Shown here piece by piece: positions 1 to 64,000 of a stretch of DNA of 64,000 nt. The position numbers and the translations under genes are program-made. The stretch covers positions 1-64,000 of the forward strand of contig JAIQCW010000312.1 in NCBI GenBank assembly GCA_020283715.1, read 5' to 3'. The DNA comes from Cytauxzoon felis. Lineage: Eukaryota; Apicomplexa; Aconoidasida; Piroplasmida; Theileriidae. Numbering within the stretch: the first letter of the stretch is position 1; the number at the start of each line of letters is the position of its first letter. Under the pieces are notes generated by a model that saw nothing but the letters and a program-made list of their open reading frames with translations, was not told the DNA's origin and did no database searches.

Positions 1-973
1 GGGTATCAAGAGAAAATTGGTGGAGGCTAGGATTGAAGCTGAGAAAGAACTTGCAGCCTTTATTGAAGCATCATCAAGAATGAATAAGGAACTTCTTGTG
101 GAGGAGGAGGATCAAGAAGAAGAGGAAGAGGTGGAGGAGGTAGAACTATTATATAAGGATGTAGAAGTTGATCTATTATCCTTGGATAGTACAGATTATC
201 AAGTTGATATACACGAGGGAGAAACCACTCATACTACTATTCTCATATCTCCTAATCACGGTGTTAGAGTTATCTACGCTAATTCATTATTATGGAACTC
301 CAAGAATCCTCATCAATATTGTATGATGATTGATATCTTCAATAAAGATAGAGGAGATTTAATAACTCTCTCCATCATTGATAATAGAACATCTGAAATT
401 ATCCCAAGTTACTTTGGCTGTAACAGGTGTGGTAGATGTCATCATCTCAAGTATGAAGAATACAAGTCACTATGGAATAAACACAAATTCTCATTTGACT
501 CTGATCAAATCATTGAATATTCTGATGTTGAAGAACCTGAACCCGATCCATGGGAGATTGAACAGAAAAAAAGAGAGGAGGAGGAAAGAATAGCTTTAGA
601 AGAAGCCAAGAGGAAGGAGAAGGAGGAAAAGGAGGAGGCTGAGAGAAAGGCCAGGGAGAAGGAAGAGAATACAATAAGGAGTAAAATTGATGAGTTGAAA
701 GTTAAACTGGAGAAGATTGATAAAGCTTTAGAAGATTTAAATAAAAGAGCTATCGATGCGGCTAATGAGGCTGAAGAAGCTGTAGATGAATCAAAGAGGA
801 AGGAAGAATTGTATAAAGAGGCTACAGAGGTAATAAAGATTAAGATTGAGGCTGAGCAAATGGTCAAGAGAGAGGTTGAGGAGGTAATGATCAATGTTGA
901 AGAAGCAAAGTTAAAGTGTGAACATATATTAAAGCTACATGATACACATCATCACTCATCTTTAAGGGTATAG
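1..973 (+). CDS. FAINT-domain (DUF529) protein, 5' partial
   Basis: The reading frame is open to the left edge of the window, so the start and any signal peptide lie upstream. One FAINT domain is visible from about residue 50 to 170, with the typical run GETTHTTILISPNHGVRV, then a hydrophobic LLW and an NDRTSE-like stretch (IIDNRTSEII). An acidic E-rich linker precedes it. The C-terminal half is an uninterrupted K/E/R-rich region expected to form a coiled coil. FAINT proteins are a large Theileria family, mostly secreted into the host cell. The paralogue at 24617 shares the GETTHTTIL core. No repeat element interrupts this gene. Family assignment is firm; function is unknown. Confidence 0.8.
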   Translation, partial: GIKRKLVEARIEAEKELAAFIEASSRMNKELLVEEEDQEEEEEVEEVELLYKDVEVDLLSLDSTDYQVDIHEGETTHTTILISPNHGVRVIYANSLLWNSKNPHQYCMMIDIFNKDRGDLITLSIIDNRTSEIIPSYFGCNRCGRCHHLKYEEYKSLWNKHKFSFDSDQIIEYSDVEEPEPDPWEIEQKKREEEERIALEEAKRKEKEEKEEAERKAREKEENTIRSKIDELKVKLEKIDKALEDLNKRAIDAANEAEEAVDESKRKEELYKEATEVIKIKIEAEQMVKREVEEVMINVEEAKLKCEHILKLHDTHHHSSLRV

Positions 974-1180
974 TCCATTAGGCTGAATTTATAGCACTCA
1001 AGTTTTAAATGTTGAATCATTAGAGTATCTTGGATAAATATTTTTAAAATGTTTAATTTTGTGCCAAAAGTAGGCAATTATAATCGCAATTTGTATAATT
1101 TGTCACTTGTAACTTAATGTTAATGTTTTAATAACTCTATAATATATTAATAATTATCTTAAGCATATCCATAAAGATCT

Positions 1181-1475
1181 CCACTTGATGTCCAATCCTA
1201 CTCTCTTTGTCCTGCCGTCAGCTCTTCTATTTAGTTGTCCCTTCGCTTCCCTGAGATCAGCTACGGGTAGTCCACTTCCACTTGAGGTCTGTTCTTCCGG
1301 GTTGATAATATTTCGTTCCTCCGGGTATAAATCGCCACGATCTCTGGGAGTGGCTCTACTCTTTAGAGATAGGTAATTAAAAGAGGCACCACGGCGAGTG
1401 GAACAGTGGTTGTAACCTCAAGTGGAGAGCTGTTTGCAAGATGAAGAAAGGTTGATTGGACCTCAGCTTGTACAT
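1181..1475 (-). repeat. Hairpin-cassette element, intergenic
   Basis: It carries CCACTTGATGT at the left, an end cassette CCTGCCGTCAGCT, a GCT/AGC arm, two spacer units (GTTCTTCCGGGTT, GTTCCTCCGGGTA), and the reverse-complemented GCCAC/GTGGC arm. It ends in CACCACGGCGAGTGG and ACCTCAAGTGG. It is the main content of the gap between 974 and 1529; the rest is plain AT-rich DNA. Confidence 0.85.
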
Positions 1476-1529
1476 ACTTCAATTCGCTCGTCTAGGTTTG
1501 TGTAATGTATAGATGTAAAATATTAAAAT

Positions 1530-2936
1530 TTAGAGTTTGATTTGTTGTTGTAGTAGTATTTTGATATCTTGAAGGATATTGTTATTTTTATTGTTGAGTT
1601 CATTAATGCTTGATGTTCTTGGTGTATCGTGATGTGCTTTGATATGACAAACATTTATATGTTTGATTTGTGTTTCATTATTAAAATCTGATAGAAATTC
1701 ATTTAATGATTTCCAAAACTTAAATTTATCATACGAATTTAATTGTAAATTTGCGATGTTAAATATAAAATCTTTCATTAATGTCAATTTTTCTTCATCT
1801 TCACCCATACATATACATCTCTTAATCTCACATATTATATGAGAACAACATCTCAATAATACATACATATCATCATCCATCAATAAATCACCCATATACA
1901 TATAACCCGAAAGTCCTTCCAATTCCATTCCACCTGAGGTTACAGTCATACACTCCTTCCCACTAGGCGTGGAGGCTTCTACACCTGAGGTCGTCTTGCA
2001 GACAGCTTCTCCACTTGAGGTCCTGCCGTCAGCTTCTCTATTTAGTTGTCCCTTCGCTTCCCTTAGATCAGCTACGGGTTCCACTTGAGGTCCAGTACTA
2101 TTAATCATTCCACTTCCATCTACACCTCTACCTTCACCACGATCTCTGGGAGTGGCATTACTCTTTAGAGATAGGTAATTGGAAGAGCCTCCACGGCGAG
2201 TGGAAGAAGAGTTGGATTTGACCTCAGGTGGGGATGGAATAGAGGAGATATTATGTTTATTGTATGTTTGATTGATTGTTTTATTTGTATTGTATTGTAT
2301 GTTATTTAGTTTATTTTTTAATTTTTTGAGATTATTGATGGGTATGATATTGTATTTGAGATTAAGATAATTATAGATTGTGTCTAGAATAATATGACCA
2401 TATTTTGTATAATGATTGTTAATATAGACATTGATATTGAAGATATTAAGTGTAATTCTGAATATACAACTAGGGAATTTAATACATTTATTACAGATAT
2501 TATAGCATATTCGATGTAAATTAATATCACAATTAGTACCAATAAATTTTTTTTTACCTAAAATAGCTTTAGAATTTAAAATATTATTTGATAATTCATT
2601 AAAGATATTATATAAGAATTTAATTAATTTATTATTATTATTATAATTATTATATAATTTCTTATATGTATAATTAAATAATTGACAATATAATAATAAT
2701 ATACCTAAATCACATGATGATGCTATATAATATTTATTAATTATTTTAGTAAATTGATAAAAATAATTATTATTATATAATATATTATTATTATTTATTA
2801 TTAATTCATTACATAATTTCATTTCATTTATTATTATTATACCTAATAATTTTCTACATAATATTAATTCCATATTATCTATTAATTTATATAATATTGA
2901 TAATAATGGATGTGAATTTATTATATATCCCTCCAT
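1530..2936 (-). CDS. Unknown protein, Asn/Ile/Tyr-rich, with in-frame element
   Basis: This is a 468-residue frame that I do not recognise. Residues 1 to about 230 are asparagine, isoleucine and tyrosine rich, with several Cys near residues 145-165 (CDINLHRICYNICNKCIKFP), which could be a small metal-binding patch. Residues about 236-335 are the translation of a hairpin-cassette element ([18 protein letters not shown] ... [14 protein letters not shown]). The C-terminal part resumes host-like sequence with a Cys/His-containing stretch. The start overlaps the stop of the YqgF-like gene upstream by 16 bases in another frame, so it may be a separate gene or a further exon of that gene. I see no targeting signal. 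Confidence 0.5.
   Translation of the reverse strand: MEGYIINSHPLLSILYKLIDNMELILCRKLLGIIIINEMKLCNELIINNNNILYNNNYFYQFTKIINKYYIASSCDLGILLLYCQLFNYTYKKLYNNYNNNNKLIKFLYNIFNELSNNILNSKAILGKKKFIGTNCDINLHRICYNICNKCIKFPSCIFRITLNIFNINVYINNHYTKYGHIILDTIYNYLNLKYNIIPINNLKKLKNKLNNIQYNTNKTINQTYNKHNISSIPSPPEVKSNSSSTRRGGSSNYLSLKSNATPRDRGEGRGVDGSGMINSTGPQVEPVADLREAKGQLNREADGRTSSGEAVCKTTSGVEASTPSGKECMTVTSGGMELEGLSGYMYMGDLLMDDDMYVLLRCCSHIICEIKRCICMGEDEEKLTLMKDFIFNIANLQLNSYDKFKFWKSLNEFLSDFNNETQIKHINVCHIKAHHDTPRTSSINELNNKNNNILQDIKILLQQQIKL
1930..2231 (-). repeat. Hairpin-cassette element inside coding exon
   Basis: This copy has nested left ends: CCACCTGAGGT, then CCCACTAGGCGTGG, ACACCTGAGGTCG with CTTGCAGACAGCT, and CCACTTGAGGTCC with CCTGCCGTCAGCT. 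A GCT/AGC arm and the GCCAC/GTGGC arm follow, closing with ACCTCAGGTGG. It is open in the host frame. Confidence 0.85.
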
Positions 2937-4234
2937 TTATTATTTATATATTTACATAAATTCTTATATAATAATCTACAATTTGATTTTATATGTGATT
3001 TAAATATTATATTATCACTAGGTAATATCATAAATGAATTGTTTTTTTTTAATTCCATAAAATTCTTATATATATTTATACTTGCTAATATATCCTTACG
3101 ACCTATTATATCATCATCAACTTGATATGTACTATATTGTTCTGTTATACCCAATATTATAAATCTATTCATAAAATCACCATTCAATATTCTAAAATAT
3201 TCTACACAATTACCATTATATATACAACGATCCAATAATAATGTACATGATATACAATTATTTTTCAATTCACCCAATACTGTTTTACACAATATATTAT
3301 TATCACAATATATAGGTTCTATAAATGATGTCCTTTCGTTGTTCTTCCACTCGCCGTGGTGGCATTTTCTATTTAGTTGTCCCTCCGCTTCACGTAGATC
3401 AGCTACGGGTTCCACTTGAGGTCTATTTAGTATATCACGTTCTTCCGGGTTAACAAATTCTGTTGTTCCGGGTAGACTTTTATGTTCTTCGGGGTTGACA
3501 CCTTTTGTTCTTCCGGGTTGATTATCTTCGTTATTCCGGGTTAACAAATTTTGTTCTTCCGAGTTAACACTCTCTGTTCCTCCGGGTAGATTTACCTGTT
3601 CTTCCGGGTATTCACTGCCACGATCTCCGGGAGTGGCTATACTCTTTAGAGATAGCAAATTAGAAGAGCTGACGGCAGGACCAACCTCAGGTGTAGAATA
3701 GTTTGTATTGATATTATTGTATTGAAATAGGAATTTGGTGAGTCTGGTACTGAAATCGAGATTATAGAGTGTTTGGAAGAGTAATTTGGAGTTTGTAGGA
3801 TTATGATATGCTATTGGGAATCCTATAAGGATAATGAATGGTATATTATATTTATATAATTTATTATTAATGATAATGTTATAAATATTATTTATAGTAT
3901 TATTAACATTACCATTATTTATTAAATTATTTTGATATAAAATTTTATTTAAATAATTTAATGTTAATCCAATATAATTACTACCATAATCAATACTTAA
4001 TATACAATAATTATTTATATTTTTTATATCATCTATATTTAATGTATTAGGTAATTGTATTTTTATCCTCTTATTATCATATGTTTTATCATTCATCCAA
4101 TTTATATCCAAACATCTCTTTGATAATCTACCATAATTAAATATTAAATCATTACTTAATGATAAATCCACAGTCTTTATATTATAACCATTTACAATAT
4201 ATAACAAACCCAATATATAATATATATATAACAT
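2921..4234 (-). CDS. YqgF/RuvX-like RNase H-fold protein, probably organellar
   Basis: The 437-residue frame starts with a hydrophobic leader (MLYIYYILGLLYIVNG) that suits a signal peptide, and possibly plastid targeting. Residues 77-90 read CILSIDYGSNYIGL, the first strand and metal-binding Asp of the YqgF/RuvX nuclease fold. FIILIGFPIAYHNPTNSK at about 134 matches the second conserved strand (usually a GLP motif). VDDDIIGRKDILA near residue 375 resembles the third acidic motif. A hairpin-cassette element with long NPEEQ spacers is translated in frame at about residues 180-300, splitting the fold. RuvX-family proteins act in Holliday-junction or rRNA processing in bacteria and plastids. The family call is by motif only. 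Confidence 0.55.
   Translation of the reverse strand: MLYIYYILGLLYIVNGYNIKTVDLSLSNDLIFNYGRLSKRCLDINWMNDKTYDNKRIKIQLPNTLNIDDIKNINNYCILSIDYGSNYIGLTLNYLNKILYQNNLINNGNVNNTINNIYNIIINNKLYKYNIPFIILIGFPIAYHNPTNSKLLFQTLYNLDFSTRLTKFLFQYNNINTNYSTPEVGPAVSSSNLLSLKSIATPGDRGSEYPEEQVNLPGGTESVNSEEQNLLTRNNEDNQPGRTKGVNPEEHKSLPGTTEFVNPEERDILNRPQVEPVADLREAEGQLNRKCHHGEWKNNERTSFIEPIYCDNNILCKTVLGELKNNCISCTLLLDRCIYNGNCVEYFRILNGDFMNRFIILGITEQYSTYQVDDDIIGRKDILASINIYKNFMELKKNNSFMILPSDNIIFKSHIKSNCRLLYKNLCKYINNKWRDI
3347..3700 (-). repeat. Hairpin-cassette element inside coding exon, long spacer
   Basis: It has a CCACTCGCCGTGG end, a GCT/AGC arm, then seven or so spacer units of the GTTCTTCCGGGTTGA type in tandem, then the reverse GCCAC/GTGGC arm and GCTGACGGCAGG end. 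The frame of the YqgF-like gene stays open through all of it, including the expanded spacer. Confidence 0.85.
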
Positions 4235-4364
4235 GTGTATTCATCTAGATATATACACTCATTAAGATAGAGATAGATATCGACAGGTTCTAATACAAGT
4301 CCTAATATGTATTACAAAGAGATTCATAACTTGAGAACCTTCTTTGTCTTCTTCAACTCTCTTC

Positions 4365-4562
4365 CACTCAACGTTTCTTTCCACTCGCCGTGGTGGCTCT
4401 CCTTATTTACTTCCCCCTCAAGCTCCCGTAGATCAGCTGCGGGTAGTCACTTGAGGTCCAATCACTAACCTCTCACAGCCACGATCTCTGGGAGTGGCTT
4501 TACTCTTTAGAGATAGGTAATTGGAAGAGCTGTCTGCAAGACGACCTCGGGTGGAGAGCTCT
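4365..4562 (-). repeat. Hairpin-cassette element, intergenic
   Basis: A CCACTCGCCGTGG end and a GCT/AGC-type arm without spacer are followed by the reverse GCCAC/GTGGC arm, AGCTGTCTGCAAG and ACCTCGGGTGG. It fills most of the gap 4235-4625, upstream of two divergent gene ends. Confidence 0.8.
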
Positions 4563-4625
4563 ATGCAATACCAACGTAGAGGTAATATTCGATGAGTAAA
4601 TAGACAGAGTGTAAATGATCGTATA

Positions 4626-4865
4626 TCAAGAATAATTATCTTCTATTGAGATATTTGGTCGATTTGTTCTTAACTGTGTAGGTATGAATTTAATGGATTG
4701 TTTAAATTCATCAGGAATGACTGAAATTGAGGTGTTTTGATTATTTGAGTATAAAAAATTACCTTTTTTAAATTTATTTTCAATTTTATTTTTATTTAAA
4801 TCTTCTTTAATGAATTTAATTTCTTTAATTTTATCTTCAGTTAAATCTAATTTTCTTTTATTCAT
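4626..4865 (-). CDS. Small unknown protein (79 aa)
   Basis: A short lysine/asparagine-rich frame, starting MNKRKLDLTEDKIKEIKFI and ending with a more polar tail. The N-terminal third is a probable amphipathic helix. It is flanked by non-coding AT-rich DNA with its own start and stop, and its composition is less simple than the surrounding DNA, which favours a real small gene. No family recognised. It could also be an exon of an unannotated gene. Confidence 0.4.
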   Translation of the reverse strand: MNKRKLDLTEDKIKEIKFIKEDLNKNKIENKFKKGNFLYSNNQNTSISVIPDEFKQSIKFIPTQLRTNRPNISIEDNYS

Positions 4866-4958
4866 TTATTTATTTCATTTTATTCTTATACACATTTACC
4901 CATAATTATTATAACCCATACATTTACTTATAGTTAATAACATACATAATATTTGATA

Positions 4959-6071
4959 ATGGATGAATATTTAAAACCAGCTAATGAACGTGAATGGAGA
5001 ATATTTGAAAGACATTTTAGCCGTTGGTTATCTGATAATGCATATACATTAACATCTGAAGAAGGAAGACCATTTAAAAGGGCATCAATATTATGCCTAG
5101 GTGCTGGTATTACAACTACGATTTGTAGCAATTTATTATTAAATAAATTTAAAAATTTAAATAAAGTCACCAGAAGATTATTCTCAGCATTCACTGGATT
5201 ATATGCAACAGTATTCACCATTAATAGGCAACGAAGAGAAATCTACTCGAAGGTATACCAATAAACAATCTACATACAATTATATCAAGTTCAATCCATT
5301 CTCCTCTACCTGAGGTCGAATCTACCTCTTTTCCACTCCTACCTTTCGTCGTCTTGCAGACAGCTTTCTCTATTTACTTCCCCTTCCAGCTCCCGTAGAT
5401 CGCTTCCAGGTATTTCCACTTCCACCTGAGGTTACATCACTAACTGTCCGTTCTTCCGGGTTGACATTCTCTGTTCCTCCGGGTAGAATTCCTGTTCTTA
5501 GGGGTAGACAAACCGAGGATGATCCACGGGAATCCGAGGGGAGGTAAATAGAAAAGCTGACGGCAGGACTGACCTCAAGTGGAGAAGCTCCATGCAATGG
5601 AAAAGATGGACCTCAGGTGGTAAAGCTGAGGGCAGGACTGGGAACATGTGGAGAACAACATATCGATCATGATATTTTTTATTATTCTTTATGATTATTA
5701 ATATTTATAGTTGTTGACTACGGATGGTCCGGCTGGTAAGGCATCTAGGAGTATAATGAAATCTACTCGTGAATTATTGAATTCTGGTGAAAAAAGTACG
5801 AATTTATATTTACCGAATGTAAATATTTTGAATAATGTTTGTTGAAATTCAATTTATTATAGAAATTATAGGAATCCATTAACGAATTGGATAAGAATAA
5901 GGATGTTCAAAGGTAATTTTAATAAAACTTAATACTGAAAAATTTTTATAGTGAAAATCTATGGTCAAATGTCGGTATGAAATTAAAGAAATTATTTTTT
6001 ATATATTTTTTCATTTAATATATTTAGGAAATTTTAAAACTTGGGATGATATTAGGAATGATAATAAATAA
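4959..6071 (+). CDS. Unknown small membrane-associated protein, five exons
   Basis: I reconstruct exons 4959-5252, 5711-5818, 5872-5912, 5952-5974 and 6028-6071; all junctions are GT-AG and keep phase. The protein is about 170 residues. Residues 47-60 (SILCLGAGITTTIC) form a hydrophobic stretch that could be one membrane span, followed by a basic region (NRQRREIYSK) and a polar tail ending in KTWDDIRNDNK. The last three introns are about 40-55 nt, typical for this genome. The first intron is 458 nt because it carries a hairpin-cassette element. No family recognised; exon structure is better supported than function. Confidence 0.55.
5306..5655 (-). repeat. Hairpin-cassette element in intron 1 of the 4959 gene
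   Basis: It begins CTACCTGAGGTCG, has a CTTGCAGACAGCT end, an AGC/GCT arm (CCAGCTCCCGTAGATCGCTTCC), spacer units, a reverse GGAT/ATCC arm, and several end modules (GCTGACGGCAGG, CTCCATGCAATGGAA). It is antisense to the host gene and supplies nearly all of the extra intron length. Confidence 0.85.
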
Positions 6072-6134
6072 ATCGCATCTTGAATATTAATTATTATAAT
6101 ATAAAATTCTACACTATAAATTATAGGGTTTGCA

Positions 6135-7175
6135 CTACATTTTTATATTTTCCCCCATAAATAGATGATTGTATTTTGTTTTAAATTCATTATAATTGAA
6201 TTCGTATGATGTATGATTGAATTGATATACCCATTTGTACATATTGAAATCTGTATAGAATTTGATAGTATTTTCGAGTACATTTTGAGCATTATTTTTG
6301 GTTAAGTCCAGTGTATTAATTATATCACCCCTTAATAATATAAGATTTTTACTATATAAAAGTTCATCAAATATAGTCATAATAAAATATGGTTCAGAAT
6401 TTTCTAGACCCTTAGCCTTAAATGAATGCAAAGATGTACATAAAATACTCTTTGGTGGGGTATATTGTAATATTAAATTATAAAAAGCACCATATCCTTT
6501 ATCAATTGGTAATATAAATATTGGTGATTTCTTAAGATTTTCCATCAATAATTTAAATATATCACCAGAAATATCCATAGTAACAACATCATTTCTCCCT
6601 GAAAATTGCTCTTTCCACATCTCACGTATAATAAATGGATCCCTCTGCTGCAACAATTGAACCTTTGCAACCTCATTCAATACCTTCGGAACAGGATAAG
6701 TAAATGTAGAGTAATTAAATATACCACGAAATTGACCATATATACACATAGGTCTTACAAACGACATCATTCCATTCCACCTGAGGTCGTCTTGCAGACA
6801 GCTTCTTTTATTTATTTTCCCCTCCGCTTCCCTGAGATCAGCTATGGGTGTTCCACCTCCACTTGAGGTTATATCACTACATCTGCCACGATCTCTGGGA
6901 GTGGCTCTACTCTTTAGAGATAGGTAATTAGAAGAAGGCTCCACGCCTAGTGGAACAGTGGTTGTAACCTCAGGTGGAGAGCTGTCTGCAAAACCTCGAG
7001 TAGAATACATTGTGGGAGAATCTATGGTAGATGCGGCAGAATGCAAGATAGATGATATGAACTGCGATGGAAAACCTTTGGTACGACTGCGATAAACATG
7101 ATTATAGAATTTATGTACTATATTTCTATTTATTTTCCTTAGATTATGATCTAGAAAAGTGATAAATATTGTCAT
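6135..7175 (-). CDS. ATP11: ATP synthase F1 assembly factor 1 (ATP11/ATPAF1)
   Basis: The 346-residue protein chaperones assembly of the mitochondrial F1-ATPase by holding the beta subunit. ATP11 family features are visible in order: an entry motif YPVPKVLNEVAKVQLLQQRD, then IIREMWKEQF, the strand SPIFILPIDKGYGAF at about 225, and EPYFIMTIFDELLYSKNLILLRG-type sequence at about 275, followed by a final helix ending in FYTDFNMY. The basic N-terminus suits a mitochondrial transit peptide. A hairpin-cassette element is translated in frame at about residues 65-135, between the transit region and the conserved domain, where an insertion is likely tolerated. Length without the insert is near the usual 280-320. 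Confidence 0.75.
   Translation of the reverse strand: MTIFITFLDHNLRKINRNIVHKFYNHVYRSRTKGFPSQFISSILHSAASTIDSPTMYSTRGFADSSPPEVTTTVPLGVEPSSNYLSLKSRATPRDRGRCSDITSSGGGTPIADLREAEGKINKRSCLQDDLRWNGMMSFVRPMCIYGQFRGIFNYSTFTYPVPKVLNEVAKVQLLQQRDPFIIREMWKEQFSGRNDVVTMDISGDIFKLLMENLKKSPIFILPIDKGYGAFYNLILQYTPPKSILCTSLHSFKAKGLENSEPYFIMTIFDELLYSKNLILLRGDIINTLDLTKNNAQNVLENTIKFYTDFNMYKWVYQFNHTSYEFNYNEFKTKYNHLFMGENIKM
6777..7002 (-). repeat. Hairpin-cassette element inside ATP11 exon
   Basis: CCACCTGAGGTCG with the CTTGCAGACAGCT end, a GCT/AGC arm, no spacer units, the reverse GCCAC/GTGGC arm, then CCACGCCTAGTGG and ACCTCAGGTGG. It is open in the host frame as [18 protein letters not shown] ... [13 protein letters not shown]. 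Confidence 0.85.
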
Positions 7176-7188
7176 TTCTCCCGGAAAT

Positions 7189-7448
7189 TTAGTGATAATC
7201 TTGATATACTACTGTAGGTGGCCACGTGAATATTAAATCATTCACAACTTCTTCTACTGTTATATTCTTCTTTTCTAAATTCATGAACTTTACATAACGT
7301 TCAACATGATCGACATCCAATACAAATGTCTGTGCTATTTTATCGATGTGATTTATTGCCAACTCCTTTAATACGTCATCCAATAAATTCTGAAGAAATT
7401 AAAATTTATCAAAATTTGAAAATAATTTAATCAAATTACCTTGTTCAT
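7189..7448 (-). CDS. Small unknown acidic protein, two exons
   Basis: Exon 1 (7448-7440) encodes only Met-Asn-Lys. After a 50-nt GT-AG intron, exon 2 (7389-7189) continues in phase to give about 69 residues starting MNKNLLDDVLKELAINHIDK. It is rich in Asp, Glu and Val, with no hydrophobic leader. It ends 14 bases before the ATP11 start on the same strand. The tiny first exon is needed because exon 2 has no ATG at its start. No family recognised. Confidence 0.4.
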
Positions 7449-7584
7449 TTTCAAAATTTAATTCCTCAACTTTAATTTTAATCCAGGGTCTATGATCGTA
7501 TCAATAGTACCCACATCCATCAACCCATTTACTCATCCTTCTAATACACCTCTCAGTAATTATTATTAATTCAGCTTTAAATTA

Positions 7585-10500
7585 ATGTTACTTTACATTA
7601 AAAGATATTTCGGAAATGCAGTAAAGCTTAAAGACTTTGTAAAGGTACCAATCCATTACCAAAACAGTAAAGAACTTCTCAACACAATCATTACAGGTAT
7701 GTTTAACAAATAAGAGTAGTGTTATGAAGAAATTTAACGACTGAAATGTTGTCTGCTCAACCTGAGGTTAAAACTGCACGTTGTCTTGCAGACCGTTCTC
7801 CCTTTTATTTCTCCCCCAAACTCCCGGAGATCATGGGAATGATGGAAGATGATGCTAAGGATGTGTTGGATGTAACCTCAGGTGGTACCCGCAGCTGATC
7901 TCAGGGAAGCGAAGGGGGAGGTAAATGGAGAAGCTGACGGTAGGATTGTCTTCAGTTGTAAGGCGGGTTATAAATGGTCTCTATATTCCAGCTATATTCA
8001 CTGCAATTGCGGAAATTGAAGATGTAAGAAATAAACTAGCTAAAGGACATGATGAGAGTAATGCTACACAATCAGCATTTGCTAAGCTTAAACCTACTGG
8101 TGGTAATAGTGGATGGGCTGCAGGTACATGGGCGGATGCTGTTATAACTAATTGTAAGACGGTTGTCTACAATGTGAACCAGGTGAATTAAAAGTTGATA
8201 AACCTGGTATGGCGAAAGCTATCTATAATCGGGGTGCTAATACTTATAAAGGTACTGAAACGGATACTGTTGACAATGTTGAGATACGCATAGATAAAAC
8301 AAATGGATATTTATCCGGTACCATACAGGTTTATGATAGTAGTGGTCAACCCAATGATACTAAGAATAAAAATATTTCAGTTAGTGAAACACTGGATACT
8401 CCATTCCATTTAATAAGAATCTATACGCATTACTATTATAAATTCGTGTCAGGTGCTGATGCCCAATTCATAAAAATGAACAATAGTGGAATGTCATTTA
8501 AAAATAGAGGAAGCCCAATTACTGGTATAAATGTTAGTAATAATGTCAAATATGTCTACGTATATCATTTCGGTGGTATACCGATATTAGTTTGTGCGAT
8601 TGTAGAAGAGAGCAGTACAACAAAGTACAAATACTTTCGACCTGATGGTCCATATAAACATCCTTTTGAGAAAACTACATGGACTCCGATACCAAATGGT
8701 TCTGGAGCTGGTCAACTCGATGAGAATGAACACCCTAATGGTGCAAATAACAAGGGTAAACTACCTAATATATTAAGGGAACAATATGGAAATATAATTT
8801 TCTATTATGTTCTCTTCATCACTGTTATTAGACGAGGCTGACAATGGAACTGGACATAAACATACATTAGGGCCTGGAGGAACTGGTCCAGGGAATTATG
8901 GGAAATTAGTAAATGATGATGGAGATGACAATGGAGTTGAGAAGGCTAGAAGAATTTTAGAGGATGGAGAAACTACACTAAAAGTTACTTCTGCTTGGAA
9001 TAACGGTAGAGATGAATGGACACAAAATGCCACCCATAAAACTGGTATTAATGATAAACTTACTGATGTTACCAACGCATCCTCTACCGAAGCTCAAAAC
9101 AAAGTTAGCTTGGCTGAAACTGCTATTCAAGGAGCTATAGGTGGTCTTAAGACTACTTCCAGTACAGAAAAGGATGCAGCCAAAGCAATACTTGAGAATG
9201 CGATAAATAATATTGACGGTATAGGTACTCGTACATCTCCTGATAAAGCTTTTCCTCACAGCCCAAGGAATTGGAAGCCTAATAGCTCTTTTACCGAAGG
9301 TAATAGATGGCAGTGGCATTTAATTGGTTCGATTTCTGGTTTTCCACACATGATTTGTAAATCACCATTTTCATGGAATCCATAGGATTCGCAGGAGCAG
9401 GCGCGCAAATACAACACGATGCCGGTGAAGGTGAAGATAAACCATTTTTGAAGGAGGGTACTATTACTAAACAATCTGGCACAATAAATTTTAAAGATGG
9501 TGCATTCAATGATGATATGACTTAGCATTTCCTGTTCTTCCTGGTAGATATTAAACCGGGGATCATCTACGTGAATCCTAGGGGGAGGTAATTGGAAGAA
9601 GGCCACCATGGCGAGTGGAAGATATGATGGAGAGTATCAGCAGTATTTATCTTATTGATTTAACTAATGATATATGATCAATGTTTGAATATATTGAAAC
9701 CTACATATGCGGATTTTAATGTCTTGTCCATGTTCCACTCGTCAAATAAAACCAAGGCTGACAAATTGTTTAATAATACTAATAATAATGAACTTACTGC
9801 TAAAACTGGTGATGAAGATGCTCTTAATGCCAAGAAGGTAATTAGTTGGGGGAATGCTTGGACTATAACGGGGATCCTTAATCATGAAACCGCAGGTGTC
9901 GCAAAGAGACTTGGTGATTTTAAAGACCTTTGGAAGGAAAAAATTCCAGCAGCTAAACATGTTATGATCGCTAGTATTGTAACTTTAAGTACATTTGACT
10001 TTTTTTTAATTTCTATATTAATTTTCGGATTGATTACACTTGGGCTTTTAGACTTGTATCACTCGGAGGTCCTCAATAATATAAAGAATTGTGCCATTTA
10101 CTTCGCATTTGTCACAATTCTACCCATCTTTGCCGGCGTCCTAATCGCCAACCATAATGAAAAGGCGAATTTGAATATAAGTAAAATATATCTGAAGATT
10201 TCTGGAACTGGTAATGATGGTCAAACTTTAACTATTACTACTCCTAATGCAGTTACAGCGGCAGACGCTAATATGATTAAAATTGATAGAATTGTTAAAA
10301 GCGATGGCACAGACGATACGACTAAAGCGGATATTGCTAATGGTCTCAAGGTTGACGATATAGTTAGAAGTAATGGTGTGGCTGCCTTGGGAATTGGGTG
10401 TCTTTTGTTGGTTCTATTCTTCGTTCTGATATTTTCTATCGCACTTTATAAGATGACACCAGAATCTCTCACAGCTCCTCTCTTCCTATTTACTTTCATT

Positions 10501-13500
10501 GCATCTACATCTGCCCTTACCTTCGGAGGAATTGCAATATCGAGTGCGATAGCCGTGTTTGCTCTGTACTATAGAGGTCAAGCTCAACAAGCTGCTACAG
10601 AGAATGCCTATGCTAGTAGTTGGATACTCTTCATGTCTTTCATATTGATTGCATCTGCTTCAATGTCAATGGAAGGTTCATATATCATACAGACTATTGG
10701 AGGATTCCTTTCATTTGGATTTATTGCAGCAATAGTTTCCGCAGTCACCGCAAACTCCGGTATAAAGAAATTATTTGATATTAATCCCAATGATAATGGT
10801 AAGAGGGGTAATGGAGTTGATTGGTCCCCCATTGGTATGTTGTACTCCTCTATGCGTATAATTTCTTCTCTTACGGATCAAATTTAAAAATATTCTTATA
10901 CATCTCTCATTCCTTCCTATGGACCGTCGATCAATGTTGGAATATATTGGAGCCATATTATGCAGGATGGGCAATGCATGAGATATTTGACACGGTTAAT
11001 AACGATGTTCTTTCAAATATACAGGGTATATCATATACGTGGAACAACCAAGCTGGTGGTGCTGCTACTAGTCCTGCTACTATTGATGTTTCTAAAGATA
11101 CAGATCATAGGAAAGCTGCCATACCTGTCAAACTTACTAAAGATGTTGGGAGGAAACTTGAAGAAGCTTGGAACAGTGTTACAAAGCCTGATTGGAACAA
11201 GTTATGGTCAACACAACCATTTAATGTACCTGTTAAGATATTAACAGTCGTTGGAATAGTATTGGGCTTATTGTTTATAATGGGGATGATAATTGTTTTT
11301 AATATTGTTGAAGTTAAGCCATTCATTATTATTGGAATTTCCTTCTCTGTTTTAACTACAACCTATATATTCTCCACACTTCTACGTGCTAATGGCCAAG
11401 ATAAGGTTAAACTTAAAGAAATTAATGCAACAAATATAACATATGAATATTACAATTTTTCAGTACTATATAATGGTACTAATCCAGTTGATAGTACTCA
11501 AGCTAATACTGAAGGAGAAACTACAGGTGGAGATCGAAAAATTGCTGCAAATTTGGTTAATAATAATTACCATTTCAAGACGAAAGGTACTGATGCACAG
11601 CATGCCCCTAAAATTAGAGTTACATCTGATCTTAAAGAATTAGGAATAGCTAAGGCTAATATAATTGCACTATTGAATATTTATACAATTCAAAACATCT
11701 ATTAAATGGGGTTTATTATCACCATAAAACCTAATATCCCATCTTCTCCACTCGAGGTTACATCCACCTCTCTTCGTCTTCCACTCGCCGTGGAGGCTTT
11801 CTTATTTACCTCACCTCGACTCCCATAGATCGTCTCGGACAATCCACCTCCACTTGAGGTCCAATCCCTACCTTCTCCATCGCCACGATCTCTGGGAGTG
11901 GCTATACTCTTTAGAGATAGGTAATTGGAGAAGCCTCCACGGCGAGTGGAAAGGAAAGTAGAACTGTAATCTCAGGTGGAGTAGACATAATTTCAGTTGT
12001 TAATAATAATAATATGTTAATTGTGTTTTATATTGATGTTTTAGGTGGTAATATAAGATTGATAAATTGGAATTTTTGGAATAGATGTGGTACGGGTATA
12101 TTATATAATAAGAATGATTATAATATTAAAGATTTGATACGTATATTAAATTCATTTAGTAAAGTTGGTTATAATAATAAGAAAGTATTAAAAATTATTG
12201 AACAACAATTATATTTAAATAAAAATGATATTATTATTAATGATATACCTATAATATTAAATTCATTTAATATTTGTTCATATTATAATGATAAATTATT
12301 TAATTATCTTTTAAATCATCTTTATAATATATTAAATCAATCTAATGATTCATTATTAACATCAAATCAAATCTATCTATTAATCAATTCATTCAAAATC
12401 ATACATCAATATACACACATCAATCAAACACTATTAGATACATTCACTAAACCATTACTACACAATATCAAATCATTCAATATCAATGTTTGTAAAATTT
12501 CAATATCATTTCATTCCATATGAGGTCTTCCCACTCGCCATTCCACCTGAGGTCGTCTTGCAGACAGCTTCTTTATTTATTTCCCCCTTCGCTTCCCTGA
12601 GATCAGCTACGGGTTCCACTCGAGGTTACATCTACTGTAGTTGAGGTCAGTTCTTCCGGGTTGACATCTTTGTTCCTCCGGGTAGAATTCCTGTTCTTAG
12701 TCGTTGAAATATTTACGTTCTTCTGGGTATACATTATACCGAGGATGATCTACGGGAATCCGAGGGGAAGTAAATAGAAGAGCTGTCTCAAGACGACCTT
12801 AGGTGGAGTATACAGAGCTTTAGTCTTTGTACTACTTCGTGTTGATAAATTTTTATACATAAATTCATCATATATATTCAGGATTTGTTATCTATATTAT
12901 CAACATTTGCTGAAATTGGCTATAAAAATGAATCGATATTACAGAATATATCATCGCATTTTACTAATATCGAATTAACACTCAAACAAATATTAAATTT
13001 AACAGATTCTATCAATAAATTACAATATACAGATGTATGTTTTACACCAAAAATATACAATACAATGAGAGATATATAAGACAGCTCATACAATAGAATT
13101 TATAATTTTTAAATCGATGTCCACGTTCTCCTCCACTCGAGGTCCAATCCCAACTCTCTTCCACTAGGCGTGGTGCCTCTTCTATTTACCTCCCCCTTCG
13201 CTTCCCTGAGATCAGCTACGGGTTTTCCACTTGAGGTCCAATCACTACCTACACCTTCGCCACGATCTCTGGGAGTGGCTTTACTCTTTAGAGATAGGTA
13301 ATTAGAAGAGGCCACCACGGCGAGTGGAAGAGAGGTGGATAGGACTTCAGGTCGAGTGGAATAGTAACAGATGTTGAGGAGCGTAGGATATTTTTCTTAG
13401 ATAGATTGTGTTATGATACTTTTATGTTTATTATTATAGAGACGTATTGTTGATGTTATTTGTAAAGGAATATCTAATGAATTTCATTATTTACCTACAA

Positions 13501-15625
13501 CTGAATTTAAAATTATACTTAAATTTATGGAAATTTCAAATGTAGATTTACAATTTTGTAAGATAATCGCCAACGCAATCATACGAAATAAAGATAAAAT
13601 CGAACCTCAAATCATATACAGTGTATGTCATATATAATTACATATTCTACTATTTCACATCTGTTCCCACCAGCCGTTCCACCTGAGGTTACAATCCACC
13701 TCTCTTCGTCCTGCCGTCATCTCTTCTAATTACCTATCTCTAAAGAGTAAAGCCACTCCCAGAGATCGTGGCGAAGGTGTAGGTAGTGATTGGACCTCAG
13801 GTGGAACCCGTAGCTGATCTCAGGGAAGCGGAGGGGGAGGTAAATAGAAGGAGCTCCATTCAATGGAAAAGATTGACCTCACGTGGATTGGACATGATGT
13901 GGAATATTTATTTAATTAAATATAAAATTGTAGTCTAGGAGTGTATTATTTATGAATGGTTACGATAATATATATTTAAAGAGATTATGTGAAGATTTTG
14001 CTGATGATTTTCGTACTCGAGATATTTTGTATAGGATAGAAATATTAAAGGATTGTAGAAATTATGATTTACCATTGAATGATTTATATGATTCGATATT
14101 GAAATCATTTAATGAAAATGAATCTATGGATTATAAATTATTGGATGATTTATTAGATTTAGATTTTTTACAACTTTATGTATTATTTAATGAATTGAAT
14201 TATATATTTGGAATAGCTATTTGTTTAAGATCATTATATAATGTAAGTTTCTAATTGATAATTGATAATGGAATTATATATAGAATAAACGTAATATTAA
14301 AAATGATTACATATCCTTAAAATATTTCGAATATTTATACATGAAATTTAATACCTGTGGTTAGTTTATGTTTAATTTCAATTATTTACAATTATAGATG
14401 ACTTTATAAACACTTTACACAATGAAATAAATAACAAAAACCATTTATTAACAGAAGATGATATCAATAAAATATCCAATGTTTGGGATTATATCAAGAA
14501 TCAATCATCCAATATAGATTTAAAAAATCTACTCTTAGGCATACACCACTCTCAATACCCAAAATACCAAATTATACTAATAGATAAATTGAAATCATAT
14601 AATAACTGTAAGTTGAAGTCATAAAATAATCTATCTCTCTTCCACTCACACCTGAGGTCTTCCCACTGCCGTGGTGGCCTTCTCTATTTACTTCCCCTAG
14701 GATTCCCGTAGATCATCCTCGGTATGTCTACCCCTAATAACAGAGAATTCTACCCGGAAGAACAAATGATGTTAACCCGGAGGAACAAAAAGGTAATGAT
14801 TGGACCTCAAGTGGAACCCGTAGCTGATCTATGGGAAGCGTAGGGGGAAGTAAATAGAGAAGGCCACCACGGCGAGTGGAAGATAAGGTTGTAACCTCAG
14901 GTGGAATGGAATGAATTTATCATTAGGTCTCTGTATATTATTTGTTTATAAATTCATTATATATATTCAGGTAATGATACTGAATTGATACCTGTGGTAT
15001 TATCATCGATATTGAATTTGAATGGTAAAATTGATATTGATGATGTTGATTATATGAAGATATATGACGGTTGTATCACTTTATTGAATTTATTGGGTGA
15101 TGTTAAGGAATTATCGGATAGAAGTTTATGTCTATTGATAAAATTTCTATACAATTCAGATTATATGAATTTGAATTTCAATTTAATACCTATATGTAGA
15201 AATTTAATTAGTAGGATTGAAACATTCCAACCTCACGATATAAATAATGAATTAAATGATTTATATAAATCATCATTAATATTATTAAAGATTATTAATG
15301 AATCAACAGATACTTATAAGCTGATAAGGTATTTTTTTATTTGATATACCCTTATATATCATCTAATCTCTATAATTACAGATGTTTATGTACGTATATA
15401 AATGTAATGAATATAAAGTTTATAACATTATTTTTAAAACTGTTGGTTAAATTCAATTTTAATGAAGAATTTTATTTAAATAAAATTGTACCAACCATTA
15501 ATAAAGCAATCGAATACGATAATAATTTCTATAAAATTAACACCATAGAAGTATGTAATATGCGATTCTCATAATCACTACATCAGATTCTATGCAAACA
15601 ATTAAACATCAAAAATATTTGCTGA
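7585..15625 (+). CDS. Helical-repeat (HPR/OPR-like) protein, probably mitochondrial, ten exons
   Basis: The ten exons that keep phase with GT-AG ends are 7585-7696, 12045-12487, 12882-13034, 13440-13622, 13934-14242, 14284-14356, 14398-14607, 14971-15328, 15382-15550 and 15587-15625, giving about 680 residues. The N-terminus MLLYIKRYFGNAVKLKDF looks like a mitochondrial transit peptide. The rest is a string of helical repeats such as DIKDLIRILNSFSKVGYNNK and DIPIILNSFNICSYYNDK, the style of the apicomplexan heptatricopeptide/octotricopeptide repeat proteins, which bind organellar RNA. I do not see a clear RAP domain; the true end could lie further on. Intron 1 is about 4.3 kb and contains Tpr-like reading frames; four other introns carry hairpin elements, while the remaining ones are about 40-55 nt. 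The exon 3-4 junction is the least certain: exon 3 reads on plausibly for 14 codons beyond the chosen donor. Confidence 0.6.
7757..7965 (+). repeat. Hairpin-cassette element at left edge of Tpr-like block
   Basis: It starts CAACCTGAGGT, has a CTTGCAGACCG end, an arm whose two sides come from different versions (AAACTCCCGGAGATCATGGG), the module GGGAATGATGGAAGATG, and a right arm (CCGCAGCTGATCTCAGGGAAG), ending AGCTGACGGTAGG. It lies in intron 1 of the helical-repeat gene, just before the first Tpr-like frame. Confidence 0.8.
7925..9526 (+). pseudogene. Broken Tpr-like membrane-protein gene
   Basis: Several overlapping frames (7925-8191, 8209-8841, 8807-9385, about 9376-9526) look like pieces of one or two genes separated by frameshifts. 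The last piece reads [11 protein letters not shown] ... AFNDDM, which matches [11 protein letters not shown] ... [10 protein letters not shown] in the nested gene at 19903-21311, but the preceding frame is shifted by one. The middle piece is a hydrophilic domain (residues such as YVYHFGGIPILVCAIVEESS) that I do not recognise. The first frame opens inside the right end of the element at 7757. Sequence composition is richer and less AT-skewed than the host exons. I call it a decayed copy; sequencing errors or undetected introns are possible alternatives. Confidence 0.5.
9527..9630 (-). repeat. Hairpin-cassette fragment between Tpr-like pieces
   Basis: A decayed spacer unit (CCTGTTCTTCCTGGTAGA), a worn GGAT/ATCC-type right arm (GGGGATCATCTACGTGAATCC) and the end GGCCACCATGGCGAGTGG are recognisable. 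It separates the broken Tpr-like frames from the next copy. Confidence 0.7.
9667..11705 (+). pseudogene. Tpr-like multi-pass membrane protein, frameshifted, nested in intron
   Basis: Two long frames, 9667-10887 and 10821-11705, overlap around the shared motif DWSPIGML and continue each other by homology with the nested gene at 19903 (DWSPISML ... [14 protein letters not shown] against FLYISHSFLWTVDQC). The first has about eight hydrophobic spans, for example FFLISILIFGLITLGLLDLY and GIGCLLLVLFFVLIFSIAL; the second has two more around residues 130-185. DQCLNILKPTYA near the first start and DQCWNILEPYYA in the second look like repeats of one domain. Tpr/Tar proteins of Theileria are multi-membrane-span products of a hypervariable family; that assignment is by general character, not by search. 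It has no clear own start and lies in sense orientation inside an intron. Confidence 0.5.
11748..11985 (-). repeat. Hairpin-cassette element at right edge of Tpr-like block
   Basis: It has the matched end pair CCACTCGCCGTGGAGGC / GCCTCCACGGCGAGTGG, a rare GAC/GTC arm (CGACTCCCATAGATCGTCTCG), the reverse GCCAC/GTGGC arm, and flanks CCACTCGAGGT / ATCTCAGGTGG. It sits about 60 bases before exon 2 of the helical-repeat gene. Confidence 0.85.
12515..12808 (-). repeat. Hairpin-cassette element, intron 2 of helical-repeat gene
   Basis: Nested ends (CCATATGAGGTC, CCACCTGAGGTCG with CTTGCAGACAGCT), a GCT/AGC arm, spacer units including GTTCCTCCGGGTAGAATTCC, a reverse GGAT/ATCC arm, then ACCTTAGGTGG. 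Antisense to the host gene. Confidence 0.85.
13131..13365 (-). repeat. Hairpin-cassette element, intron 3 of helical-repeat gene
   Basis: CCACTCGAGGTCC, the end CCACTAGGCGTGGTGCC, a GCT/AGC arm, the reverse GCCAC/GTGGC arm and GGCCACCACGGCGAGTGG. There are no spacer units. Antisense to the host. Confidence 0.85.
13677..13890 (+). repeat. Hairpin-cassette element, intron 4 of helical-repeat gene
   Basis: CCACCTGAGGTT, CCTGCCGTCATCT end, GCCAC/GTGGC arm, ACCTCAGGTGG, reverse GCT/AGC arm, then CTCCATTCAATGGAA and ACCTCACGTGG. Sense to the host. Confidence 0.85.
14641..14906 (+). repeat. Hairpin-cassette element, intron 7 of helical-repeat gene
   Basis: CACCTGAGGTC, CCCACTGCCGTGG end, GGAT/ATCC arm, spacer units in NPEEQ sense, reverse GCT/AGC arm, CCACCACGGCGAGTGG and ACCTCAGGTGG. 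Confidence 0.85.
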
Positions 15626-15725
15626 ACATCAGCTACCTATCGAATTTTTAATACCTGTGATATTCACCCCATCTATTAATACCTACTGTTTACCCATCAT
15701 AATCAATATTATCAACCTTTATACT

Positions 15726-15968
15726 TCCACCTGAGGTCATCTTTTCCATTGCATGGAGCTCTTCCAATTACCTATCTCTAAAGAGTAAAGCCACTCCCGG
15801 AGATCGTGCCGAAGTTAAGGATGGATCATCCATCATGGGAATGATGGAAGATGGTTCTAAGGATGTGTTTGATGGAACCTCAAGTGGAACACCCGAAAAC
15901 GATCTATGGGAGTTTGAGGGGGAAGTAAATGGAAGAGCTGACGGCAGGAATGACCTCAGGTGGAGTTC
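15726..15968 (+). repeat. Hairpin-cassette element, intergenic, with AAC/GTT arm
   Basis: CCACCTGAGGTC, TCCATTGCATGGA end, GCCAC/GTGGC arm, the module GGATCATCCATCATGGGAATG, and a reverse arm with AAC/GTT stems (AACGATCTATGGGAGTT), then GCTGACGGCAGG and ACCTCAGGTGG. It lies after the helical-repeat gene; the gap 15626-16137 holds nothing else that I can support. Confidence 0.85.
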
Positions 15969-16024
15969 AAGGTGATGTATGTATATGGTTGACTTTTGAT
16001 TTAATAATGAGTTTATATATTTAT

Positions 16025-16190
16025 ATTTTTGTTCTTCCGGGTTGTACCTTTTTATATTTTGTGTACAATTTTTCATTCTTCCGATTGAACTTATTTCATT
16101 CCTCCGGGTTATACCTTTTGTTTTTATGTGTAGAAAACTACGCTCTTCCGGGTATCATTTCTGTTTTTCCGGGCATAGCATTATAATAAT
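16025..16190 (-). repeat. Run of spacer units at 3' end of the 16138 gene
   Basis: Five loosely spaced GTTCTTCCGGGT-like units (worn forms TTCATTCTTCCGATTGA, GCTCTTCCGGGTATCA, TTTTTCCGGGCATAG) without any arm. The last two form the C-terminal codons of the neighbouring gene. Confidence 0.65.
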
Positions 16191-17652
16191 ATTGATTTGT
16201 TGGTGTATAATTATTGAATGCAGTTTGATTATTTATATTCATAGTATTATATTGTAATTGTTGTGACATATTGTATGGTACTTTATTATAATATACTGGT
16301 TGTACACAATTTGCATAATAAACTGGGTATGATTCCATAACTTGTTGTTGATTATGTATGGTATCATTCATTAATTTGTTATTTACCTGTTTATACATTG
16401 TTGGGTTATTTACCCTATAATTGTTATTTGGCCCCATGTTGTTATTGTACATATTATTATTTTGTGGTGTTCTTGATCTGCGATTTTTATTATCTATTTT
16501 ACTGCAATTACCACTACATAATACTGATAATATATAATCTTTAATAGTTTCCCCCATACTTTTCTTATCATTCATAGTGTGATTATCATTGTGACCTTCG
16601 GATACCATTCTAGGCGGGGTACCAAAAGTCATACATCTGTTATTGTATGTGTTACATGGGGGTCTTCTATTTACCATCCCTGGACCTGCCATGCAGTCAG
16701 ATGCAGGCATTCCGCCACGATCTCCGGGAGTGGGTACACCGTTTACGGGGAAGTAATTAGAAGAGCTCTCTGCAGGACGACTTCGGGTGGAAGAAGCGTT
16801 GTTGAAGGTAGGATGGACCTCGGGTGGAAGGGCATGTCGATAACTAGCGGGGGCTGCCATTGGATGACCTGTTCTGGAAGATACATATGGATGTACTACC
16901 ATGGTGGAACTAACAGGAGGATATACAGGTGGAGCTATTTGAATAGGGGGTTGACATTCACTAGTTATCATAGTCGATCCAAGACCTACGGTGTAATTTC
17001 TATTTGGGATCTCATGGGTATAATTTTGGTTGTTATTTACCGAAATTGAAGAGTTTGGAGTTGTATTAGTTGATTTCATATCGGTTGTTGATACTCCATC
17101 ACCATGCATGTCATCATTTTTTTTATTTACTTGTCCATCCGCTTCTCGTAAATCAGCTATGGGTTTCTGTTCTTCCGGGTTGATAGTTTCACTCGTTAAA
17201 TTATTAAAATCTTCTAGTGTTTTACCTGTGTACGCTTGAAATACCATTTTTAAATGCGTATGCTCATTTACTAACTTTAATATTGATAAGCACATCTTTA
17301 CAAAATAACAATTTAACATATTTGATAATTCTGGGGTTTCTAACCCCACTAATTTATCCATATCGAAATCATTGGGATTAAAATCCCCATTGTTGGGTAT
17401 AACAGTTGTTATTATATCGAACATATAGCCTATAGATTGTAGCATCCATAATGCCTGATCTCTATGAACGTCGATTATTCTCCCGCCGGCGTTCATTAAT
17501 TTTATTATATTCTCATTAGCTTCAGTTAATTCTGATTCTATACCTAATGATTCAACCATAGTCTTGTAAGTATTCAATAGTTCCCTATGCTGTTCCTCCA
17601 TATTCTTAATTACATCAGTTACGGTAAAAGTTTCGCCCGATGTTGTCCCCAT
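16138..17652 (-). CDS. Unknown protein with disordered Asn/Tyr/Pro-rich tail
   Basis: This is a single 504-residue frame. Residues 1-150 are probably helical (for example ENIIKLMNAGGRIIDVHRDQ and SNMLNCYFVKMCLSILKLVN) and contain no simple repeats, so they likely form the folded part. Residues about 150-180 (INPEEQKPIADLREADGQVN) and 275-310 (SSNYFPVNGVPTPGDRGG) are remnants of hairpin-cassette elements read in the usual sense frame. The rest is low-complexity N/Y/P/Q-rich sequence. I see no signal peptide or membrane span and do not recognise a family. Confidence 0.6.
   Translation of the reverse strand: MGTTSGETFTVTDVIKNMEEQHRELLNTYKTMVESLGIESELTEANENIIKLMNAGGRIIDVHRDQALWMLQSIGYMFDIITTVIPNNGDFNPNDFDMDKLVGLETPELSNMLNCYFVKMCLSILKLVNEHTHLKMVFQAYTGKTLEDFNNLTSETINPEEQKPIADLREADGQVNKKNDDMHGDGVSTTDMKSTNTTPNSSISVNNNQNYTHEIPNRNYTVGLGSTMITSECQPPIQIAPPVYPPVSSTMVVHPYVSSRTGHPMAAPASYRHALPPEVHPTFNNASSTRSRPAESSSNYFPVNGVPTPGDRGGMPASDCMAGPGMVNRRPPCNTYNNRCMTFGTPPRMVSEGHNDNHTMNDKKSMGETIKDYILSVLCSGNCSKIDNKNRRSRTPQNNNMYNNNMGPNNNYRVNNPTMYKQVNNKLMNDTIHNQQQVMESYPVYYANCVQPVYYNKVPYNMSQQLQYNTMNINNQTAFNNYTPTNQYYYNAMPGKTEMIPGRA
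16709..16830 (-). repeat. Hairpin-cassette fragment inside coding exon (CCGT/ACGG version)
   Basis: A reverse arm GCCACGATCTCCGGGAGTGG with the second hairpin in the version CCGTTTACGG, followed by worn ends AGCTCTCTGCAGG and ACCTCGGGTGG. Translated as SSNYFPVNGVPTPGDRG. Confidence 0.75.
17118..17195 (-). repeat. Hairpin-cassette fragment inside coding exon
   Basis: One GCT/AGC arm (CCGCTTCTCGTAAATCAGC) plus one spacer unit GTTCTTCCGGGTTGA. It is translated as INPEEQKPIADLREADGQVN. The second half of the element is missing here but a complementary half lies 290 bases away at 16709. Confidence 0.7.
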
Positions 17653-18839
17653 TTTTTAAAAATAATCAGAATTTATTAAATGTTAATTAATTACCTTTTA
17701 CAAATAATAATATCCCTTGTATAAAATCAAGGTCAATAATTTATTCTAGTAGATGTAATAATAAAACTACCTTTGTTCAAAGCCGATGAATTTACGGCTC
17801 TTTAAAATAAAACGTTACTGCGTTTTACAATAATTGAGAATTTATCTAATCCTCAATAACAAATACCTTTCTATATTTCAACTCGGGCTATTTTACAAAA
17901 ATTTCCCAAGCACAAGAGTACATACAGACTCTAAACTATAAATTTATAGATGTATATTCTTAATTTGCGACCTTTAGACTATATACGATTTAACTATCAT
18001 CTATATATGATAGATAACAGTATACCCTCAAATATTGATATATGAATGAAGAGTATTCGTGACCCTTCAACAATAACTTATGGACGATAGAGTAGCAGCC
18101 TATCAATTATAGAGGCTTTGTTACAAAAATTTATTAAGTTACTCGGATGGAAAACAACTTATTTTCTCACAATATTTCCTACGATATTTATTACGATATA
18201 TAAATAATGTGCTATGCATAACATAACGTCACTGTGCATACCTAACGACGGTATATGCAATTGGATGCAATGACATGTTATAATCATAAAGTATTAATTT
18301 AAATCCATTTAATAACATTAGTATAATTAATATTATCAGTAAATTTATAAATGTGTAGAGTATTAGACGAGAAATGCAGTATCTTGAGGGCCAAATTAGA
18401 CATTGTCTAAAATGCATAGATTTCATGAAAAGATCTAAAATTATGATAGAAACAGGTGCATAATTATATAAGATATATAAATTACCAAAATTATTCCGAA
18501 ATTATAACCAGAAGGTTAAAATTGCAATTGAAGTATGAGTAGAGCCCATATAATGGCAGGGGTAGGAGGTATAGATACTCAAATCTGTAAAATGGTCGTA
18601 TATAATATTATATCTATTTATATTTATATAATTTATGACTATAAAATTGAATAAATGAACGGTCTTATGATATTAAAATTTTACGCCTATGGTATCCTTA
18701 CCCGCTACTAGTAATGTATAATCTTCCACCTTATATGTGTCTAGAATTTTAAAAATAACTATTTGTATAATATACCTTTTAATTGATTGACAATTTATAA
18801 CTATAAATTTCCTATATACTTGAAAATGTAGTATTTAAA
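17653..18839. other. Intergenic AT-rich DNA, no feature seen
   Basis: About 1.2 kb between two divergent genes. I see no coding exon, RNA gene or hairpin-cassette element. It is one of the longest element-free stretches and presumably holds the promoters of both flanking genes. Confidence 0.5.
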
Positions 18840-21800
18840 ATGTTTCAAAGATTTAAAACAATCACAAAATGTTCGATAAAATTCAACTTATACCACTCGA
18901 CGTATGATAACCATTTCATGACATTTATATCTCTCGATAATAAGACGATATTAAAGGATTATAAAAGATTCATTGTAAATAATGGATTATTTTTCAATAG
19001 ATGTTTCATTATTTACTTTTCATCTAATGCATATACAAGAAAACAGGAGAAGGCGTCATCCAATTCATTCATTGATAAGCAAAGGGAAGTATTATCAAAT
19101 TCATTTATAAATAAACAAAATGGACTTCCATCCAACCCATTCATTGGGAAGCAAGGGGAAGTATCATCGGATATTCTACATGGATTACATATAAAGAGTA
19201 ATAAATCAGGACTACAATGCTTGATTAAGTGTATGAATGAACAAAGGAATGTAGTTATACCAGTAATGGTAATGATGTTAATATCAAGTGCTGTTATATC
19301 GTCATTCCCAATGGCTATTGGACAACTTGTTAATAATTTTACCATTGAAACAGCTACAAATCTACCATCATTTCGTAATTCTATACTCTTAATAGCTATT
19401 GCATCATTATCCTCCTTTTTTAAATCATCACTTTCATTATTCCTCGTATGTTTCTACCCCCCCCCCTTCAATTCTTATTTCCTACAGAGAGATCGTATCA
19501 TCGTCAAATTACGCACAGAACTATTCTCCAAATTACTACGCAAAAATGTCAAATTCTTCCATGATAATCCACCAACCGTTTTCTCATCTATTGTCAACGG
19601 TAATATCGTCAGTGCATCCATAATCACCGATCATATCGCACAATTGATACGCTCCGGTATAATCTGCATCACAGGTAAGCTATACACAATCTATCAATAT
19701 ATATCTTCTTCACTTATACCTGAAATCCATAGTCTCCATTGCATGGAGCTCTCCACTTGAGGTCGTTTCTTTCCACTCGCCGTGGTACCTTCTCTATTTA
19801 CTTCCCCCTCCGCTTCCCTGAGATCAGCTACGGGTTAATGATATCTATTTTTAAATAACTGGAGGGGTATAATTTGGATTGACTTGAAAAAATTGGAGGA
19901 AAATGGTAGGAATAAAAACATGGTTTACACCGAATAAGAAAACTCCAAGTGGTATACCTAACAATGTTCGTAAGGCTCACGGTAGAGCATCAATGTTTCT
20001 TGCTGGTTTCATCATGTTAACACCTCATAGAATCGCCATGACCTGTGCTCCTCACATTCTTAAACGTTATCATTTGCCACCTGAAGTTGTCCCCCTGTTT
20101 ATATATAAAATCCATGCTCCAATGGAGCTCAGTGGTTTAATAGGTCAATTAATAGCTAATATAATATTATGGATAGTTAGAGCAACTGGGGCTCCAAAGA
20201 ATGTTTTTAGAGGCCTTTCTATAGGATTTGGATGGTCAATGTTCTTTTCAGGCGTATTATCCTTTATTCTATTATATTCTGGTAATGACTATGGATACTT
20301 TGATTATTTTTCTGGAGTATTATTTTAATGACCCTTACAAATGGTTTGTATTGTGCTTCCGCTTTTAAACTAGAAGGCATTATCGCTTCAATGTATGGAG
20401 CTGGAATTCCGTCATCCGGGTTCTTCACGTTTTTCCTCCATAAATTCTGCGGATGGTTATCCAAGAGATTTGATTGGGAGGATTTTGATCGTAATATTCT
20501 ATTGATACAGTATTGGGTTACCATAATAACTCTATTTATATCTTCAACCATATGGACAGCCGATATAGGCATAGATATTACGGATACACAAGAAAAAGAT
20601 ACCCCAACTGGTCAAAATAAGACCGCGATTGATTACAGCGGTGATACTCAGGATACTGCTCATAAAGAACCTAAGAATAAAGGCATTAATCAACTTTTCG
20701 AAGGCGGTGATAATGGACATGCTAAAGATTGGTCCCCCATATCTATGCTAGCTTGTTCCTTGGGAACTGTTTATTTTTTCTATCCTTCTATTTCTCCCTA
20801 TCAATTAGTTGATCCTGTTGTTGGAAAGAAAATTGATTTATGGGTCCAATTTACAGCGGCTATTCCAAACTTCGGTGTAGCCATATTGGACATAATTGAT
20901 GGGGAATTAGGCACTTCTAAATTCGGACCAAGTGGCAAACATTGGTATAAAACTAATCCTGTTAATAAAGCTACTTGGCCTTGGCAATTATCTTGGATTT
21001 TCATCATTCTGTATGTCCTGTGCATTTATATATTCCTCTCGCTTATGCATTTTCCTGACGGTTGGATATCACGAAAGATTAATGATAATCCTATGGTTAT
21101 TGGATTCATCGGTACTACATTTAATTTCTTCCAAGAATGGATGGAATCAATAGGGTTCGCTGGAGCAGGAGCACAAACTAATGATACAAATAATCCATTT
21201 AATGACGATATAGCAGCGTTCAATGTGTTATTTACATGTGTATTTATGATAATGTCCATGGTTATCCGGGATTTATTCATGGGACATTTTATGAAAAATA
21301 GTTGGAATTAGTTCATTAGGGTAGACAGCCCCATATATATATTAGTTGCATGTTGACTCCTAAGAACAGGAATTCTACCCGAGGAACATGATGTAGTTAA
21401 TGGACCTCGAGTGGAACCCGTAGCTGATCTCAGGGAAGCGGAGGGGGAAGTAAATAGAAGAGCTGACGGCAGGATGGACCTCAACTGGAGAAGAGTTATC
21501 TGCAAGATAATTAGTGAAAGGAATCGATGTTTTCTCATTGACATATCTTATCTTTCTATTATTATTTCTTTAGGAACGACATTGACATTATCATTGGCAC
21601 CAACATCTTTATTTGTATCAACGATCTTACCGGTTTTGGTATCTTTGGCTATTATATTACCATGCTCGAGGTATTTTAAATTTTATTCTTATTATTCAAT
21701 TCTTTAAAGGAAAATTCAATCAAAGATATCAACACGTTATAGACGTATGATAGCATTAACTGAATATTCTGATGAAAGATTAGCAAATATAAAATTTGTA

Positions 21801-24134
21801 AAATCTGCAAATGCTGAAGTATATGAATACAATAAATTCCATAAAGAAGTTCATTTAATTAATCCCATCAATATTATAATTCATATATAGATCGTTGATA
21901 TCGGTAAATTATCAAGAGAAATATCAATTCTAAATGGAATCACAAACGGAACAGCTGTAGCATCTGTTGGTTCACTCATACTCATCGTAACCTATAACTC
22001 AGCCAAACTCGTACTATCTGGTATGCTTACACCAATATAACTAATAGAATAAACAACTTTCCAACTGAGGTCCTTTCATTGTCTTGCAGACAGCTTTCTC
22101 TATTTACCACCCCCTTCGCTTCCCTGAGATCAGCTACGGGTAATCCACTTGAGGTTACATCACTAACTTCCTGTTCTTCCGGTAGACATCTTCTGTTCCT
22201 ACGGGTAGAATTTTCTGTTATTAGGGGTAGACATTATACCGAGGATGATCTCAGGGAAGCGGAGGGGGAAGTAATTAGAAGAAGCCACCACGGCGAGTGG
22301 AAAGACCTCAGGTGGTGTGTACAATATATTGGTCATCTTTTTCGTGTTGATATAGTATATATAGGTGTAATGCAGATAGGTGATGTTGCATCGATATTGA
22401 TGTATACATTATTGGTTGGTGCGAGTATTCAGAGTATGATAAAATCGTTTAGTGAATCACAGAGATCAATTGGTTCTGCAAATGTTCTTGTAGAATATAT
22501 GAATGATGATCAAATGGAAAATTTAAAAAAAGTTGAAATTGATAAATTAACAGCACCAAGCATTGATTTTAAAAATGTCACATTCACTTATCCATCCAGA
22601 CACTCAAATATCTCACTCAATAATATCAACTTTACACTACCACCCAAGAAAAAACTCGTCATTCTAGGTAAATTTATATAATTCAATATAAAATACATCC
22701 TCTACATTATATCCACCCGAGGTTCAATCACTATCCTCTAATACACGTCTCTTTCCCATTGCATGGAGCTCTTTTAATTAGTTCCCCTCGGATTCCCGTA
22801 GATCATCCTCGGTATGTCAACCCCTAAGAACAGGAATTCTACCCGGAGGAACAGAAAGTATTAACCCGGAAGAACGTATTATAGTCAAGATTGGACCTCA
22901 ACTGGAACCTGGAAGCGATCTACGGGAATCCGAGGGGAACTAATTAAAAGAGCCTCCACGGCTAGTGGAAGGAGAGATGTGGTAGAGAAGAGTTGGATTG
23001 AACCTCATGCGGAGGTGTTTGTTTTTTTATATATATAATTATAGGTCCGACAGGTTGTGGAAAGAGTACGATATTACAGTTAATTTTGGGTTTTTATAAG
23101 CCTACATTTGGTAATGTATATGTGAATGGTATTGATTGTTATGAGAATAATATGAGATCTGCTGTATGTTTATTATATTTAATTAAATAATTTATTAGAT
23201 TGGTTTTGTTGAACAGAGTGGTATATTATTTAATGATACAATACGTTTTAATGTAAAATATTTTAATGATAATGATAATGAAATTGATGATCGTTTATTA
23301 AAAATTTATAAAGATGTAAATTTGGATACATTTATAAATTCACTTGAGAATGGTGATTTAACTAATGTTGGAAGTCGTGGTTCTGCTATTAGTGGTATAA
23401 TAATAAATATTTTATAATTTTATTATACATAATTCAATCAGGTGGACAACGACAAAAAACAGCAATTGCTAGAGGTCTTTATAAAAATTGTAAATTAATT
23501 TTAATGGATGAACCAACATCATCATTAGATCTTAAATCCGAAAATCTCATCATACAAAATCTCAAAGAGGTAATTTCATAATAATTTTATCATTAATACA
23601 TCTCAGATTCTTGAAGATTATACCGCCATCATTACTACACATCGTACCAACATCATCACATTAGCAGACTATATCATGGTATGTCCACAATATCAAACCC
23701 ACAAGATTTTGTATACTCTACCTGAGGTTACAATCACCGTTGGTCTTGCAGACAGCTCTTCTATTTACTTCCCCCTCAAACTCCCAGGGATCGTTCTCGG
23801 GTAGTCCACTTGTGGTTACAATACTACTCTTCATTCCATCTACACTTTCATCACCGCCACGATCTCCGGGAGTGGCTATACTCTTTAGAGATAAGCAAAT
23901 AGAGAAGCATCCACGGCGAGTGGAAAGAGGAGTTGGATTGGACCTCAGGTGGAGTGATAGATGTAACTTCATGTGGAGTAGAGACTATTTTGTTTACTCA
24001 TTGTATGATATTGTTATGAATTGATTGAATAGGTGATGGATGATGGTTGTATATGTCAATTTGGTTTGAAATCGGAAGTATTGAGTGATCCATGTGATTT
24101 ATTGAATAAGATATTGATGAATAAGAAATTATGA
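18840..24134 (+). CDS. ABC half-transporter of mitochondrial (ABCB7/8/10) type
   Basis: Exons that keep phase: 18840-19445, 19488-19674, 21574-21670, 21710-21848, 21891-22020, 22380-22667, 23045-23163, 23199-23394, 23442-23569, 23607-23678, 24033-24134. The membrane domain starts near [17 protein letters not shown] and includes [19 protein letters not shown], the typical first coupling region. The nucleotide-binding domain has Walker [11 protein letters not shown]-loop VEQSG, signature ISGGQRQ, Walker [13 protein letters not shown] and the H-loop TTHR. One ABC domain per chain means it should dimerise. The long polar N-terminus may include an organelle transit peptide. Introns are mostly 35-50 nt, but four are greatly expanded: three hold hairpin elements and one (1.9 kb) holds an element plus a Tpr-like gene. 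Confidence 0.8.
19738..19838 (+). repeat. Left half of a hairpin-cassette element split by a Tpr-like gene
   Basis: TCCATTGCATGGA, CCACTTGAGGTCG, CCACTCGCCGTGG and a complete GCT/AGC left arm ending GCTACGGGT. The spacer and right arm that normally follow directly appear instead at 21350, after the nested gene. Confidence 0.8.
19903..21311 (+). CDS. Tpr-like multi-pass membrane protein nested in ABC intron
   Basis: Two frames, 19903-20328 (141 aa) and 20328-21311 (327 aa), meet at TAATG. Their continuity and shared hydrophobic character suggest one gene interrupted by a single-base frameshift in a T-rich stretch, though an overlapping pair cannot be excluded. Membrane spans are visible at [76 protein letters not shown] and [15 protein letters not shown]. 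The motifs DWSPISML and [14 protein letters not shown] are shared with the block at 7925-11705. It reads in the same direction as the host gene and sits wholly within host intron 2. Tpr family membership is inferred from topology, copy number and genome type. Confidence 0.55.
21345..21500 (+). repeat. Right half of the split hairpin-cassette element
   Basis: It starts at GTTGACTCCTAAGAACAGG, a spacer unit, followed by TTCTACCCGAGGAAC, ACCTCGAGTGG, a reverse GCT/AGC arm, GCTGACGGCAGG and ACCTCAACTGG. Together with 19738-19838 it makes one complete element. Confidence 0.8.
22057..22316 (-). repeat. Hairpin-cassette element in ABC intron, chimeric right arm
   Basis: CCAACTGAGGTCC, CTTGCAGACAGCT, GCT/AGC left arm, spacer units, and a right arm joining half of the GGAT version (CCGAGGATGATC) to half of the GCT/AGC version (TCAGGGAAGCGG). 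It ends CCACCACGGCGAGTGG. Antisense to the host. Confidence 0.85.
22713..23016 (+). repeat. Hairpin-cassette element in ABC intron
   Basis: CCACCCGAGGTT, CCATTGCATGGAGCT, GGAT/ATCC left arm, spacer units (CCCCTAAGAACAGGAATTC, AACCCGGAAGAAC), a right arm combining AGC with ATCC halves, and GCCTCCACGGCTAGTGG. Sense to the host, immediately before the Walker A exon. Confidence 0.85.
23719..23985 (-). repeat. Hairpin-cassette element in ABC intron, AAC/GTT arm
   Basis: CTACCTGAGGT, CTTGCAGACAGCT, an AAC/GTT arm (AACTCCCAGGGATCGTT), the reverse GCCAC/GTGGC arm with CTCTTTAGAG, CATCCACGGCGAGTGG and ACCTCAGGTGG. Antisense to the host. Confidence 0.85.
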
Positions 24135-24616
24135 GATATTTTTTAGAGGGTTTGTAATGATGATACAATCATAATGAAATTATTAGTATTATTGTAAGTT
24201 ATTATTTTAAAGTTTTATTGTGTCTATATTATAGTCTTTTATGCTTGTCAATATTTTTTTTCATGAAATCTGTACTAATTTTAAATGTTGTTGTTAGTGG
24301 TGATAATTGAAATTTGAATTTATAATATCAATTATATAATATGAAAAATGATAATATGTAGTTAATTTATCAATAATAGTTGTATATTATACTTTAATTA
24401 TTTTATTACTAATTCTATATAAAAAATTGTTAAGATTTAATAAACCCCATTTTTACCAGAAAATAGTTGGGTTGTTTTTTTGTTTTAATTCATTATTAAT
24501 TTTATTTTAGAACTATACATTTGTATATTAACTAAGTTCGTATTATTGTTTACTGAATTGTTATTTTGTTTTTACATTTTTGGATTAGATCCATAACTAC
24601 AAGTCATATTTTAAAA
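24135..24616. other. Intergenic AT-rich DNA, no feature seen
   Basis: Non-coding sequence between the ABC gene and the FAINT gene. No element copy and no further exon is visible. It contains the 3' region of one gene and the presumed promoter of the next. Confidence 0.4.
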
Positions 24617-25861
24617 ATGAAGTACTATGTAATCTTATATGTTTTACTGTTCGTAAAACTAGTTTTCGCCAATGATGATCCAGAGGATGCTCCTCCAACA
24701 GATGAAGTAGCGAAAAAAGAACAGACTGCTACTACCTCATATGGTGGATTCGACGATCCATATGCAGCTTTAAGTGACTTGAATGTCCCATCTATTCATG
24801 ATCTTGTAAAAGATATTCCACCAGAATATAAGGCAAGAGTATTGGCTAATGTACCATCTGCACACGAAATCATCGAGACTATCGATCGTGAAGTGGCAGA
24901 AGAAGCACTATTTCCATTGGATGAACCTACAGAAGTTAAAACCGAAGAGAAAGCTAAGCCTACATTACCTTCGGCTGTGGATATAACAATTGATATATTC
25001 TCATTGGATAAATTGGCATTTTATGTCAATAAATCTGATGGTGAAACTACTCATACTACTATTCTCGTTGCTCCTAACCGTGCTGTAAAGGTAAAATCTG
25101 GTAGTATAGTACTATGGAAAGCCGAAAATGATAATGAGCACTGTGTTTTTCTAGATTTGTTTACCAAGGGTGAAAATGAGTTATTAGCATTAACTATAAT
25201 CAATGATCGAACATCTGAAACCAAAGCGCTTTATGGTAAATATGATAAAGAAAACGGATGGACACAGGTTAAATCTCAGTTGTATCATGAATTATGGGAT
25301 CAATTAGGATTTACACTTGATAACACTAACCATACCGTTGATTATTCTGATGAATATCTCAAGTTTCCACCTAAAATTGGTAGAATTAAAGCTAGGAGAG
25401 TAGGAAGGTTCTTAAGATTGAAACCTGTTTTAAATGTTGTTGAATCAGATGAAAATACAAATGTTGCAACTATAGATGGATATTCAGGTTTAAGACTTCA
25501 AATGGATGACGATGAAGATGATGAGAAATCATCTGTCAAAAAAACACATCATCTCGTTGGTGATTTGAATGATTCTACAGTAGTTGAATATACTCCATCT
25601 AGATTACCCAATGCAGGTAGTGTCAAATCTGTATCCGATCTTGATGATCCAGAACCACTTGAAGAAGCTTCAACTAAATCTGAAGCTCAATCATCATGTG
25701 GAGAAGCATCTGAAATGAACTCTGATGAGGAATCAGTAGTTGAAGAAGCTGCACTTAAATCTGATGAACCCTTACCAAATGAGGAGAGCCAAACTAAAGT
25801 AGAGGAAGTATTGCCAGAGGTAAATGAGGAGGTTGATGTTAGTAGAAATGTAGAAGTATAG
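24617..25861 (+). CDS. Secreted FAINT-domain (DUF529) protein
   Basis: I chose the ATG at 24617 because it begins a clear signal peptide (MKYYVILYVLLFVKLVFA, cut probably before NDDPED). A FAINT domain spans about residues 118-250: VDITIDIFSLDKLAFYVN, GETTHTTILVAPNRAVKV, SIVLWKAENDNEHCVFLDLF and the closing YHELWDQLGFTLD. The C-terminal third is acidic and low in complexity. Residues near 300 (KSSVKKTHHLVGDL) are nearly identical to a stretch of the adaptor-like protein at 57000. After the stop, another acidic frame runs to a TGA at 26040; a 20-23 nt intron starting GTAGAAATG near 25840 would join it in phase, so the true C-terminus may be there. Expected role: exported parasite protein, function unknown. 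Confidence 0.8.
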   Translation: MKYYVILYVLLFVKLVFANDDPEDAPPTDEVAKKEQTATTSYGGFDDPYAALSDLNVPSIHDLVKDIPPEYKARVLANVPSAHEIIETIDREVAEEALFPLDEPTEVKTEEKAKPTLPSAVDITIDIFSLDKLAFYVNKSDGETTHTTILVAPNRAVKVKSGSIVLWKAENDNEHCVFLDLFTKGENELLALTIINDRTSETKALYGKYDKENGWTQVKSQLYHELWDQLGFTLDNTNHTVDYSDEYLKFPPKIGRIKARRVGRFLRLKPVLNVVESDENTNVATIDGYSGLRLQMDDDEDDEKSSVKKTHHLVGDLNDSTVVEYTPSRLPNAGSVKSVSDLDDPEPLEEASTKSEAQSSCGEASEMNSDEESVVEEAALKSDEPLPNEESQTKVEEVLPEVNEEVDVSRNVEV

Positions 25862-26276
25862 TAGCCTGGTCTGTTTATGGCTCATCAATCTCCATAAATT
25901 CAACATCGGATGATGATATTGATTTAATATTACGTGAAGAGGAAGAAGAAGATTGTACACGCAATTCTAAGGAAATGGGAACTAATGAATTGGAAGAAAC
26001 TAATTCTGGTGATGAAGGTGAGACAAAAGGTGTTAAGTGACTTTATACTAATAATGATGGATGATAAGTTAAATTTCAAATAATACAACGTATTATAAAG
26101 TCATTTATACATTTAGTACTTGTAAATGTGATGATGTTTATAATAATTATAAATTAATCGCAACGAAAATTATAGAATTTATCAAGAATTAAAAGTAAAA
26201 ACAAAATGTATATATTATAAATTTGGTATATTACCAATTAATTTAATTTAATTATATTATATTATATATATATCAT

Positions 26277-26592
26277 CCACTCGATGTTCAATCCAACTCT
26301 CTACTCCACCTCTTCCACTCCATCCTCTCTTCGTCCTGCAGACAGCTTCCTCTATTTACTTCCCCTCGGATTCCCATAGATCATCCTCGGTATGTCAACC
26401 CCTAAGAACAGGAATTCTACCCGGAGAAACAGAGAATGTCAACCCGGAAGAACAGGCCTTGAATGTACTGATTGGACCTCAGGTGGAGACCTCAAGTGGA
26501 ACCCGAAAGTGATCTACGGGAACTTGAGGGGGAAGTAAACAAAAGAGCTGTCTGCAAGACCAAGAGAGTTGGATTGGACTTTGAGTGGAATT
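26277..26592 (+). repeat. Hairpin-cassette element, intergenic
   Basis: CCACTCGATGT, CCTGCAGACAGCT, GGAT/ATCC left arm, spacer units, ACCTCAGGTGG, then a reverse arm of the AAGT/ACTT version (AAGTGATCTACGGGAACTT), AGCTGTCTGCAAG. It is the main content of the gap 26041-26625. Confidence 0.85.
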
Positions 26593-26625
26593 GTATATAT
26601 TTGATAGAACTTGATGAGTAAGAGA

Positions 26626-27714
26626 TTATGAGATATTTTTTATAAAGTTTGTGATATTGATGATATTACCTGTTTTGACGGAAGAGTTGGTGAATTGTAT
26701 ATTGATATTTAATTGTTCGAGTTTGAAGTTATTAGTATTAATATTATTAAGAAATTTTAAAACATTTGGTTGAGATTTGATAAGATATGATTCATTTTTT
26801 TTATCTTCAATAATTCTTTCAATTTCTAATTCAATAATATCTTTAATTTGTTCTATATCACGACTAATTAATAAATCTATTTTATTACCAACAATAATAA
26901 TTGGTGGACATTTATTTAATATTATTGGATTTAATATTATTTCAATTAATAAATTTGCTGCTAATTTTAATGATTTCTTATCTGATGAATCAACCATACA
27001 TATTATACCATTTGTAATATTCAAATATTTATTCATTTCATGTATTAATCTTAAACTACCCGGTGTATCAATAACTCTATATCTCCTATTATCTAATGTT
27101 ATCATACACTCATTACTACACTGCGATGTCACCGTCAACATAAACTTATCATACAATAAACGTAATAACAACGATGTCTTACCAGAATCAATAGGACCAA
27201 CTATCAATAAAGTCTTATACTTCTCACGCTTATATATACGATTCAATACTATATTTATATATATCATCCACATAATAATATATTATTGTATTCCACTTGA
27301 GGTCTTTCCTGCCGTCAGCTCCTTTATTTACTTCCCCTTCCAGCTCCCATAGATCGCTTCCAGGATCCACTTGAGGTTACATCACTAACTGTCCGTTCTT
27401 CCGGGTTGATATCATTTGTTCCTCCGGGTAGAATTCCTGTTCTTAGGGGTTAACATATTCACGTTATTCCGGGTAGAATTATACCGAGGATGATTTACGG
27501 GAATCCGAGGGGAGGTAAATAGAAGAGGCTCTCTGCAGGAGAACGCGAGGATGTAACCTCAGATGGTATGGTCAATTATTTATTCAGAGGATTGGTGTAA
27601 AAACGTACTTATGAAAGGTATTAGGAATATTAGTATAAGAAGTAGAAGATCGGTTTGTTTGAGTGCGTAGACATTGGTGGAGATATTATTGGCGATCGAG
27701 TTCCCAGATGTCAT
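26626..27714 (-). CDS. SRPRB: Signal recognition particle receptor subunit beta
   Basis: Two exons, 27714-27609 and 27248-26626, join in phase. Exon 1 supplies the N-terminal membrane anchor (DLLLLILIFLIPFI); exon 2 supplies the small GTPase domain: G1 VGPIDSGKTSLL, G3 DTPGSLR (SR-beta proteins have a DxPGH/DTPG form), and G4 VGNKIDLL. SR-beta anchors the SRP receptor alpha subunit to the ER membrane for co-translational targeting. Length of about 240 residues is usual for the family. The single intron (27608-27249) is filled by a hairpin element. The start codon overlaps the last 29 bases of the upstream gene on the same strand in another frame. Confidence 0.75.
27291..27570 (-). repeat. Hairpin-cassette element in SRPRB intron
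   Basis: CCACTTGAGGTC, CCTGCCGTCAGCT, AGC/GCT arm, CCACTTGAGGTT, four spacer units, a reverse GGAT/ATCC arm, GCTCTCTGCAGG and ACCTCAGATGG. Sense to the host. Confidence 0.85.
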
Positions 27715-28958
27715 TTTTAAGTTTTAATTTAGCTTTAGTATCACTATCTATAAATGATATAGAAATTTCTTTAGGGGTAAATTCTATTAAATCACTATCC
27801 TCTTTAGATCCCCAATAATTCCTCCAAACAATTTTATCATCCAATACTTTTACACTACCCGTAATTAATACATACGACTCCCTAAAGAAATTGCTAAAAT
27901 CAAAACACAAATTTAAATTATCATCTGCACCTTCGCCACGATCTCTGGGAGTGGCTTTACTCTTTAGAGATAGGTAATTAGAAGATGCCTCCACGCCGAG
28001 TGGAAGACGATGATTGCCAAGTCATTCCACTCGCCGTGGAGGCTTCTTTTATTTATTTCCCCCTATGGGTATAAATGTCCTCCCAGAGATCGGACTGCAT
28101 TTATGCATAGACATACCTTCCTACACTATGAAATAATAATGTAACTTCACTTCCAGATTTAATTAAACTAGAACCCTTAACTACATTAAAAAAAATACGC
28201 TTTAACTCCTCACTCTTGTCAATATCTGTAAATTGAATGTAATAAATTCTAAAATGAGTACAAAGTTACATCTAAGGACCTCAACCTGAGGTTACAACCA
28301 ACTCTCTTCGTCCTGCCGTCAGCTCCTTTATTTAGCTCCCCCTCCGCTTCACGTAGATCAGCTACGGGTTCCACTCGAGGTCCAGTCACTATACTTCCGC
28401 CACGATCTCCGGGAGTGGCATTACCGTTTACGGGGAGGTAATTGGAAGAGCTGACGGCAGGATGGACCTCAGGTGGAACGTCAGGACGAAGGTAGTTGGA
28501 TTAGTTATGAAAGTTTATAGTACATACCTAATGATTTTAGTAAATCTTGTATATCTTTGGCGTTATTGATATCGGAGTGTTTTCCGATGATAGGTTTGAT
28601 ATATGTTGAGTTTAGAGTGGTTATATTATTAATACAATAGCAATAAGAGTCATTTATAACATTCCAGATATGTTTAATAATATTTTGTACGTCATTTAAA
28701 GGTACAGAGTATAATAATTGTTTGTTATCTTCTAATCTTTTATAAAAATAAGCTAATCCGGAAATAATTATAGTATGTATTGCTAAAAATTTTAAAAATG
28801 GTCTTAATCTTTTAATATTTTCCTTTTGGAAATTATTATCATCTAATTTTATAACTTGTTGACTATTAGTATTCTATAAATCATTATTGAAATATAATAA
28901 GAAAAAAAATTACCTTTAATATATTACTACTGAAACAACGTATAAATTTATAATACAT
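27686..28958 (-). CDS. Unknown protein, possible FMN split-barrel fold, N-terminal membrane anchor
   Basis: Exons 28958-28914, 28873-28528, 28225-28117 and 27893-27686 join in phase to give about 235 residues. The basic start MYYKFIRCFSSNILK and the span FLKFLAIHTIIISGLAYFY suggest insertion into a mitochondrial membrane. The C-terminal part, with SEVTLLFHS, NFFRESYVLITGSVKVLDD and YWGSKEDSDLIEFTP, reads like the second half of pyridoxamine-phosphate-oxidase-type flavin barrels (stress protein 26 style). I am not sure of that family. Two of three introns hold hairpin elements; the other is 40 nt. Confidence 0.45.
27938..28100 (-). repeat. Hairpin-cassette element in intron, inverted order and decayed
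   Basis: The reverse GCCAC/GTGGC arm comes first, then the two end cassettes CCACGCCGAGTGG and CCACTCGCCGTGGAGGC back to back, then an arm start TTTATTTATTTCCCCC that breaks down. This is the outside-out arrangement of two neighbouring copies or a rearranged one. Confidence 0.65.
28287..28500 (-). repeat. Hairpin-cassette element in intron (CCGT/ACGG version)
   Basis: CAACCTGAGGTT, CCTGCCGTCAGCT, GCT/AGC arm, CCACTCGAGGTCC, the reverse GCCAC/GTGGC arm with CCGTTTACGG, GCTGACGGCAGG and ACCTCAGGTGG. Sense to the host. Confidence 0.85.
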
Positions 28959-29054
28959 GTTTTTATTTAATATAAATTTCTTAAGTCACAAGTCATTATC
29001 AACATTATATTGACATAGTTTATGTCAACCCACAAATTTAAAATATATTAAATT

Positions 29055-30528
29055 TTATATATCTGCGATATTATTCATATAATAATCTTGACGTTTCAAA
29101 TTCCTATCAGCTTGAGCCTATAATAATCACATATTTCATATATCTAAATAATACCTTGAACCAACGTTGTTCATATCCATTCCCACGTATAACTCCATCC
29201 CATCTATACCCAGGCTCTATGGAAAAACGATTAGGTACAGCAGCAAAACGACATTTTGGACGATTATCATCCTCTTTTAATTCTAAATATATAATTATTA
29301 ATTTCATTTATATAAACGTCTTATACTCCAAATTTCATCTACATGAACAAACATCAAACCTAGCCTTCCACTCGCCGTGGAGCCTCTTCCAATTACTTCC
29401 CCTCGAATTCCCGGAGATCATCCTCGGTATTTGTTAACCCGGAAGAACGTAATGTTCAACCCCTAAGAACAGGAGTTCTACCCGGAGGAACAGACCTCCA
29501 CTCGAGGTTACAACCTTATCTTCCACTAGCCATTCCACCTGAGGTCGTCCTGCCGTCAGCTCTTCCAATTACCTATCTCTAAAGAGTATAGCCACTCCCG
29601 GAGATCGTGGCGGAAGTGTAGTGATTGGACCTAGGGTGGAGACCTCAAGTGGAGAAACCGAAAGTGATCTACGGGAGCTGGAGGGGGAAGTAAATAGAAG
29701 AGGCCACCACGGCGAGTGGAAGATAAGGTTGTAACCTCAGGTGGAAAATATAGTGATTGGATATCAGGTGAAGAGGAATGGGTATTTCACAACATACTAT
29801 TCGTGTTATTTAATGGATCTTGCCAGCGTTGTCTTTCTTGTAATTCTTTATCGTAATCTTCGGTTATGTCGTATCTGCTGAATGGTTCTGCTGCTATCTT
29901 CTCCTCTCGTTTTCTTTTTTCTTCTTCATCTTCCTTTTGTACAAGTCCCTTCCCCCAAACGAGTTCCTGAATGTGTAGTTGCAGGATTAGAATAAAGATT
30001 TACTAACCTGTTTCGGTACATCTTTAGTTTTCTTGGTACTCTTTACATCCTTCTAGAGGTATAAATGAAAATGAAATTTATAAAATTGTTGTTCAAACCT
30101 GATGTAACAATAACCATTGTTGCTTTGTTATTCTTTTACCACTTTTATCACGATATACTACATCGTCATCATCTCTATATGAATTTTAATTTATACAAGA
30201 CTTATTTCAATATCAACTCACATTACAGTCCTCCTTGGAGGTGATGGAGATGGTGATCTCTTGACTTCCTCTGTCTTATACTTCTTGTAATCTAAAGGAA
30301 AAGAATTATTATCATTCATTAAAAAAGTCCACTTGAACTTACAACTTTTTAAAAATTCTTCACGATTTACAATGACCGGTTGGTAATCATCACCTGAATC
30401 TTCACGTCCAAAGTCATCATGTAATAAATCCTCATGAAAATCATCATCAGAATCTCTAGCAACATATTTCAAGTCATCATCTACATCATCTAAAACGGTA
30501 ACATTTTTTTTAGTACTCTTTGTCTTCA
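29055..30528 (-). CDS. BUD13: Pre-mRNA-splicing factor BUD13/CWC26
   Basis: BUD13 is a subunit of the RES complex that stabilises the activated spliceosome. I read six exons: an acidic N-terminal exon ending in PSPSPPRR; one with [16 protein letters not shown]; a basic exon ([15 protein letters not shown]); one with [15 protein letters not shown]; then [20 protein letters not shown] followed by [20 protein letters not shown]; and a short last exon ending [37 protein letters not shown] is the family's diagnostic C-terminal motif. Junctions keep phase. The intron before the diagnostic exon is about 520 nt because of element insertion; the others are 35-60 nt. A start at 30538 adds three residues. 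Confidence 0.85.
29368..29780 (+). repeat. Two adjoining hairpin-cassette elements in BUD13 intron
   Basis: The first has CCACTCGCCGTGG, an ATT/ATC-type arm (GAATTCCCGGAGATCATCC) and NPEEQ-sense spacers, ending CCACTCGAGGT. The second has CCACCTGAGGTCG, CCTGCCGTCAGCT, a GCCAC/GTGGC arm, and a right arm that combines AGT with GCT halves, ending CCACCACGGCGAGTGG, ACCTCAGGTGG. Both are antisense to the host. Confidence 0.85.
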
Positions 30529-30622
30529 TAATTAACATGTAATGATTACACATTCAAATTACACTCCATAGGGTTAAAATAATATTTTAATGAATAAATA
30601 TAAAATAATAAATTAAAGTATT

Positions 30623-31657
30623 TCATCGCCTCTTCTCAGCTTCTTGAGGCAACATTGATGGATATAAACCATCAGGAACATATGTTGTCGTATCCTCTTC
30701 AGGCCCCGGTTCTTTCAGCTTATTCAGAATCTTCAAAGCTACAGGGTCATTTACACCCCTAAATCTATCTCTAATGTTCTGTTTAGATAAATTCTTATCA
30801 TGTTCATCCATCTCATGAGAATAAGGACACTCTTCACCACGATTACATGCCCCCTTCAACCAAAATGTACAAACACGAGGCTTATTCCTGCGATAATACG
30901 GAGCAGTTCTTGCCAACTTCTCCAACATAGGATTCTTTATACCCTTTTGAATCTCTACCGTTCCATTCTCAATTTTATTCAATTGATAATTTAAATTTAT
31001 ACTCGCCGAAGCCAAATCCACACCACTCTTCACAAATTCATCACGAACCTATAAATAAGTATAACAAACAAAAGTATTAAACAATATGTATTACACTAGA
31101 GGTCCAATCCAACTCATCTTCCACTAGCCGTTCCACTCGAAGTCCAATCCAACTCTCCTTTCCACTTCCACCTATTTTCGTCCTGCAGACAGCTCTTCCA
31201 ATTACCTATCTCTAAAGAGTAGAGCCACTCCCAGAGATCGTGGCGATGATGAAGGTGTAGATTGGACCTCAGGCGGAAGAAGGCTCTATGCATAGTGGAA
31301 AAGTAGAGGATGTAATGATACAGTGGACAACAACTCGATCACTTTTTTTCTCGGGATAACGCTTACCTGAACAGGAAGACCATATTCAAGATCGAATAGG
31401 CATGTTTGGCATACATTTTTTACTTTTGAGCAATTTTGACAGATGATTGTTTGTTTATATCGTGCTTTGGGTCCAGGTTTCCATCTGAACATCGTAAAAG
31501 GTCGATCACAGATTTTACATTCTTTAGCTGATGATTGTTTGAGCATACGAATTAATGGATTTGGACCTAGGCATGTTTCACAAAGCGTGGGAAATTCTGA
31601 TGATTCAGATGTTTGCTTCCGTACATCTTTATGTATACCAAACCCACTAGTATCCAT
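30623..31657 (-). CDS. RBM22: Spliceosomal RBM22/SLT11-like protein lacking the RRM
   Basis: RBM22 contacts U6 snRNA and the intron in the active spliceosome. Exon 1 (31657-31367) contains the family N-terminus: [37 protein letters not shown] and [20 protein letters not shown] with the zinc-binding Cys pairs. Exon 2 (31048-30623) contains the linker and one CCCH finger [21 protein letters not shown]. The protein stops at about 238 residues (human about 420), just after [16 protein letters not shown], where the RNA-recognition motif would begin, so the RRM is absent. I see no RRM exon downstream. The intron is 318 nt because of an element. Confidence 0.8.
31094..31305 (+). repeat. Hairpin-cassette element in RBM22 intron
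   Basis: CACTAGAGGTCC, CCACTCGAAGTCC, CCTGCAGACAGCT, one GCCAC/GTGGC arm, ACCTCAGGCGG and GCTCTATGCATAGTGG. The right arm is missing. Antisense to the host. Confidence 0.8.
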
Positions 31658-31733
31658 CAGATTTATTTCTAAAAAAAATTATTTTACATTTGTAATTAAT
31701 TATATATTTACAGAAAAAATTAATATTTTAAAA

Positions 31734-34612
31734 TTATAATTCTAATTGTTTATGTTTTCCTGCTATTAATGTTGACCCTATACCTCTCGTCAAATCAGGA
31801 TCTATATAAACGGCTTGATTTTCTATACCACCCAAATTAACACCTCTTTTTATCTTTAGAAATCCATCGACACCCCAATTAACTCCCCAAGTATTGCGAA
31901 CTATCCAATACTTCTGCAATATTCCATCATGTTCCTCTTCTCCCCAACCTACAATCGCCACAGCATGATTAGTATACTCCCAGCCTGAATATAAGTACAT
32001 TTATCAATCGTTAATTATTTGAATTCCTTTGTATTGCAGAGGATTATCTACTCGAAGTCCAATTCTACTCTCTTCGTCTTGAGACAGGTCTCCACCTGAG
32101 GTCCGTCCTGCCGTCAGCTCTTCTATTTACTTCCCCCTCCGCTTCCCTGAGATCAGCTACGGGTAGTCCACTTGTGGTCCAATCACTACCTTCACCACGA
32201 TCTCCGGGAGTGGCATTACCCTTTAGGGATAGGTAATAGAAGGGCCTCCACGGCGAGTGGAATGAGAGTAGGATTGGACAGGTGGAAAATTGAGTATGTT
32301 ATAAAGTCTTACCATTGAGGTTGTGTGATGGTAAATCGCATATAAATCCGTGTTTACTATAATCATCATAAATTCCTATTACAGGATGAATTGTAATATT
32401 ATACGAGAAACATACCGTTACTGTAGTAAAATAGATTTTCTGGAGCGAAAATTGCAGATACAATAGGACCATGATGATAAATTTCGTTCATCATTTCACT
32501 CTCTGTCGTACATTCATAACAACTACCAACATAACCATAACCCTTCGCATACCTAAAACAAATATAATCATATTACAATAAGGTAAAATCTCCACTTGAG
32601 GTCTGTTCTTCCGGGTTAATCTCGCCATGATCTCCGGGAGTGGCTCTACTCTTTAGAGATAGGTAAATAAGAAGGCCTCCACGGCGAGTGGAAGGGAGGG
32701 TGGAATGGATCTCAAGTGGAACAGAAGAATGTAGACTCTTTGGAGTAATTTATTATACTTACCACTTGTTAGTTTTCAAATCTGTTTTACATTCGGGTAG
32801 AGTATCGTTTGTTTCCACTGTTGTATATTATATTTATTATAGTTTACTTTTTTGCTTACTTTCATAATTATATTTGGATTCGGGTGATATTCCATATTCA
32901 GTAGCGTATTTACCTACCAAGTATGGGAATCCTCCTTTACATCCTTGAGTAAAATGCTATAAGATATACATTTATATTATGAATAAACTTACACAACAAG
33001 ATATAATTTCTTGTACAGAAATACTGAATTTATTAATATCCCAATCAATTTTAGGGTAAAATTTCTTTATTATAATGTTAAATCTACTAGCGAGTGTATA
33101 AGCAGCAGACATAGCATAACAACTACCACATTCACCTTGTGAATATAATTGTATGTCTACAAAATTTTTATTATTAAATGGATCACCCCAAGACCTATAA
33201 AATATGGAAAATTAGTAAGAGATAAATTTACCATTCTTCCGGTAATATGGAATGATCTTTATCATGTTTCTTACATGCATATTTATGTTTCTTATCACCT
33301 ATGATACATAAAAATTATAGTATTCCCAATATACCCATTTGTAATAATCGTAAACCATCAACAAGTTTATGATGGATCTTATAATAATCAACACCCTTAT
33401 GCAATTGCATAAATCTAAATGGCGATAAATCCTTAAATTCCTTATATTCCTTCATCTCCCATAATTGCATGCTCTTCCGGGTAGACAAGTTCTGTTCCTC
33501 CGGGTTGACATCCTTTGTTCCACTAGGCGTGGAGCCTTCTTTATTTAGTTTCCCATCCGCTTCCCTGAGATCAGCTCCGGGTTCCACTTGAGGTCCAATA
33601 CTACTCTTCATTCCATCCTCGCCACGATCTCCGGGAGTGGCATCACCCTTTAGGGATAACAAATTAGAAGAGGCCTCCACGCCTAGTGGAAAGACATCAG
33701 GTGGAATGCCCAGTGGAACACTCGTTGTATTGGGAGAAGGTGTTGTAACTTCAGGTGGAGGATCCTCTTTCGACACAATCTTCGATTGCTTAGATCCATA
33801 ATGCGGACGATCAATTACGTATGATTCTCTGTGTTTTTTCATTATATTTTCGGCGCAAAAACAACCCCAAAGGTATTTAACACGTCCATTATCAATAAAT
33901 TTTTTACTTAACCAGCCAATTTGTAACTTTGAAGGATCAGTTTTATAGCATTTTATATGGCCATTCTCATCTTCCATACCATCAAATTTCCCTTTACATT
34001 CTGAGGTCCCAAGATTCTCGTACTTGAAGTAACCTAATTCTCATAGATGAAGTTATAGTTGAATCTTACCGAAATATCTGCAATCACCTATTACTAAATC
34101 TATTCCTTCATCATAAACCAGTGTCCTATGAATTTAATTAGTAAAATCAAAAAACGCGTGTCATGTACAGGAATTCTACCCGGAGGAACAGGAATATGAC
34201 ATACCAGTTACCAAGGACATTTATTGTATTATAATCTAATATAGATAGATATTTCCACTGATTTCTCGGGTGTATTTCACTTCTATGGAATGAACGTTGC
34301 GTGCTGAGCTCGATTATTGATTCATTCAATTCACCAAAATTATCTTCGAGATAACTCTTGTAATCACTCAACTTCAAATTCTCTAAATTATCATTAGGAA
34401 TGCCACCACCGCACTTCTGAGGTTCTTCCGTAAGCTTTGAAGTCTCGTAAATCCGCCATAATCCCAGCACGTCGCTCTATAAAAAAGTGTATAGACAATA
34501 TGGAAATGGAACAAACGTTAAGAACATGAATTGGTAAATCACATTTTACTCCACGATATTGCGATAATAATAAACTAAACAATAACAGACTACATACTAT
34601 ACACATTATCAA
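31734..34612 (-). CDS. Dipeptidyl peptidase 1 / cathepsin C
   Basis: This is a papain-family lysosomal-type protease that removes dipeptides from protein N-termini. A signal peptide (CIVCSLLLFSLLLSQYRGV) is followed by the exclusion domain (VLGLWRIYETS, CGGGIPNDNLENL). The catalytic exons contain Gln and Cys in QGECGSCYAMSAAYTLASR, His in GWEYTNHAVAIVGWG, and Asn in KYWIVRNTWGVNWG; the ending GIENQAVYIDPDLTRG is typical of cathepsin C. About nine exons; small introns are 35-55 nt, two others carry elements. One further element is translated in frame between the exclusion and catalytic domains (after KIVSKEDPPPEV, before MQLWEMKEYKEF), at the propeptide region. Theileria and Plasmodium have several such enzymes. 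Confidence 0.8.
32045..32285 (-). repeat. Hairpin-cassette element in cathepsin C intron (CCCT/AGGG version)
   Basis: CCACCTGAGGTCC, CCTGCCGTCAGCT, GCT/AGC arm, CCACTTGTGGTCC, the reverse arm with the second hairpin as CCCTTTAGGG, and GCCTCCACGGCGAGTGG. Sense to the host. Confidence 0.85.
32590..32722 (-). repeat. Hairpin-cassette fragment in cathepsin C intron
   Basis: CCACTTGAGGTC, one spacer unit, the reverse GCC(A)/TGGC arm (GCCATGATCTCCGGGAGTGGC), GCCTCCACGGCGAGTGG and ATCTCAAGTGG. The left arm is missing. Confidence 0.8.
33470..33765 (-). repeat. Hairpin-cassette element inside cathepsin C exon (CCCT/AGGG version)
   Basis: Two spacer units, CCACTAGGCGTGGAGCC, GCT/AGC arm, CCACTTGAGGTCC, the reverse GCCAC/GTGGC arm with CCCTTTAGGG, CCACGCCTAGTGG. 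It is open in the host frame as SSNLLSLKGDATPGDRGE ... GADLREADGKLNKE. Confidence 0.85.
34163..34196 (+). repeat. Isolated spacer unit in cathepsin C gene
   Basis: AGGAATTCTACCCGGAGGAACAGG, two joined spacer units without arms. It is the smallest recognisable fragment and shows that spacer units can occur alone. Confidence 0.65.
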
Positions 34613-34848
34613 TTTTCAATCTGAACGACATCACTAGTCGTTACACATCAGGCGACTACACTATAGCCACCAGAGATATAAATAGTCTGAAAAAATTCAA
34701 AAGTGTTTATTATAATTGTTTAAATGTTAATAGAAAAATTCCAAGGTCTAATTGACCTGTAGTTTGTTGCTGGTCTAATTATTTATGACTACTATAAAGG
34801 AAGCGTCATTCAAGGGAATTTCACCTGAGCTTGAGTTTTGTGAATAAA

Positions 34849-35503
34849 ATGACGGAAACTTTGGACGAAGATGATTTATTACTATTGGAATACAGCAGAT
34901 TGTATTCTGAAAAGGCTCGTGAATATTTATCGCAAAAATCTGTTGGATCTGACGATCAATCGCATATTGTAGATACTTTGAAGCTAAAATTAAAGGACCA
35001 TTTAGAAGTTGAAGTTAAACCTGTAAATGTGAGTTTTATAGTTTTCTATATTTATTAATGTTAAATTTCAGGAACAGTTAACTAATAGGGCTGTAAAGAA
35101 GGATGATGAGCTTGGTGAATCGTGGGATCCATTAAAAGAACGAGAGATAACACCTGAAATAGCGAGGGAATGGCGTGCAATACAGTTGAGAGGCTTTGTA
35201 GATCCTAAGAAATTCTATAAAAATTCAACTACAATGGAACCTGTTCCCACTAGATTTGATATTGGCGTAATAAGAGAACCTTTGGGAGTACGTGCTGGAC
35301 CAGGTGAAGAATCGCAAGCATACGGCACATCGAATTCTAGGAAACGTAAACATGGTGTATCAATTGTTAATCAACTGCTTTCTCAAGATCAAACTTGGAC
35401 TAAGAAGAAGTATAAAGAAATACAAACTGAGAAATCTTCTGGTAAAAAAGGATGGTATCACCGTCAATTGAAGAAGAGAAGACTAGGAAAGAAGCGATCT
35501 TAA
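34849..35503 (+). CDS. FCF2: Pre-rRNA processing protein FCF2
   Basis: Two exons, 34849-35028 and 35072-35503, give 203 residues. The Fcf2 domain is clear: REITPEIAREWRAIQLRGFV, DPKKFYKNSTTMEPVPTRFD, IGVIREP, then VNQLLSQDQTWTKKKYKEIQ and the basic tail KKGWYHRQLKKRRLGKKR. FCF2 is a nucleolar factor for early small-subunit rRNA cleavage. The ATG at 34849 was chosen because the frame upstream has only a TTG. The 43-nt intron is free of elements. Confidence 0.85.
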
Positions 35504-35617
35504 CGGTAATAAACATCTATCGATTATACCTTATAATTTAATTGAAGTCTTATTTATATTCATTCAACATAAACATTCCAAATCCACCAATTCATATTAT
35601 TACCACTAATCGCTGCA

Positions 35618-35710
35618 GTTCCACATGAGGTCTTTCCACTAGGCGTGGAGCTCTTCTATTTACGTCCCCTTCCAGCTCCCATAGATCGCTTCCAGGTTCC
35701 ACTTGAGGTC
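35618..35710. repeat. Solo hairpin-cassette arm, intergenic
   Basis: CCACATGAGGTC, CCACTAGGCGTGGAGCT, one AGC/GCT arm (CCAGCTCCCATAGATCGCTTCC) and CCACTTGAGGTC. A single arm bounded by two end motifs, with no partner arm. Confidence 0.8.
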
Positions 35711-36069
35711 ATGTACTTTAATAATCCTTTAATAATATAAAACTAATTATGATTATCTTCCTTCAATCATTTACAACTCATGTATAATATTTTAATAATT
35801 TAATGAAGTATATATAAGTTAGTATTATTATTAGTATAATATAGTTACCATTATATTCTTACATCATGTTAGTACTTATATAGTATATATATTATAATTA
35901 TTATTTATATTAATACTTATATACCTTCATACAACTATACATCATCCTTCAATTGTATTATTATATTAGTATAAATTATAGATATAGAGATATTATCAAT
36001 AGACACCATGAAGTGGGTAATTATAGTGTTTTTTATCCCTACAACCCGATATTTCTGGGGTTATGTGGC

Positions 36070-36322
36070 GGATGGAAGGTAGTGATGAAGAGTAGTGATG
36101 GATCATCCATCATGGGAATGATGGAAGATGGTGCTAAGGATGTGTTGGATGTAACCTCAAGTGGAATGAAGAGTAGTACTGGACCTCGAGTCGAACCCGA
36201 AGCTGATCTCAGGGAAGCGGAGGGGGAAGTAAATAGAGAAGCTGACGGCAGGACGAAGAGAGGTGGATATTTACCTAGATTAATGGCCGTCGGATGGGCC
36301 TCAGGTGGATGTAACTTCAGTT
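36070..36322 (+). repeat. Hairpin-cassette element, intergenic, with GGATCATCC module
   Basis: The module GATGGATCATCCATCATGGG is followed by ACCTCAAGTGG, ACCTCGAGTCG, a reverse GCT/AGC arm, GCTGACGGCAGG, and an extra module GAGGTGGATATTTACCTAGA that recurs at 38245. The gap 35504-36374 also holds the solo arm at 35618 and AT-rich DNA. Confidence 0.8.
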
Positions 36323-36374
36323 CGAGTAAGAATATGGTATGATTAGATTAAGATTATTTGTGTGATTATATTTA

Positions 36375-39300
36375 TTAGATCCATTTATGTTCTCGATCGT
36401 ATTTTTCGAGTGTTTTGAGTAGTGTATTTGCTGATACTACTACATCTTTCCATCCGTTATTTTGTGCATTATTGGAGACATTTTTGAGGCAGTTGAGTAA
36501 TCTTTTACCTGCGATTGAGGTGATTGGGAAGGCTTCATGGCATCTAGCTAGGAAGATGATGGCTGATTTTTGATCGATCCAATTGGGATTGATGGTATTA
36601 TTATTATTAACATCACCACATAATTGTAATCCTAATGCATAACTTAATGATCTTAAAATACGTCCTTCCCATTTACGTATACCACATAATAATTGTTGAT
36701 GTGTTAATGCTTTATCAGGTATAAATTTAAATGTAGTACAAAAGCAAGGATGATTAATAACCATTAATTCAAATTCTTTTTGATTATCATTCCATCTTTT
36801 AATATTATTAAATAAATGACATACAAAAATAGCAAGTAAAGGTGCTTCACGTTCAGTACAACATCTAATTAATGGCATTAACATTTTAGTCCAACAATTA
36901 GTAAAATCAAAATAATTAAAATATTCTATTCTACATTCTAACATTAAATCAATTAATTTACCACAAAATAATGAATCAGCTTCACTTATAAATAATCTAT
37001 TTATAATACAATTTTTAACAAATGAACATGTAATATTAGGTCCAATTTGTATATTTTTTTCTAACCAATTTAAACTAATATTATTAAATTCTTTTTTAAC
37101 CTCTTCAACTCTAATTTTTTGTAATTCATATTCATCTTTTAATAATTGTTGTCTTAATAATAATTTTTTTAATTTTCTACTTATATTCTCCCAACTATTT
37201 AATTTTAATAAACATTTATCATATTGTTCATTAGGTAAATATATATCTTGTAATTTTAATGACCATATATATTTATAAAAATTTATTGATAATGGATATA
37301 CATTTTTATTATTAATATCTATAAATTCATTATTATTTATAAATTTTATTATTATTTCATATTCCCAATATTTTATTAATCTATTAAATATTATTATATT
37401 ATTATTATTACCCATTATATATATAAAATCTATTAATTGTAAACATAATCTATATAAATGATCTACTATATAACACATACCACGTATACCATTTTTATAT
37501 TCACTATCATATAATATCTCATTACGTATCTTACCACATATCATCAATATAAAATTTACATATAATGGATTCAATAATACTTTACATAAACTCTCTCTAG
37601 AACTATTACCAACCATATCATCATCAGCACTATTAGCCATTATCTCCATACGTAATAATGGACCACCACCCTGAGCATATAATTGATCCATTGTTAATGA
37701 ATGAGCATCACATAATTGTGGTACACCACCAACTATCTCCAATAATGTACCTATATATTCCAATGATAACCAATCATTAGGTAATATATCCGGATATACA
37801 TTCTCTACACTACCTGGTATCTCAACCTCTTGAACCAATTCACCTATATATAATTATAAAACACAAATGATAATAATAACCGAATGTTGTCTTCTCCACA
37901 TGAGGTCCAATCGTATTCTCTTCGTCTTGACGTTCCACCTGAGGTCGTCTTGCAGACAGCTTCTTTATTTAGTTGTCCCTCCGCTTCCCTGAGATCAGCT
38001 ACGGGTTCCACTTCCACTTGAGGTTACATTATTACCTTCTCGTTCTTCCGGGTTAAACTTTTTCTGTTCCTCTGGGTATATTTCCTGTTCTTAGGGGTTG
38101 ATTATCTTCGTTCTTCCGGGTTTAAATTGCCACGATCTCTGGGAGTGGCTCTACTCTTTAGAGATAGGTAATTGGAAGAGGCCTCCACGGTGAGTGGAAC
38201 ATATAGTGACTGGACCTCAGGTGGAGAGCTGACGGCAGGATGAATAGAGGTGGATATTTACCTAGACCTAACGGTCGTCGGATTGGACCTCGAGTGGTGT
38301 TGTTGTAGTGATAAACATACTATTATTGTTATATTTTTTGAAGATGAGTTTATGATTATTGATGGTATTATTGAGTGAGAAGAGTATATATAAGAGTAAT
38401 GGTTTGATATCGGTATTGGTATGTCTTTTGAATATTCTGGCTGCTAATTGTGTATTAACTAATAATTTTTTATTTCTACCGATATCATCAACATTAGTAA
38501 TATTAATATATTTTTTGAATTGATTACAGCATAATCTAAAGAAGAATACATCACAAGTTAATTTAGAAAAATATTTAGTAACTTCAGATAAAGGTGCAAC
38601 AAGATTTTCAAACATTTCACATTGCGTAATAATAATATCAACAGTAGCAAATGGATTAATAGAAGCAATACCAGTAATTAATGAAACAATACCTCTAACA
38701 GAAGCATTTTTAGTATTTTTTAACATATTAGAAGTAACACGTTTAAAAATAGATTTTGTTTTAATACAAGTAATAGAATGTGTAGTATTAATAATTAATA
38801 TATTTATATCATAACAAGAAGATAATTTTATATCAATAAATTTATTAATATAATTATAATATATTAAATAACGATCAGATGTAGATAATTGTGATAATAA
38901 TTTCCATAATCTATCACCTATTTGATAATTACCTTCTGTACATAATATTAATGATGGTAATATATAATTCCATATTATAAATATTATTTTATCTTTATTT
39001 ATATTTATATATTCATTTAATAATTTTATTATTTTTGTAAAGGCAATCTGATTTAAATATAAACTTGAACCTATTAATGATAATATATATTCTAATTCAT
39101 CTAATGATATTACATCTTTCTTTATTAACATCCTAACTAATAATCTACATAATGATTTTGATATATAACCACTCAAATTTATAGGAAATTGTATCATCCT
39201 ATAATGATTTATTAAACGCTTTATTATATTCCATTCTCTACCATTTATATCATCTACCATATCTATCATAGATGATAATAATAATATCTTACCATTCTCC

Positions 39301-41021
39301 ATCGAATATATACAATCACGAATATTTACATAACTCTCACCAAAATTATATATCAATGGTATCATCAATCTATTATTTATATCTTCACCTGAAGTTACAG
39401 TACACCTTGTCTTCCCACTGCCGTGGTGGCATTCTCTATTTAGTTGTCCCTTCGCTTCCCTGAGATCAGCTACGGGTTTTCCACTTGAGGTTACATCACT
39501 AACTTTCTGTTCTTCCGGGTTGACATCTTTTGTTACTCCGGGTAGATTTCCTGTTCTTAGGGGTTGATCATCTTCGTTCTTACGGGTTAACACTTTCTGT
39601 TCTTCCGGTTTATTTCCGCCACGATCTCCGGGAGTGGCTTTACTCTTTAGAGATGAATAATTAGAAGAGCTGACGGCAGGACTGACCTCAGGTGGAGAGC
39701 CATCTGCAAGACGACTTCGAGTGGAAGGAGAGTTGGATTGGAAATCATTTGTATTGGATTGTAATTCGGTTGGATTGGATGTATCAATATTAAGAAGATC
39801 ATCATCATTATGATTATCATTATTGATACCTAATTTATTTTTGAGTAATTGTTTGGCCATGAGTACGGTATATTTATTTAATTTGATATTATTGAATGAA
39901 TTAACAGTATCATTAAGTGTATATTTATCATTGATAGGTGTACTAGCAATAGCTTTTAATATATGTAATGGTATATTATTACGATTAGTATTAATAGGTC
40001 TATGTTTAGATGATTTAATAAATTGATTAATAATAATTGTAAATATAGAATCAGGTGGATCAAGATAACCATATAATTTATTAATAGATAATTTATTAAT
40101 TAATATAAGTTTAGCTATTAAATTATATAAATTAAATGATAATATATAAAATTTATCTTGATAAATACAATCATTTTTAATATTATAATAATGTTTTAAT
40201 ATTAATAATATAATATCTTGTAATTTATCTAATGGAAATTGTATTATTAATTTTATTGTATAATCTATAGATTTATTTGTTAAACAACACCAAATTATTA
40301 TTTCATATAACATACGTGTAGGACATAATGAATATTTACCAAATATTTTATTAATATCATTTATTATATTATTATTATTATTATTAGAAAAATATAATAA
40401 TTGATTAAATAAATCATATCCTATTGGACATTCTCTCCATAATCCATGTACTTTTAATACAAATTGATTACGTGTACGTTCTCTTATTGCTATAGATGTT
40501 AAACCATTAGAATATCCACAATTATCTAATTTATATGCATCTATAGATGCTACAATCTCTCTAGATGTTGTTATACCAAATCTTTCTAATGATTCTAAAA
40601 AAATTTCTAAATTTTTTTTATATTTTAATTCATCCAATAAAAATCCTATACAATCTAATATACGAAATATTATTGTCGAACTCTTAAATACACTCACATA
40701 TTTTGTACGTAAACAATCAGCTGCTAATATAGGTGATATCTCACCATTTGCGATACATCTTATAAAATTAAATATTAATGATAAATTCGGCTCATCCAAA
40801 TCAAAATCTAATAACTCCTTTATACGATCACGCTCTTTTAAATTATTAGGACTATATGATCGCTTATCATTCAATTCTATTGATCTATCCTTTATATTGT
40901 CTAATTTCTTTACATGTCTATCTATAGCCAATCTCTTTGTAGATTTATTCAATCTTAAATCCTCCAATTCACGCTTCTTACCACGAGTTTTATTAGTTAT
41001 TATACCCTTAGATGGCTCCAT
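36375..41021 (-). CDS. THOC2: THO complex subunit 2
   Basis: THOC2 is the scaffold of the THO/TREX complex that couples transcription to mRNA export. Exon 1 (41021-38321, phase 1) and exon 2 (37843-36375) join to about 1,390 residues. Exon 1 has a basic start (TNKTRGKKRELEDLRLNKS) and long helices, including KLYGYLDPPDS. Exon 2 has PLYVNFILMICGKIRNE at about 90 and CIINRLFISEADSLFCGKLI at about 285, matching the conserved Tho2 domain in which Cys-x-LPR..SEAD precedes a Cys-Phe-lysine helix. A large hairpin element is translated in frame in exon 1 (about residues 425-545), and another expands the only intron to 477 nt. The family assignment rests on exon 2. Confidence 0.65.
37893..38300 (-). 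repeat. Hairpin-cassette element in THOC2 intron
   Basis: CCACATGAGGTCC, CCACCTGAGGTCG, CTTGCAGACAGCT, GCT/AGC arm, several spacer units, the reverse GCCAC/GTGGC arm, GCCTCCACGGTGAGTGG, GCTGACGGCAGG and the module GAGGTGGATATTTACCTAGA. Sense to the host. Confidence 0.85.
39388..39738 (-). repeat. Hairpin-cassette element inside THOC2 exon
   Basis: CACCTGAAGTT, CCCACTGCCGTGG, GCT/AGC arm, CCACTTGAGGTT, five spacer units, reverse GCCAC/GTGGC arm, GCTGACGGCAGG, ACCTCAGGTGG. It adds about 115 residues ([18 protein letters not shown] ... [14 protein letters not shown]). Confidence 0.85.
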
Positions 41022-41131
41022 CTATAATAATATACACTAAAATAATCAATCATACACCACACTCTATAATCATATAACAATCATAATCTTCCATACAAAT
41101 ATATAAAATTTATATCATATTATTCAATAAA

Positions 41132-43627
41132 TCAACTAAATATATCTTCATCATCTTGATGATTCTCACTATCATGAACCTCCTCTACCTCATGTACCGA
41201 CTCCTCCATACGCCTAACACACTTGTCAAATATCTCACGATGCCAACCAAAATAAATTACTGTACAAGTCTTATCATCAAAAGAACCCTGAATCTCAGCC
41301 GTTTTTACAACAAAATCAGCAGATTCCTCAGGCTTAAAACCCTTCTTTATACAATCACATATTATATCAACTATCTCCTATATAATTTTTATATGACAAT
41401 ATCGTTTTCCAGCGAGATCCAATCCACCTCTCTTCGTCTTCAGACAGCTCTCCACTTGAGGTCCAACTTTTCCATTGCATGGAGCTCTTCTAATTACCTA
41501 TCTCTAAAGAGTAATGCCACTCCCAGAGATCGTGGCGGAAGTCTAGTGGTTGGACCTCAGGTAGAACCTGGAAGCGATCTACGGGAGCTGGAAGGGGAAG
41601 TAAATAGAGAAGCTGTCTGCAAGACGACCTCAGGTGGGACGGCGAGTGGAATGAAGATAAGGTTATAACCTCATGTGGAAAGGGTAATGGTATGGTTATG
41701 TTTGACTAACTTGATTGGTGAGTACATCTGTGACGCCATCTGTACAGAGTGTGATGAATAGGTTTGTATCAAAGTCGATGTTATAGATGTTGATATCTGG
41801 TGATGAAGATACGATTTTATTTGGTTTTTTAAGGAAGATATCACCAATAGATCTTGATGTTGATAATGCACATGCGCCATAATCACATTTGATTTTAACA
41901 ACAGCTCTCCATGCACCTTGTAGATATTCAACAGTACCACCAGCTTTAATAATTCTTTCTTTTTCTGATTCATCATTTGGTTTATGATCTTTAGTTAATG
42001 GTTTAGCTTTATATTTTTTACCATCAATTTCACATAATATAGCACGAGAATCACCAGCATTAGCTGTTATTAATTTTAAACAACCATTAGGATCTGGTCC
42101 ATATAATAATACTATACATGCTGTAGAACCATCTGCTATTTTATTCCTCTCACTTATTGTAAGAAAATTATTATCTGTCATCTCAAAACCTTTTATACAA
42201 CCATTAACTAATGCTTCTACCTCTACACATTCATTACTCTGTGATTTCTTACGCTTGTTCCTCTTAGATTGTATACCCGTTATAGACTGACGAAATACAG
42301 ATAATATATTATTCTTCAAATGCTTTGATACATATTCAGAACAACTAAAAAATAAATACAATTATACAACATCCACACAACAAATCTACACTCTCTTCTA
42401 CCTGAAGTCTTTCCACCTGAGGTTACGGTCCTGCCGTAAGCTTTTCTAATTACCTATCTCTAAAGAGTAGAGCCACTCCCAGAGATCGTGGCCGAAGTCT
42501 AATGGATGTAACCTCAAGTGGAACCCGTAGCTGATCCACGGGAGCTGGAAGGGGAAGTAAATAAGAAAGCCTCCACGGCGAGTGGAAGAGGTGAAGGTAG
42601 TTATTTAGCCTCAGGTGGAGTATAAGATAGTGATATTTGATGTAAATGATTTAATATTTTTTGAGTGTTGACTTACGCTGATCCATAATGTCCATCAAAT
42701 ACTCCGGAGTAGTAACATAATGCATCGGAGTTTGTGACGTATTGTATAGACATACAATCACATTTAATATATCTATCTTCACATTCAGTTTTCCATTCAA
42801 CTTGACCCTAAGATATAATGAATAATAATAATAAATAAAATAAAAGTACCTTCCTAGATACAGTTCCTGCGATTAAATCTCTACTAAAATCCATCATTAC
42901 TGATGAAGAATCCGAATCATCACCTATATATATCAGTTAAAATACATACATAAACTAGACAAGTTGATAGCCTCATAATCCAAGAATAGCACTGCTATTG
43001 GCTTCCTCCACCTGAGGTCGAATCCAACAACTCTTCGTCTTGCAGACAGCTCCTCCAATTACCTATCTCTAAAGAGCAAAGCCACTCCCAGAGATCGTGG
43101 CGGTAGAGAAGGTAGTGATGGAATGAAGAGTAGTACTGGACCTCAAGTGGAGACCTCAAGTGGAGTACCCGTAGCTGATCTCAGGGAAGCGGAGGGGGAG
43201 GTAAATAGAGGAAGCTGTCTGCAAGACGAAGATAGTTAGATTAGACCTCAGGTGAGGGTAGTTTGTATCAGACAAACCATTATTTTCATCAATTTCAGGT
43301 TGATCATAGGCATTTATATAGTTTAAATCTTCGGATTTTCTTTTCTTGACGTTTTCATTGATATTTGTGTGATGGGAGATGGGTAGTTGTTTATCGTTAT
43401 TGATGGTATTGTTATTAATATCGACTATGGTTTGTGTATTGATATGAAAGTAAATTGATTCTTGTGGATTATACATCCATTCTTCCGATTCATGTATAAA
43501 CCATTTAGTATCTTCATCATTATCATTGCATAATGTCCATTTACCATCTTTGGGTACTACAAGATCGGTGTTATCATTCTATAATATCCATGTGTATGGT
43601 AAAAATGAAATTTAATACCTTTACCAT
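41132..43627 (-). CDS. PP2C-type Ser/Thr phosphatase with N-terminal OCRE-like segment
   Basis: The ATG at 43627 is followed at once by a GT-AG intron. The next exon has EEWMYNPQESIYFHINTQTI, which resembles an OCRE/aromatic repeat motif. Catalytic PP2C motifs follow over several exons: GVFDGHYGSA (metal-binding Asp and Gly), ITANAGDSRAILCE, ALSTSRSIGD, LFITLCTDGVTDVL and the closing FDDKTCTVIYFGWH. The tail is acidic. Metal-binding Asp positions appear intact. Three introns carry hairpin elements, all antisense to the host; the others are about 40-50 nt. Middle exon borders are read by eye and may shift by a few codons. Confidence 0.75.
41408..41685 (+). repeat. Hairpin-cassette element in PP2C intron
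   Basis: Worn left end, CCACTTGAGGTCC, TCCATTGCATGGA, GCCAC/GTGGC arm, ACCTCAGGTAG, a reverse AGC/GCT arm, AGCTGTCTGCAAG, ACCTCAGGTGG and ACCTCATGTGG. Confidence 0.85.
42405..42622 (+). repeat. Hairpin-cassette element in PP2C intron
   Basis: CCACCTGAGGTT, CCTGCCGTAAGCT, GCCAC/GTGGC arm, ACCTCAAGTGG, a right arm joining GCT (TAGCTGATCC) to GCT (GGGAGCTGG) halves, so unpaired, and GCCTCCACGGCGAGTGG. Confidence 0.85.
43005..43258 (+). repeat. Hairpin-cassette element in PP2C intron, matched ends
   Basis: CCACCTGAGGTCG, CTTGCAGACAGCT, GCCAC/GTGGC arm, two ACCTCAAGTGG motifs, reverse GCT/AGC arm, AGCTGTCTGCAAG, ACCTCAGGTGAGG. Left and right end cassettes are complementary here. Confidence 0.85.
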
Positions 43628-43672
43628 TATTTTAATTAAATAAAGATATATAAAAAAATAATTTATTAAAAA

Positions 43673-45071
43673 TTAACGTTGATGTGATACATTAAGTTTA
43701 AAATGTGCGATTTTCGAATATTCGGAAATTATGGACATACCGCAGAGACCCTAAGTATAATAATCAGTTGAATTTTTTTAAAAAAACAAAATTATAAATA
43801 TTTACCTTTACTACATAAATTATTATTAATTTATCAGGTCGTTTTAAATCGACTTTATAACTATCTCCAATCATACGTACTAACATGTCTAACACCATCT
43901 CCCGATCCAATGCATTTGAATTACTACACCTATATTCCATAGCCCATGTATACGATACATCTTCGTTATGTTGAATATTGTCATCGCCACGATCTACAAT
44001 GGTAGTATCACCGCCTACAGATATGTAATTAGAAGAAGCATCAAAAACAAGATGAATAATAAAATATAATGTACGAGTTCAAGTTGAAGTCCTATCCTCA
44101 TATCCTCCACCTGATGTCGTCTTGCAGACAGCTCTTCTATTTAGTTCCCCTCGGATTCCCGTAGATCATCCTCGGTTTGTCTACCCGGAAGAACGTAAAT
44201 ATCTTAACCCATAAGAACAGGAATTCTACCCGGAGGAACAAGAATGTATGGATGTAACCTCAAGTGGAACCCGTAGCTGATCTCAGGGAAGCGGAGGGGG
44301 AAGTAAATAGAAGAGCTGACGGCAGGACCTCAGGTGGAGAGCTGTCTGCAAGACGACCTCAGGTAGAATACTAGGGAGATGGTTTATGGTACTCTGATTT
44401 AATTTGGTAGATAAAACTTACTAGTATTATTGTTTGAGTTAGTCTTTTGGATTTTTTCATCCTGAATAAGTTTAGCATTGGATCTGTTAAATTCTCTGGC
44501 GATAAGTTTTGACAAAATGGATTCGATTGCATCATAATTAGCGTAACAAATATGATCGATGGGTATTATCCTGGATAAAAATCTAGCGGAGTAGGTGTTG
44601 TTATTATTGATCTCATTGAATATTTCTTGTACATATTTTGATGGTAAATCATCTTTATTAATGAAATAAACTAAATTTAAACATTTAGAAATACAAGAGC
44701 CTGGAACAAATCTATTAAATTCCTTATTCGTAGACATTCTTCCTCTATCCAATAATTCTTCCATACTAACATCATCCATTTCATTGTCATCTTTATCATC
44801 AAGTGGATAATGTTCTTCTGCGTGCTAATAAAATTTTATTAAATTATATAAATATTAATCACCTGTCTTAATATAGTTAATATCTCTTGCATAGCCTCTT
44901 TATATTTACCAGAAATGGAATTCGTTATCAGCAAGCCACGAGTACCCAGTTTCAGCCGACCGGATTCTTGTTTAAACTTCTATAAAATTTTGAAAATATT
45001 ATAATCAATCTTAAACAAACTTTCCATCTAAAATTCTCACGACCTTCACCTTTACGTTTTATATTATCCAT
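43673..45071 (-). CDS. THUMPD1: THUMP-domain protein THUMPD1/TAN1
   Basis: TAN1/THUMPD1 is the RNA-binding partner for tRNA N4-acetylcytidine formation. Exon 1 reads MDNIKRKGEGRENFRWK; the next gives RLKLGTRGLLITNSISGKYK, the conserved start of the fold; then FLSRIIPIDHICYANYDAIE. After an element-filled intron come SYTWAMEYRCSNSNALDREM and DSYKVDLKRPDKLIIIYVVK, the THUMP core; the last exon ends LCGMSIISEYSKIAHF. The order and spacing match the family. Upstream of SYTW the exon seems to include a worn hairpin-cassette arm (SSNYISVGGDTTIVDRG), inside what should be the linker before the THUMP strand. The exact acceptor of that exon is uncertain. Confidence 0.8.
43983..44045 (-). repeat. Worn hairpin-cassette arm within THUMPD1
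   Basis: On the minus strand TTCTTCTAATTACATATCTG ... GATCGTGGCGATG aligns with the GCCAC/GTGGC arm, but both hairpins have decayed (GTAGGCGGTGAT for the first). Its translation still follows SSNY.S....T..DRG. Confidence 0.6.
44105..44375 (+). repeat. Hairpin-cassette element in THUMPD1 intron
   Basis: CCACCTGATGTCG, CTTGCAGACAGCT, GGAT/ATCC arm, spacer units, ACCTCAAGTGG, reverse GCT/AGC arm, GCTGACGGCAGG, ACCTCAGGTGG, AGCTGTCTGCAAG. Antisense to the host. Confidence 0.85.
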
Positions 45072-45249
45072 TTTTATTTATATATTATTAAAATGCCAAT
45101 GTGCAACACATCATTCACACTAAGGCAAAGAGGTCAGAAGTTAACATGTCAAGTATTGTATATTTATATGAAGCGAAGGATTAAATTTATAAATGTAATC
45201 AACTAAAAGCATGTGAAGTTACGAAGACTAAAAAGTGAATATTTTACGT

Positions 45250-45415
45250 TCTTCCGGGTTGACATCGCCACGATCTCCGGGAGTGGCTATACTCTTTAGA
45301 GATAGGTAATTGGAAGAGCACCACGCCTAGTGGAACAGTGTTTGTAACCTCGGGTGGAGCGCGAGTGTAAACAGAGGCTGGACCGTTGGTAGAGGTAACC
45401 TCAGGCGGAATGTCG
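45250..45415 (-). repeat. Hairpin-cassette fragment, intergenic
   Basis: One spacer unit, the reverse GCCAC/GTGGC arm, CCACGCCTAGTGG, ACCTCGGGTGG and ACCTCAGGCGG. It lies in the gap 45072-45642 between divergent genes, which otherwise shows only AT-rich sequence. Confidence 0.8.
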
Positions 45416-45642
45416 AGTAAATGTTAAGGATATAGACATTGATTGATTAAATTGTTGAAAATATAAATTTTATTTATATTATATCTTTAATTTTGATTTT
45501 AGTTTTATATTTCTATATCTTCAAGTCTTTATATTCTTAATGTGTTGATGGGGAGTTATGTCTAGAAGTTGATGGTATGTTCGATCATTTATTTATGAAT
45601 TTGCATATTTATAACTTTTTTTAAATCGCATGTTTATAAAAG

Positions 45643-47152
45643 ATGGATAGTGGTTTGATTAGTTATTATAAATATAAGATTGAGGACTGTGAGGCTTTGT
45701 TGAATCAGAAATTGGTTACTAAAAGTAGGTTGGAGGCTCAAAGGAATGAATTAAATGCACGTGTTAGAGAATTAAAGGATGAATTACATTGTTTATTAGA
45801 ATCTGGTAGTTTTGTTGGTGAAGTTGTTAAACAAATGTGTCAAGATAAAGTTTTAGTTAAGATTAGTTTAGAAGGGAAATATGTTGTAGATATATCTAGA
45901 GATATTGATATTACACAATGTACACCAAATACACGTGTAGCTTTAATGAGTGACTCTTATAAATTACATAAAATTTTACCCACAAAAGTTGATCCACTTG
46001 TAGCCCTTATGAAAGTTGAAAAAGTACCAGATTCCACATATGAAATGGTAGGTGGATTAGAACAACAAGTTAAAGAAGTTAAAGAAGTCATAGAATTACC
46101 CATCAAACATCCAGAAATATTCGAATCACTCGGAATATCACAACCTAAAGGTGTACTACTCTATGGACCACCAGGTATGTTTACATGAAGTTACCTCCAC
46201 CAGAGGTCCAATCCAACTCTCCTTTCACTCGCTCTTCCTCCTCTCTTCGTCCTGCAAACAGCTCTTTTAATTACCTATCTCTAAAGAGTATAGCCACTCC
46301 CGGAGATCGTGGCGGTGAAGAGTCGGATTGGACCTCAGGTGGAGAACCCGTAGCTGATCTCAGGGAAGCGGAGGGACAACTAAATAGAGGAGGCCTCCAC
46401 GCCTAGTGGAAAGGGATGACCTCAGGTGAAGAGCTGACGGCAGGACGAAAAGAGTTGGACTGGACCTCATGTGAATGTGTTTGGATATATATATATATAT
46501 ATATATTGTAGGTACGGGTAAGACATTATTGGCTCGTGCGGTAGCTCATCATACTGATTGTACATTTATACGTGTGAGTGGTTCTGAATTGGTACAGAAA
46601 TATATTGGTGAGGGTTCAAGGATGGTTCGTGAATTATTTGTTATGGCTCGTGCTCATGCACCATCGATTATATTTATGGATGAAATAGATTCTATTGGAT
46701 CACAACGTACTGATGGTAGTCAAGGTGATTCAGAAGTACAAAGAACAATGTTAGAATTATTAAATCAATTGGATGGTTTTGAACCTTATCAGAATATTAA
46801 AGTTATTATGTGTACTAATAGAATTGATATTTTAGATGATGCATTATTAAGACCTGGTAGAATTGATAGAAAAATAGAATTTCCTAATCCAAATTTACAA
46901 GCAAGAACACAAATACTTTCTATACATAGTAGAAAAATGAATCTAGTACGTGATATCGATCTAAATAAAATCGCACAAGAAATGACTAATGTATCTGGAG
47001 CCGAAATTAAAGCTGTTTGTACAGAAGCTGGTATGTTCGCACTTAGAGAACGTAGAGTACATGTTACTCAACAAGATTTCCAAATGGCTGTAGCCAAAGT
47101 AATGAAAAAAGATTCACAACAAAATATAAGCTTCACAAAATTGTGGAAATAA
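45643..47152 (+). CDS. RPT6: 26S proteasome regulatory ATPase RPT6 (PSMC5)
   Basis: RPT6 is one of six AAA+ ATPases that unfold substrates into the proteasome core. Exon 1 (45643-46174) holds the N-terminal coiled coil and OB region and ends inside Walker A (GVLLYGPPG); exon 2 (46512-47152) resumes with [16 protein letters not shown]. Walker B is [11 protein letters not shown], the second region of homology [14 protein letters not shown], and the sequence ends ISFTKLWK. About 391 residues, close to family length (about 400). The single intron, 337 nt, is occupied by a sense-oriented hairpin element and falls exactly inside the phosphate-binding loop codons. Confidence 0.95.
46193..46475 (+). 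repeat. Hairpin-cassette element in RPT6 intron
   Basis: CCACCAGAGGTCC, CCTGCAAACAGCT, GCCAC/GTGGC arm, ACCTCAGGTGG, reverse GCT/AGC arm, GCCTCCACGCCTAGTGG, ACCTCAGGTGA and ACCTCATGTGA. Flanking intron sequence is AT-rich with its own donor and acceptor, so the element itself does not supply the splice sites. Confidence 0.85.
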
Positions 47153-47204
47153 ACAATAATATATATAACCTAATATAATCAAATATCAATAATATAATGT
47201 CAGT

Positions 47205-47512
47205 TCCACCTCTCTTCTCCAACCTCTCCTTGTCTTGCAGACAGCTCTTCTAATTACCTATCTCTAAAGAGTAGAGCCACTCCCAGAGATCGTGGCGAAG
47301 TTGAAGGTACTGATGTAACCTCAAGTGGAAGTGGACCCGTAGCTGATCTCAGGGAAGCGGAGGGGGAGGTAAATAGAATAGCTCCATGCAATGGAAAAGC
47401 TGGACCTCAAGTGGAGAAGTTGTCTGCAAGACTAGGGAAGAAGAATGTCTACCCGGAAGAACGTGGAGGTAGTGAGGATTGGACCTCGGGTGGAACTGTG
47501 AGTGGAGTAGAG
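47205..47512 (+). repeat. Hairpin-cassette element, intergenic
   Basis: CTTGCAGACAGCT, GCCAC/GTGGC arm, ACCTCAAGTGG, reverse GCT/AGC arm, CTCCATGCAATGGAA, ACCTCAAGTGG, TGTCTGCAAGAC, one spacer unit, ACCTCGGGTGG. It occupies the gap between RPT6 and the secreted gene at 47662. Confidence 0.85.
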
Positions 47513-47661
47513 GTATAGATTTATAATTTCAGACCAACTGACATTACGATATTTTTTTGAATATAATAATAATATATATATATATATATATAATATATTA
47601 TCCCTCTATTACTTAATCATATAAAAAAAATTAAATAAAAGAGTACTGCATTTATTTACAA

Positions 47662-48156
47662 TTACATTTGTTCAGGCTGGGAACCATTAAATCTAGTAAG
47701 AAGTGCATTAAAGAATGGATGCTCTGGTAGTTCAGGGCCAGCGGAAACATTGCTTCTAGCATAGTCAATGATTCGCGTCCAAAACTCATCCTCCGAGACT
47801 GGATTATAATCAAACCCACTCTCCAAAAAGAATCTACCTGTTTGGCTGTATCCCAAATGTAATGTTACTACAGCTGCTCTTAAACCAAAACCAGTCCGTG
47901 ATTCTAGTGAGACTAATTCGACAAAACTGTTACCCTCTCTACTTCTATCCCACAAAACTTTACTTCGTATCTTAACTTTATCTATATCTGCTCCAGGATT
48001 ACCTGTACATACTGTTATTTTCAAACCGTTCCAATCCACTTTCAATGTATTATATTCACGGGGGCGTTTTAAGTCTGGATTAACAGTAACAGGTAAAGCA
48101 TTGCATTTGTGAATGTAAACTATAAAGATTGATATACAGGCAATAAACGACTTCAT
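47662..48156 (-). CDS. Secreted protein, divergent FAINT-like
   Basis: It is 164 residues with a signal peptide MKSFIACISIFIVYIHKCNA. The mature part has a pattern like a single worn FAINT domain: DIDKVKIRSKVLWDRSREGN, a Val/Leu-rich strand region, YSQTGRFFLESGFD, and a final EDEFWTRIIDYARS. The neighbour at 48521 follows the same pattern, so they are tandem paralogues. No membrane span after the leader, so it is probably secreted. Family assignment is tentative; no hairpin element lies in it. Confidence 0.6.
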   Translation of the reverse strand: MKSFIACISIFIVYIHKCNALPVTVNPDLKRPREYNTLKVDWNGLKITVCTGNPGADIDKVKIRSKVLWDRSREGNSFVELVSLESRTGFGLRAAVVTLHLGYSQTGRFFLESGFDYNPVSEDEFWTRIIDYARSNVSAGPELPEHPFFNALLTRFNGSQPEQM

Positions 48157-48520
48157 TTTGTTTGTTAGATGTGATTTTTAATATATAATAAACATATATT
48201 ATCAATGGGGAATAAGGTTAAGGATCTATTATTATATGCATTCATAGACAATTATATTTTACATGTTATATATAAATTAAAATTACAATTGTAATAAAGA
48301 TCAATTAGATCTATAAAGCATTCATATATATATATTAGATCATTTATATTACTACTAAGAATAATTTTTTCTAAATTAATTTATACATTTACATTACCAC
48401 AGGATAACAAAAACATTTATAATAATATATACATATAATTAATTAACATAAAATTATCCATATATATAATTTATTTAAATACTTTTTTTAAAACCCTGTT
48501 TCATAATAATCTAAAGAGCT
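48157..48520. other. Intergenic AT-rich DNA, no feature seen
   Basis: The spacer between two tandem secreted paralogues. No element, exon or RNA gene is recognisable. Confidence 0.4.
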
Positions 48521-49058
48521 TTACTCTTTAGAACCAACCAAACTTTCAATATCTAATTCTCCTTCAGTTTGTATTCCTAGTTCAATAGTAGCTGCAAATA
48601 GTGCCGCTGCATCTTCATCGTCATCACTATCTTCATCTTTGTTAGGATTGTGTTCTTTTCCATGATCAATGGCCGTTTTGAAGTATTCCTTCATTTGAAT
48701 GGGGTCATATGTATTACCATCTGAATTTTTTTTAAAGAAAAGACCCCTAATCTTATCTCCACTCTCCTCTATTAATACTTGGCACAAATCAACAGCTCCA
48801 CTAGAAACACTGGACACGATAGTAGCTGAAAAAAAATTTATCACCAGAAGCTTTCCATAGGATTTGTTCTTTAAATTTAACTTCATCTACACCTACGCCA
48901 GGTTTAGGGCTATGGTTTATGTGTTTAAGATCGTATTTAGTATGCTCTTGTAAATTAAAATCATCAGAAACTGAATTTAGATCTAAAACAACAGAAAGTA
49001 CGTTGTACTTTGAAAGTAAAATAGCGAAAAAAGAATAGATAAGGACGGAAGTATTCAT
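48521..49058 (-). CDS. Secreted FAINT-like paralogue, apparent frameshift in T-run
   Basis: The first frame (49058-48801) starts MNTSVLIYSFFAILLSKYNV, a signal peptide, and contains VDEVKFKEQILWKASGDKFF. The second frame (48886-48521) continues ATIVSSVSSGAVDLCQVLIE, GDKIRGLFFKKNSD and an acidic tail with EDSDDDEDAAALF. They meet at a run of eight T on the coding strand (about 48830-48837); a one-base change there would restore one frame. The alignment with the 47662 protein continues across the junction, which supports a single gene. This may be a sequencing slip, a real pseudogene or an intron that I cannot place. Confidence 0.55.
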
Positions 49059-50125
49059 TTTATTTATAAAATATATAGTGAATATAATTATAATTTATAA
49101 TCAATGGGGTGTTCATCCATAGGGTTTGTCAATAACTGAATTAGAGATTATATCAGGTTAATGACGATTCTAATTGTCACATGAGCAAGTTAATTACAAG
49201 CTAGAATTTGGATAACTTTGAAAAATCATTATAATTTATATGAATATAAAATGTGTGTACACATTATCCTTACAAATAATTATAACAATACGACATAATC
49301 TACAGTGTTTGGTCATTCCATTCAATTCTCTATGATAATAATGTTATCTTCATGAGAATAATATCCACAAATAATAATTTTTGTCCTGTCATTTTCTAAA
49401 AAAATCACATCCCTATATACAAATAATATTCGTATAGAGATTGGTTTAAGAAGAAGACATTAATAATTTACCGTTATAAAATTGAATTTATAAATATAAT
49501 TTACATATAATAATTAATAATATAAATCATTTTTAATGTGATAATATTGAAATTTGCTTTAACCGTTTAAAAATAATTTTAACAACAGCGTATAATTTCA
49601 ATCAACTCGCAGTATAAAATATAATTTTAATTATAAATCTCTCTATTATAACTCTATATTTATATTTTAATGTTTTGGATATTCATCTCATCCAGATAGT
49701 TTTGAATGCAAGACTCAATTAACAATGTCCTAATATGGGGGTAAATTTTTAATAAATAGAATCATATTTATATCATTACACAAGTTAAAATTTCATAAAT
49801 ATATAAAATAATTAGATCATTAAATTAAATTTATAGTGATTTAAAGGACTAAATTGGGAAATTTGGTCATGTATGGTCTGTCTTACATAGTAAGAGATTA
49901 ATAAAATCAAATTATATACTAATTATAATTTATAAATGAAATTATCAATACAATAATTTTAGTTATCTCTAAAGTTTAAAATTCAGTAGGATTAATATAA
50001 TTTCCTGGGAAATTATCATATTTATAACAGTATTAATGGGGTCAATAATGATATGTAATAGGTCACATATGTAATCGTATAATAACCTTGTACTATTGTC
50101 TAATATACCTAAAGTATAATCTAAT
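49059..50125. other. Intergenic AT-rich DNA, no feature seen
   Basis: About 1 kb of AT-rich sequence with no exon, RNA gene or element that I can support. With 17653-18839 it is one of the few long element-free stretches. Confidence 0.5.
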
Positions 50126-50127
50126 CC

Positions 50128-50400
50128 AACTGAAGTCCAATCACTATATGTTCCACTCGCCGTGGCGGCTCCTCTATTTACTTCCCCCTCCGCTTCCCTG
50201 AGATCAGCTACGGGTACTCCACTTGAGGTCCTATGACTATACTTCCGCCACGATCTCCGGGAGTGGCATTACCGTTTACGGGGAGAGAATTGGAACAGCT
50301 GACGGCAGGACGAAGAGAGGTTGGACCGTTGGTAGAGGTAACCTTAGGTGGAGAGCTGTCTGCAACACGAAGAGAGGTAGATTGGACTTCAGTTGGAACT
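50128..50400 (-). repeat. Hairpin-cassette element, intergenic (CCGT/ACGG version)
   Basis: CCAACTGAAGTCC, CCACTCGCCGTGG, GCT/AGC arm, CCACTTGAGGTCC, reverse GCCAC/GTGGC arm with CCGTTTACGG, GCTGACGGCAGG, ACCTTAGGTGG and AGCTGTCTGCAAC. It lies just after the VPS54 stop. Confidence 0.85.
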
Positions 50401-50434
50401 GTGATTGATTTTTATATAAGACATGATAATGAAA

Positions 50435-53400
50435 TTAGTTTGAGAGTTCATTTGAGAGTGCTTCGGCGAATGCGAATATTTCGAGTTTGATAGTTGTACA
50501 TTGTGATAAATTAGTGATAATTTTACTACAATCATCTGAGAATTTAGTATCTTTGGTAATATTTGGGCCATTTTGTATTAATTTAATTAAATTATCAAAA
50601 GCATTTTTGAAAATGAATTTAATTTTATCATCATTTAAAATAATTCCCGAGACATTATTAAAATTATTTTTTATTGTAGAAATTATATTTAATATAAAAA
50701 ATTCATCATCGTCATCATCATCTTTTATATATTCATCATCTTCATCATCACAATCATAACCTAAACTTATCCATGTAACTAATGGTTCCTTTATATTATT
50801 ATATATAGTATTTGATATAGAATCCAATACTTTATCATATAATTTATTACTCTCCATTATACAACCCTCTGCATTAGCACCAATCTCTATCAATAATTCA
50901 TGCGGTATATCATAATTTTCATCATACATATCACAATCTTCATACATCGACTCCAATTGAGGTCCAATTATTGACTTCTCCACTTCCTTCGTCTTGGAGA
51001 GAGTTTCCCCACCTGAGGTTACATTCCTGCCGTCAGCTCTTCTATTTACTTCCCCTTCCAGCTCCCGTAGATCGCTTCCAGGTAATCCACATCCACTTGA
51101 GGTTACATCATCATTAACTTCCTGTTCTTCTGGGTTGACATTCTTTGTTCCTCCGGGTAGAATTCCTGTTCTTAGGGGTTGATTATCTTCGTTCTTCCGG
51201 GTTAACAGACTCTGTTCCTCCGGGTTATCATCGCCACGATCTCTGGGAGTGGCTTTACTCTTTAGAGATAGGTAATTGGGAGAGGCCTCCACGGCGAGTG
51301 GAAGAGAGTTGGATTGGACTTCGGGTGGATGACTAATAGATGTATGTTGTGTATTGTTAGATGATGTTTTATTAATTTCGTTTGATAAAGTAGTATTTGA
51401 ATGATGTTTGAATACGGATGTGGCGGTTTTGATATTGATGGGTATTATATGTATAAAGAATCTAAAGATTTCGGATATGAGTGAGAGTTTGATAAGATTA
51501 CAAGTATTAATGATTTCATGTTCTAGTATTGTATTATGATAATTGAAGATATTAATACATCTAGATATAATTAATCCACCTAATGTAGGAAATAATTTAC
51601 ATAAATTAAGATATTCATTTAATACATTATTTAATTCAATAATACAATTAATTAAAATAAATTTATTATTATAATAATAATATTCTATACTATCAATCCA
51701 ATCATTATTAATAATATTTTTATTACAACGATTTAACCATTCAGAATAAAACATTTCAATTAATAATTTACCATCAATAATAATATTATTATTAAAGATT
51801 TTTTCTATATTTATAATTATATTATTATTAATTAAATATTCATTTATTCTATTTATTAAATTATTATCATAAAATTTATGATTTTTACATTTATATTCTT
51901 CTTTTATATTAATTATTATATAATTAATTACATTTTTATATATCTCTCTAAAATTATCTATAAAATTATTAAATAACTCCTTACGATTTATTATATTAGA
52001 TAAATTATATCTAAAATCATTAATATAATCATCATTCTTAAATTCATATCTATTATTACCAACCATATTCGATATATAATCATCCATACTCTTCAATATC
52101 ATATCATCCACTATCTCCATCAATTTCACCAATATCACCATCGGATCCATCACTGATATCGAATTATACCTCATATACTCCAATGATAATATTCCTGATG
52201 TCAACTCTCCACCTGTGGTTACATTCCTGCCGTCAGCTTCTCTATTTACTTCCCCTTCCAGCTCCCGTAGATCGCTTCCAGGTAATCCACATCCACTTGA
52301 GGTTACATCATCATTAACTTCCTGTTCTTCTGGGTTGACATTCTTTGTTCCTCCGGGTAGAATTCCTGTTCTTAGGGGTTGATTATCTTCGTTCTTCCGG
52401 GTTAACAGACTCTGTTCCTCCGGGTTATCATCGCCACGATCTCCGGGAGTGGCTATACTCTTTAGAGATAGGTAATTGGGAGAGGCCTCCACGGCGAGTG
52501 GATCAGATGTTGGACCAACGGTAGAGGTAACCTCGAGTGGAAGAGAGTTGGATTGGACTTCGGGTGTAGATGTAGGAATTGTTATTTTTGAATAAGTTGT
52601 ATGTAATAATGGTTTGCATAATTCGATGATATTGAATGAATTTTTTAATAGTAGGATATTTCTGATCATTGAAGAATAATTTCGTTGTGAATTTGACATC
52701 ATATAATCTTTGATTATAATTAAAATATTATTAGCGATATGATTAGATAATAATTTGGTTGGATTATAATTACCATTTTGATATAATAAATCTATACATA
52801 ATAATTTTTTAAATATAATACCAACCCATATATAACATAATTTTATTTTATTTAATAATTTATTATTATCATTGAAAATATTATTAAAATATATTTCTTT
52901 TTAGTATATAATAATGTATCCAAAGTTTTTTCTATAGAATTACATAATCTCAATACTATTAAACTATTATCTAATTTATCAATCATTGATAATACATTAT
53001 CTCCATCATCATTAAAACATTCTATTAATATATAAATAGATAAATCAATAAATTTAGCTTCACATATATGTTCTATAGTATCTATATTATCCTCCAATAT
53101 TAATGTTATCAATTGAACCAAATTAAATTTATTCAATTCATCACGCAAATAATCAATCAAACAATTACTAAATAATTTAGCCAATAATAAATTATTCATC
53201 TCTATTATACCCTGAATACAATCCGGTATCATAGATATCGCACGCAACTCCTCCAAATAATCCAATATCGTCCTCATCAATCTCTTACGAACTATCATCT
53301 CCGATATACCATAATCAACATAATTAATACTTAAAGTCATTTCCTTGTCTTTCAGACGACTCTCCACCTGAGGTCTTCCACTTGGCGTGGTGCCTCTTCT

Positions 53401-54495
53401 AATTACCTCCCCTTCCAGCTCCCGTGGATCGCTTCCAGGTAATCCACATCCACTTGAGGTTACATCATCATTAACTTCCTGTTCTTCTGGGTTGACATTC
53501 TTTGTTCCTCCGGGTAGAATTCCTGTTCTTAGGGGTTGATTATCTTCGTTCTTCCGGGTAGAAAATTCCTGTTCTTCCTCATTAACTTCGCCACGATCTC
53601 CGGGAGTGGCTATACTCTTTAGAGATAGGTAATTGGAAGAGCTGTCTGCAAGACAAGGAGAGGTGGACTGGACCTCAGGTGGAACATCTGATAGAGAGAC
53701 TTTACGTTTGTTAGATGAATCTTCGATGGAGAAGCTGTTTGAATGGCAGTTAGATATGGAAGGGCTTTCAATTGAAATGCGATTGGAATTAGTACTGAGG
53801 TGTATATATATATCTTTGATATTATTGATGAACACAAATGTATTGGTGAATTGATCTTTGAGTTCATTAACACAATTTAAAGATTGATTAACATCATTGA
53901 GATGTGTACCAACTAAATCTCTTAATTGTGTATTTACTATAGTCAACTGTAATTCCAAATTGGCTAAAGAATTTGGAATCTCATCAATATCTAAATTGAA
54001 GATGTTGTTTTTACTAATTTTATAGTCATCTCTAAAGTATTCATTAGATACAGAAAGTAGATTGTCATTAAAGTCTTCAATAACTTCATCATTAGATGAC
54101 GAATTATTATTACGTACTTTTAAATCATCTTCCAAATGATTCAATTGATTGATGTACAATATGAAATCTGATTCTTCTACTTTGGGTATTTTCAATTCCT
54201 TTAATGATTTTACAAATTCATCATCAATAGGATCATTTTTATTACCTTCTATAAATAAATCTAGTAAATATCTATTGCCAGAACTAATATCATCTATTGA
54301 AGCCTTGCTTAAAAATTTGGGATGTCCCCAATCTATAGATGCCACCGTTGTTATGTTAGTAGTCACATCGTAGTTTATCAAATCTTCATCCAATATATAA
54401 TAAGATTCATCATCTTCAATTTCCTCTATATTATCTTCTCTTTCAATTCCAGGATCAATTATACTCTTTAAAAATGATGGCATCAAGTTGACCAT
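50435..54495 (-). CDS. VPS54: GARP-complex subunit VPS54-like, three in-frame elements, one apparent frameshift
   Basis: VPS54 tethers endosome-derived vesicles at the trans-Golgi. The first frame (54495-52852) has NEYFRDDYKISKNNIFNLD, similar to the VPS54 signature VP.iFf..dF.l..p.tF, followed by long helices (LANLELQLTIVNTQLRDLVG). The second frame (to 50435) continues with KLLCIDLLYQNGNYNPTKLL and helical repeats ending CTTIKLEIFAFAEALSNELS. The frames meet near 52893 at an A-run (coding ACTAAAAAGAAATAT); one base fewer would join LLYTKK to EIYFNNIFNDNNKLL, so this looks like a slip or sequencing error. Three elements are translated in frame (53345-53690, 52205-52570, 50950-51345). The family call rests on the N-terminal motif and architecture. 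Confidence 0.5.
50950..51345 (-). repeat. Hairpin-cassette element inside VPS54 exon, copy 3
   Basis: CCACCTGAGGTT, CCTGCCGTCAGCT, AGC/GCT arm, CCACATCCACTTGAGGT, six spacer units, reverse GCCAC/GTGGC arm, GCCTCCACGGCGAGTGG. Nearly identical over about 250 bp to the copy at 52205. Confidence 0.9.
52205..52570 (-). repeat. Hairpin-cassette element inside VPS54 exon, copy 2
   Basis: CCACCTGTGGTT, CCTGCCGTCAGCT, AGC/GCT arm, the same spacer order as copy 3, reverse GCCAC/GTGGC arm with GAGTGGCTATAC in place of GAGTGGCTTTAC, and GCCTCCACGGCGAGTGG. Confidence 0.9.
53345..53690 (-). repeat. Hairpin-cassette element inside VPS54 exon, copy 1
   Basis: CCACCTGAGGTC, CCACTTGGCGTGGTGCC, AGC/GCT arm and the same spacer run as copies 2 and 3, then a reverse GCCAC/GTGGC arm and AGCTGTCTGCAAG. 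The ends differ from copies 2 and 3 while the middle is nearly identical. Confidence 0.9.
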
Positions 54496-55155
54496 TTTAC
54501 ATACTGCACATTACACAATTATCCTTCAACATTATCAAATTTTAATTTAAATTTATGAAACAAAAACTATTTTACAAATCCTATCGACATTATTCATTTA
54601 TTTTAACTTGCGATTTACATTTTACTCCTTTTTTAAAGAAAATACATCTTCATACTACATATTATTACAATTTACATGAAATCCAGTATAATTCAATCAA
54701 AATGTATACAATGAATACAATAATATATATATTAAAATCCTATTCTAAATATAGAATATACAAATCTATCAAATATAACAAATAATTTAATGTGTACTCC
54801 AGAGTACAATTTACACCTCATATCATCCTTCCTCTGTACAACTACAGTTAAATCATTATAATGACATATTTATGTATTAATTAGACATTTAAATTTATTA
54901 TTTTCATGTATTTCATTAAAGACGCTTAATTTAATCGAATTATAATTTCTAGGAGATCAACCCCTAAGAACAATCGTAGGGTACTTAAAGGATTGATAAT
55001 ACAAGTCTTTAATTTTCATATATAAATAAGTCTGTCTATAATTCTAGATTGGAATAATAAATGTAGTTTTATCAAAGATTTTAAAATTTTCTATAGAATT
55101 TGTTGTATTTATATTAATTTTAAGAATTGTACCATAATTTTATAAATTCATTGCA
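54496..55155. other. Intergenic AT-rich DNA with one stray spacer unit
   Basis: Promoter region between divergent VPS54 and adaptor-like genes. The only recognisable item is GATCAACCCCTAAGAACAAT at about 54956, a lone spacer unit of the hairpin-cassette family. Confidence 0.5.
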
Positions 55156-58100
55156 ATGTTTGATTATTTGGCTCATATGTGCCTAACTAGTAGTAGTATA
55201 CCACCGGATTTGAAAGAGTATAATAAAGATTTCTTAAAATCGAAATATGATGAAATAATTTCTGAAGGTGATTTTGATCTATCATATAGATTATCAAAGC
55301 TTTTGATATCAAAGTGTAATTCATATAATGTAAAATCATTGATAAAGTTTTCTAGATTAGATTTACGTGATAAGAGGGTTTTAGTTCATTATAAAGTTAA
55401 TATTTTACAATTATTGATGGTTATATCTAGATCTTATGAATATAATTCATTATTGATCGCTAAATCTGGATTGTTGAAATATGTATATGAATTTGCATTA
55501 TTATCTCGTACTGGTACAAATGATGGTATAAATTATTTACCATTGGGTTCTAATTATAGTACGTTGGTTGAATCATCATTAAATCTGATCCAGACATTAT
55601 CCAACGTTAATTCTTATGGTAAATTGACTGAGAATTCTGTACCATTTGGGATACGTCTTTTAATATCAAAAGCTATGAAATTGAAGAAGAAATTGAAAGC
55701 TGAAGGAATATTATATATGATTGACCCATTGAATTTACAATTAAATCGTGGTTCAGATTATGATACTTTAGGGGGAAGTTCAGATATTATGCAAGTACTC
55801 TCAATAGAAACTAGAATAAGCCAATTACAAACTGATGTAATGAATGTTGAAGATGAAATGTATACCCTTAGTTTATTTGATACTGGAACAATAGATAGTT
55901 TTAAATGTGGAGAATTATTAAGTAAACTTGGATTATATGAACATCAAGCAAGATTATTAATTGAACATTGCCTTGATAATGAATATACCCCGGATTATAA
56001 TACAGTATCTGAATTATATGAACATATAAAGTCACTATCCTCATTATGTGTATCCAGAAATGAAGAAAATTTACAATCCGACCAAGAATCAATACAGAAT
56101 CCTAACAACTCAATAGATTTTGAATCAAATCATACAAATGTAATTGTCAATGAGTCATGTGATATAGTATCTTCAACATCTCTTCCTCTTTCACATGAGG
56201 TTACAGCCTCGAGTTCTCCTGCCGTCAGCTCTTCTAATTACCTCCCCGTAAACGGTAATACCACTCCCGGAGATCGTGGCGATGTCAACCCGGAAGAACA
56301 GGAATTTTATTCCGAAGAACAAACTTCAAGTGTAGTAGATGTAACCTCAAGTGGACTACCCGCAGCTGATCTACGGGAAGCGAAGGGGGAACTAAATAGA
56401 GAAGGCTGTCTGCAAGACGAAGATAAGGATATAACATCAAGTGATCTACCCGAAAGTGATCTCAGGGAACTTGAGGGGGAAGTAAATAGAGAAGGCACCA
56501 CGCCTAGTGAGAAGACCTCAAGTGGAGAAGCTCCATGTAATGGAAAAGAAGAAGATACAGAGGAGTTGGTGGATCTAACCTTAAGTGGACTACCCGCAGC
56601 TGATCTCAGGGAAGCGGAGGGGGAAGTAAATAGAGGAAGCTGTCTGCAAGACGAAGATAAGGTTGTAACTTCGGGTGAAACTTCTACTGTAGAATATGGA
56701 CCTCAGATGGATGTTCATGTTTTGACAAGTCATTTAGAAAGTGGAATGGAACAATCTGTTGAATGTGATGATGAATTGTTTATGGATAAAAGTTCATATT
56801 CATGTTCATTGTCATCAAAATCATGTGATATTTTGAATGACGTTGAGGTATTTGCTATGATTGATGAAATATTACACGCTGATGATACTGAAGTTGTAAA
56901 AGTGACTGGAGATTATACTTATTTAACTCAGGATGAAGTTCAATCAACTGAAGATGCCTTTGTGGAAGTTACACCAGTTCATCATGAACACGAAGTGGAT
57001 GAAGATAATGAGAAATCATCTGTCAAAAAAACACATCATCTTGTTGGTGATTTGGAGGATTCTACAGTTGTTGAATATACTTCATCTGATGATACTGAAG
57101 TTGTAAAAGTGACTGGAGATTATACTTATTTAACTCAGGATGAAGTTCAGCCAACTGAAGATACTCATCTAATTCCACATACAGGTGGAGCAAAATCTAT
57201 TGATAACAGTTGTATTGAGTGTGTTTCTTCAGAACAAGAATCATCTAGAACTGAAGTATTTTCTACCCCTAGATCATCCATAGAAAATACATATCCAACC
57301 TTTTATCACCTTTCAGATAGCTCATCATTCGAAGATTCCTCTATCAAAGGTCTATCATTCGTTCCACCTGAGGTTACCTCTACTGTATGTCCAACCTCTC
57401 TTCCACTCGCCGTGGAGGCTTCTTCTAATTATTTATCCCCAAGGGGTGAAGCCACTCCCGGAGATCGTGGCGGAAGTGAAGTTAGTGATGGATCATCCAT
57501 CATGGGAATGATGGAAGATGGTGCTAAGGATGTGTTGGATGTAACCTCAAGTGGACTACCCGCAGCTGATCTCAGGGAAGCGGAGGGGAAAATAAATAGA
57601 GGAGGCTGTCTGCAAGACGAAGACAAGGATGTAACCTCAAGTGGATGTGTTAATGATGACATACATGTAGAGTCTTTATGTGAGGATGAATTGATTACTA
57701 TGCCGACTAATATAAGTATACCACCATCGGAGATATCTACAGATTATAATGGTTATCCATTATATAAGAATGTCCCAACAGATGATGAATTGGATAATAT
57801 GTTAGATAAGATGATAAATATGGTACAGGATAATTTATCGTGTATAGATATAAAATTGGGATTGAAAGAGGATAATAAAAATAAAATTGATGATTTCAAT
57901 GCTATTGAGGTTATTGTTAATAGTATGCCAAATTTATATACCAAACCGGTAATAAAATTAATGGATGATAAAAATTATTATTATAATTCAGAAGATGGTA
58001 ATAATGCCTTCAGTTCATCTCATGGATCTTCTAATTCATCACAAGTCCATGAACTAATGCTAAATGGTGGCAATTCATTATATAAAAATAACATTGTCGA

Positions 58101-59220
58101 TATCAAATTCTATAAAGAATTAGAATACGGTCACAAATGTCTCAAAATTAATATCAAAATTGAAATCATTAATACATGTCATTCAAAACTAACAGAATTC
58201 AATACTGATTACTCAGATTTCGAAAATTTCCCACTCAATCTCATAGTAAAACAAACACAAATCTTCAAACATAAAAAGAATTCCATTGCTACCAGAACGA
58301 AAACAGCTAACAAACAGTCACCTATCAAAGATCAATACAAACCCTTTTACACTAACATCCAGACAAATCATTCTGATTATTATCCACCTGAAGCCCAATC
58401 CACCTCTCTCCCACTCGCCGTGGAGGCCTCTTCCAATTATCTCCCCGTAAACGGTAATGTCACTCCCGGTGATCGTGGCGAAGATAGTGATGGAATGAAG
58501 AGTAGTACTGGACCTCGAGTGGAACCCGTAGCTGATCTACGGGAAGCGGAGGGGGAAGTAAATAGAGAAGCTGTCTGCAGGACGACCTCAGGTGGTGCTG
58601 TCTGTAAGACGACGAAAGTTGGAGTTAATAATATAACCTCAAGTGCAACAATGGGATCTTCGAAGGATATGGATGATGCTGACATGGTAGATTTAGGTGA
58701 TTCATGTGTTATAAATTTCCAATTATGTGGTTATGCTCCTTATAAGGGTTTACCGAAGGTGATATTATCATTTAATATAGGTGATGATCGTCAATATTTA
58801 TCACTATACTTACCATTGCCAGTGACGTCTTTCTTTATACCTAGCTTGGACTATGGATATTTGAACAATTCCGATTACACAACGTCATTGAATATCCAGA
58901 ATATATTGCGTAATAAGGTTTATTTCAATATAAATACAAAATTTCCATACAATAAAGTTATAAAAATCGCAACACTTGATGGTAAATTTAAAATAATTGA
59001 CGATAATAAGGATGATACTTGTGTATATCTTATCTCTACATTTTATACTTCATATACCGCTAAATTTACTCAAAATATTCAAGACGATAGGAATATCTGC
59101 AAATTTACAGTATTTTGCATGATAGAAAGGAAGGATTCATCAATAAATTTACACGTATCATCAGAGTCATATACACTCGCGAATGCTGTCGCTACACTAT
59201 ATAAGTATCTGTTACAGTAA
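55156..59220 (+). CDS. Adaptor-like trafficking protein with element-built hinge
   Basis: A single 1,354-residue frame. Residues 1-300 are helical (FDLSYRLSKLLISKCNSYN, YKVNILQLLMVISRSYEYNS), in the style of a VHS/ENTH-type solenoid. The C-terminal 180 residues (GDSCVINFQLCGYAPYKGLP, ILSFNIGDDRQYLSLYLPLP, then VTSFFIPS) resemble the appendage platform of clathrin adaptors, where LPLP..KFF is typical. The long middle is acidic and disordered, and much of it is translated hairpin-cassette sequence (about residues 345-515, 735-835 and 1075-1160), plus two copies of DDTEVVKVTGDYTYLTQDEV. I infer a GGA- or adaptin-like role; I am not sure. No intron is visible. Confidence 0.45.
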   Translation: MFDYLAHMCLTSSSIPPDLKEYNKDFLKSKYDEIISEGDFDLSYRLSKLLISKCNSYNVKSLIKFSRLDLRDKRVLVHYKVNILQLLMVISRSYEYNSLLIAKSGLLKYVYEFALLSRTGTNDGINYLPLGSNYSTLVESSLNLIQTLSNVNSYGKLTENSVPFGIRLLISKAMKLKKKLKAEGILYMIDPLNLQLNRGSDYDTLGGSSDIMQVLSIETRISQLQTDVMNVEDEMYTLSLFDTGTIDSFKCGELLSKLGLYEHQARLLIEHCLDNEYTPDYNTVSELYEHIKSLSSLCVSRNEENLQSDQESIQNPNNSIDFESNHTNVIVNESCDIVSSTSLPLSHEVTASSSPAVSSSNYLPVNGNTTPGDRGDVNPEEQEFYSEEQTSSVVDVTSSGLPAADLREAKGELNREGCLQDEDKDITSSDLPESDLRELEGEVNREGTTPSEKTSSGEAPCNGKEEDTEELVDLTLSGLPAADLREAEGEVNRGSCLQDEDKVVTSGETSTVEYGPQMDVHVLTSHLESGMEQSVECDDELFMDKSSYSCSLSSKSCDILNDVEVFAMIDEILHADDTEVVKVTGDYTYLTQDEVQSTEDAFVEVTPVHHEHEVDEDNEKSSVKKTHHLVGDLEDSTVVEYTSSDDTEVVKVTGDYTYLTQDEVQPTEDTHLIPHTGGAKSIDNSCIECVSSEQESSRTEVFSTPRSSIENTYPTFYHLSDSSSFEDSSIKGLSFVPPEVTSTVCPTSLPLAVEASSNYLSPRGEATPGDRGGSEVSDGSSIMGMMEDGAKDVLDVTSSGLPAADLREAEGKINRGGCLQDEDKDVTSSGCVNDDIHVESLCEDELITMPTNISIPPSEISTDYNGYPLYKNVPTDDELDNMLDKMINMVQDNLSCIDIKLGLKEDNKNKIDDFNAIEVIVNSMPNLYTKPVIKLMDDKNYYYNSEDGNNAFSSSHGSSNSSQVHELMLNGGNSLYKNNIVDIKFYKELEYGHKCLKINIKIEIINTCHSKLTEFNTDYSDFENFPLNLIVKQTQIFKHKKNSIATRTKTANKQSPIKDQYKPFYTNIQTNHSDYYPPEAQSTSLPLAVEASSNYLPVNGNVTPGDRGEDSDGMKSSTGPRVEPVADLREAEGEVNREAVCRTTSGGAVCKTTKVGVNNITSSATMGSSKDMDDADMVDLGDSCVINFQLCGYAPYKGLPKVILSFNIGDDRQYLSLYLPLPVTSFFIPSLDYGYLNNSDYTTSLNIQNILRNKVYFNINTKFPYNKVIKIATLDGKFKIIDDNKDDTCVYLISTFYTSYTAKFTQNIQDDRNICKFTVFCMIERKDSSINLHVSSESYTLANAVATLYKYLLQ
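56195..56700 (+). repeat. Three joined hairpin-cassette copies inside exon
   Basis: Left: CCTGCCGTCAGCT, a GCCAC/GTGGC-type arm with CCGTAAACGG, spacer units. Then three successive right arms: GCT/AGC, AGT/ACT (AGTGATCTCAGGGAACTT) and GCT/AGC, each preceded by ACCTCAAGTGG-like motifs and followed by an end cassette (CTGTCTGCAAGAC, CACCACGCCTAGTG, CTCCATGTAATGGAA, CTGTCTGCAAGAC). Confidence 0.85.
57355..57650 (+). repeat. Hairpin-cassette element inside exon (CCCC/GGGG version)
   Basis: CCACCTGAGGTT, CCACTCGCCGTGGAGGC, arm with the second hairpin as CCCCAAGGGG, GCCAC/GTGGC... , the module GATGGATCATCCATCATGGG, ACCTCAAGTGG, reverse GCT/AGC arm, CTGTCTGCAAGAC. Translated [18 protein letters not shown]. 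Confidence 0.85.
58383..58640 (+). repeat. Hairpin-cassette element inside exon (CCGT/ACGG version)
   Basis: CCACCTGAAGCCC, CCACTCGCCGTGGAGGC, arm with CCGTAAACGG, ACCTCGAGTGG, reverse GCT/AGC arm, AGCTGTCTGCAGG, ACCTCAGGTGG. Translated SSNYLPVNGNVTPGDRGE. Confidence 0.85.
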
Positions 59221-59307
59221 TTCGTTTAAATTTTGAATGTAGTTTTTATATTTTTATACATTTTTTATTTTTATAAATGAAAAGAGCCATTGTATTTCCT
59301 TATATCG

Positions 59308-59990
59308 ATGTCTGATGCTCCCTTCGATGAGTTGGACAACACAAGCATATGCAATCTTAAACCAGGACTACGAAATATATCAGCAAAAGGTATTATCGTA
59401 GAATATATTGATGACCCACCTCAGAGTACAACAGAAATACAAAACTTCCGATATCATTATAGGTTTGCTGATGCAACAGCATCTATACAATTGGCTGTAC
59501 CTCATGAAATATTAAACGACATCGTTATCAAGTCCTCAAGTATTCTAACGCTGAAAAATGGACACAATAAACAGAATATCGAAAAATTTCTATTCGCAAA
59601 GGTACGTCACATTGTTACACATTGCAACATTTACACGTATAGAACATAGATAAGGTTAATTTCAATAAAGACGATCCAGGATACATAATCACAGAACCAG
59701 ACGGCGTAATCACATCAATTAATGGAGGATTTAAAAGATTAGGTAACGATTTAGAAGATGATTCAGATTGGGGTGGATTCAGCGATGATGAAAATAAAGA
59801 TAGCCTCAAATGGTTACTGAAACCCGGAGATGTCATAATCATAACATCTGCACTAACAACATGGTCACATGGTCAATTAGTATTAGTGCCAAATATACAA
59901 AAAGAACCAACTCTACATAAAATAGGGAAATATAATCTCAAGTTCAATCTCGAATTAGACATATCAAAAAACTACTCCAATAAGGAATAA
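59308..59990 (+). CDS. Single-stranded DNA-binding OB-fold protein, SOSS-B/hSSB1-like
   Basis: Exons 59308-59601 and 59655-59990 (53-nt intron) give 209 residues. ICNLKPGLRNISAKGIIVEY at residues 14-33 is the characteristic opening of SOSS-B OB folds (LKPGLKN); FRYHYRFADATASIQLAV follows as the conserved second strand, and LKPGDVIIITSALTTWSHGQ plus VLVPNIQK give the late OB strands. SOSS-B proteins bind single-stranded DNA in repair and associate with Integrator. An acidic insert (NDLEDDSDWGGFSDDE) sits between the strands, longer than in human SSB1. The ATG at 59308 was chosen because only a TTG precedes it in frame. Confidence 0.65.
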
Positions 59991-60032
59991 CCAACAAACT
60001 TATATTTCAGACTATCTAAGGAATTTCATGTC

Positions 60033-60290
60033 TTCTACCTGAGGTCCAATCCTACTCTCTTGGTCTTGCAGACAGCTTCTCTAATTACCTATCTCTAAAG
60101 AGTAGAGCCACTCCCGGAGATCGTGGCTGAAGTCTAGTCATTGGACCTCAAGTGGAATACCTGGAAGCGATCCACGGGAGCTGGAAGGGGAAGTAAATAG
60201 AGAAGCTGTCTGCAAGACGACCTCAGGTGGAACGACGAGTGGAAAGGAATGTAGAGTGGAAGATAAGGTTACAACTTCAAGTATGTCAAC
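60033..60290 (+). repeat. Hairpin-cassette element, intergenic
   Basis: CTACCTGAGGTCC, CTTGCAGACAGCT, GCCAC/GTGGC arm, ACCTCAAGTGG, reverse AGC/GCT arm, AGCTGTCTGCAAG, ACCTCAGGTGG. Very similar to the copy at 41408 in module order, although in a different setting. Confidence 0.85.
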
Positions 60291-60344
60291 ACTTTAGTAA
60301 TAGATTTACTCTGTTGTATAAAATTTTAAACTACATTAAACAAG

Positions 60345-60500
60345 TGATTGCAATTTTTTGCAATTTATATATTACAGTGTGATTCCATAAACCTGTTGTA
60401 GAGTGTATGTTACAGAGAGTTCATTGCAATTTTTTGCAATTTATATATTATAGTGTGATTCCATAAACCTGTTGTAGAGTGTATGCAACAGCAGCTTCAT
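60345..60500. repeat. 76-bp direct duplication at the HAD gene 3' end
   Basis: TTGCAATTTTTTGCAATTTA, TATATTACAGTGTGATTCCA and TAAACCTGTTGTAGAGTGTA occur in order from about 60347 and again, almost unchanged, from about 60423. The second copy includes the last codons and stop of the HAD gene, so a duplicate C-terminus lies just downstream of the true stop. Confidence 0.85.
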
Positions 60501-61455
60501 TATTTGTTAAGTTCACAAAATATTTAGCTTGTTGTTTAACATGGTCATCTGCGTTATTCACAGCAAATGATAAATTTGATAATTTCATTGCTTCGACATC
60601 GTTGTAATTATCTCCGATATAGCCGCATGATGATTGATCTTCTCCAAAATATTCCATTAGCACTTTCAATCCTTCAGCTTTATTACTACCAGGAGGTGTA
60701 AATTCATATTTGTTATCAATAGATCTTTTTACATCGAAATCTATACCTATGGTTAAACCTGTTATACTCATATTCTTCAAATCATCACGAGTATATACTA
60801 CGAATACTACAATATTTTCCTTCAATAATTTTTCTTCTGTTATTAATTCGACCGGTGCACGTCTGGTAGATTTGAATTTTTCCTCCAACTCATTTGTCAA
60901 TTTCGTACATTTCAATGATCTCGAAGATGAAAAGAAGACGGCTGATGATAACATTCCCTTCTCCTTCAGATATTCATAAATCATCTTCAATGTCTCTTCC
61001 TTAAATTGAATTGATCTAATTATCCTCCCATCTTTATCATAAACTACAGAACCACAAGCATAAACACCAGGATAACCATTATAGGCAGTATCATTCTCTA
61101 GATTATCAAATAAATATAAAGCTGAATAATATGTACGTCCTGAATGATGTCGTAGATTGATATCATCATTCAACATACCAGTACAGAAGAATGGTGTATA
61201 ACCAAGTTTAATTATTTCTTTTAATGCCTTGAGATTTTTATTCATAGCTTCTTCATTATCTGTATAGAATGTACCATCTAGGTCTAGTGCAAAGTATTTT
61301 GGTGGATTATCTGGTTTAATGAATTCATCTCCAGTACTAGTGCTTATAATTTTTATAACATTAGCCTCTGAATTACTATCATTTAAATCTGTACGCCCAC
61401 ATTCAATAGTATAAAACAAATGCGATATAATAAAGTATACTATTAGCTTCATCAT
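60448..61455 (-). CDS. Secreted HAD-superfamily (Cof-type) phosphatase
   Basis: The 335-residue protein has a signal peptide (MMKLIVYFIISHLFYTIECG). HAD motifs are complete: motif I FALDLDGTFY with the nucleophile Asp, motif II FFCTGM, motif III Lys in GSNKAEGLKVLMEYFG, and motif IV YIGDNYNDVEAM. The C2B-type cap lies between motifs II and III, typical of Cof/sugar-phosphate phosphatases. Theileria genomes carry several secreted members. Substrate unknown. No element lies inside the gene; a 76-bp tandem duplication covers its 3' end. Confidence 0.85.
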   Translation of the reverse strand: MMKLIVYFIISHLFYTIECGRTDLNDSNSEANVIKIISTSTGDEFIKPDNPPKYFALDLDGTFYTDNEEAMNKNLKALKEIIKLGYTPFFCTGMLNDDINLRHHSGRTYYSALYLFDNLENDTAYNGYPGVYACGSVVYDKDGRIIRSIQFKEETLKMIYEYLKEKGMLSSAVFFSSSRSLKCTKLTNELEEKFKSTRRAPVELITEEKLLKENIVVFVVYTRDDLKNMSITGLTIGIDFDVKRSIDNKYEFTPPGSNKAEGLKVLMEYFGEDQSSCGYIGDNYNDVEAMKLSNLSFAVNNADDHVKQQAKYFVNLTNNEAAVAYTLQQVYGITL

Positions 61456-61754
61456 CTATCGAGGCTGTCGAAGTGACAATGTAATTAGAATACAATACAT
61501 ACTATTATAATCATTAACAAAGATCATAAATTTATCAACTATTCACTTCGGTTAATGGGGATGGATATTACTATAAATTTAAATATTTATTATTACTATA
61601 AGACATTATTAACATTTTAAAACACTATAATATCATTAAACTATACTTTGTACTAAGAAATAATAAATGAAATATTTTATCAAATTTACTACGATGAAGG
61701 ACCGAACTAAATGAAACACTTCTATCCCATAAATTATTATAATATATATTCTTT

Positions 61755-62022
61755 CCACCTGAGGTCCAATCCTACCCTTCATTCCACTAGCCGTGGTGCC
61801 TCCTCTATTTACTTCCCCCTCCGCTTCCCTGAGATCAGCTGCGGGTTTTCCACTTGAGGTCCAATCACTACCTTCCTGTTCTTCCGGGTTGACATCTTTT
61901 GTTCCTCCGGGTAGATTTCCTGTTCTTAGGGGTAGACATCGCCACGATCTCTGGGAGTGGCTATACTCTTTAGAGAGGTAAATAGAGAAGCTGACGGCAG
62001 GACTGACCTCAGGTGGAAGTGA
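61755..62022 (-). repeat. Hairpin-cassette element, intergenic
   Basis: CCACCTGAGGTCC, CCACTAGCCGTGGTGCC, GCT/AGC arm, CCACTTGAGGTCC, three spacer units, reverse GCCAC/GTGGC arm cut short (CTCTTTAGAGAGGTAAATAG), GCTGACGGCAGG, ACCTCAGGTGG. The rest of the gap 61456-62188 is AT-rich and shows nothing else. Confidence 0.85.
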
Positions 62023-62188
62023 AATCAGGTATTGAATATGGATGGGAATGTATTAAGATATTAATTTTTGATGTAGATTATTGTGGTTGCTATAAAAACT
62101 TCATTTTTCTGAGTTTAAAATTATGAATGGTTATGATATGAATTTACTTACCGTCATAGATGGATATTTTATTGAAGACAGCAGAATA

Positions 62189-63526
62189 TTAATTTTTATC
62201 CTTTTTATTATATTCTTGTAATTTTTGTTTAGCTAATTTTAATTGTAATTGTGCATCTTGATTATTTGGATCAATTGTTAAGAGTTTATTAAGATCATCA
62301 ATAGCATCTTTTAATGAATCATTATAAATTCTAGCAACAGCACGTCTATATAAACCTTTAATATTATTTGGATCAAGTAATAATGCTTCTGTAGCATTAT
62401 TTTCAGCACTAAGATAATTTTTTGTCTTAATATAACAATTTGATAAATTCAAATGACATTGAATTTTTGTCAAATCTGATGCATTCTTTTCATCATCTGT
62501 CCAATCATCACGCATAGATAAATAACGTACACCATCTTCATATAATGTTATAGCTGCACCTATATTACCCTTTGTAAATTTCGAATTACCATCCAATTTA
62601 GCATCAATAGCCGCCTGTATCTTCTCATCTGTTGTCATCTCCCACTTCTCTTTAGGCTTTACACGAGAATTTATCAATTCAATATCAAACTATAATTATA
62701 ATATCATACCACATCAATATAACAAATCAATACAATATTGTCTACTCCACCTGAGGTTACAGTCCTACACTTCTTTACACCTGAGGTTACAACCTTATTT
62801 TCCTCTTGCAGAGAGCTTCTCTATTTAGTTCCCCTCGGATTCCCGTAGATCATCCTCGGTAAAATGTATACCCGGAGGAACGAAAAAAATATCTACTTGG
62901 AAGAACAAAAAAGTTTAATCCGGAAGAACAGACATTAACATCGCCACGATCTCTGGGAGTGGCTATACTCTTTAGAGATGAATAATTAAGAGAGCTGTCT
63001 GCAAGACGAAGAGAGTTGTATTGGACCTCAGGTGGAGTGAATAATACCTCAGTCACTGTGTTTATGTGATAACTAACATTCAATACTGAGTTCGGTGGTA
63101 TGGAATCTCCTGCTCCTTTTTCTCCATAACCGTATTCTGGTTGTATTTTCTGTATTTATTATTAATAAAGATATCTGGACATACAAAAGAGGCTTTTTCA
63201 CCGATTTTCATGGTTGCAACACCTAAATCCCAGCCTTTGATGACATTTCCAGCACCCAAAATGAATTTGAATGTTGTATTACGGTTATCTGATTGATTAT
63301 GGATTCATTTTACTATGGAATCTTGCACTTACATGATGAATCAAAAACTGTTCCTGAATCCAATGTTCCAGTATAATGAACTTCAACTTCATGACCTTGT
63401 GCTGGTCTTTAATATAAAAATTAATATTACTATAGTAATTATGACTTACAATTCATCAAATTCTGATTCCTTTAGTACTGTCTTTACTACTCCTCCGTCA
63501 CCGGTCAAATCTACTGGTACTGCCAT
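62189..63526 (-). CDS. FKBP-type peptidyl-prolyl isomerase with TPR domain (FKBP35-like)
   Basis: Exon 1 (63526-63450) MAVPVDLTGDGGVVKTVLKE, exon 2 (63406-63333) PAQGHEVEVHYTGTLDSGTV, then FILGAGNVIKGWDLGVATMK, then PEYGYGEKGAGDSIPPNSVL: the FK506-binding fold with its conserved VHYTG, VIKGWD and IPPN motifs. The last exon (to 62189) has tetratricopeptide repeats (CHLNLSNCYIKTKNYLSAEN, ALLLDPNNIKGLYRRAVARI) that usually bind the HSP90 C-terminus. Junctions keep phase. A hairpin element fills the intron between the isomerase and TPR parts, exactly at the domain border. Apicomplexa normally have one FKBP with this layout. Confidence 0.85.
62748..63050. repeat. Hairpin-cassette element of mixed orientation in FKBP intron
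   Basis: CCACCTGAGGTT, CACCTGAGGTT, CTTGCAGAGAGCT, GGAT/ATCC arm with spacers in + sense (CCCGGAGGAAC), but then the reverse GCCAC/GTGGC arm instead of the usual right arm, AGCTGTCTGCAAG and ACCTCAGGTGG. The GCCAC-type arm can therefore stand in either position. Confidence 0.85.
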
Positions 63527-63799
63527 TTTTTGAAACAACTACTACAGTTATGCCACAAATTTGTATAATATTATATTCTTTATTTTTTAATTATTCAACT
63601 CTTAATTGTTTTAATAAATTACTTTTATCACTCTCTACCATGGTGAGGTACGAGGTGACGTGGTGATTGCGAGGAATGTAGTAGCATCCAATTTACAAAA
63701 TGGAATTCCTCAATTTTAATCTTCATCCTGTCTAAATATTAAATATCATTATTAATTGTGTTTGTAATTTCATTATGTTATATTTAATTCTTTAATTCA

Positions 63800-64000
63800 A
63801 TGAAATCGCAGAGGATATTATTGATTTTGTATTATATATTGGCCTTGAGTATATTTTACTGGGTATTTTTATCTAGATTTATGAATAGATCTTATAAATT
63901 GGATAAGAATCGTTTTAATAAGTTAAAGAATATTGTTTATACAGAATTTCAGAGATTCTGTAATATTTATTATCAATTAGATGATGATAAATTATTATCT
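63800..64000 (+). CDS. Membrane-anchored protein, 3' partial
   Basis: The frame opens at 63800 with MKSQRILLILYYILALSIFY, a signal anchor, and is still open at the right edge of the window (67 codons seen). After the hydrophobic part it turns basic and polar (RFNKLKNIVYTEFQRFCNIY). Too little is visible to name a family. The gap 63527-63799 to its left holds no recognisable feature. Confidence 0.5.
   Translation, partial: MKSQRILLILYYILALSIFYWVFLSRFMNRSYKLDKNRFNKLKNIVYTEFQRFCNIYYQLDDDKLLS

What the first reader, a model, noticed from the sequence alone, without database searches (positions are those of the whole stretch)
1181..63050. Dense family of modular hairpin-cassette elements, about 50 copies in 64 kb
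The same GC-richer modules recur across the whole window in intergenic, intronic and exonic DNA: ends CCACNTGAGGT / ACCTCANGTGG, four kinds of end cassette (CTTGCAGACAGCT, CCTGCCGTCAGCT, CCACTCGCCGTGG, TCCATTGCATGGA), two arms in inverted order and a spacer of GTTCYTCCGGGT units. Modules are mixed freely between copies. No transposase-like gene is visible, so the family would be non-autonomous or depends on a factor elsewhere. I know of no described nuclear element in piroplasms with this layout; that is a statement of my knowledge, not of a search.
Basis: partly seen in the sequence, partly recalled or inferred. Interest (0 to 1): 0.95.

Follow-up and report, generated by a model that had tools for sequence, protein, structure and literature searches.

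The report
Modular hairpin elements invading protein genes
Thousands of short, GC-rich, hairpin-forming DNA elements built from interchangeable parts are scattered through this small, probably piroplasm, nuclear genome, and the copies that sit inside protein-coding exons are almost always in the one orientation and reading frame that keeps the protein open, so they appear to add repeated segments to ordinary cell proteins.

Summary
The window has 51 arm-bearing elements. The assembly (8.62 Mb) has 7,082 exact CCACNTGAGGT ends (backwards control 1) and 2,509 exact copies of the L-arm hairpin 19-mer (control 0), scaling to about 4,200 elements. In 239,787 bases read, elements fill 13%.

Grammar: E> x< L> (or R<) spacer E< R> y> E<. 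End cassettes x and y assort freely. Local hairpins carry compensatory changes. Termini form an inverted repeat; 46 complete copies show no target-site duplication.

Where at least 70 open codons flank both sides on the element's sense strand, 33 of 34 copies are in frame and stop-free, including copies in THOC2, an ATP11 gene and a DEAD-box helicase. Other copies lie in introns.

Best reading: a non-autonomous mobile hairpin family that spreads by an unidentified activity, is shuffled by recombination, and is tolerated in exons because one frame stays open, as in Rickettsia palindromic elements, but nuclear. Mobility and translation are inferred; no empty site was found.

The parts
1181..1440 (-). 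element a< E> c< L> s> s> E< R> b> E<, outside long ORFs
1930..2231 (-). element E> c< L> E< R> b> E< a> E< c> E<, in frame inside ORF 1530-2936 (-)
3347..3694 (-). element E> b< L> s x8 E< R> c>, in frame inside ORF 2921-4240 (-)
4381..4554 (-). element E> a< L> E< R> c>
5306..5636 (+). element E> a< R< E> s< s< R> b> E< d> E< b>, in an apparent GTATAC...TTTATAG intron, frame broken
   Evidence: intron read by eye
6777..6992 (-). element a< E> c< L> E< R> a> E<, in frame inside the ATP11-domain ORF 6135-7208 (-), upstream of the matched part of the domain
7758..7944 (+). element E> a< R< (ATCATGGGAATGAT spacer) E< R> b>
9534..9618 (+). partial element s< R> c>
11748..11979 (-). element E> c< L> E< R> c> E<
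12516..12806 (+). element E> E> a< R< E> s s s R> E<
13133..13327 (-). element c< L> E< R> c> E<
13679..13886 (+). element E> b< L> E< R> d> E<
14648..14904 (+). element E> R< s> s> E< R> c> E<
15727..16153 (+). element E> d< L> E< R> b> E< s< s< s<
16713..16827 (-). partial element E> a< L>, in frame in ORF 16138-17655 (-)
17124..17180 (-). partial element s> R>, in frame in ORF 16138-17655 (-)
19735..19835 (-). partial element R> c> E< d>
21404..21506 (+). partial element E< R> b> E< a>
22061..22315 (+). element E> a< R< E> s< R> c> E<
22713..23012 (+). element E> d< R< s s s E< R> c> E<
23718..23976 (-). element E> E> c< L> E< R> a> E<
26335..26558 (+). element (a or b)< R< s s s E< E< R> a>
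27293..27566 (+). element E> b< R< E> s s s R> E<
27934..28039 (-). partial element c> c< L>
28282..28476 (-). element E> b< L> E< R> b> E<
29368..29744 (+). compound element c< R< s s s E> E> b< L> E< R> c> E<
31182..31276 (+). partial element (a or b)< L> E<
32092..32260 (-). element c< L> E< R> b> E<
32592..32719 (-). partial element E> c< L> s> E<
33471..33758 (-). element E> E> c< L> E< R> c> s> s>, in frame in ORF 33315-34040 (-)
35621..35709 (-). left half of a long-spacer element (R arm, c cassette); AT-rich spacer follows
36154..36308 (+). right half (E< R> b> E<) of the long-spacer element
37896..38297 (-). element E> b< E> c< L> s s s E< R> a> E< E<
39435..39710 (-). element in frame inside the THOC2 ORF 38268-41021 (-), aa 437-529
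41452..41678 (+). element E> d< L> E< R> a> E< c> E<
42413..42618 (+). element E> b< L> E< R> c> E<
43008..43255 (+). element E> a< L> E< E< R> a> E<
43985..44366 (-). compound element E> a< E> b< R< E> s s s R> a> E< L>
45248..45408 (-). partial element E> E> c< L> s>
46197..46474 (+). element E> a< L> E< R> c> E< b> E<
47234..47493 (+). element a< L> E< R> d> E< a> s> E<
50153..50366 (-). element a< E> b< L> E< R> c>
50953..51301 (-). element in frame in ORF 50435-52900 (-), Vps54-like below Pfam cut-off; 97% identical to 52206-52514
52209..52540 (-). element in frame in ORF 50435-52900 (-)
53364..53682 (-). element in frame in ORF 52852-54510 (-); 88% identical to 50940-51330
56191..56710 (+). 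compound element with three R arms, in frame in ORF 55138-59220 (+)
57310..57644 (+). element in frame in ORF 55138-59220 (+)
58411..58646 (+). element in frame in ORF 55138-59220 (+)
60035..60230 (+). element E> a< L> E< R> a> E<
61755..62016 (-). element E> b< L> s s E< R> c> E<
62747..63035 (-). element E> a< L> s< s< s< R> a> E< E<

Best explanation
A nuclear, non-autonomous, hairpin-based mobile element family. A unit runs from YTCCACYTGAGGTY to its inverted copy and holds two arms (L: hairpins with loop TAAA and with stem CCAC/GTGG; R: hairpin with loop GATCTNNGGGA and non-standard G.A oppositions), end cassettes and a spacer. Shown: copy number, grammar, free assortment of cassettes, compensatory changes in local stems, no detectable target-site duplication, and the rule that copies with open flanks on both sides lie in the sense orientation and in the single open frame. 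Inferred: that units were copied to new sites by an activity recognising the ends or hairpins (enzyme unknown), that recombination between copies at shared junctions swaps modules, that exonic copies are translated, and that they persist because the one frame reads through the whole unit while insertions in the other five frame/orientation combinations are lost.
For: About 4,230 elements by scaling 2,509 genome hits of the L-hairpin 19-mer by 145 elements per 86 hits in the 240 kb read. Symmetric ends with nearly unordered flanks, 70 left and 92 right ends. Free assortment 26 of 81 against 25.1. R stem: standard pairs in 144, 145 and 145 of 151 copies at three positions, using TA/CG, CG/GC/AT and GC/AT; over four positions 456 of 604 pair in register against 13/302, 71/453, 38/604 and 96/604 in shifted registers. 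L hairpin: 81, 84, 85 of 85, with CTC/GAG, CCG/CGG and CCC/GGG stems around TAAA. Folding z mean -3.9 (sense) and -4.8 (antisense), 80 elements, 15 shuffles each. Open flanks of at least 70 codons on both sides, sense strand: 33 of 34 in frame and open. One near-identical pair, 97%, has homology that, read by eye, starts and ends at the element's ends. Stem variants change the encoded residues (R: REAEG, RELEG, WEFEG; L: SLKS, PVNG) while pairing is kept, so base pairing looks more constrained than the peptide.
Against: No clean empty site: the paralogue screen of the 240 kb gave 2 blastn candidates and 176 tblastx HSP pairs that reduced to 5 listed cases; two were looked at in sequence, one an element inside an intron, one an AT-rich low-complexity match, the others judged by coordinates only. 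No target-site duplication in 46 complete copies. No mobilising gene identified: one ORF with RVT_1, no rve, no Y1 transposase; most DDE families and tyrosine recombinases not searched. Long-range pairing is barely coupled within elements (arms, 50 elements, permutation p 0.15; outer ends, 63 elements, p 0.03, or 0.11 with wobble). No recent burst: of blastn hits of at least 100 bases in the sample, non-element hits included, 10 reach 93% and 2 reach 97%. Density is uneven: 0 elements in 20 kb of C140, although C140 carries the assembly's only close V-ATPase A match. Open flanks are a proxy for exons: among random 230-base windows with open flanks 1,253 of 1,787 are open through.
Confidence: 0.6

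Rival explanations
1. Passive amplification: the hairpins are multiplied by host replication slippage, template switching at palindromes and gene conversion, with no dedicated mobility enzyme; modules spread piecemeal by homology at the shared junctions.
For: No target-site duplication, no enzyme found among three families searched with working controls, strong module mosaicism, and in the one young pair a 39-base insertion bounded by a shared CGAGTGGA, read by eye.
Against: Dispersal is genome-wide with little excess similarity of near neighbours: mean identity 0.711-0.723 in every distance class, though pairs of at least 95% are 1.9% of 104 pairs at 0.5-1.5 kb against 0-0.4% elsewhere; complete units with both defined ends recur in unrelated flanks.
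Confidence: 0.22
2. Host-used sites: the hairpins are binding sites or structured RNA/DNA parts used by the cell (chromatin, replication, RNA processing) and are kept by selection.
For: Conserved hairpin loops and compensatory stems; at R positions p1-p4 wobble G.T 19 against A.C 3, as expected for RNA on the sense strand, though related copies are not independent.
Against: No strand bias of folding energy (sense lower in 42 of 80, p 0.49); large variation in make-up and half units; one 20 kb region has none. A position rule relative to genes was not tested.
Confidence: 0.12
3. Introners: the elements are spliced out as introns, so exonic copies never reach the protein.
For: E> contains GAG|GT and E< contains CAG|GT or AAG|T (sequence); copies inside long ORFs are in the sense orientation.
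Against: 33 of 34 copies with open flanks are in frame and stop-free, which splicing would not require; the two introns read here that contain copies have their own GTATAC/GTATGT and AG sites outside the element, whereas E> offers GTY.
Confidence: 0.04
4. A repetitive protein domain family that spread through coding DNA by duplication, the non-coding copies being pseudogene debris.
For: Exonic copies encode recurring peptides, and the exonic share, 36 of 145, exceeds the 15.1 expected if one in six exonic insertions is tolerated.
Against: 109 of 145 copies did not meet the exonic test. Differences from consensus at codon positions 1/2/3: type-1 R 29/7/17 in 20 exonic and 67/27/42 in 64 other copies (third position, Fisher p 0.86); L 18/10/24 in 16 and 51/36/57 in 40, not tested. 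Stems covary across codons.
Confidence: 0.02

Closest known systems
Rickettsia palindromic elements (RPE), bacteria
   Same: About 150 bp palindromic elements, ten families, often inside unrelated genes in frame as translational fusions (PMC10969869, passages seen).
   Different: RPEs are bacterial, 44 integrations reported there for R. conorii; here a eukaryote genome, thousands of copies, with freely assorting cassettes. No sequence link seen: the L-hairpin 19-mer has 10 single hits in 257 Gb of prokaryote genomes (chance gives 7-8 by my own estimate) and 1 in viral contigs.
Yeast mitochondrial GC clusters (GC42)
   Same: GC-rich hairpins in AT-rich DNA, stems more conserved than loops, merger and shuffling of units, RNA-mediated copying suspected (PMC4478555, passages).
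   Different: Mitochondrial, 42 nt, flanked by AG or ACT repeats resembling target-site duplications; here nuclear, typically 200-400 bp, no duplication detected.
Short palindromic repeats of Volvox organelles; repetitive hairpin elements of sponge mitochondria
   Same: Selfish hairpins in intergenic and intronic DNA; in Volvox the loop is TAAA or ATTT (PMC2670323 passages; PMC2800124 abstract and outline).
   Different: Organellar; the nuclear copies in Volvox (about 0.06%) are held to be inert transfers. The shared TAAA loop is at most analogy.
MITEs
   Same: Short, high copy, terminal inverted repeats, no protein of their own recognised.
   Different: No target-site duplication and no transposase found; modular interior; PMC9141347 (passages) found no class II transposons in 64 apicomplexan genomes and discarded its MITE candidates.
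Introners
   Same: Up to more than 2,000 copies per genome in genes, one example with TIRs but no TSD (PMC9860276, passages).
   Different: Here exonic copies stay open and in frame, which splicing would not require.

Membership tests
MITE / non-autonomous DNA transposon | terminal inverted repeats | tested here: met
   YTCCACYTGAGGTY at both ends, 70 left and 92 right ends
MITE / non-autonomous DNA transposon | target-site duplication | tested here: not met
   46 complete elements, k 2-8, offsets 0-5 outward; largest excess 5 observed against 1.8 expected
MITE / non-autonomous DNA transposon | transposase source in the genome | tested here: inconclusive
   rve and Y1_Tnp absent with controls ringing; other DDE families not searched
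MITE / non-autonomous DNA transposon | empty sites | tested here: inconclusive
   no clean case among paralogues in 240 kb; no relatives available
Rickettsia palindromic element | in-frame presence inside unrelated protein genes | tested here: met
   33 of 34 sense-strand cases; THOC2, ATP11, DEAD helicase; translation itself not tested
Rickettsia palindromic element | palindromic hairpin | tested here: met
   local hairpins and folding z
Rickettsia palindromic element | sequence membership in a bacterial RPE family | tested here: not met
   exact 19-mer only: 10 scattered single hits in prokaryote genomes, none titled Rickettsia; RPE sequences themselves were not compared
Yeast mitochondrial GC cluster | flanking AG or ACT duplication | tested here: not met
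   no excess of shared 2-8-mers
Introner | element boundaries act as splice sites | tested here: inconclusive
   sequence speaks against: exonic copies open and in frame, the two introns read use outside sites; no RNA data
Helitron | Rep/helicase source | tested here: inconclusive
   PF14214 silent, but the control rang nowhere
SINE / RNA-copied element | reverse transcriptase source | tested here: inconclusive
   one 1010-codon ORF with RVT_1, telomerase not excluded

The most novel reading that the evidence does not exclude
A new class of nuclear mobile element, assembled from hairpin cassettes joined at CCACYTGAGGT junctions, copied without target-site duplication by an unknown (possibly RNA-based) activity, which has kept one reading frame open through the whole unit and so colonised exons, adding segments to perhaps a thousand places in proteins (36 of 145 scaled to the genome estimate) of a parasite genome thought to lack such elements.
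Probability: 0.3. Interest if true: 0.95.

Novelty: new variant of a known kind. Interest (0 to 1): 0.85.

Why it matters
Survey work reports no class II transposons in Apicomplexa and no transposable elements in C. felis, T. parva, T. annulata and T. orientalis (PMC9141347, passages). If this assembly is a piroplasm, an estimated 4,200 elements, filling about an eighth of the DNA read, change that picture. In-frame insertion on this scale, including one copy that ends just before the matched part of a DEAD-box Helicase_C domain, would be a nuclear counterpart of Rickettsia palindromic elements and a direct source of new protein segments. It also makes testable how much structured insert conserved proteins tolerate, and what moves hairpins without a known transposase.

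Tried and rejected
Protein search for the element peptides and for the ATP11 ORF found nothing; since an ORF with a strong ATP11 domain also found nothing, that database may lack such eukaryotes and the negative says little. Rfam scan of the window: no family. Long-range pairing of L with R and of outer ends: hardly coupled within elements, so a single large folded unit is not claimed. Strand of action: wobble asymmetry favours sense RNA, folding energies show no bias, so left open. Local spreading: no clear distance effect. Contamination as the reason for element-free C140: the V-ATPase A fragment has one full match (C140) and four partial ones at 28-36%, so C140 is taken as part of this genome. 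A 99% identical 335-base tract between two paralogues ends at an element but is not a clean empty site. L-arm codon statistics used a wrong frame and were redone. In one search the piece between the two elements of the DEAD helicase had no Pfam hit on its own, so the claim that the second element lies within the C-terminal domain rests on the right-hand match starting at profile position 42-47 of 110, and is an inference. The cluster of that element as first drawn ran on into gene sequence by a chance d-like match; its E< ends at residue 559. That the multigene family at 8158-11705 is Tpr, and the names proteasome-type ATPase, V-ATPase A subunit and telomerase, are recalled or inferred from domains, not tested.

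Full report
Observation. Profiles of the two arms built from the sequence and run over 239,787 bases of the same assembly (stretches of six contigs, the window's included) find 160 R arms and 96 L arms in 145 clusters, 31,330 bases or 13%; 51 clusters are in the window. For the short motifs, reversed-sequence controls are near zero; the arm profiles had no such control. Whole-genome counts: end motif 7,082 (control 1), L-hairpin 19-mer 2,509 (control 0), R 20-mer 2,043 (control 0), and 250 places with both ends 150-180 bases apart (the pattern is symmetric, 250 on each strand; control 0). Scaling the 19-mer count gives about 4,230 elements. The distribution is uneven: C158 67, C4 38, C100 16, C170 15, C120 9 and C140 none in 20 kb, although C140 carries the only full match to a V-ATPase A fragment in the assembly.

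Anatomy. In the orientation in which the unit can be read as protein the layout is E> x< L> spacer E< R> y> E<, with R< able to replace L>. E is CCACYTGAGGT, part of a longer end YTCCACYTGAGGTY that is the same on both sides, while flanks beyond it show little order apart from a weak C five bases out. x and y are drawn from four cassettes independently: same in 26 of 81, expected 25.1. The spacer is a run of GTTCYTCCGGGT-type units, an ATCATGGGAATGAT hairpin stretch, or one of at least two AT-rich blocks of roughly 290-330 bases that recur at about 80% identity (lengths by eye). Local hairpins covary. Of 160 R arms 156 were long enough and 151 could be anchored on the loop GATCTNNGGGA: the first three stem positions are standard pairs in 144, 145 and 145, through several pair types, and the register is specific. 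A G.A opposition follows in 149 of 151. Of 96 L arms 94 were long enough; 85 could be anchored on the TAAA-type loop and pair in 81, 84 and 85, as CTC/GAG, CCG/CGG or CCC/GGG; 90 could be anchored on the second loop and pair in 89, 90, 90 and 87 at CCAC/GTGG. Most of the variation is between a few stem types, so independent changes are fewer than copies. Elements fold better than shuffles on both strands, z -3.9 and -4.8, 80 elements of 151-321 bases. Pairing between the two arms, or between the outer ends, is hardly better within an element than between elements, which fits shuffling of modules.

Exons. Read from the sequence, L and R together leave one of six frames open. Of 121 elements of at least 101 bases, 32 lie in ORFs with at least 40 open codons on each side; all 32 are read in the same orientation, and one is also open the other way. 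Without requiring an open element, 38 of 145 have open sense-strand flanks of 50 codons on both sides and 36 of these are in frame and stop-free; at 70 codons it is 33 of 34. On the other strand the figures are 7 cases with 1 open, and 1 with 0 open. As a baseline, of random 230-base windows with open flanks 1,253 of 1,787 are open through: uninterrupted coding DNA behaves so, whereas a unit dropped in at random would fit one frame and orientation in six. Hosts include THOC2 (Pfam THOC2_N 55 bits; the element lies between two matched parts of that domain, profile 30-199 and 508-627), an ATP11 gene (76 bits; element upstream of the matched region), a DEAD-box helicase with two copies, the second ending at residue 559, just before the Helicase_C match that starts at residue 564 and profile position 42 and holds the LHG motif, and an ORF with three. 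Elsewhere copies lie in introns: in an AAA ATPase gene on C100 that looks proteasomal a copy sits in an intron that begins GTATGT and ends TTTAG, outside the element. The exonic share, 36 of 145, is below the 59.5 expected if every exonic insertion were tolerated, given 41% of 17,260 random sites in ORFs, and above the 15.1 expected if one in six were (p 7e-7); loss of non-coding copies or a preference for transcribed DNA could both do this. Differences from consensus by codon position do not differ between exonic and other type-1 R arms (Fisher p 0.86); for L the third-position share is 24 of 52 in exonic and 57 of 144 in other copies, untested. I see no clear sign of selection on the peptide. 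Stops in the reading frame: R 0 of 20 exonic and 4 of 64 others, L 0 of 16 and 2 of 40. Translation itself is inferred; no RNA or peptide data were available.

Origin and movement. 46 complete units show no target-site duplication. One pair in a Vps54-like gene (below Pfam cut-off) is 97% identical, and the homology begins and ends, by eye, at the element ends, with different flanks. Neighbours are otherwise little more alike than distant copies. A paralogue screen gave no clean empty site. The genome has one ORF with RVT_1 and no rve or Y1_Tnp match; the Helitron search is uninformative. Mobility is therefore the best inference from copy number, ends and dispersal, not a demonstration.

Comparison. 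The behaviour is closest to Rickettsia palindromic elements and to mitochondrial GC clusters, and the layout to no family I found. Ten literature searches, of which I saw the top of each listing, showed no description of such an element in a piroplasm; most subscription papers and all bioRxiv preprints were outside the library. The survey of apicomplexan mobile elements found none in C. felis, T. parva, T. annulata or T. orientalis and discarded MITE candidates.

Noticed in passing
window 8158-11705; 67 matches in G000: Member of a multigene family with hydrophobic parts; resembles Tpr of Theileria from memory, not tested. Query 9664-10884 has 67 matches in the assembly, itself included.
   Followed up: partly
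C4:22099-22433 (L014) and C4:48797-49131 (L016): 335-base tract 99.1% identical between two paralogues, ending in the second at an antisense L arm after which the reading frame stops 37 codons on; looks like a gene-conversion tract.
   Followed up: partly
C4 about 35350-35770, 46540-46950, 62035-62445, 67560-67950, 69270-69700; C100 10768-11160; C120 18522-18930: AT-rich spacer block of about 290 bases recurring between R arms at about 80% identity; possible independent cargo.
   Followed up: partly
window 35700-36040; C158 87107-87526; C4 57036-57475: A second AT-rich spacer block, with GGGATAAAAAACACT-like sequence near one end.
   Followed up: no
window 55138-59220: The 1360-codon ORF with three elements also holds a repeated DDTEVVKVTGDYTYLTQDEVQ segment unrelated to the element.
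   Followed up: no
L021-L022 (C140:1-20000): 20 kb without a single element in a genome averaging about one per 2 kb; holds a V-ATPase A fragment and an ORF with a sub-threshold AP2 match.
   Followed up: partly
G000:C56:73693-74436: The only RVT_1 matches found in the assembly, two in one 1010-codon ORF, possibly telomerase.
   Followed up: no
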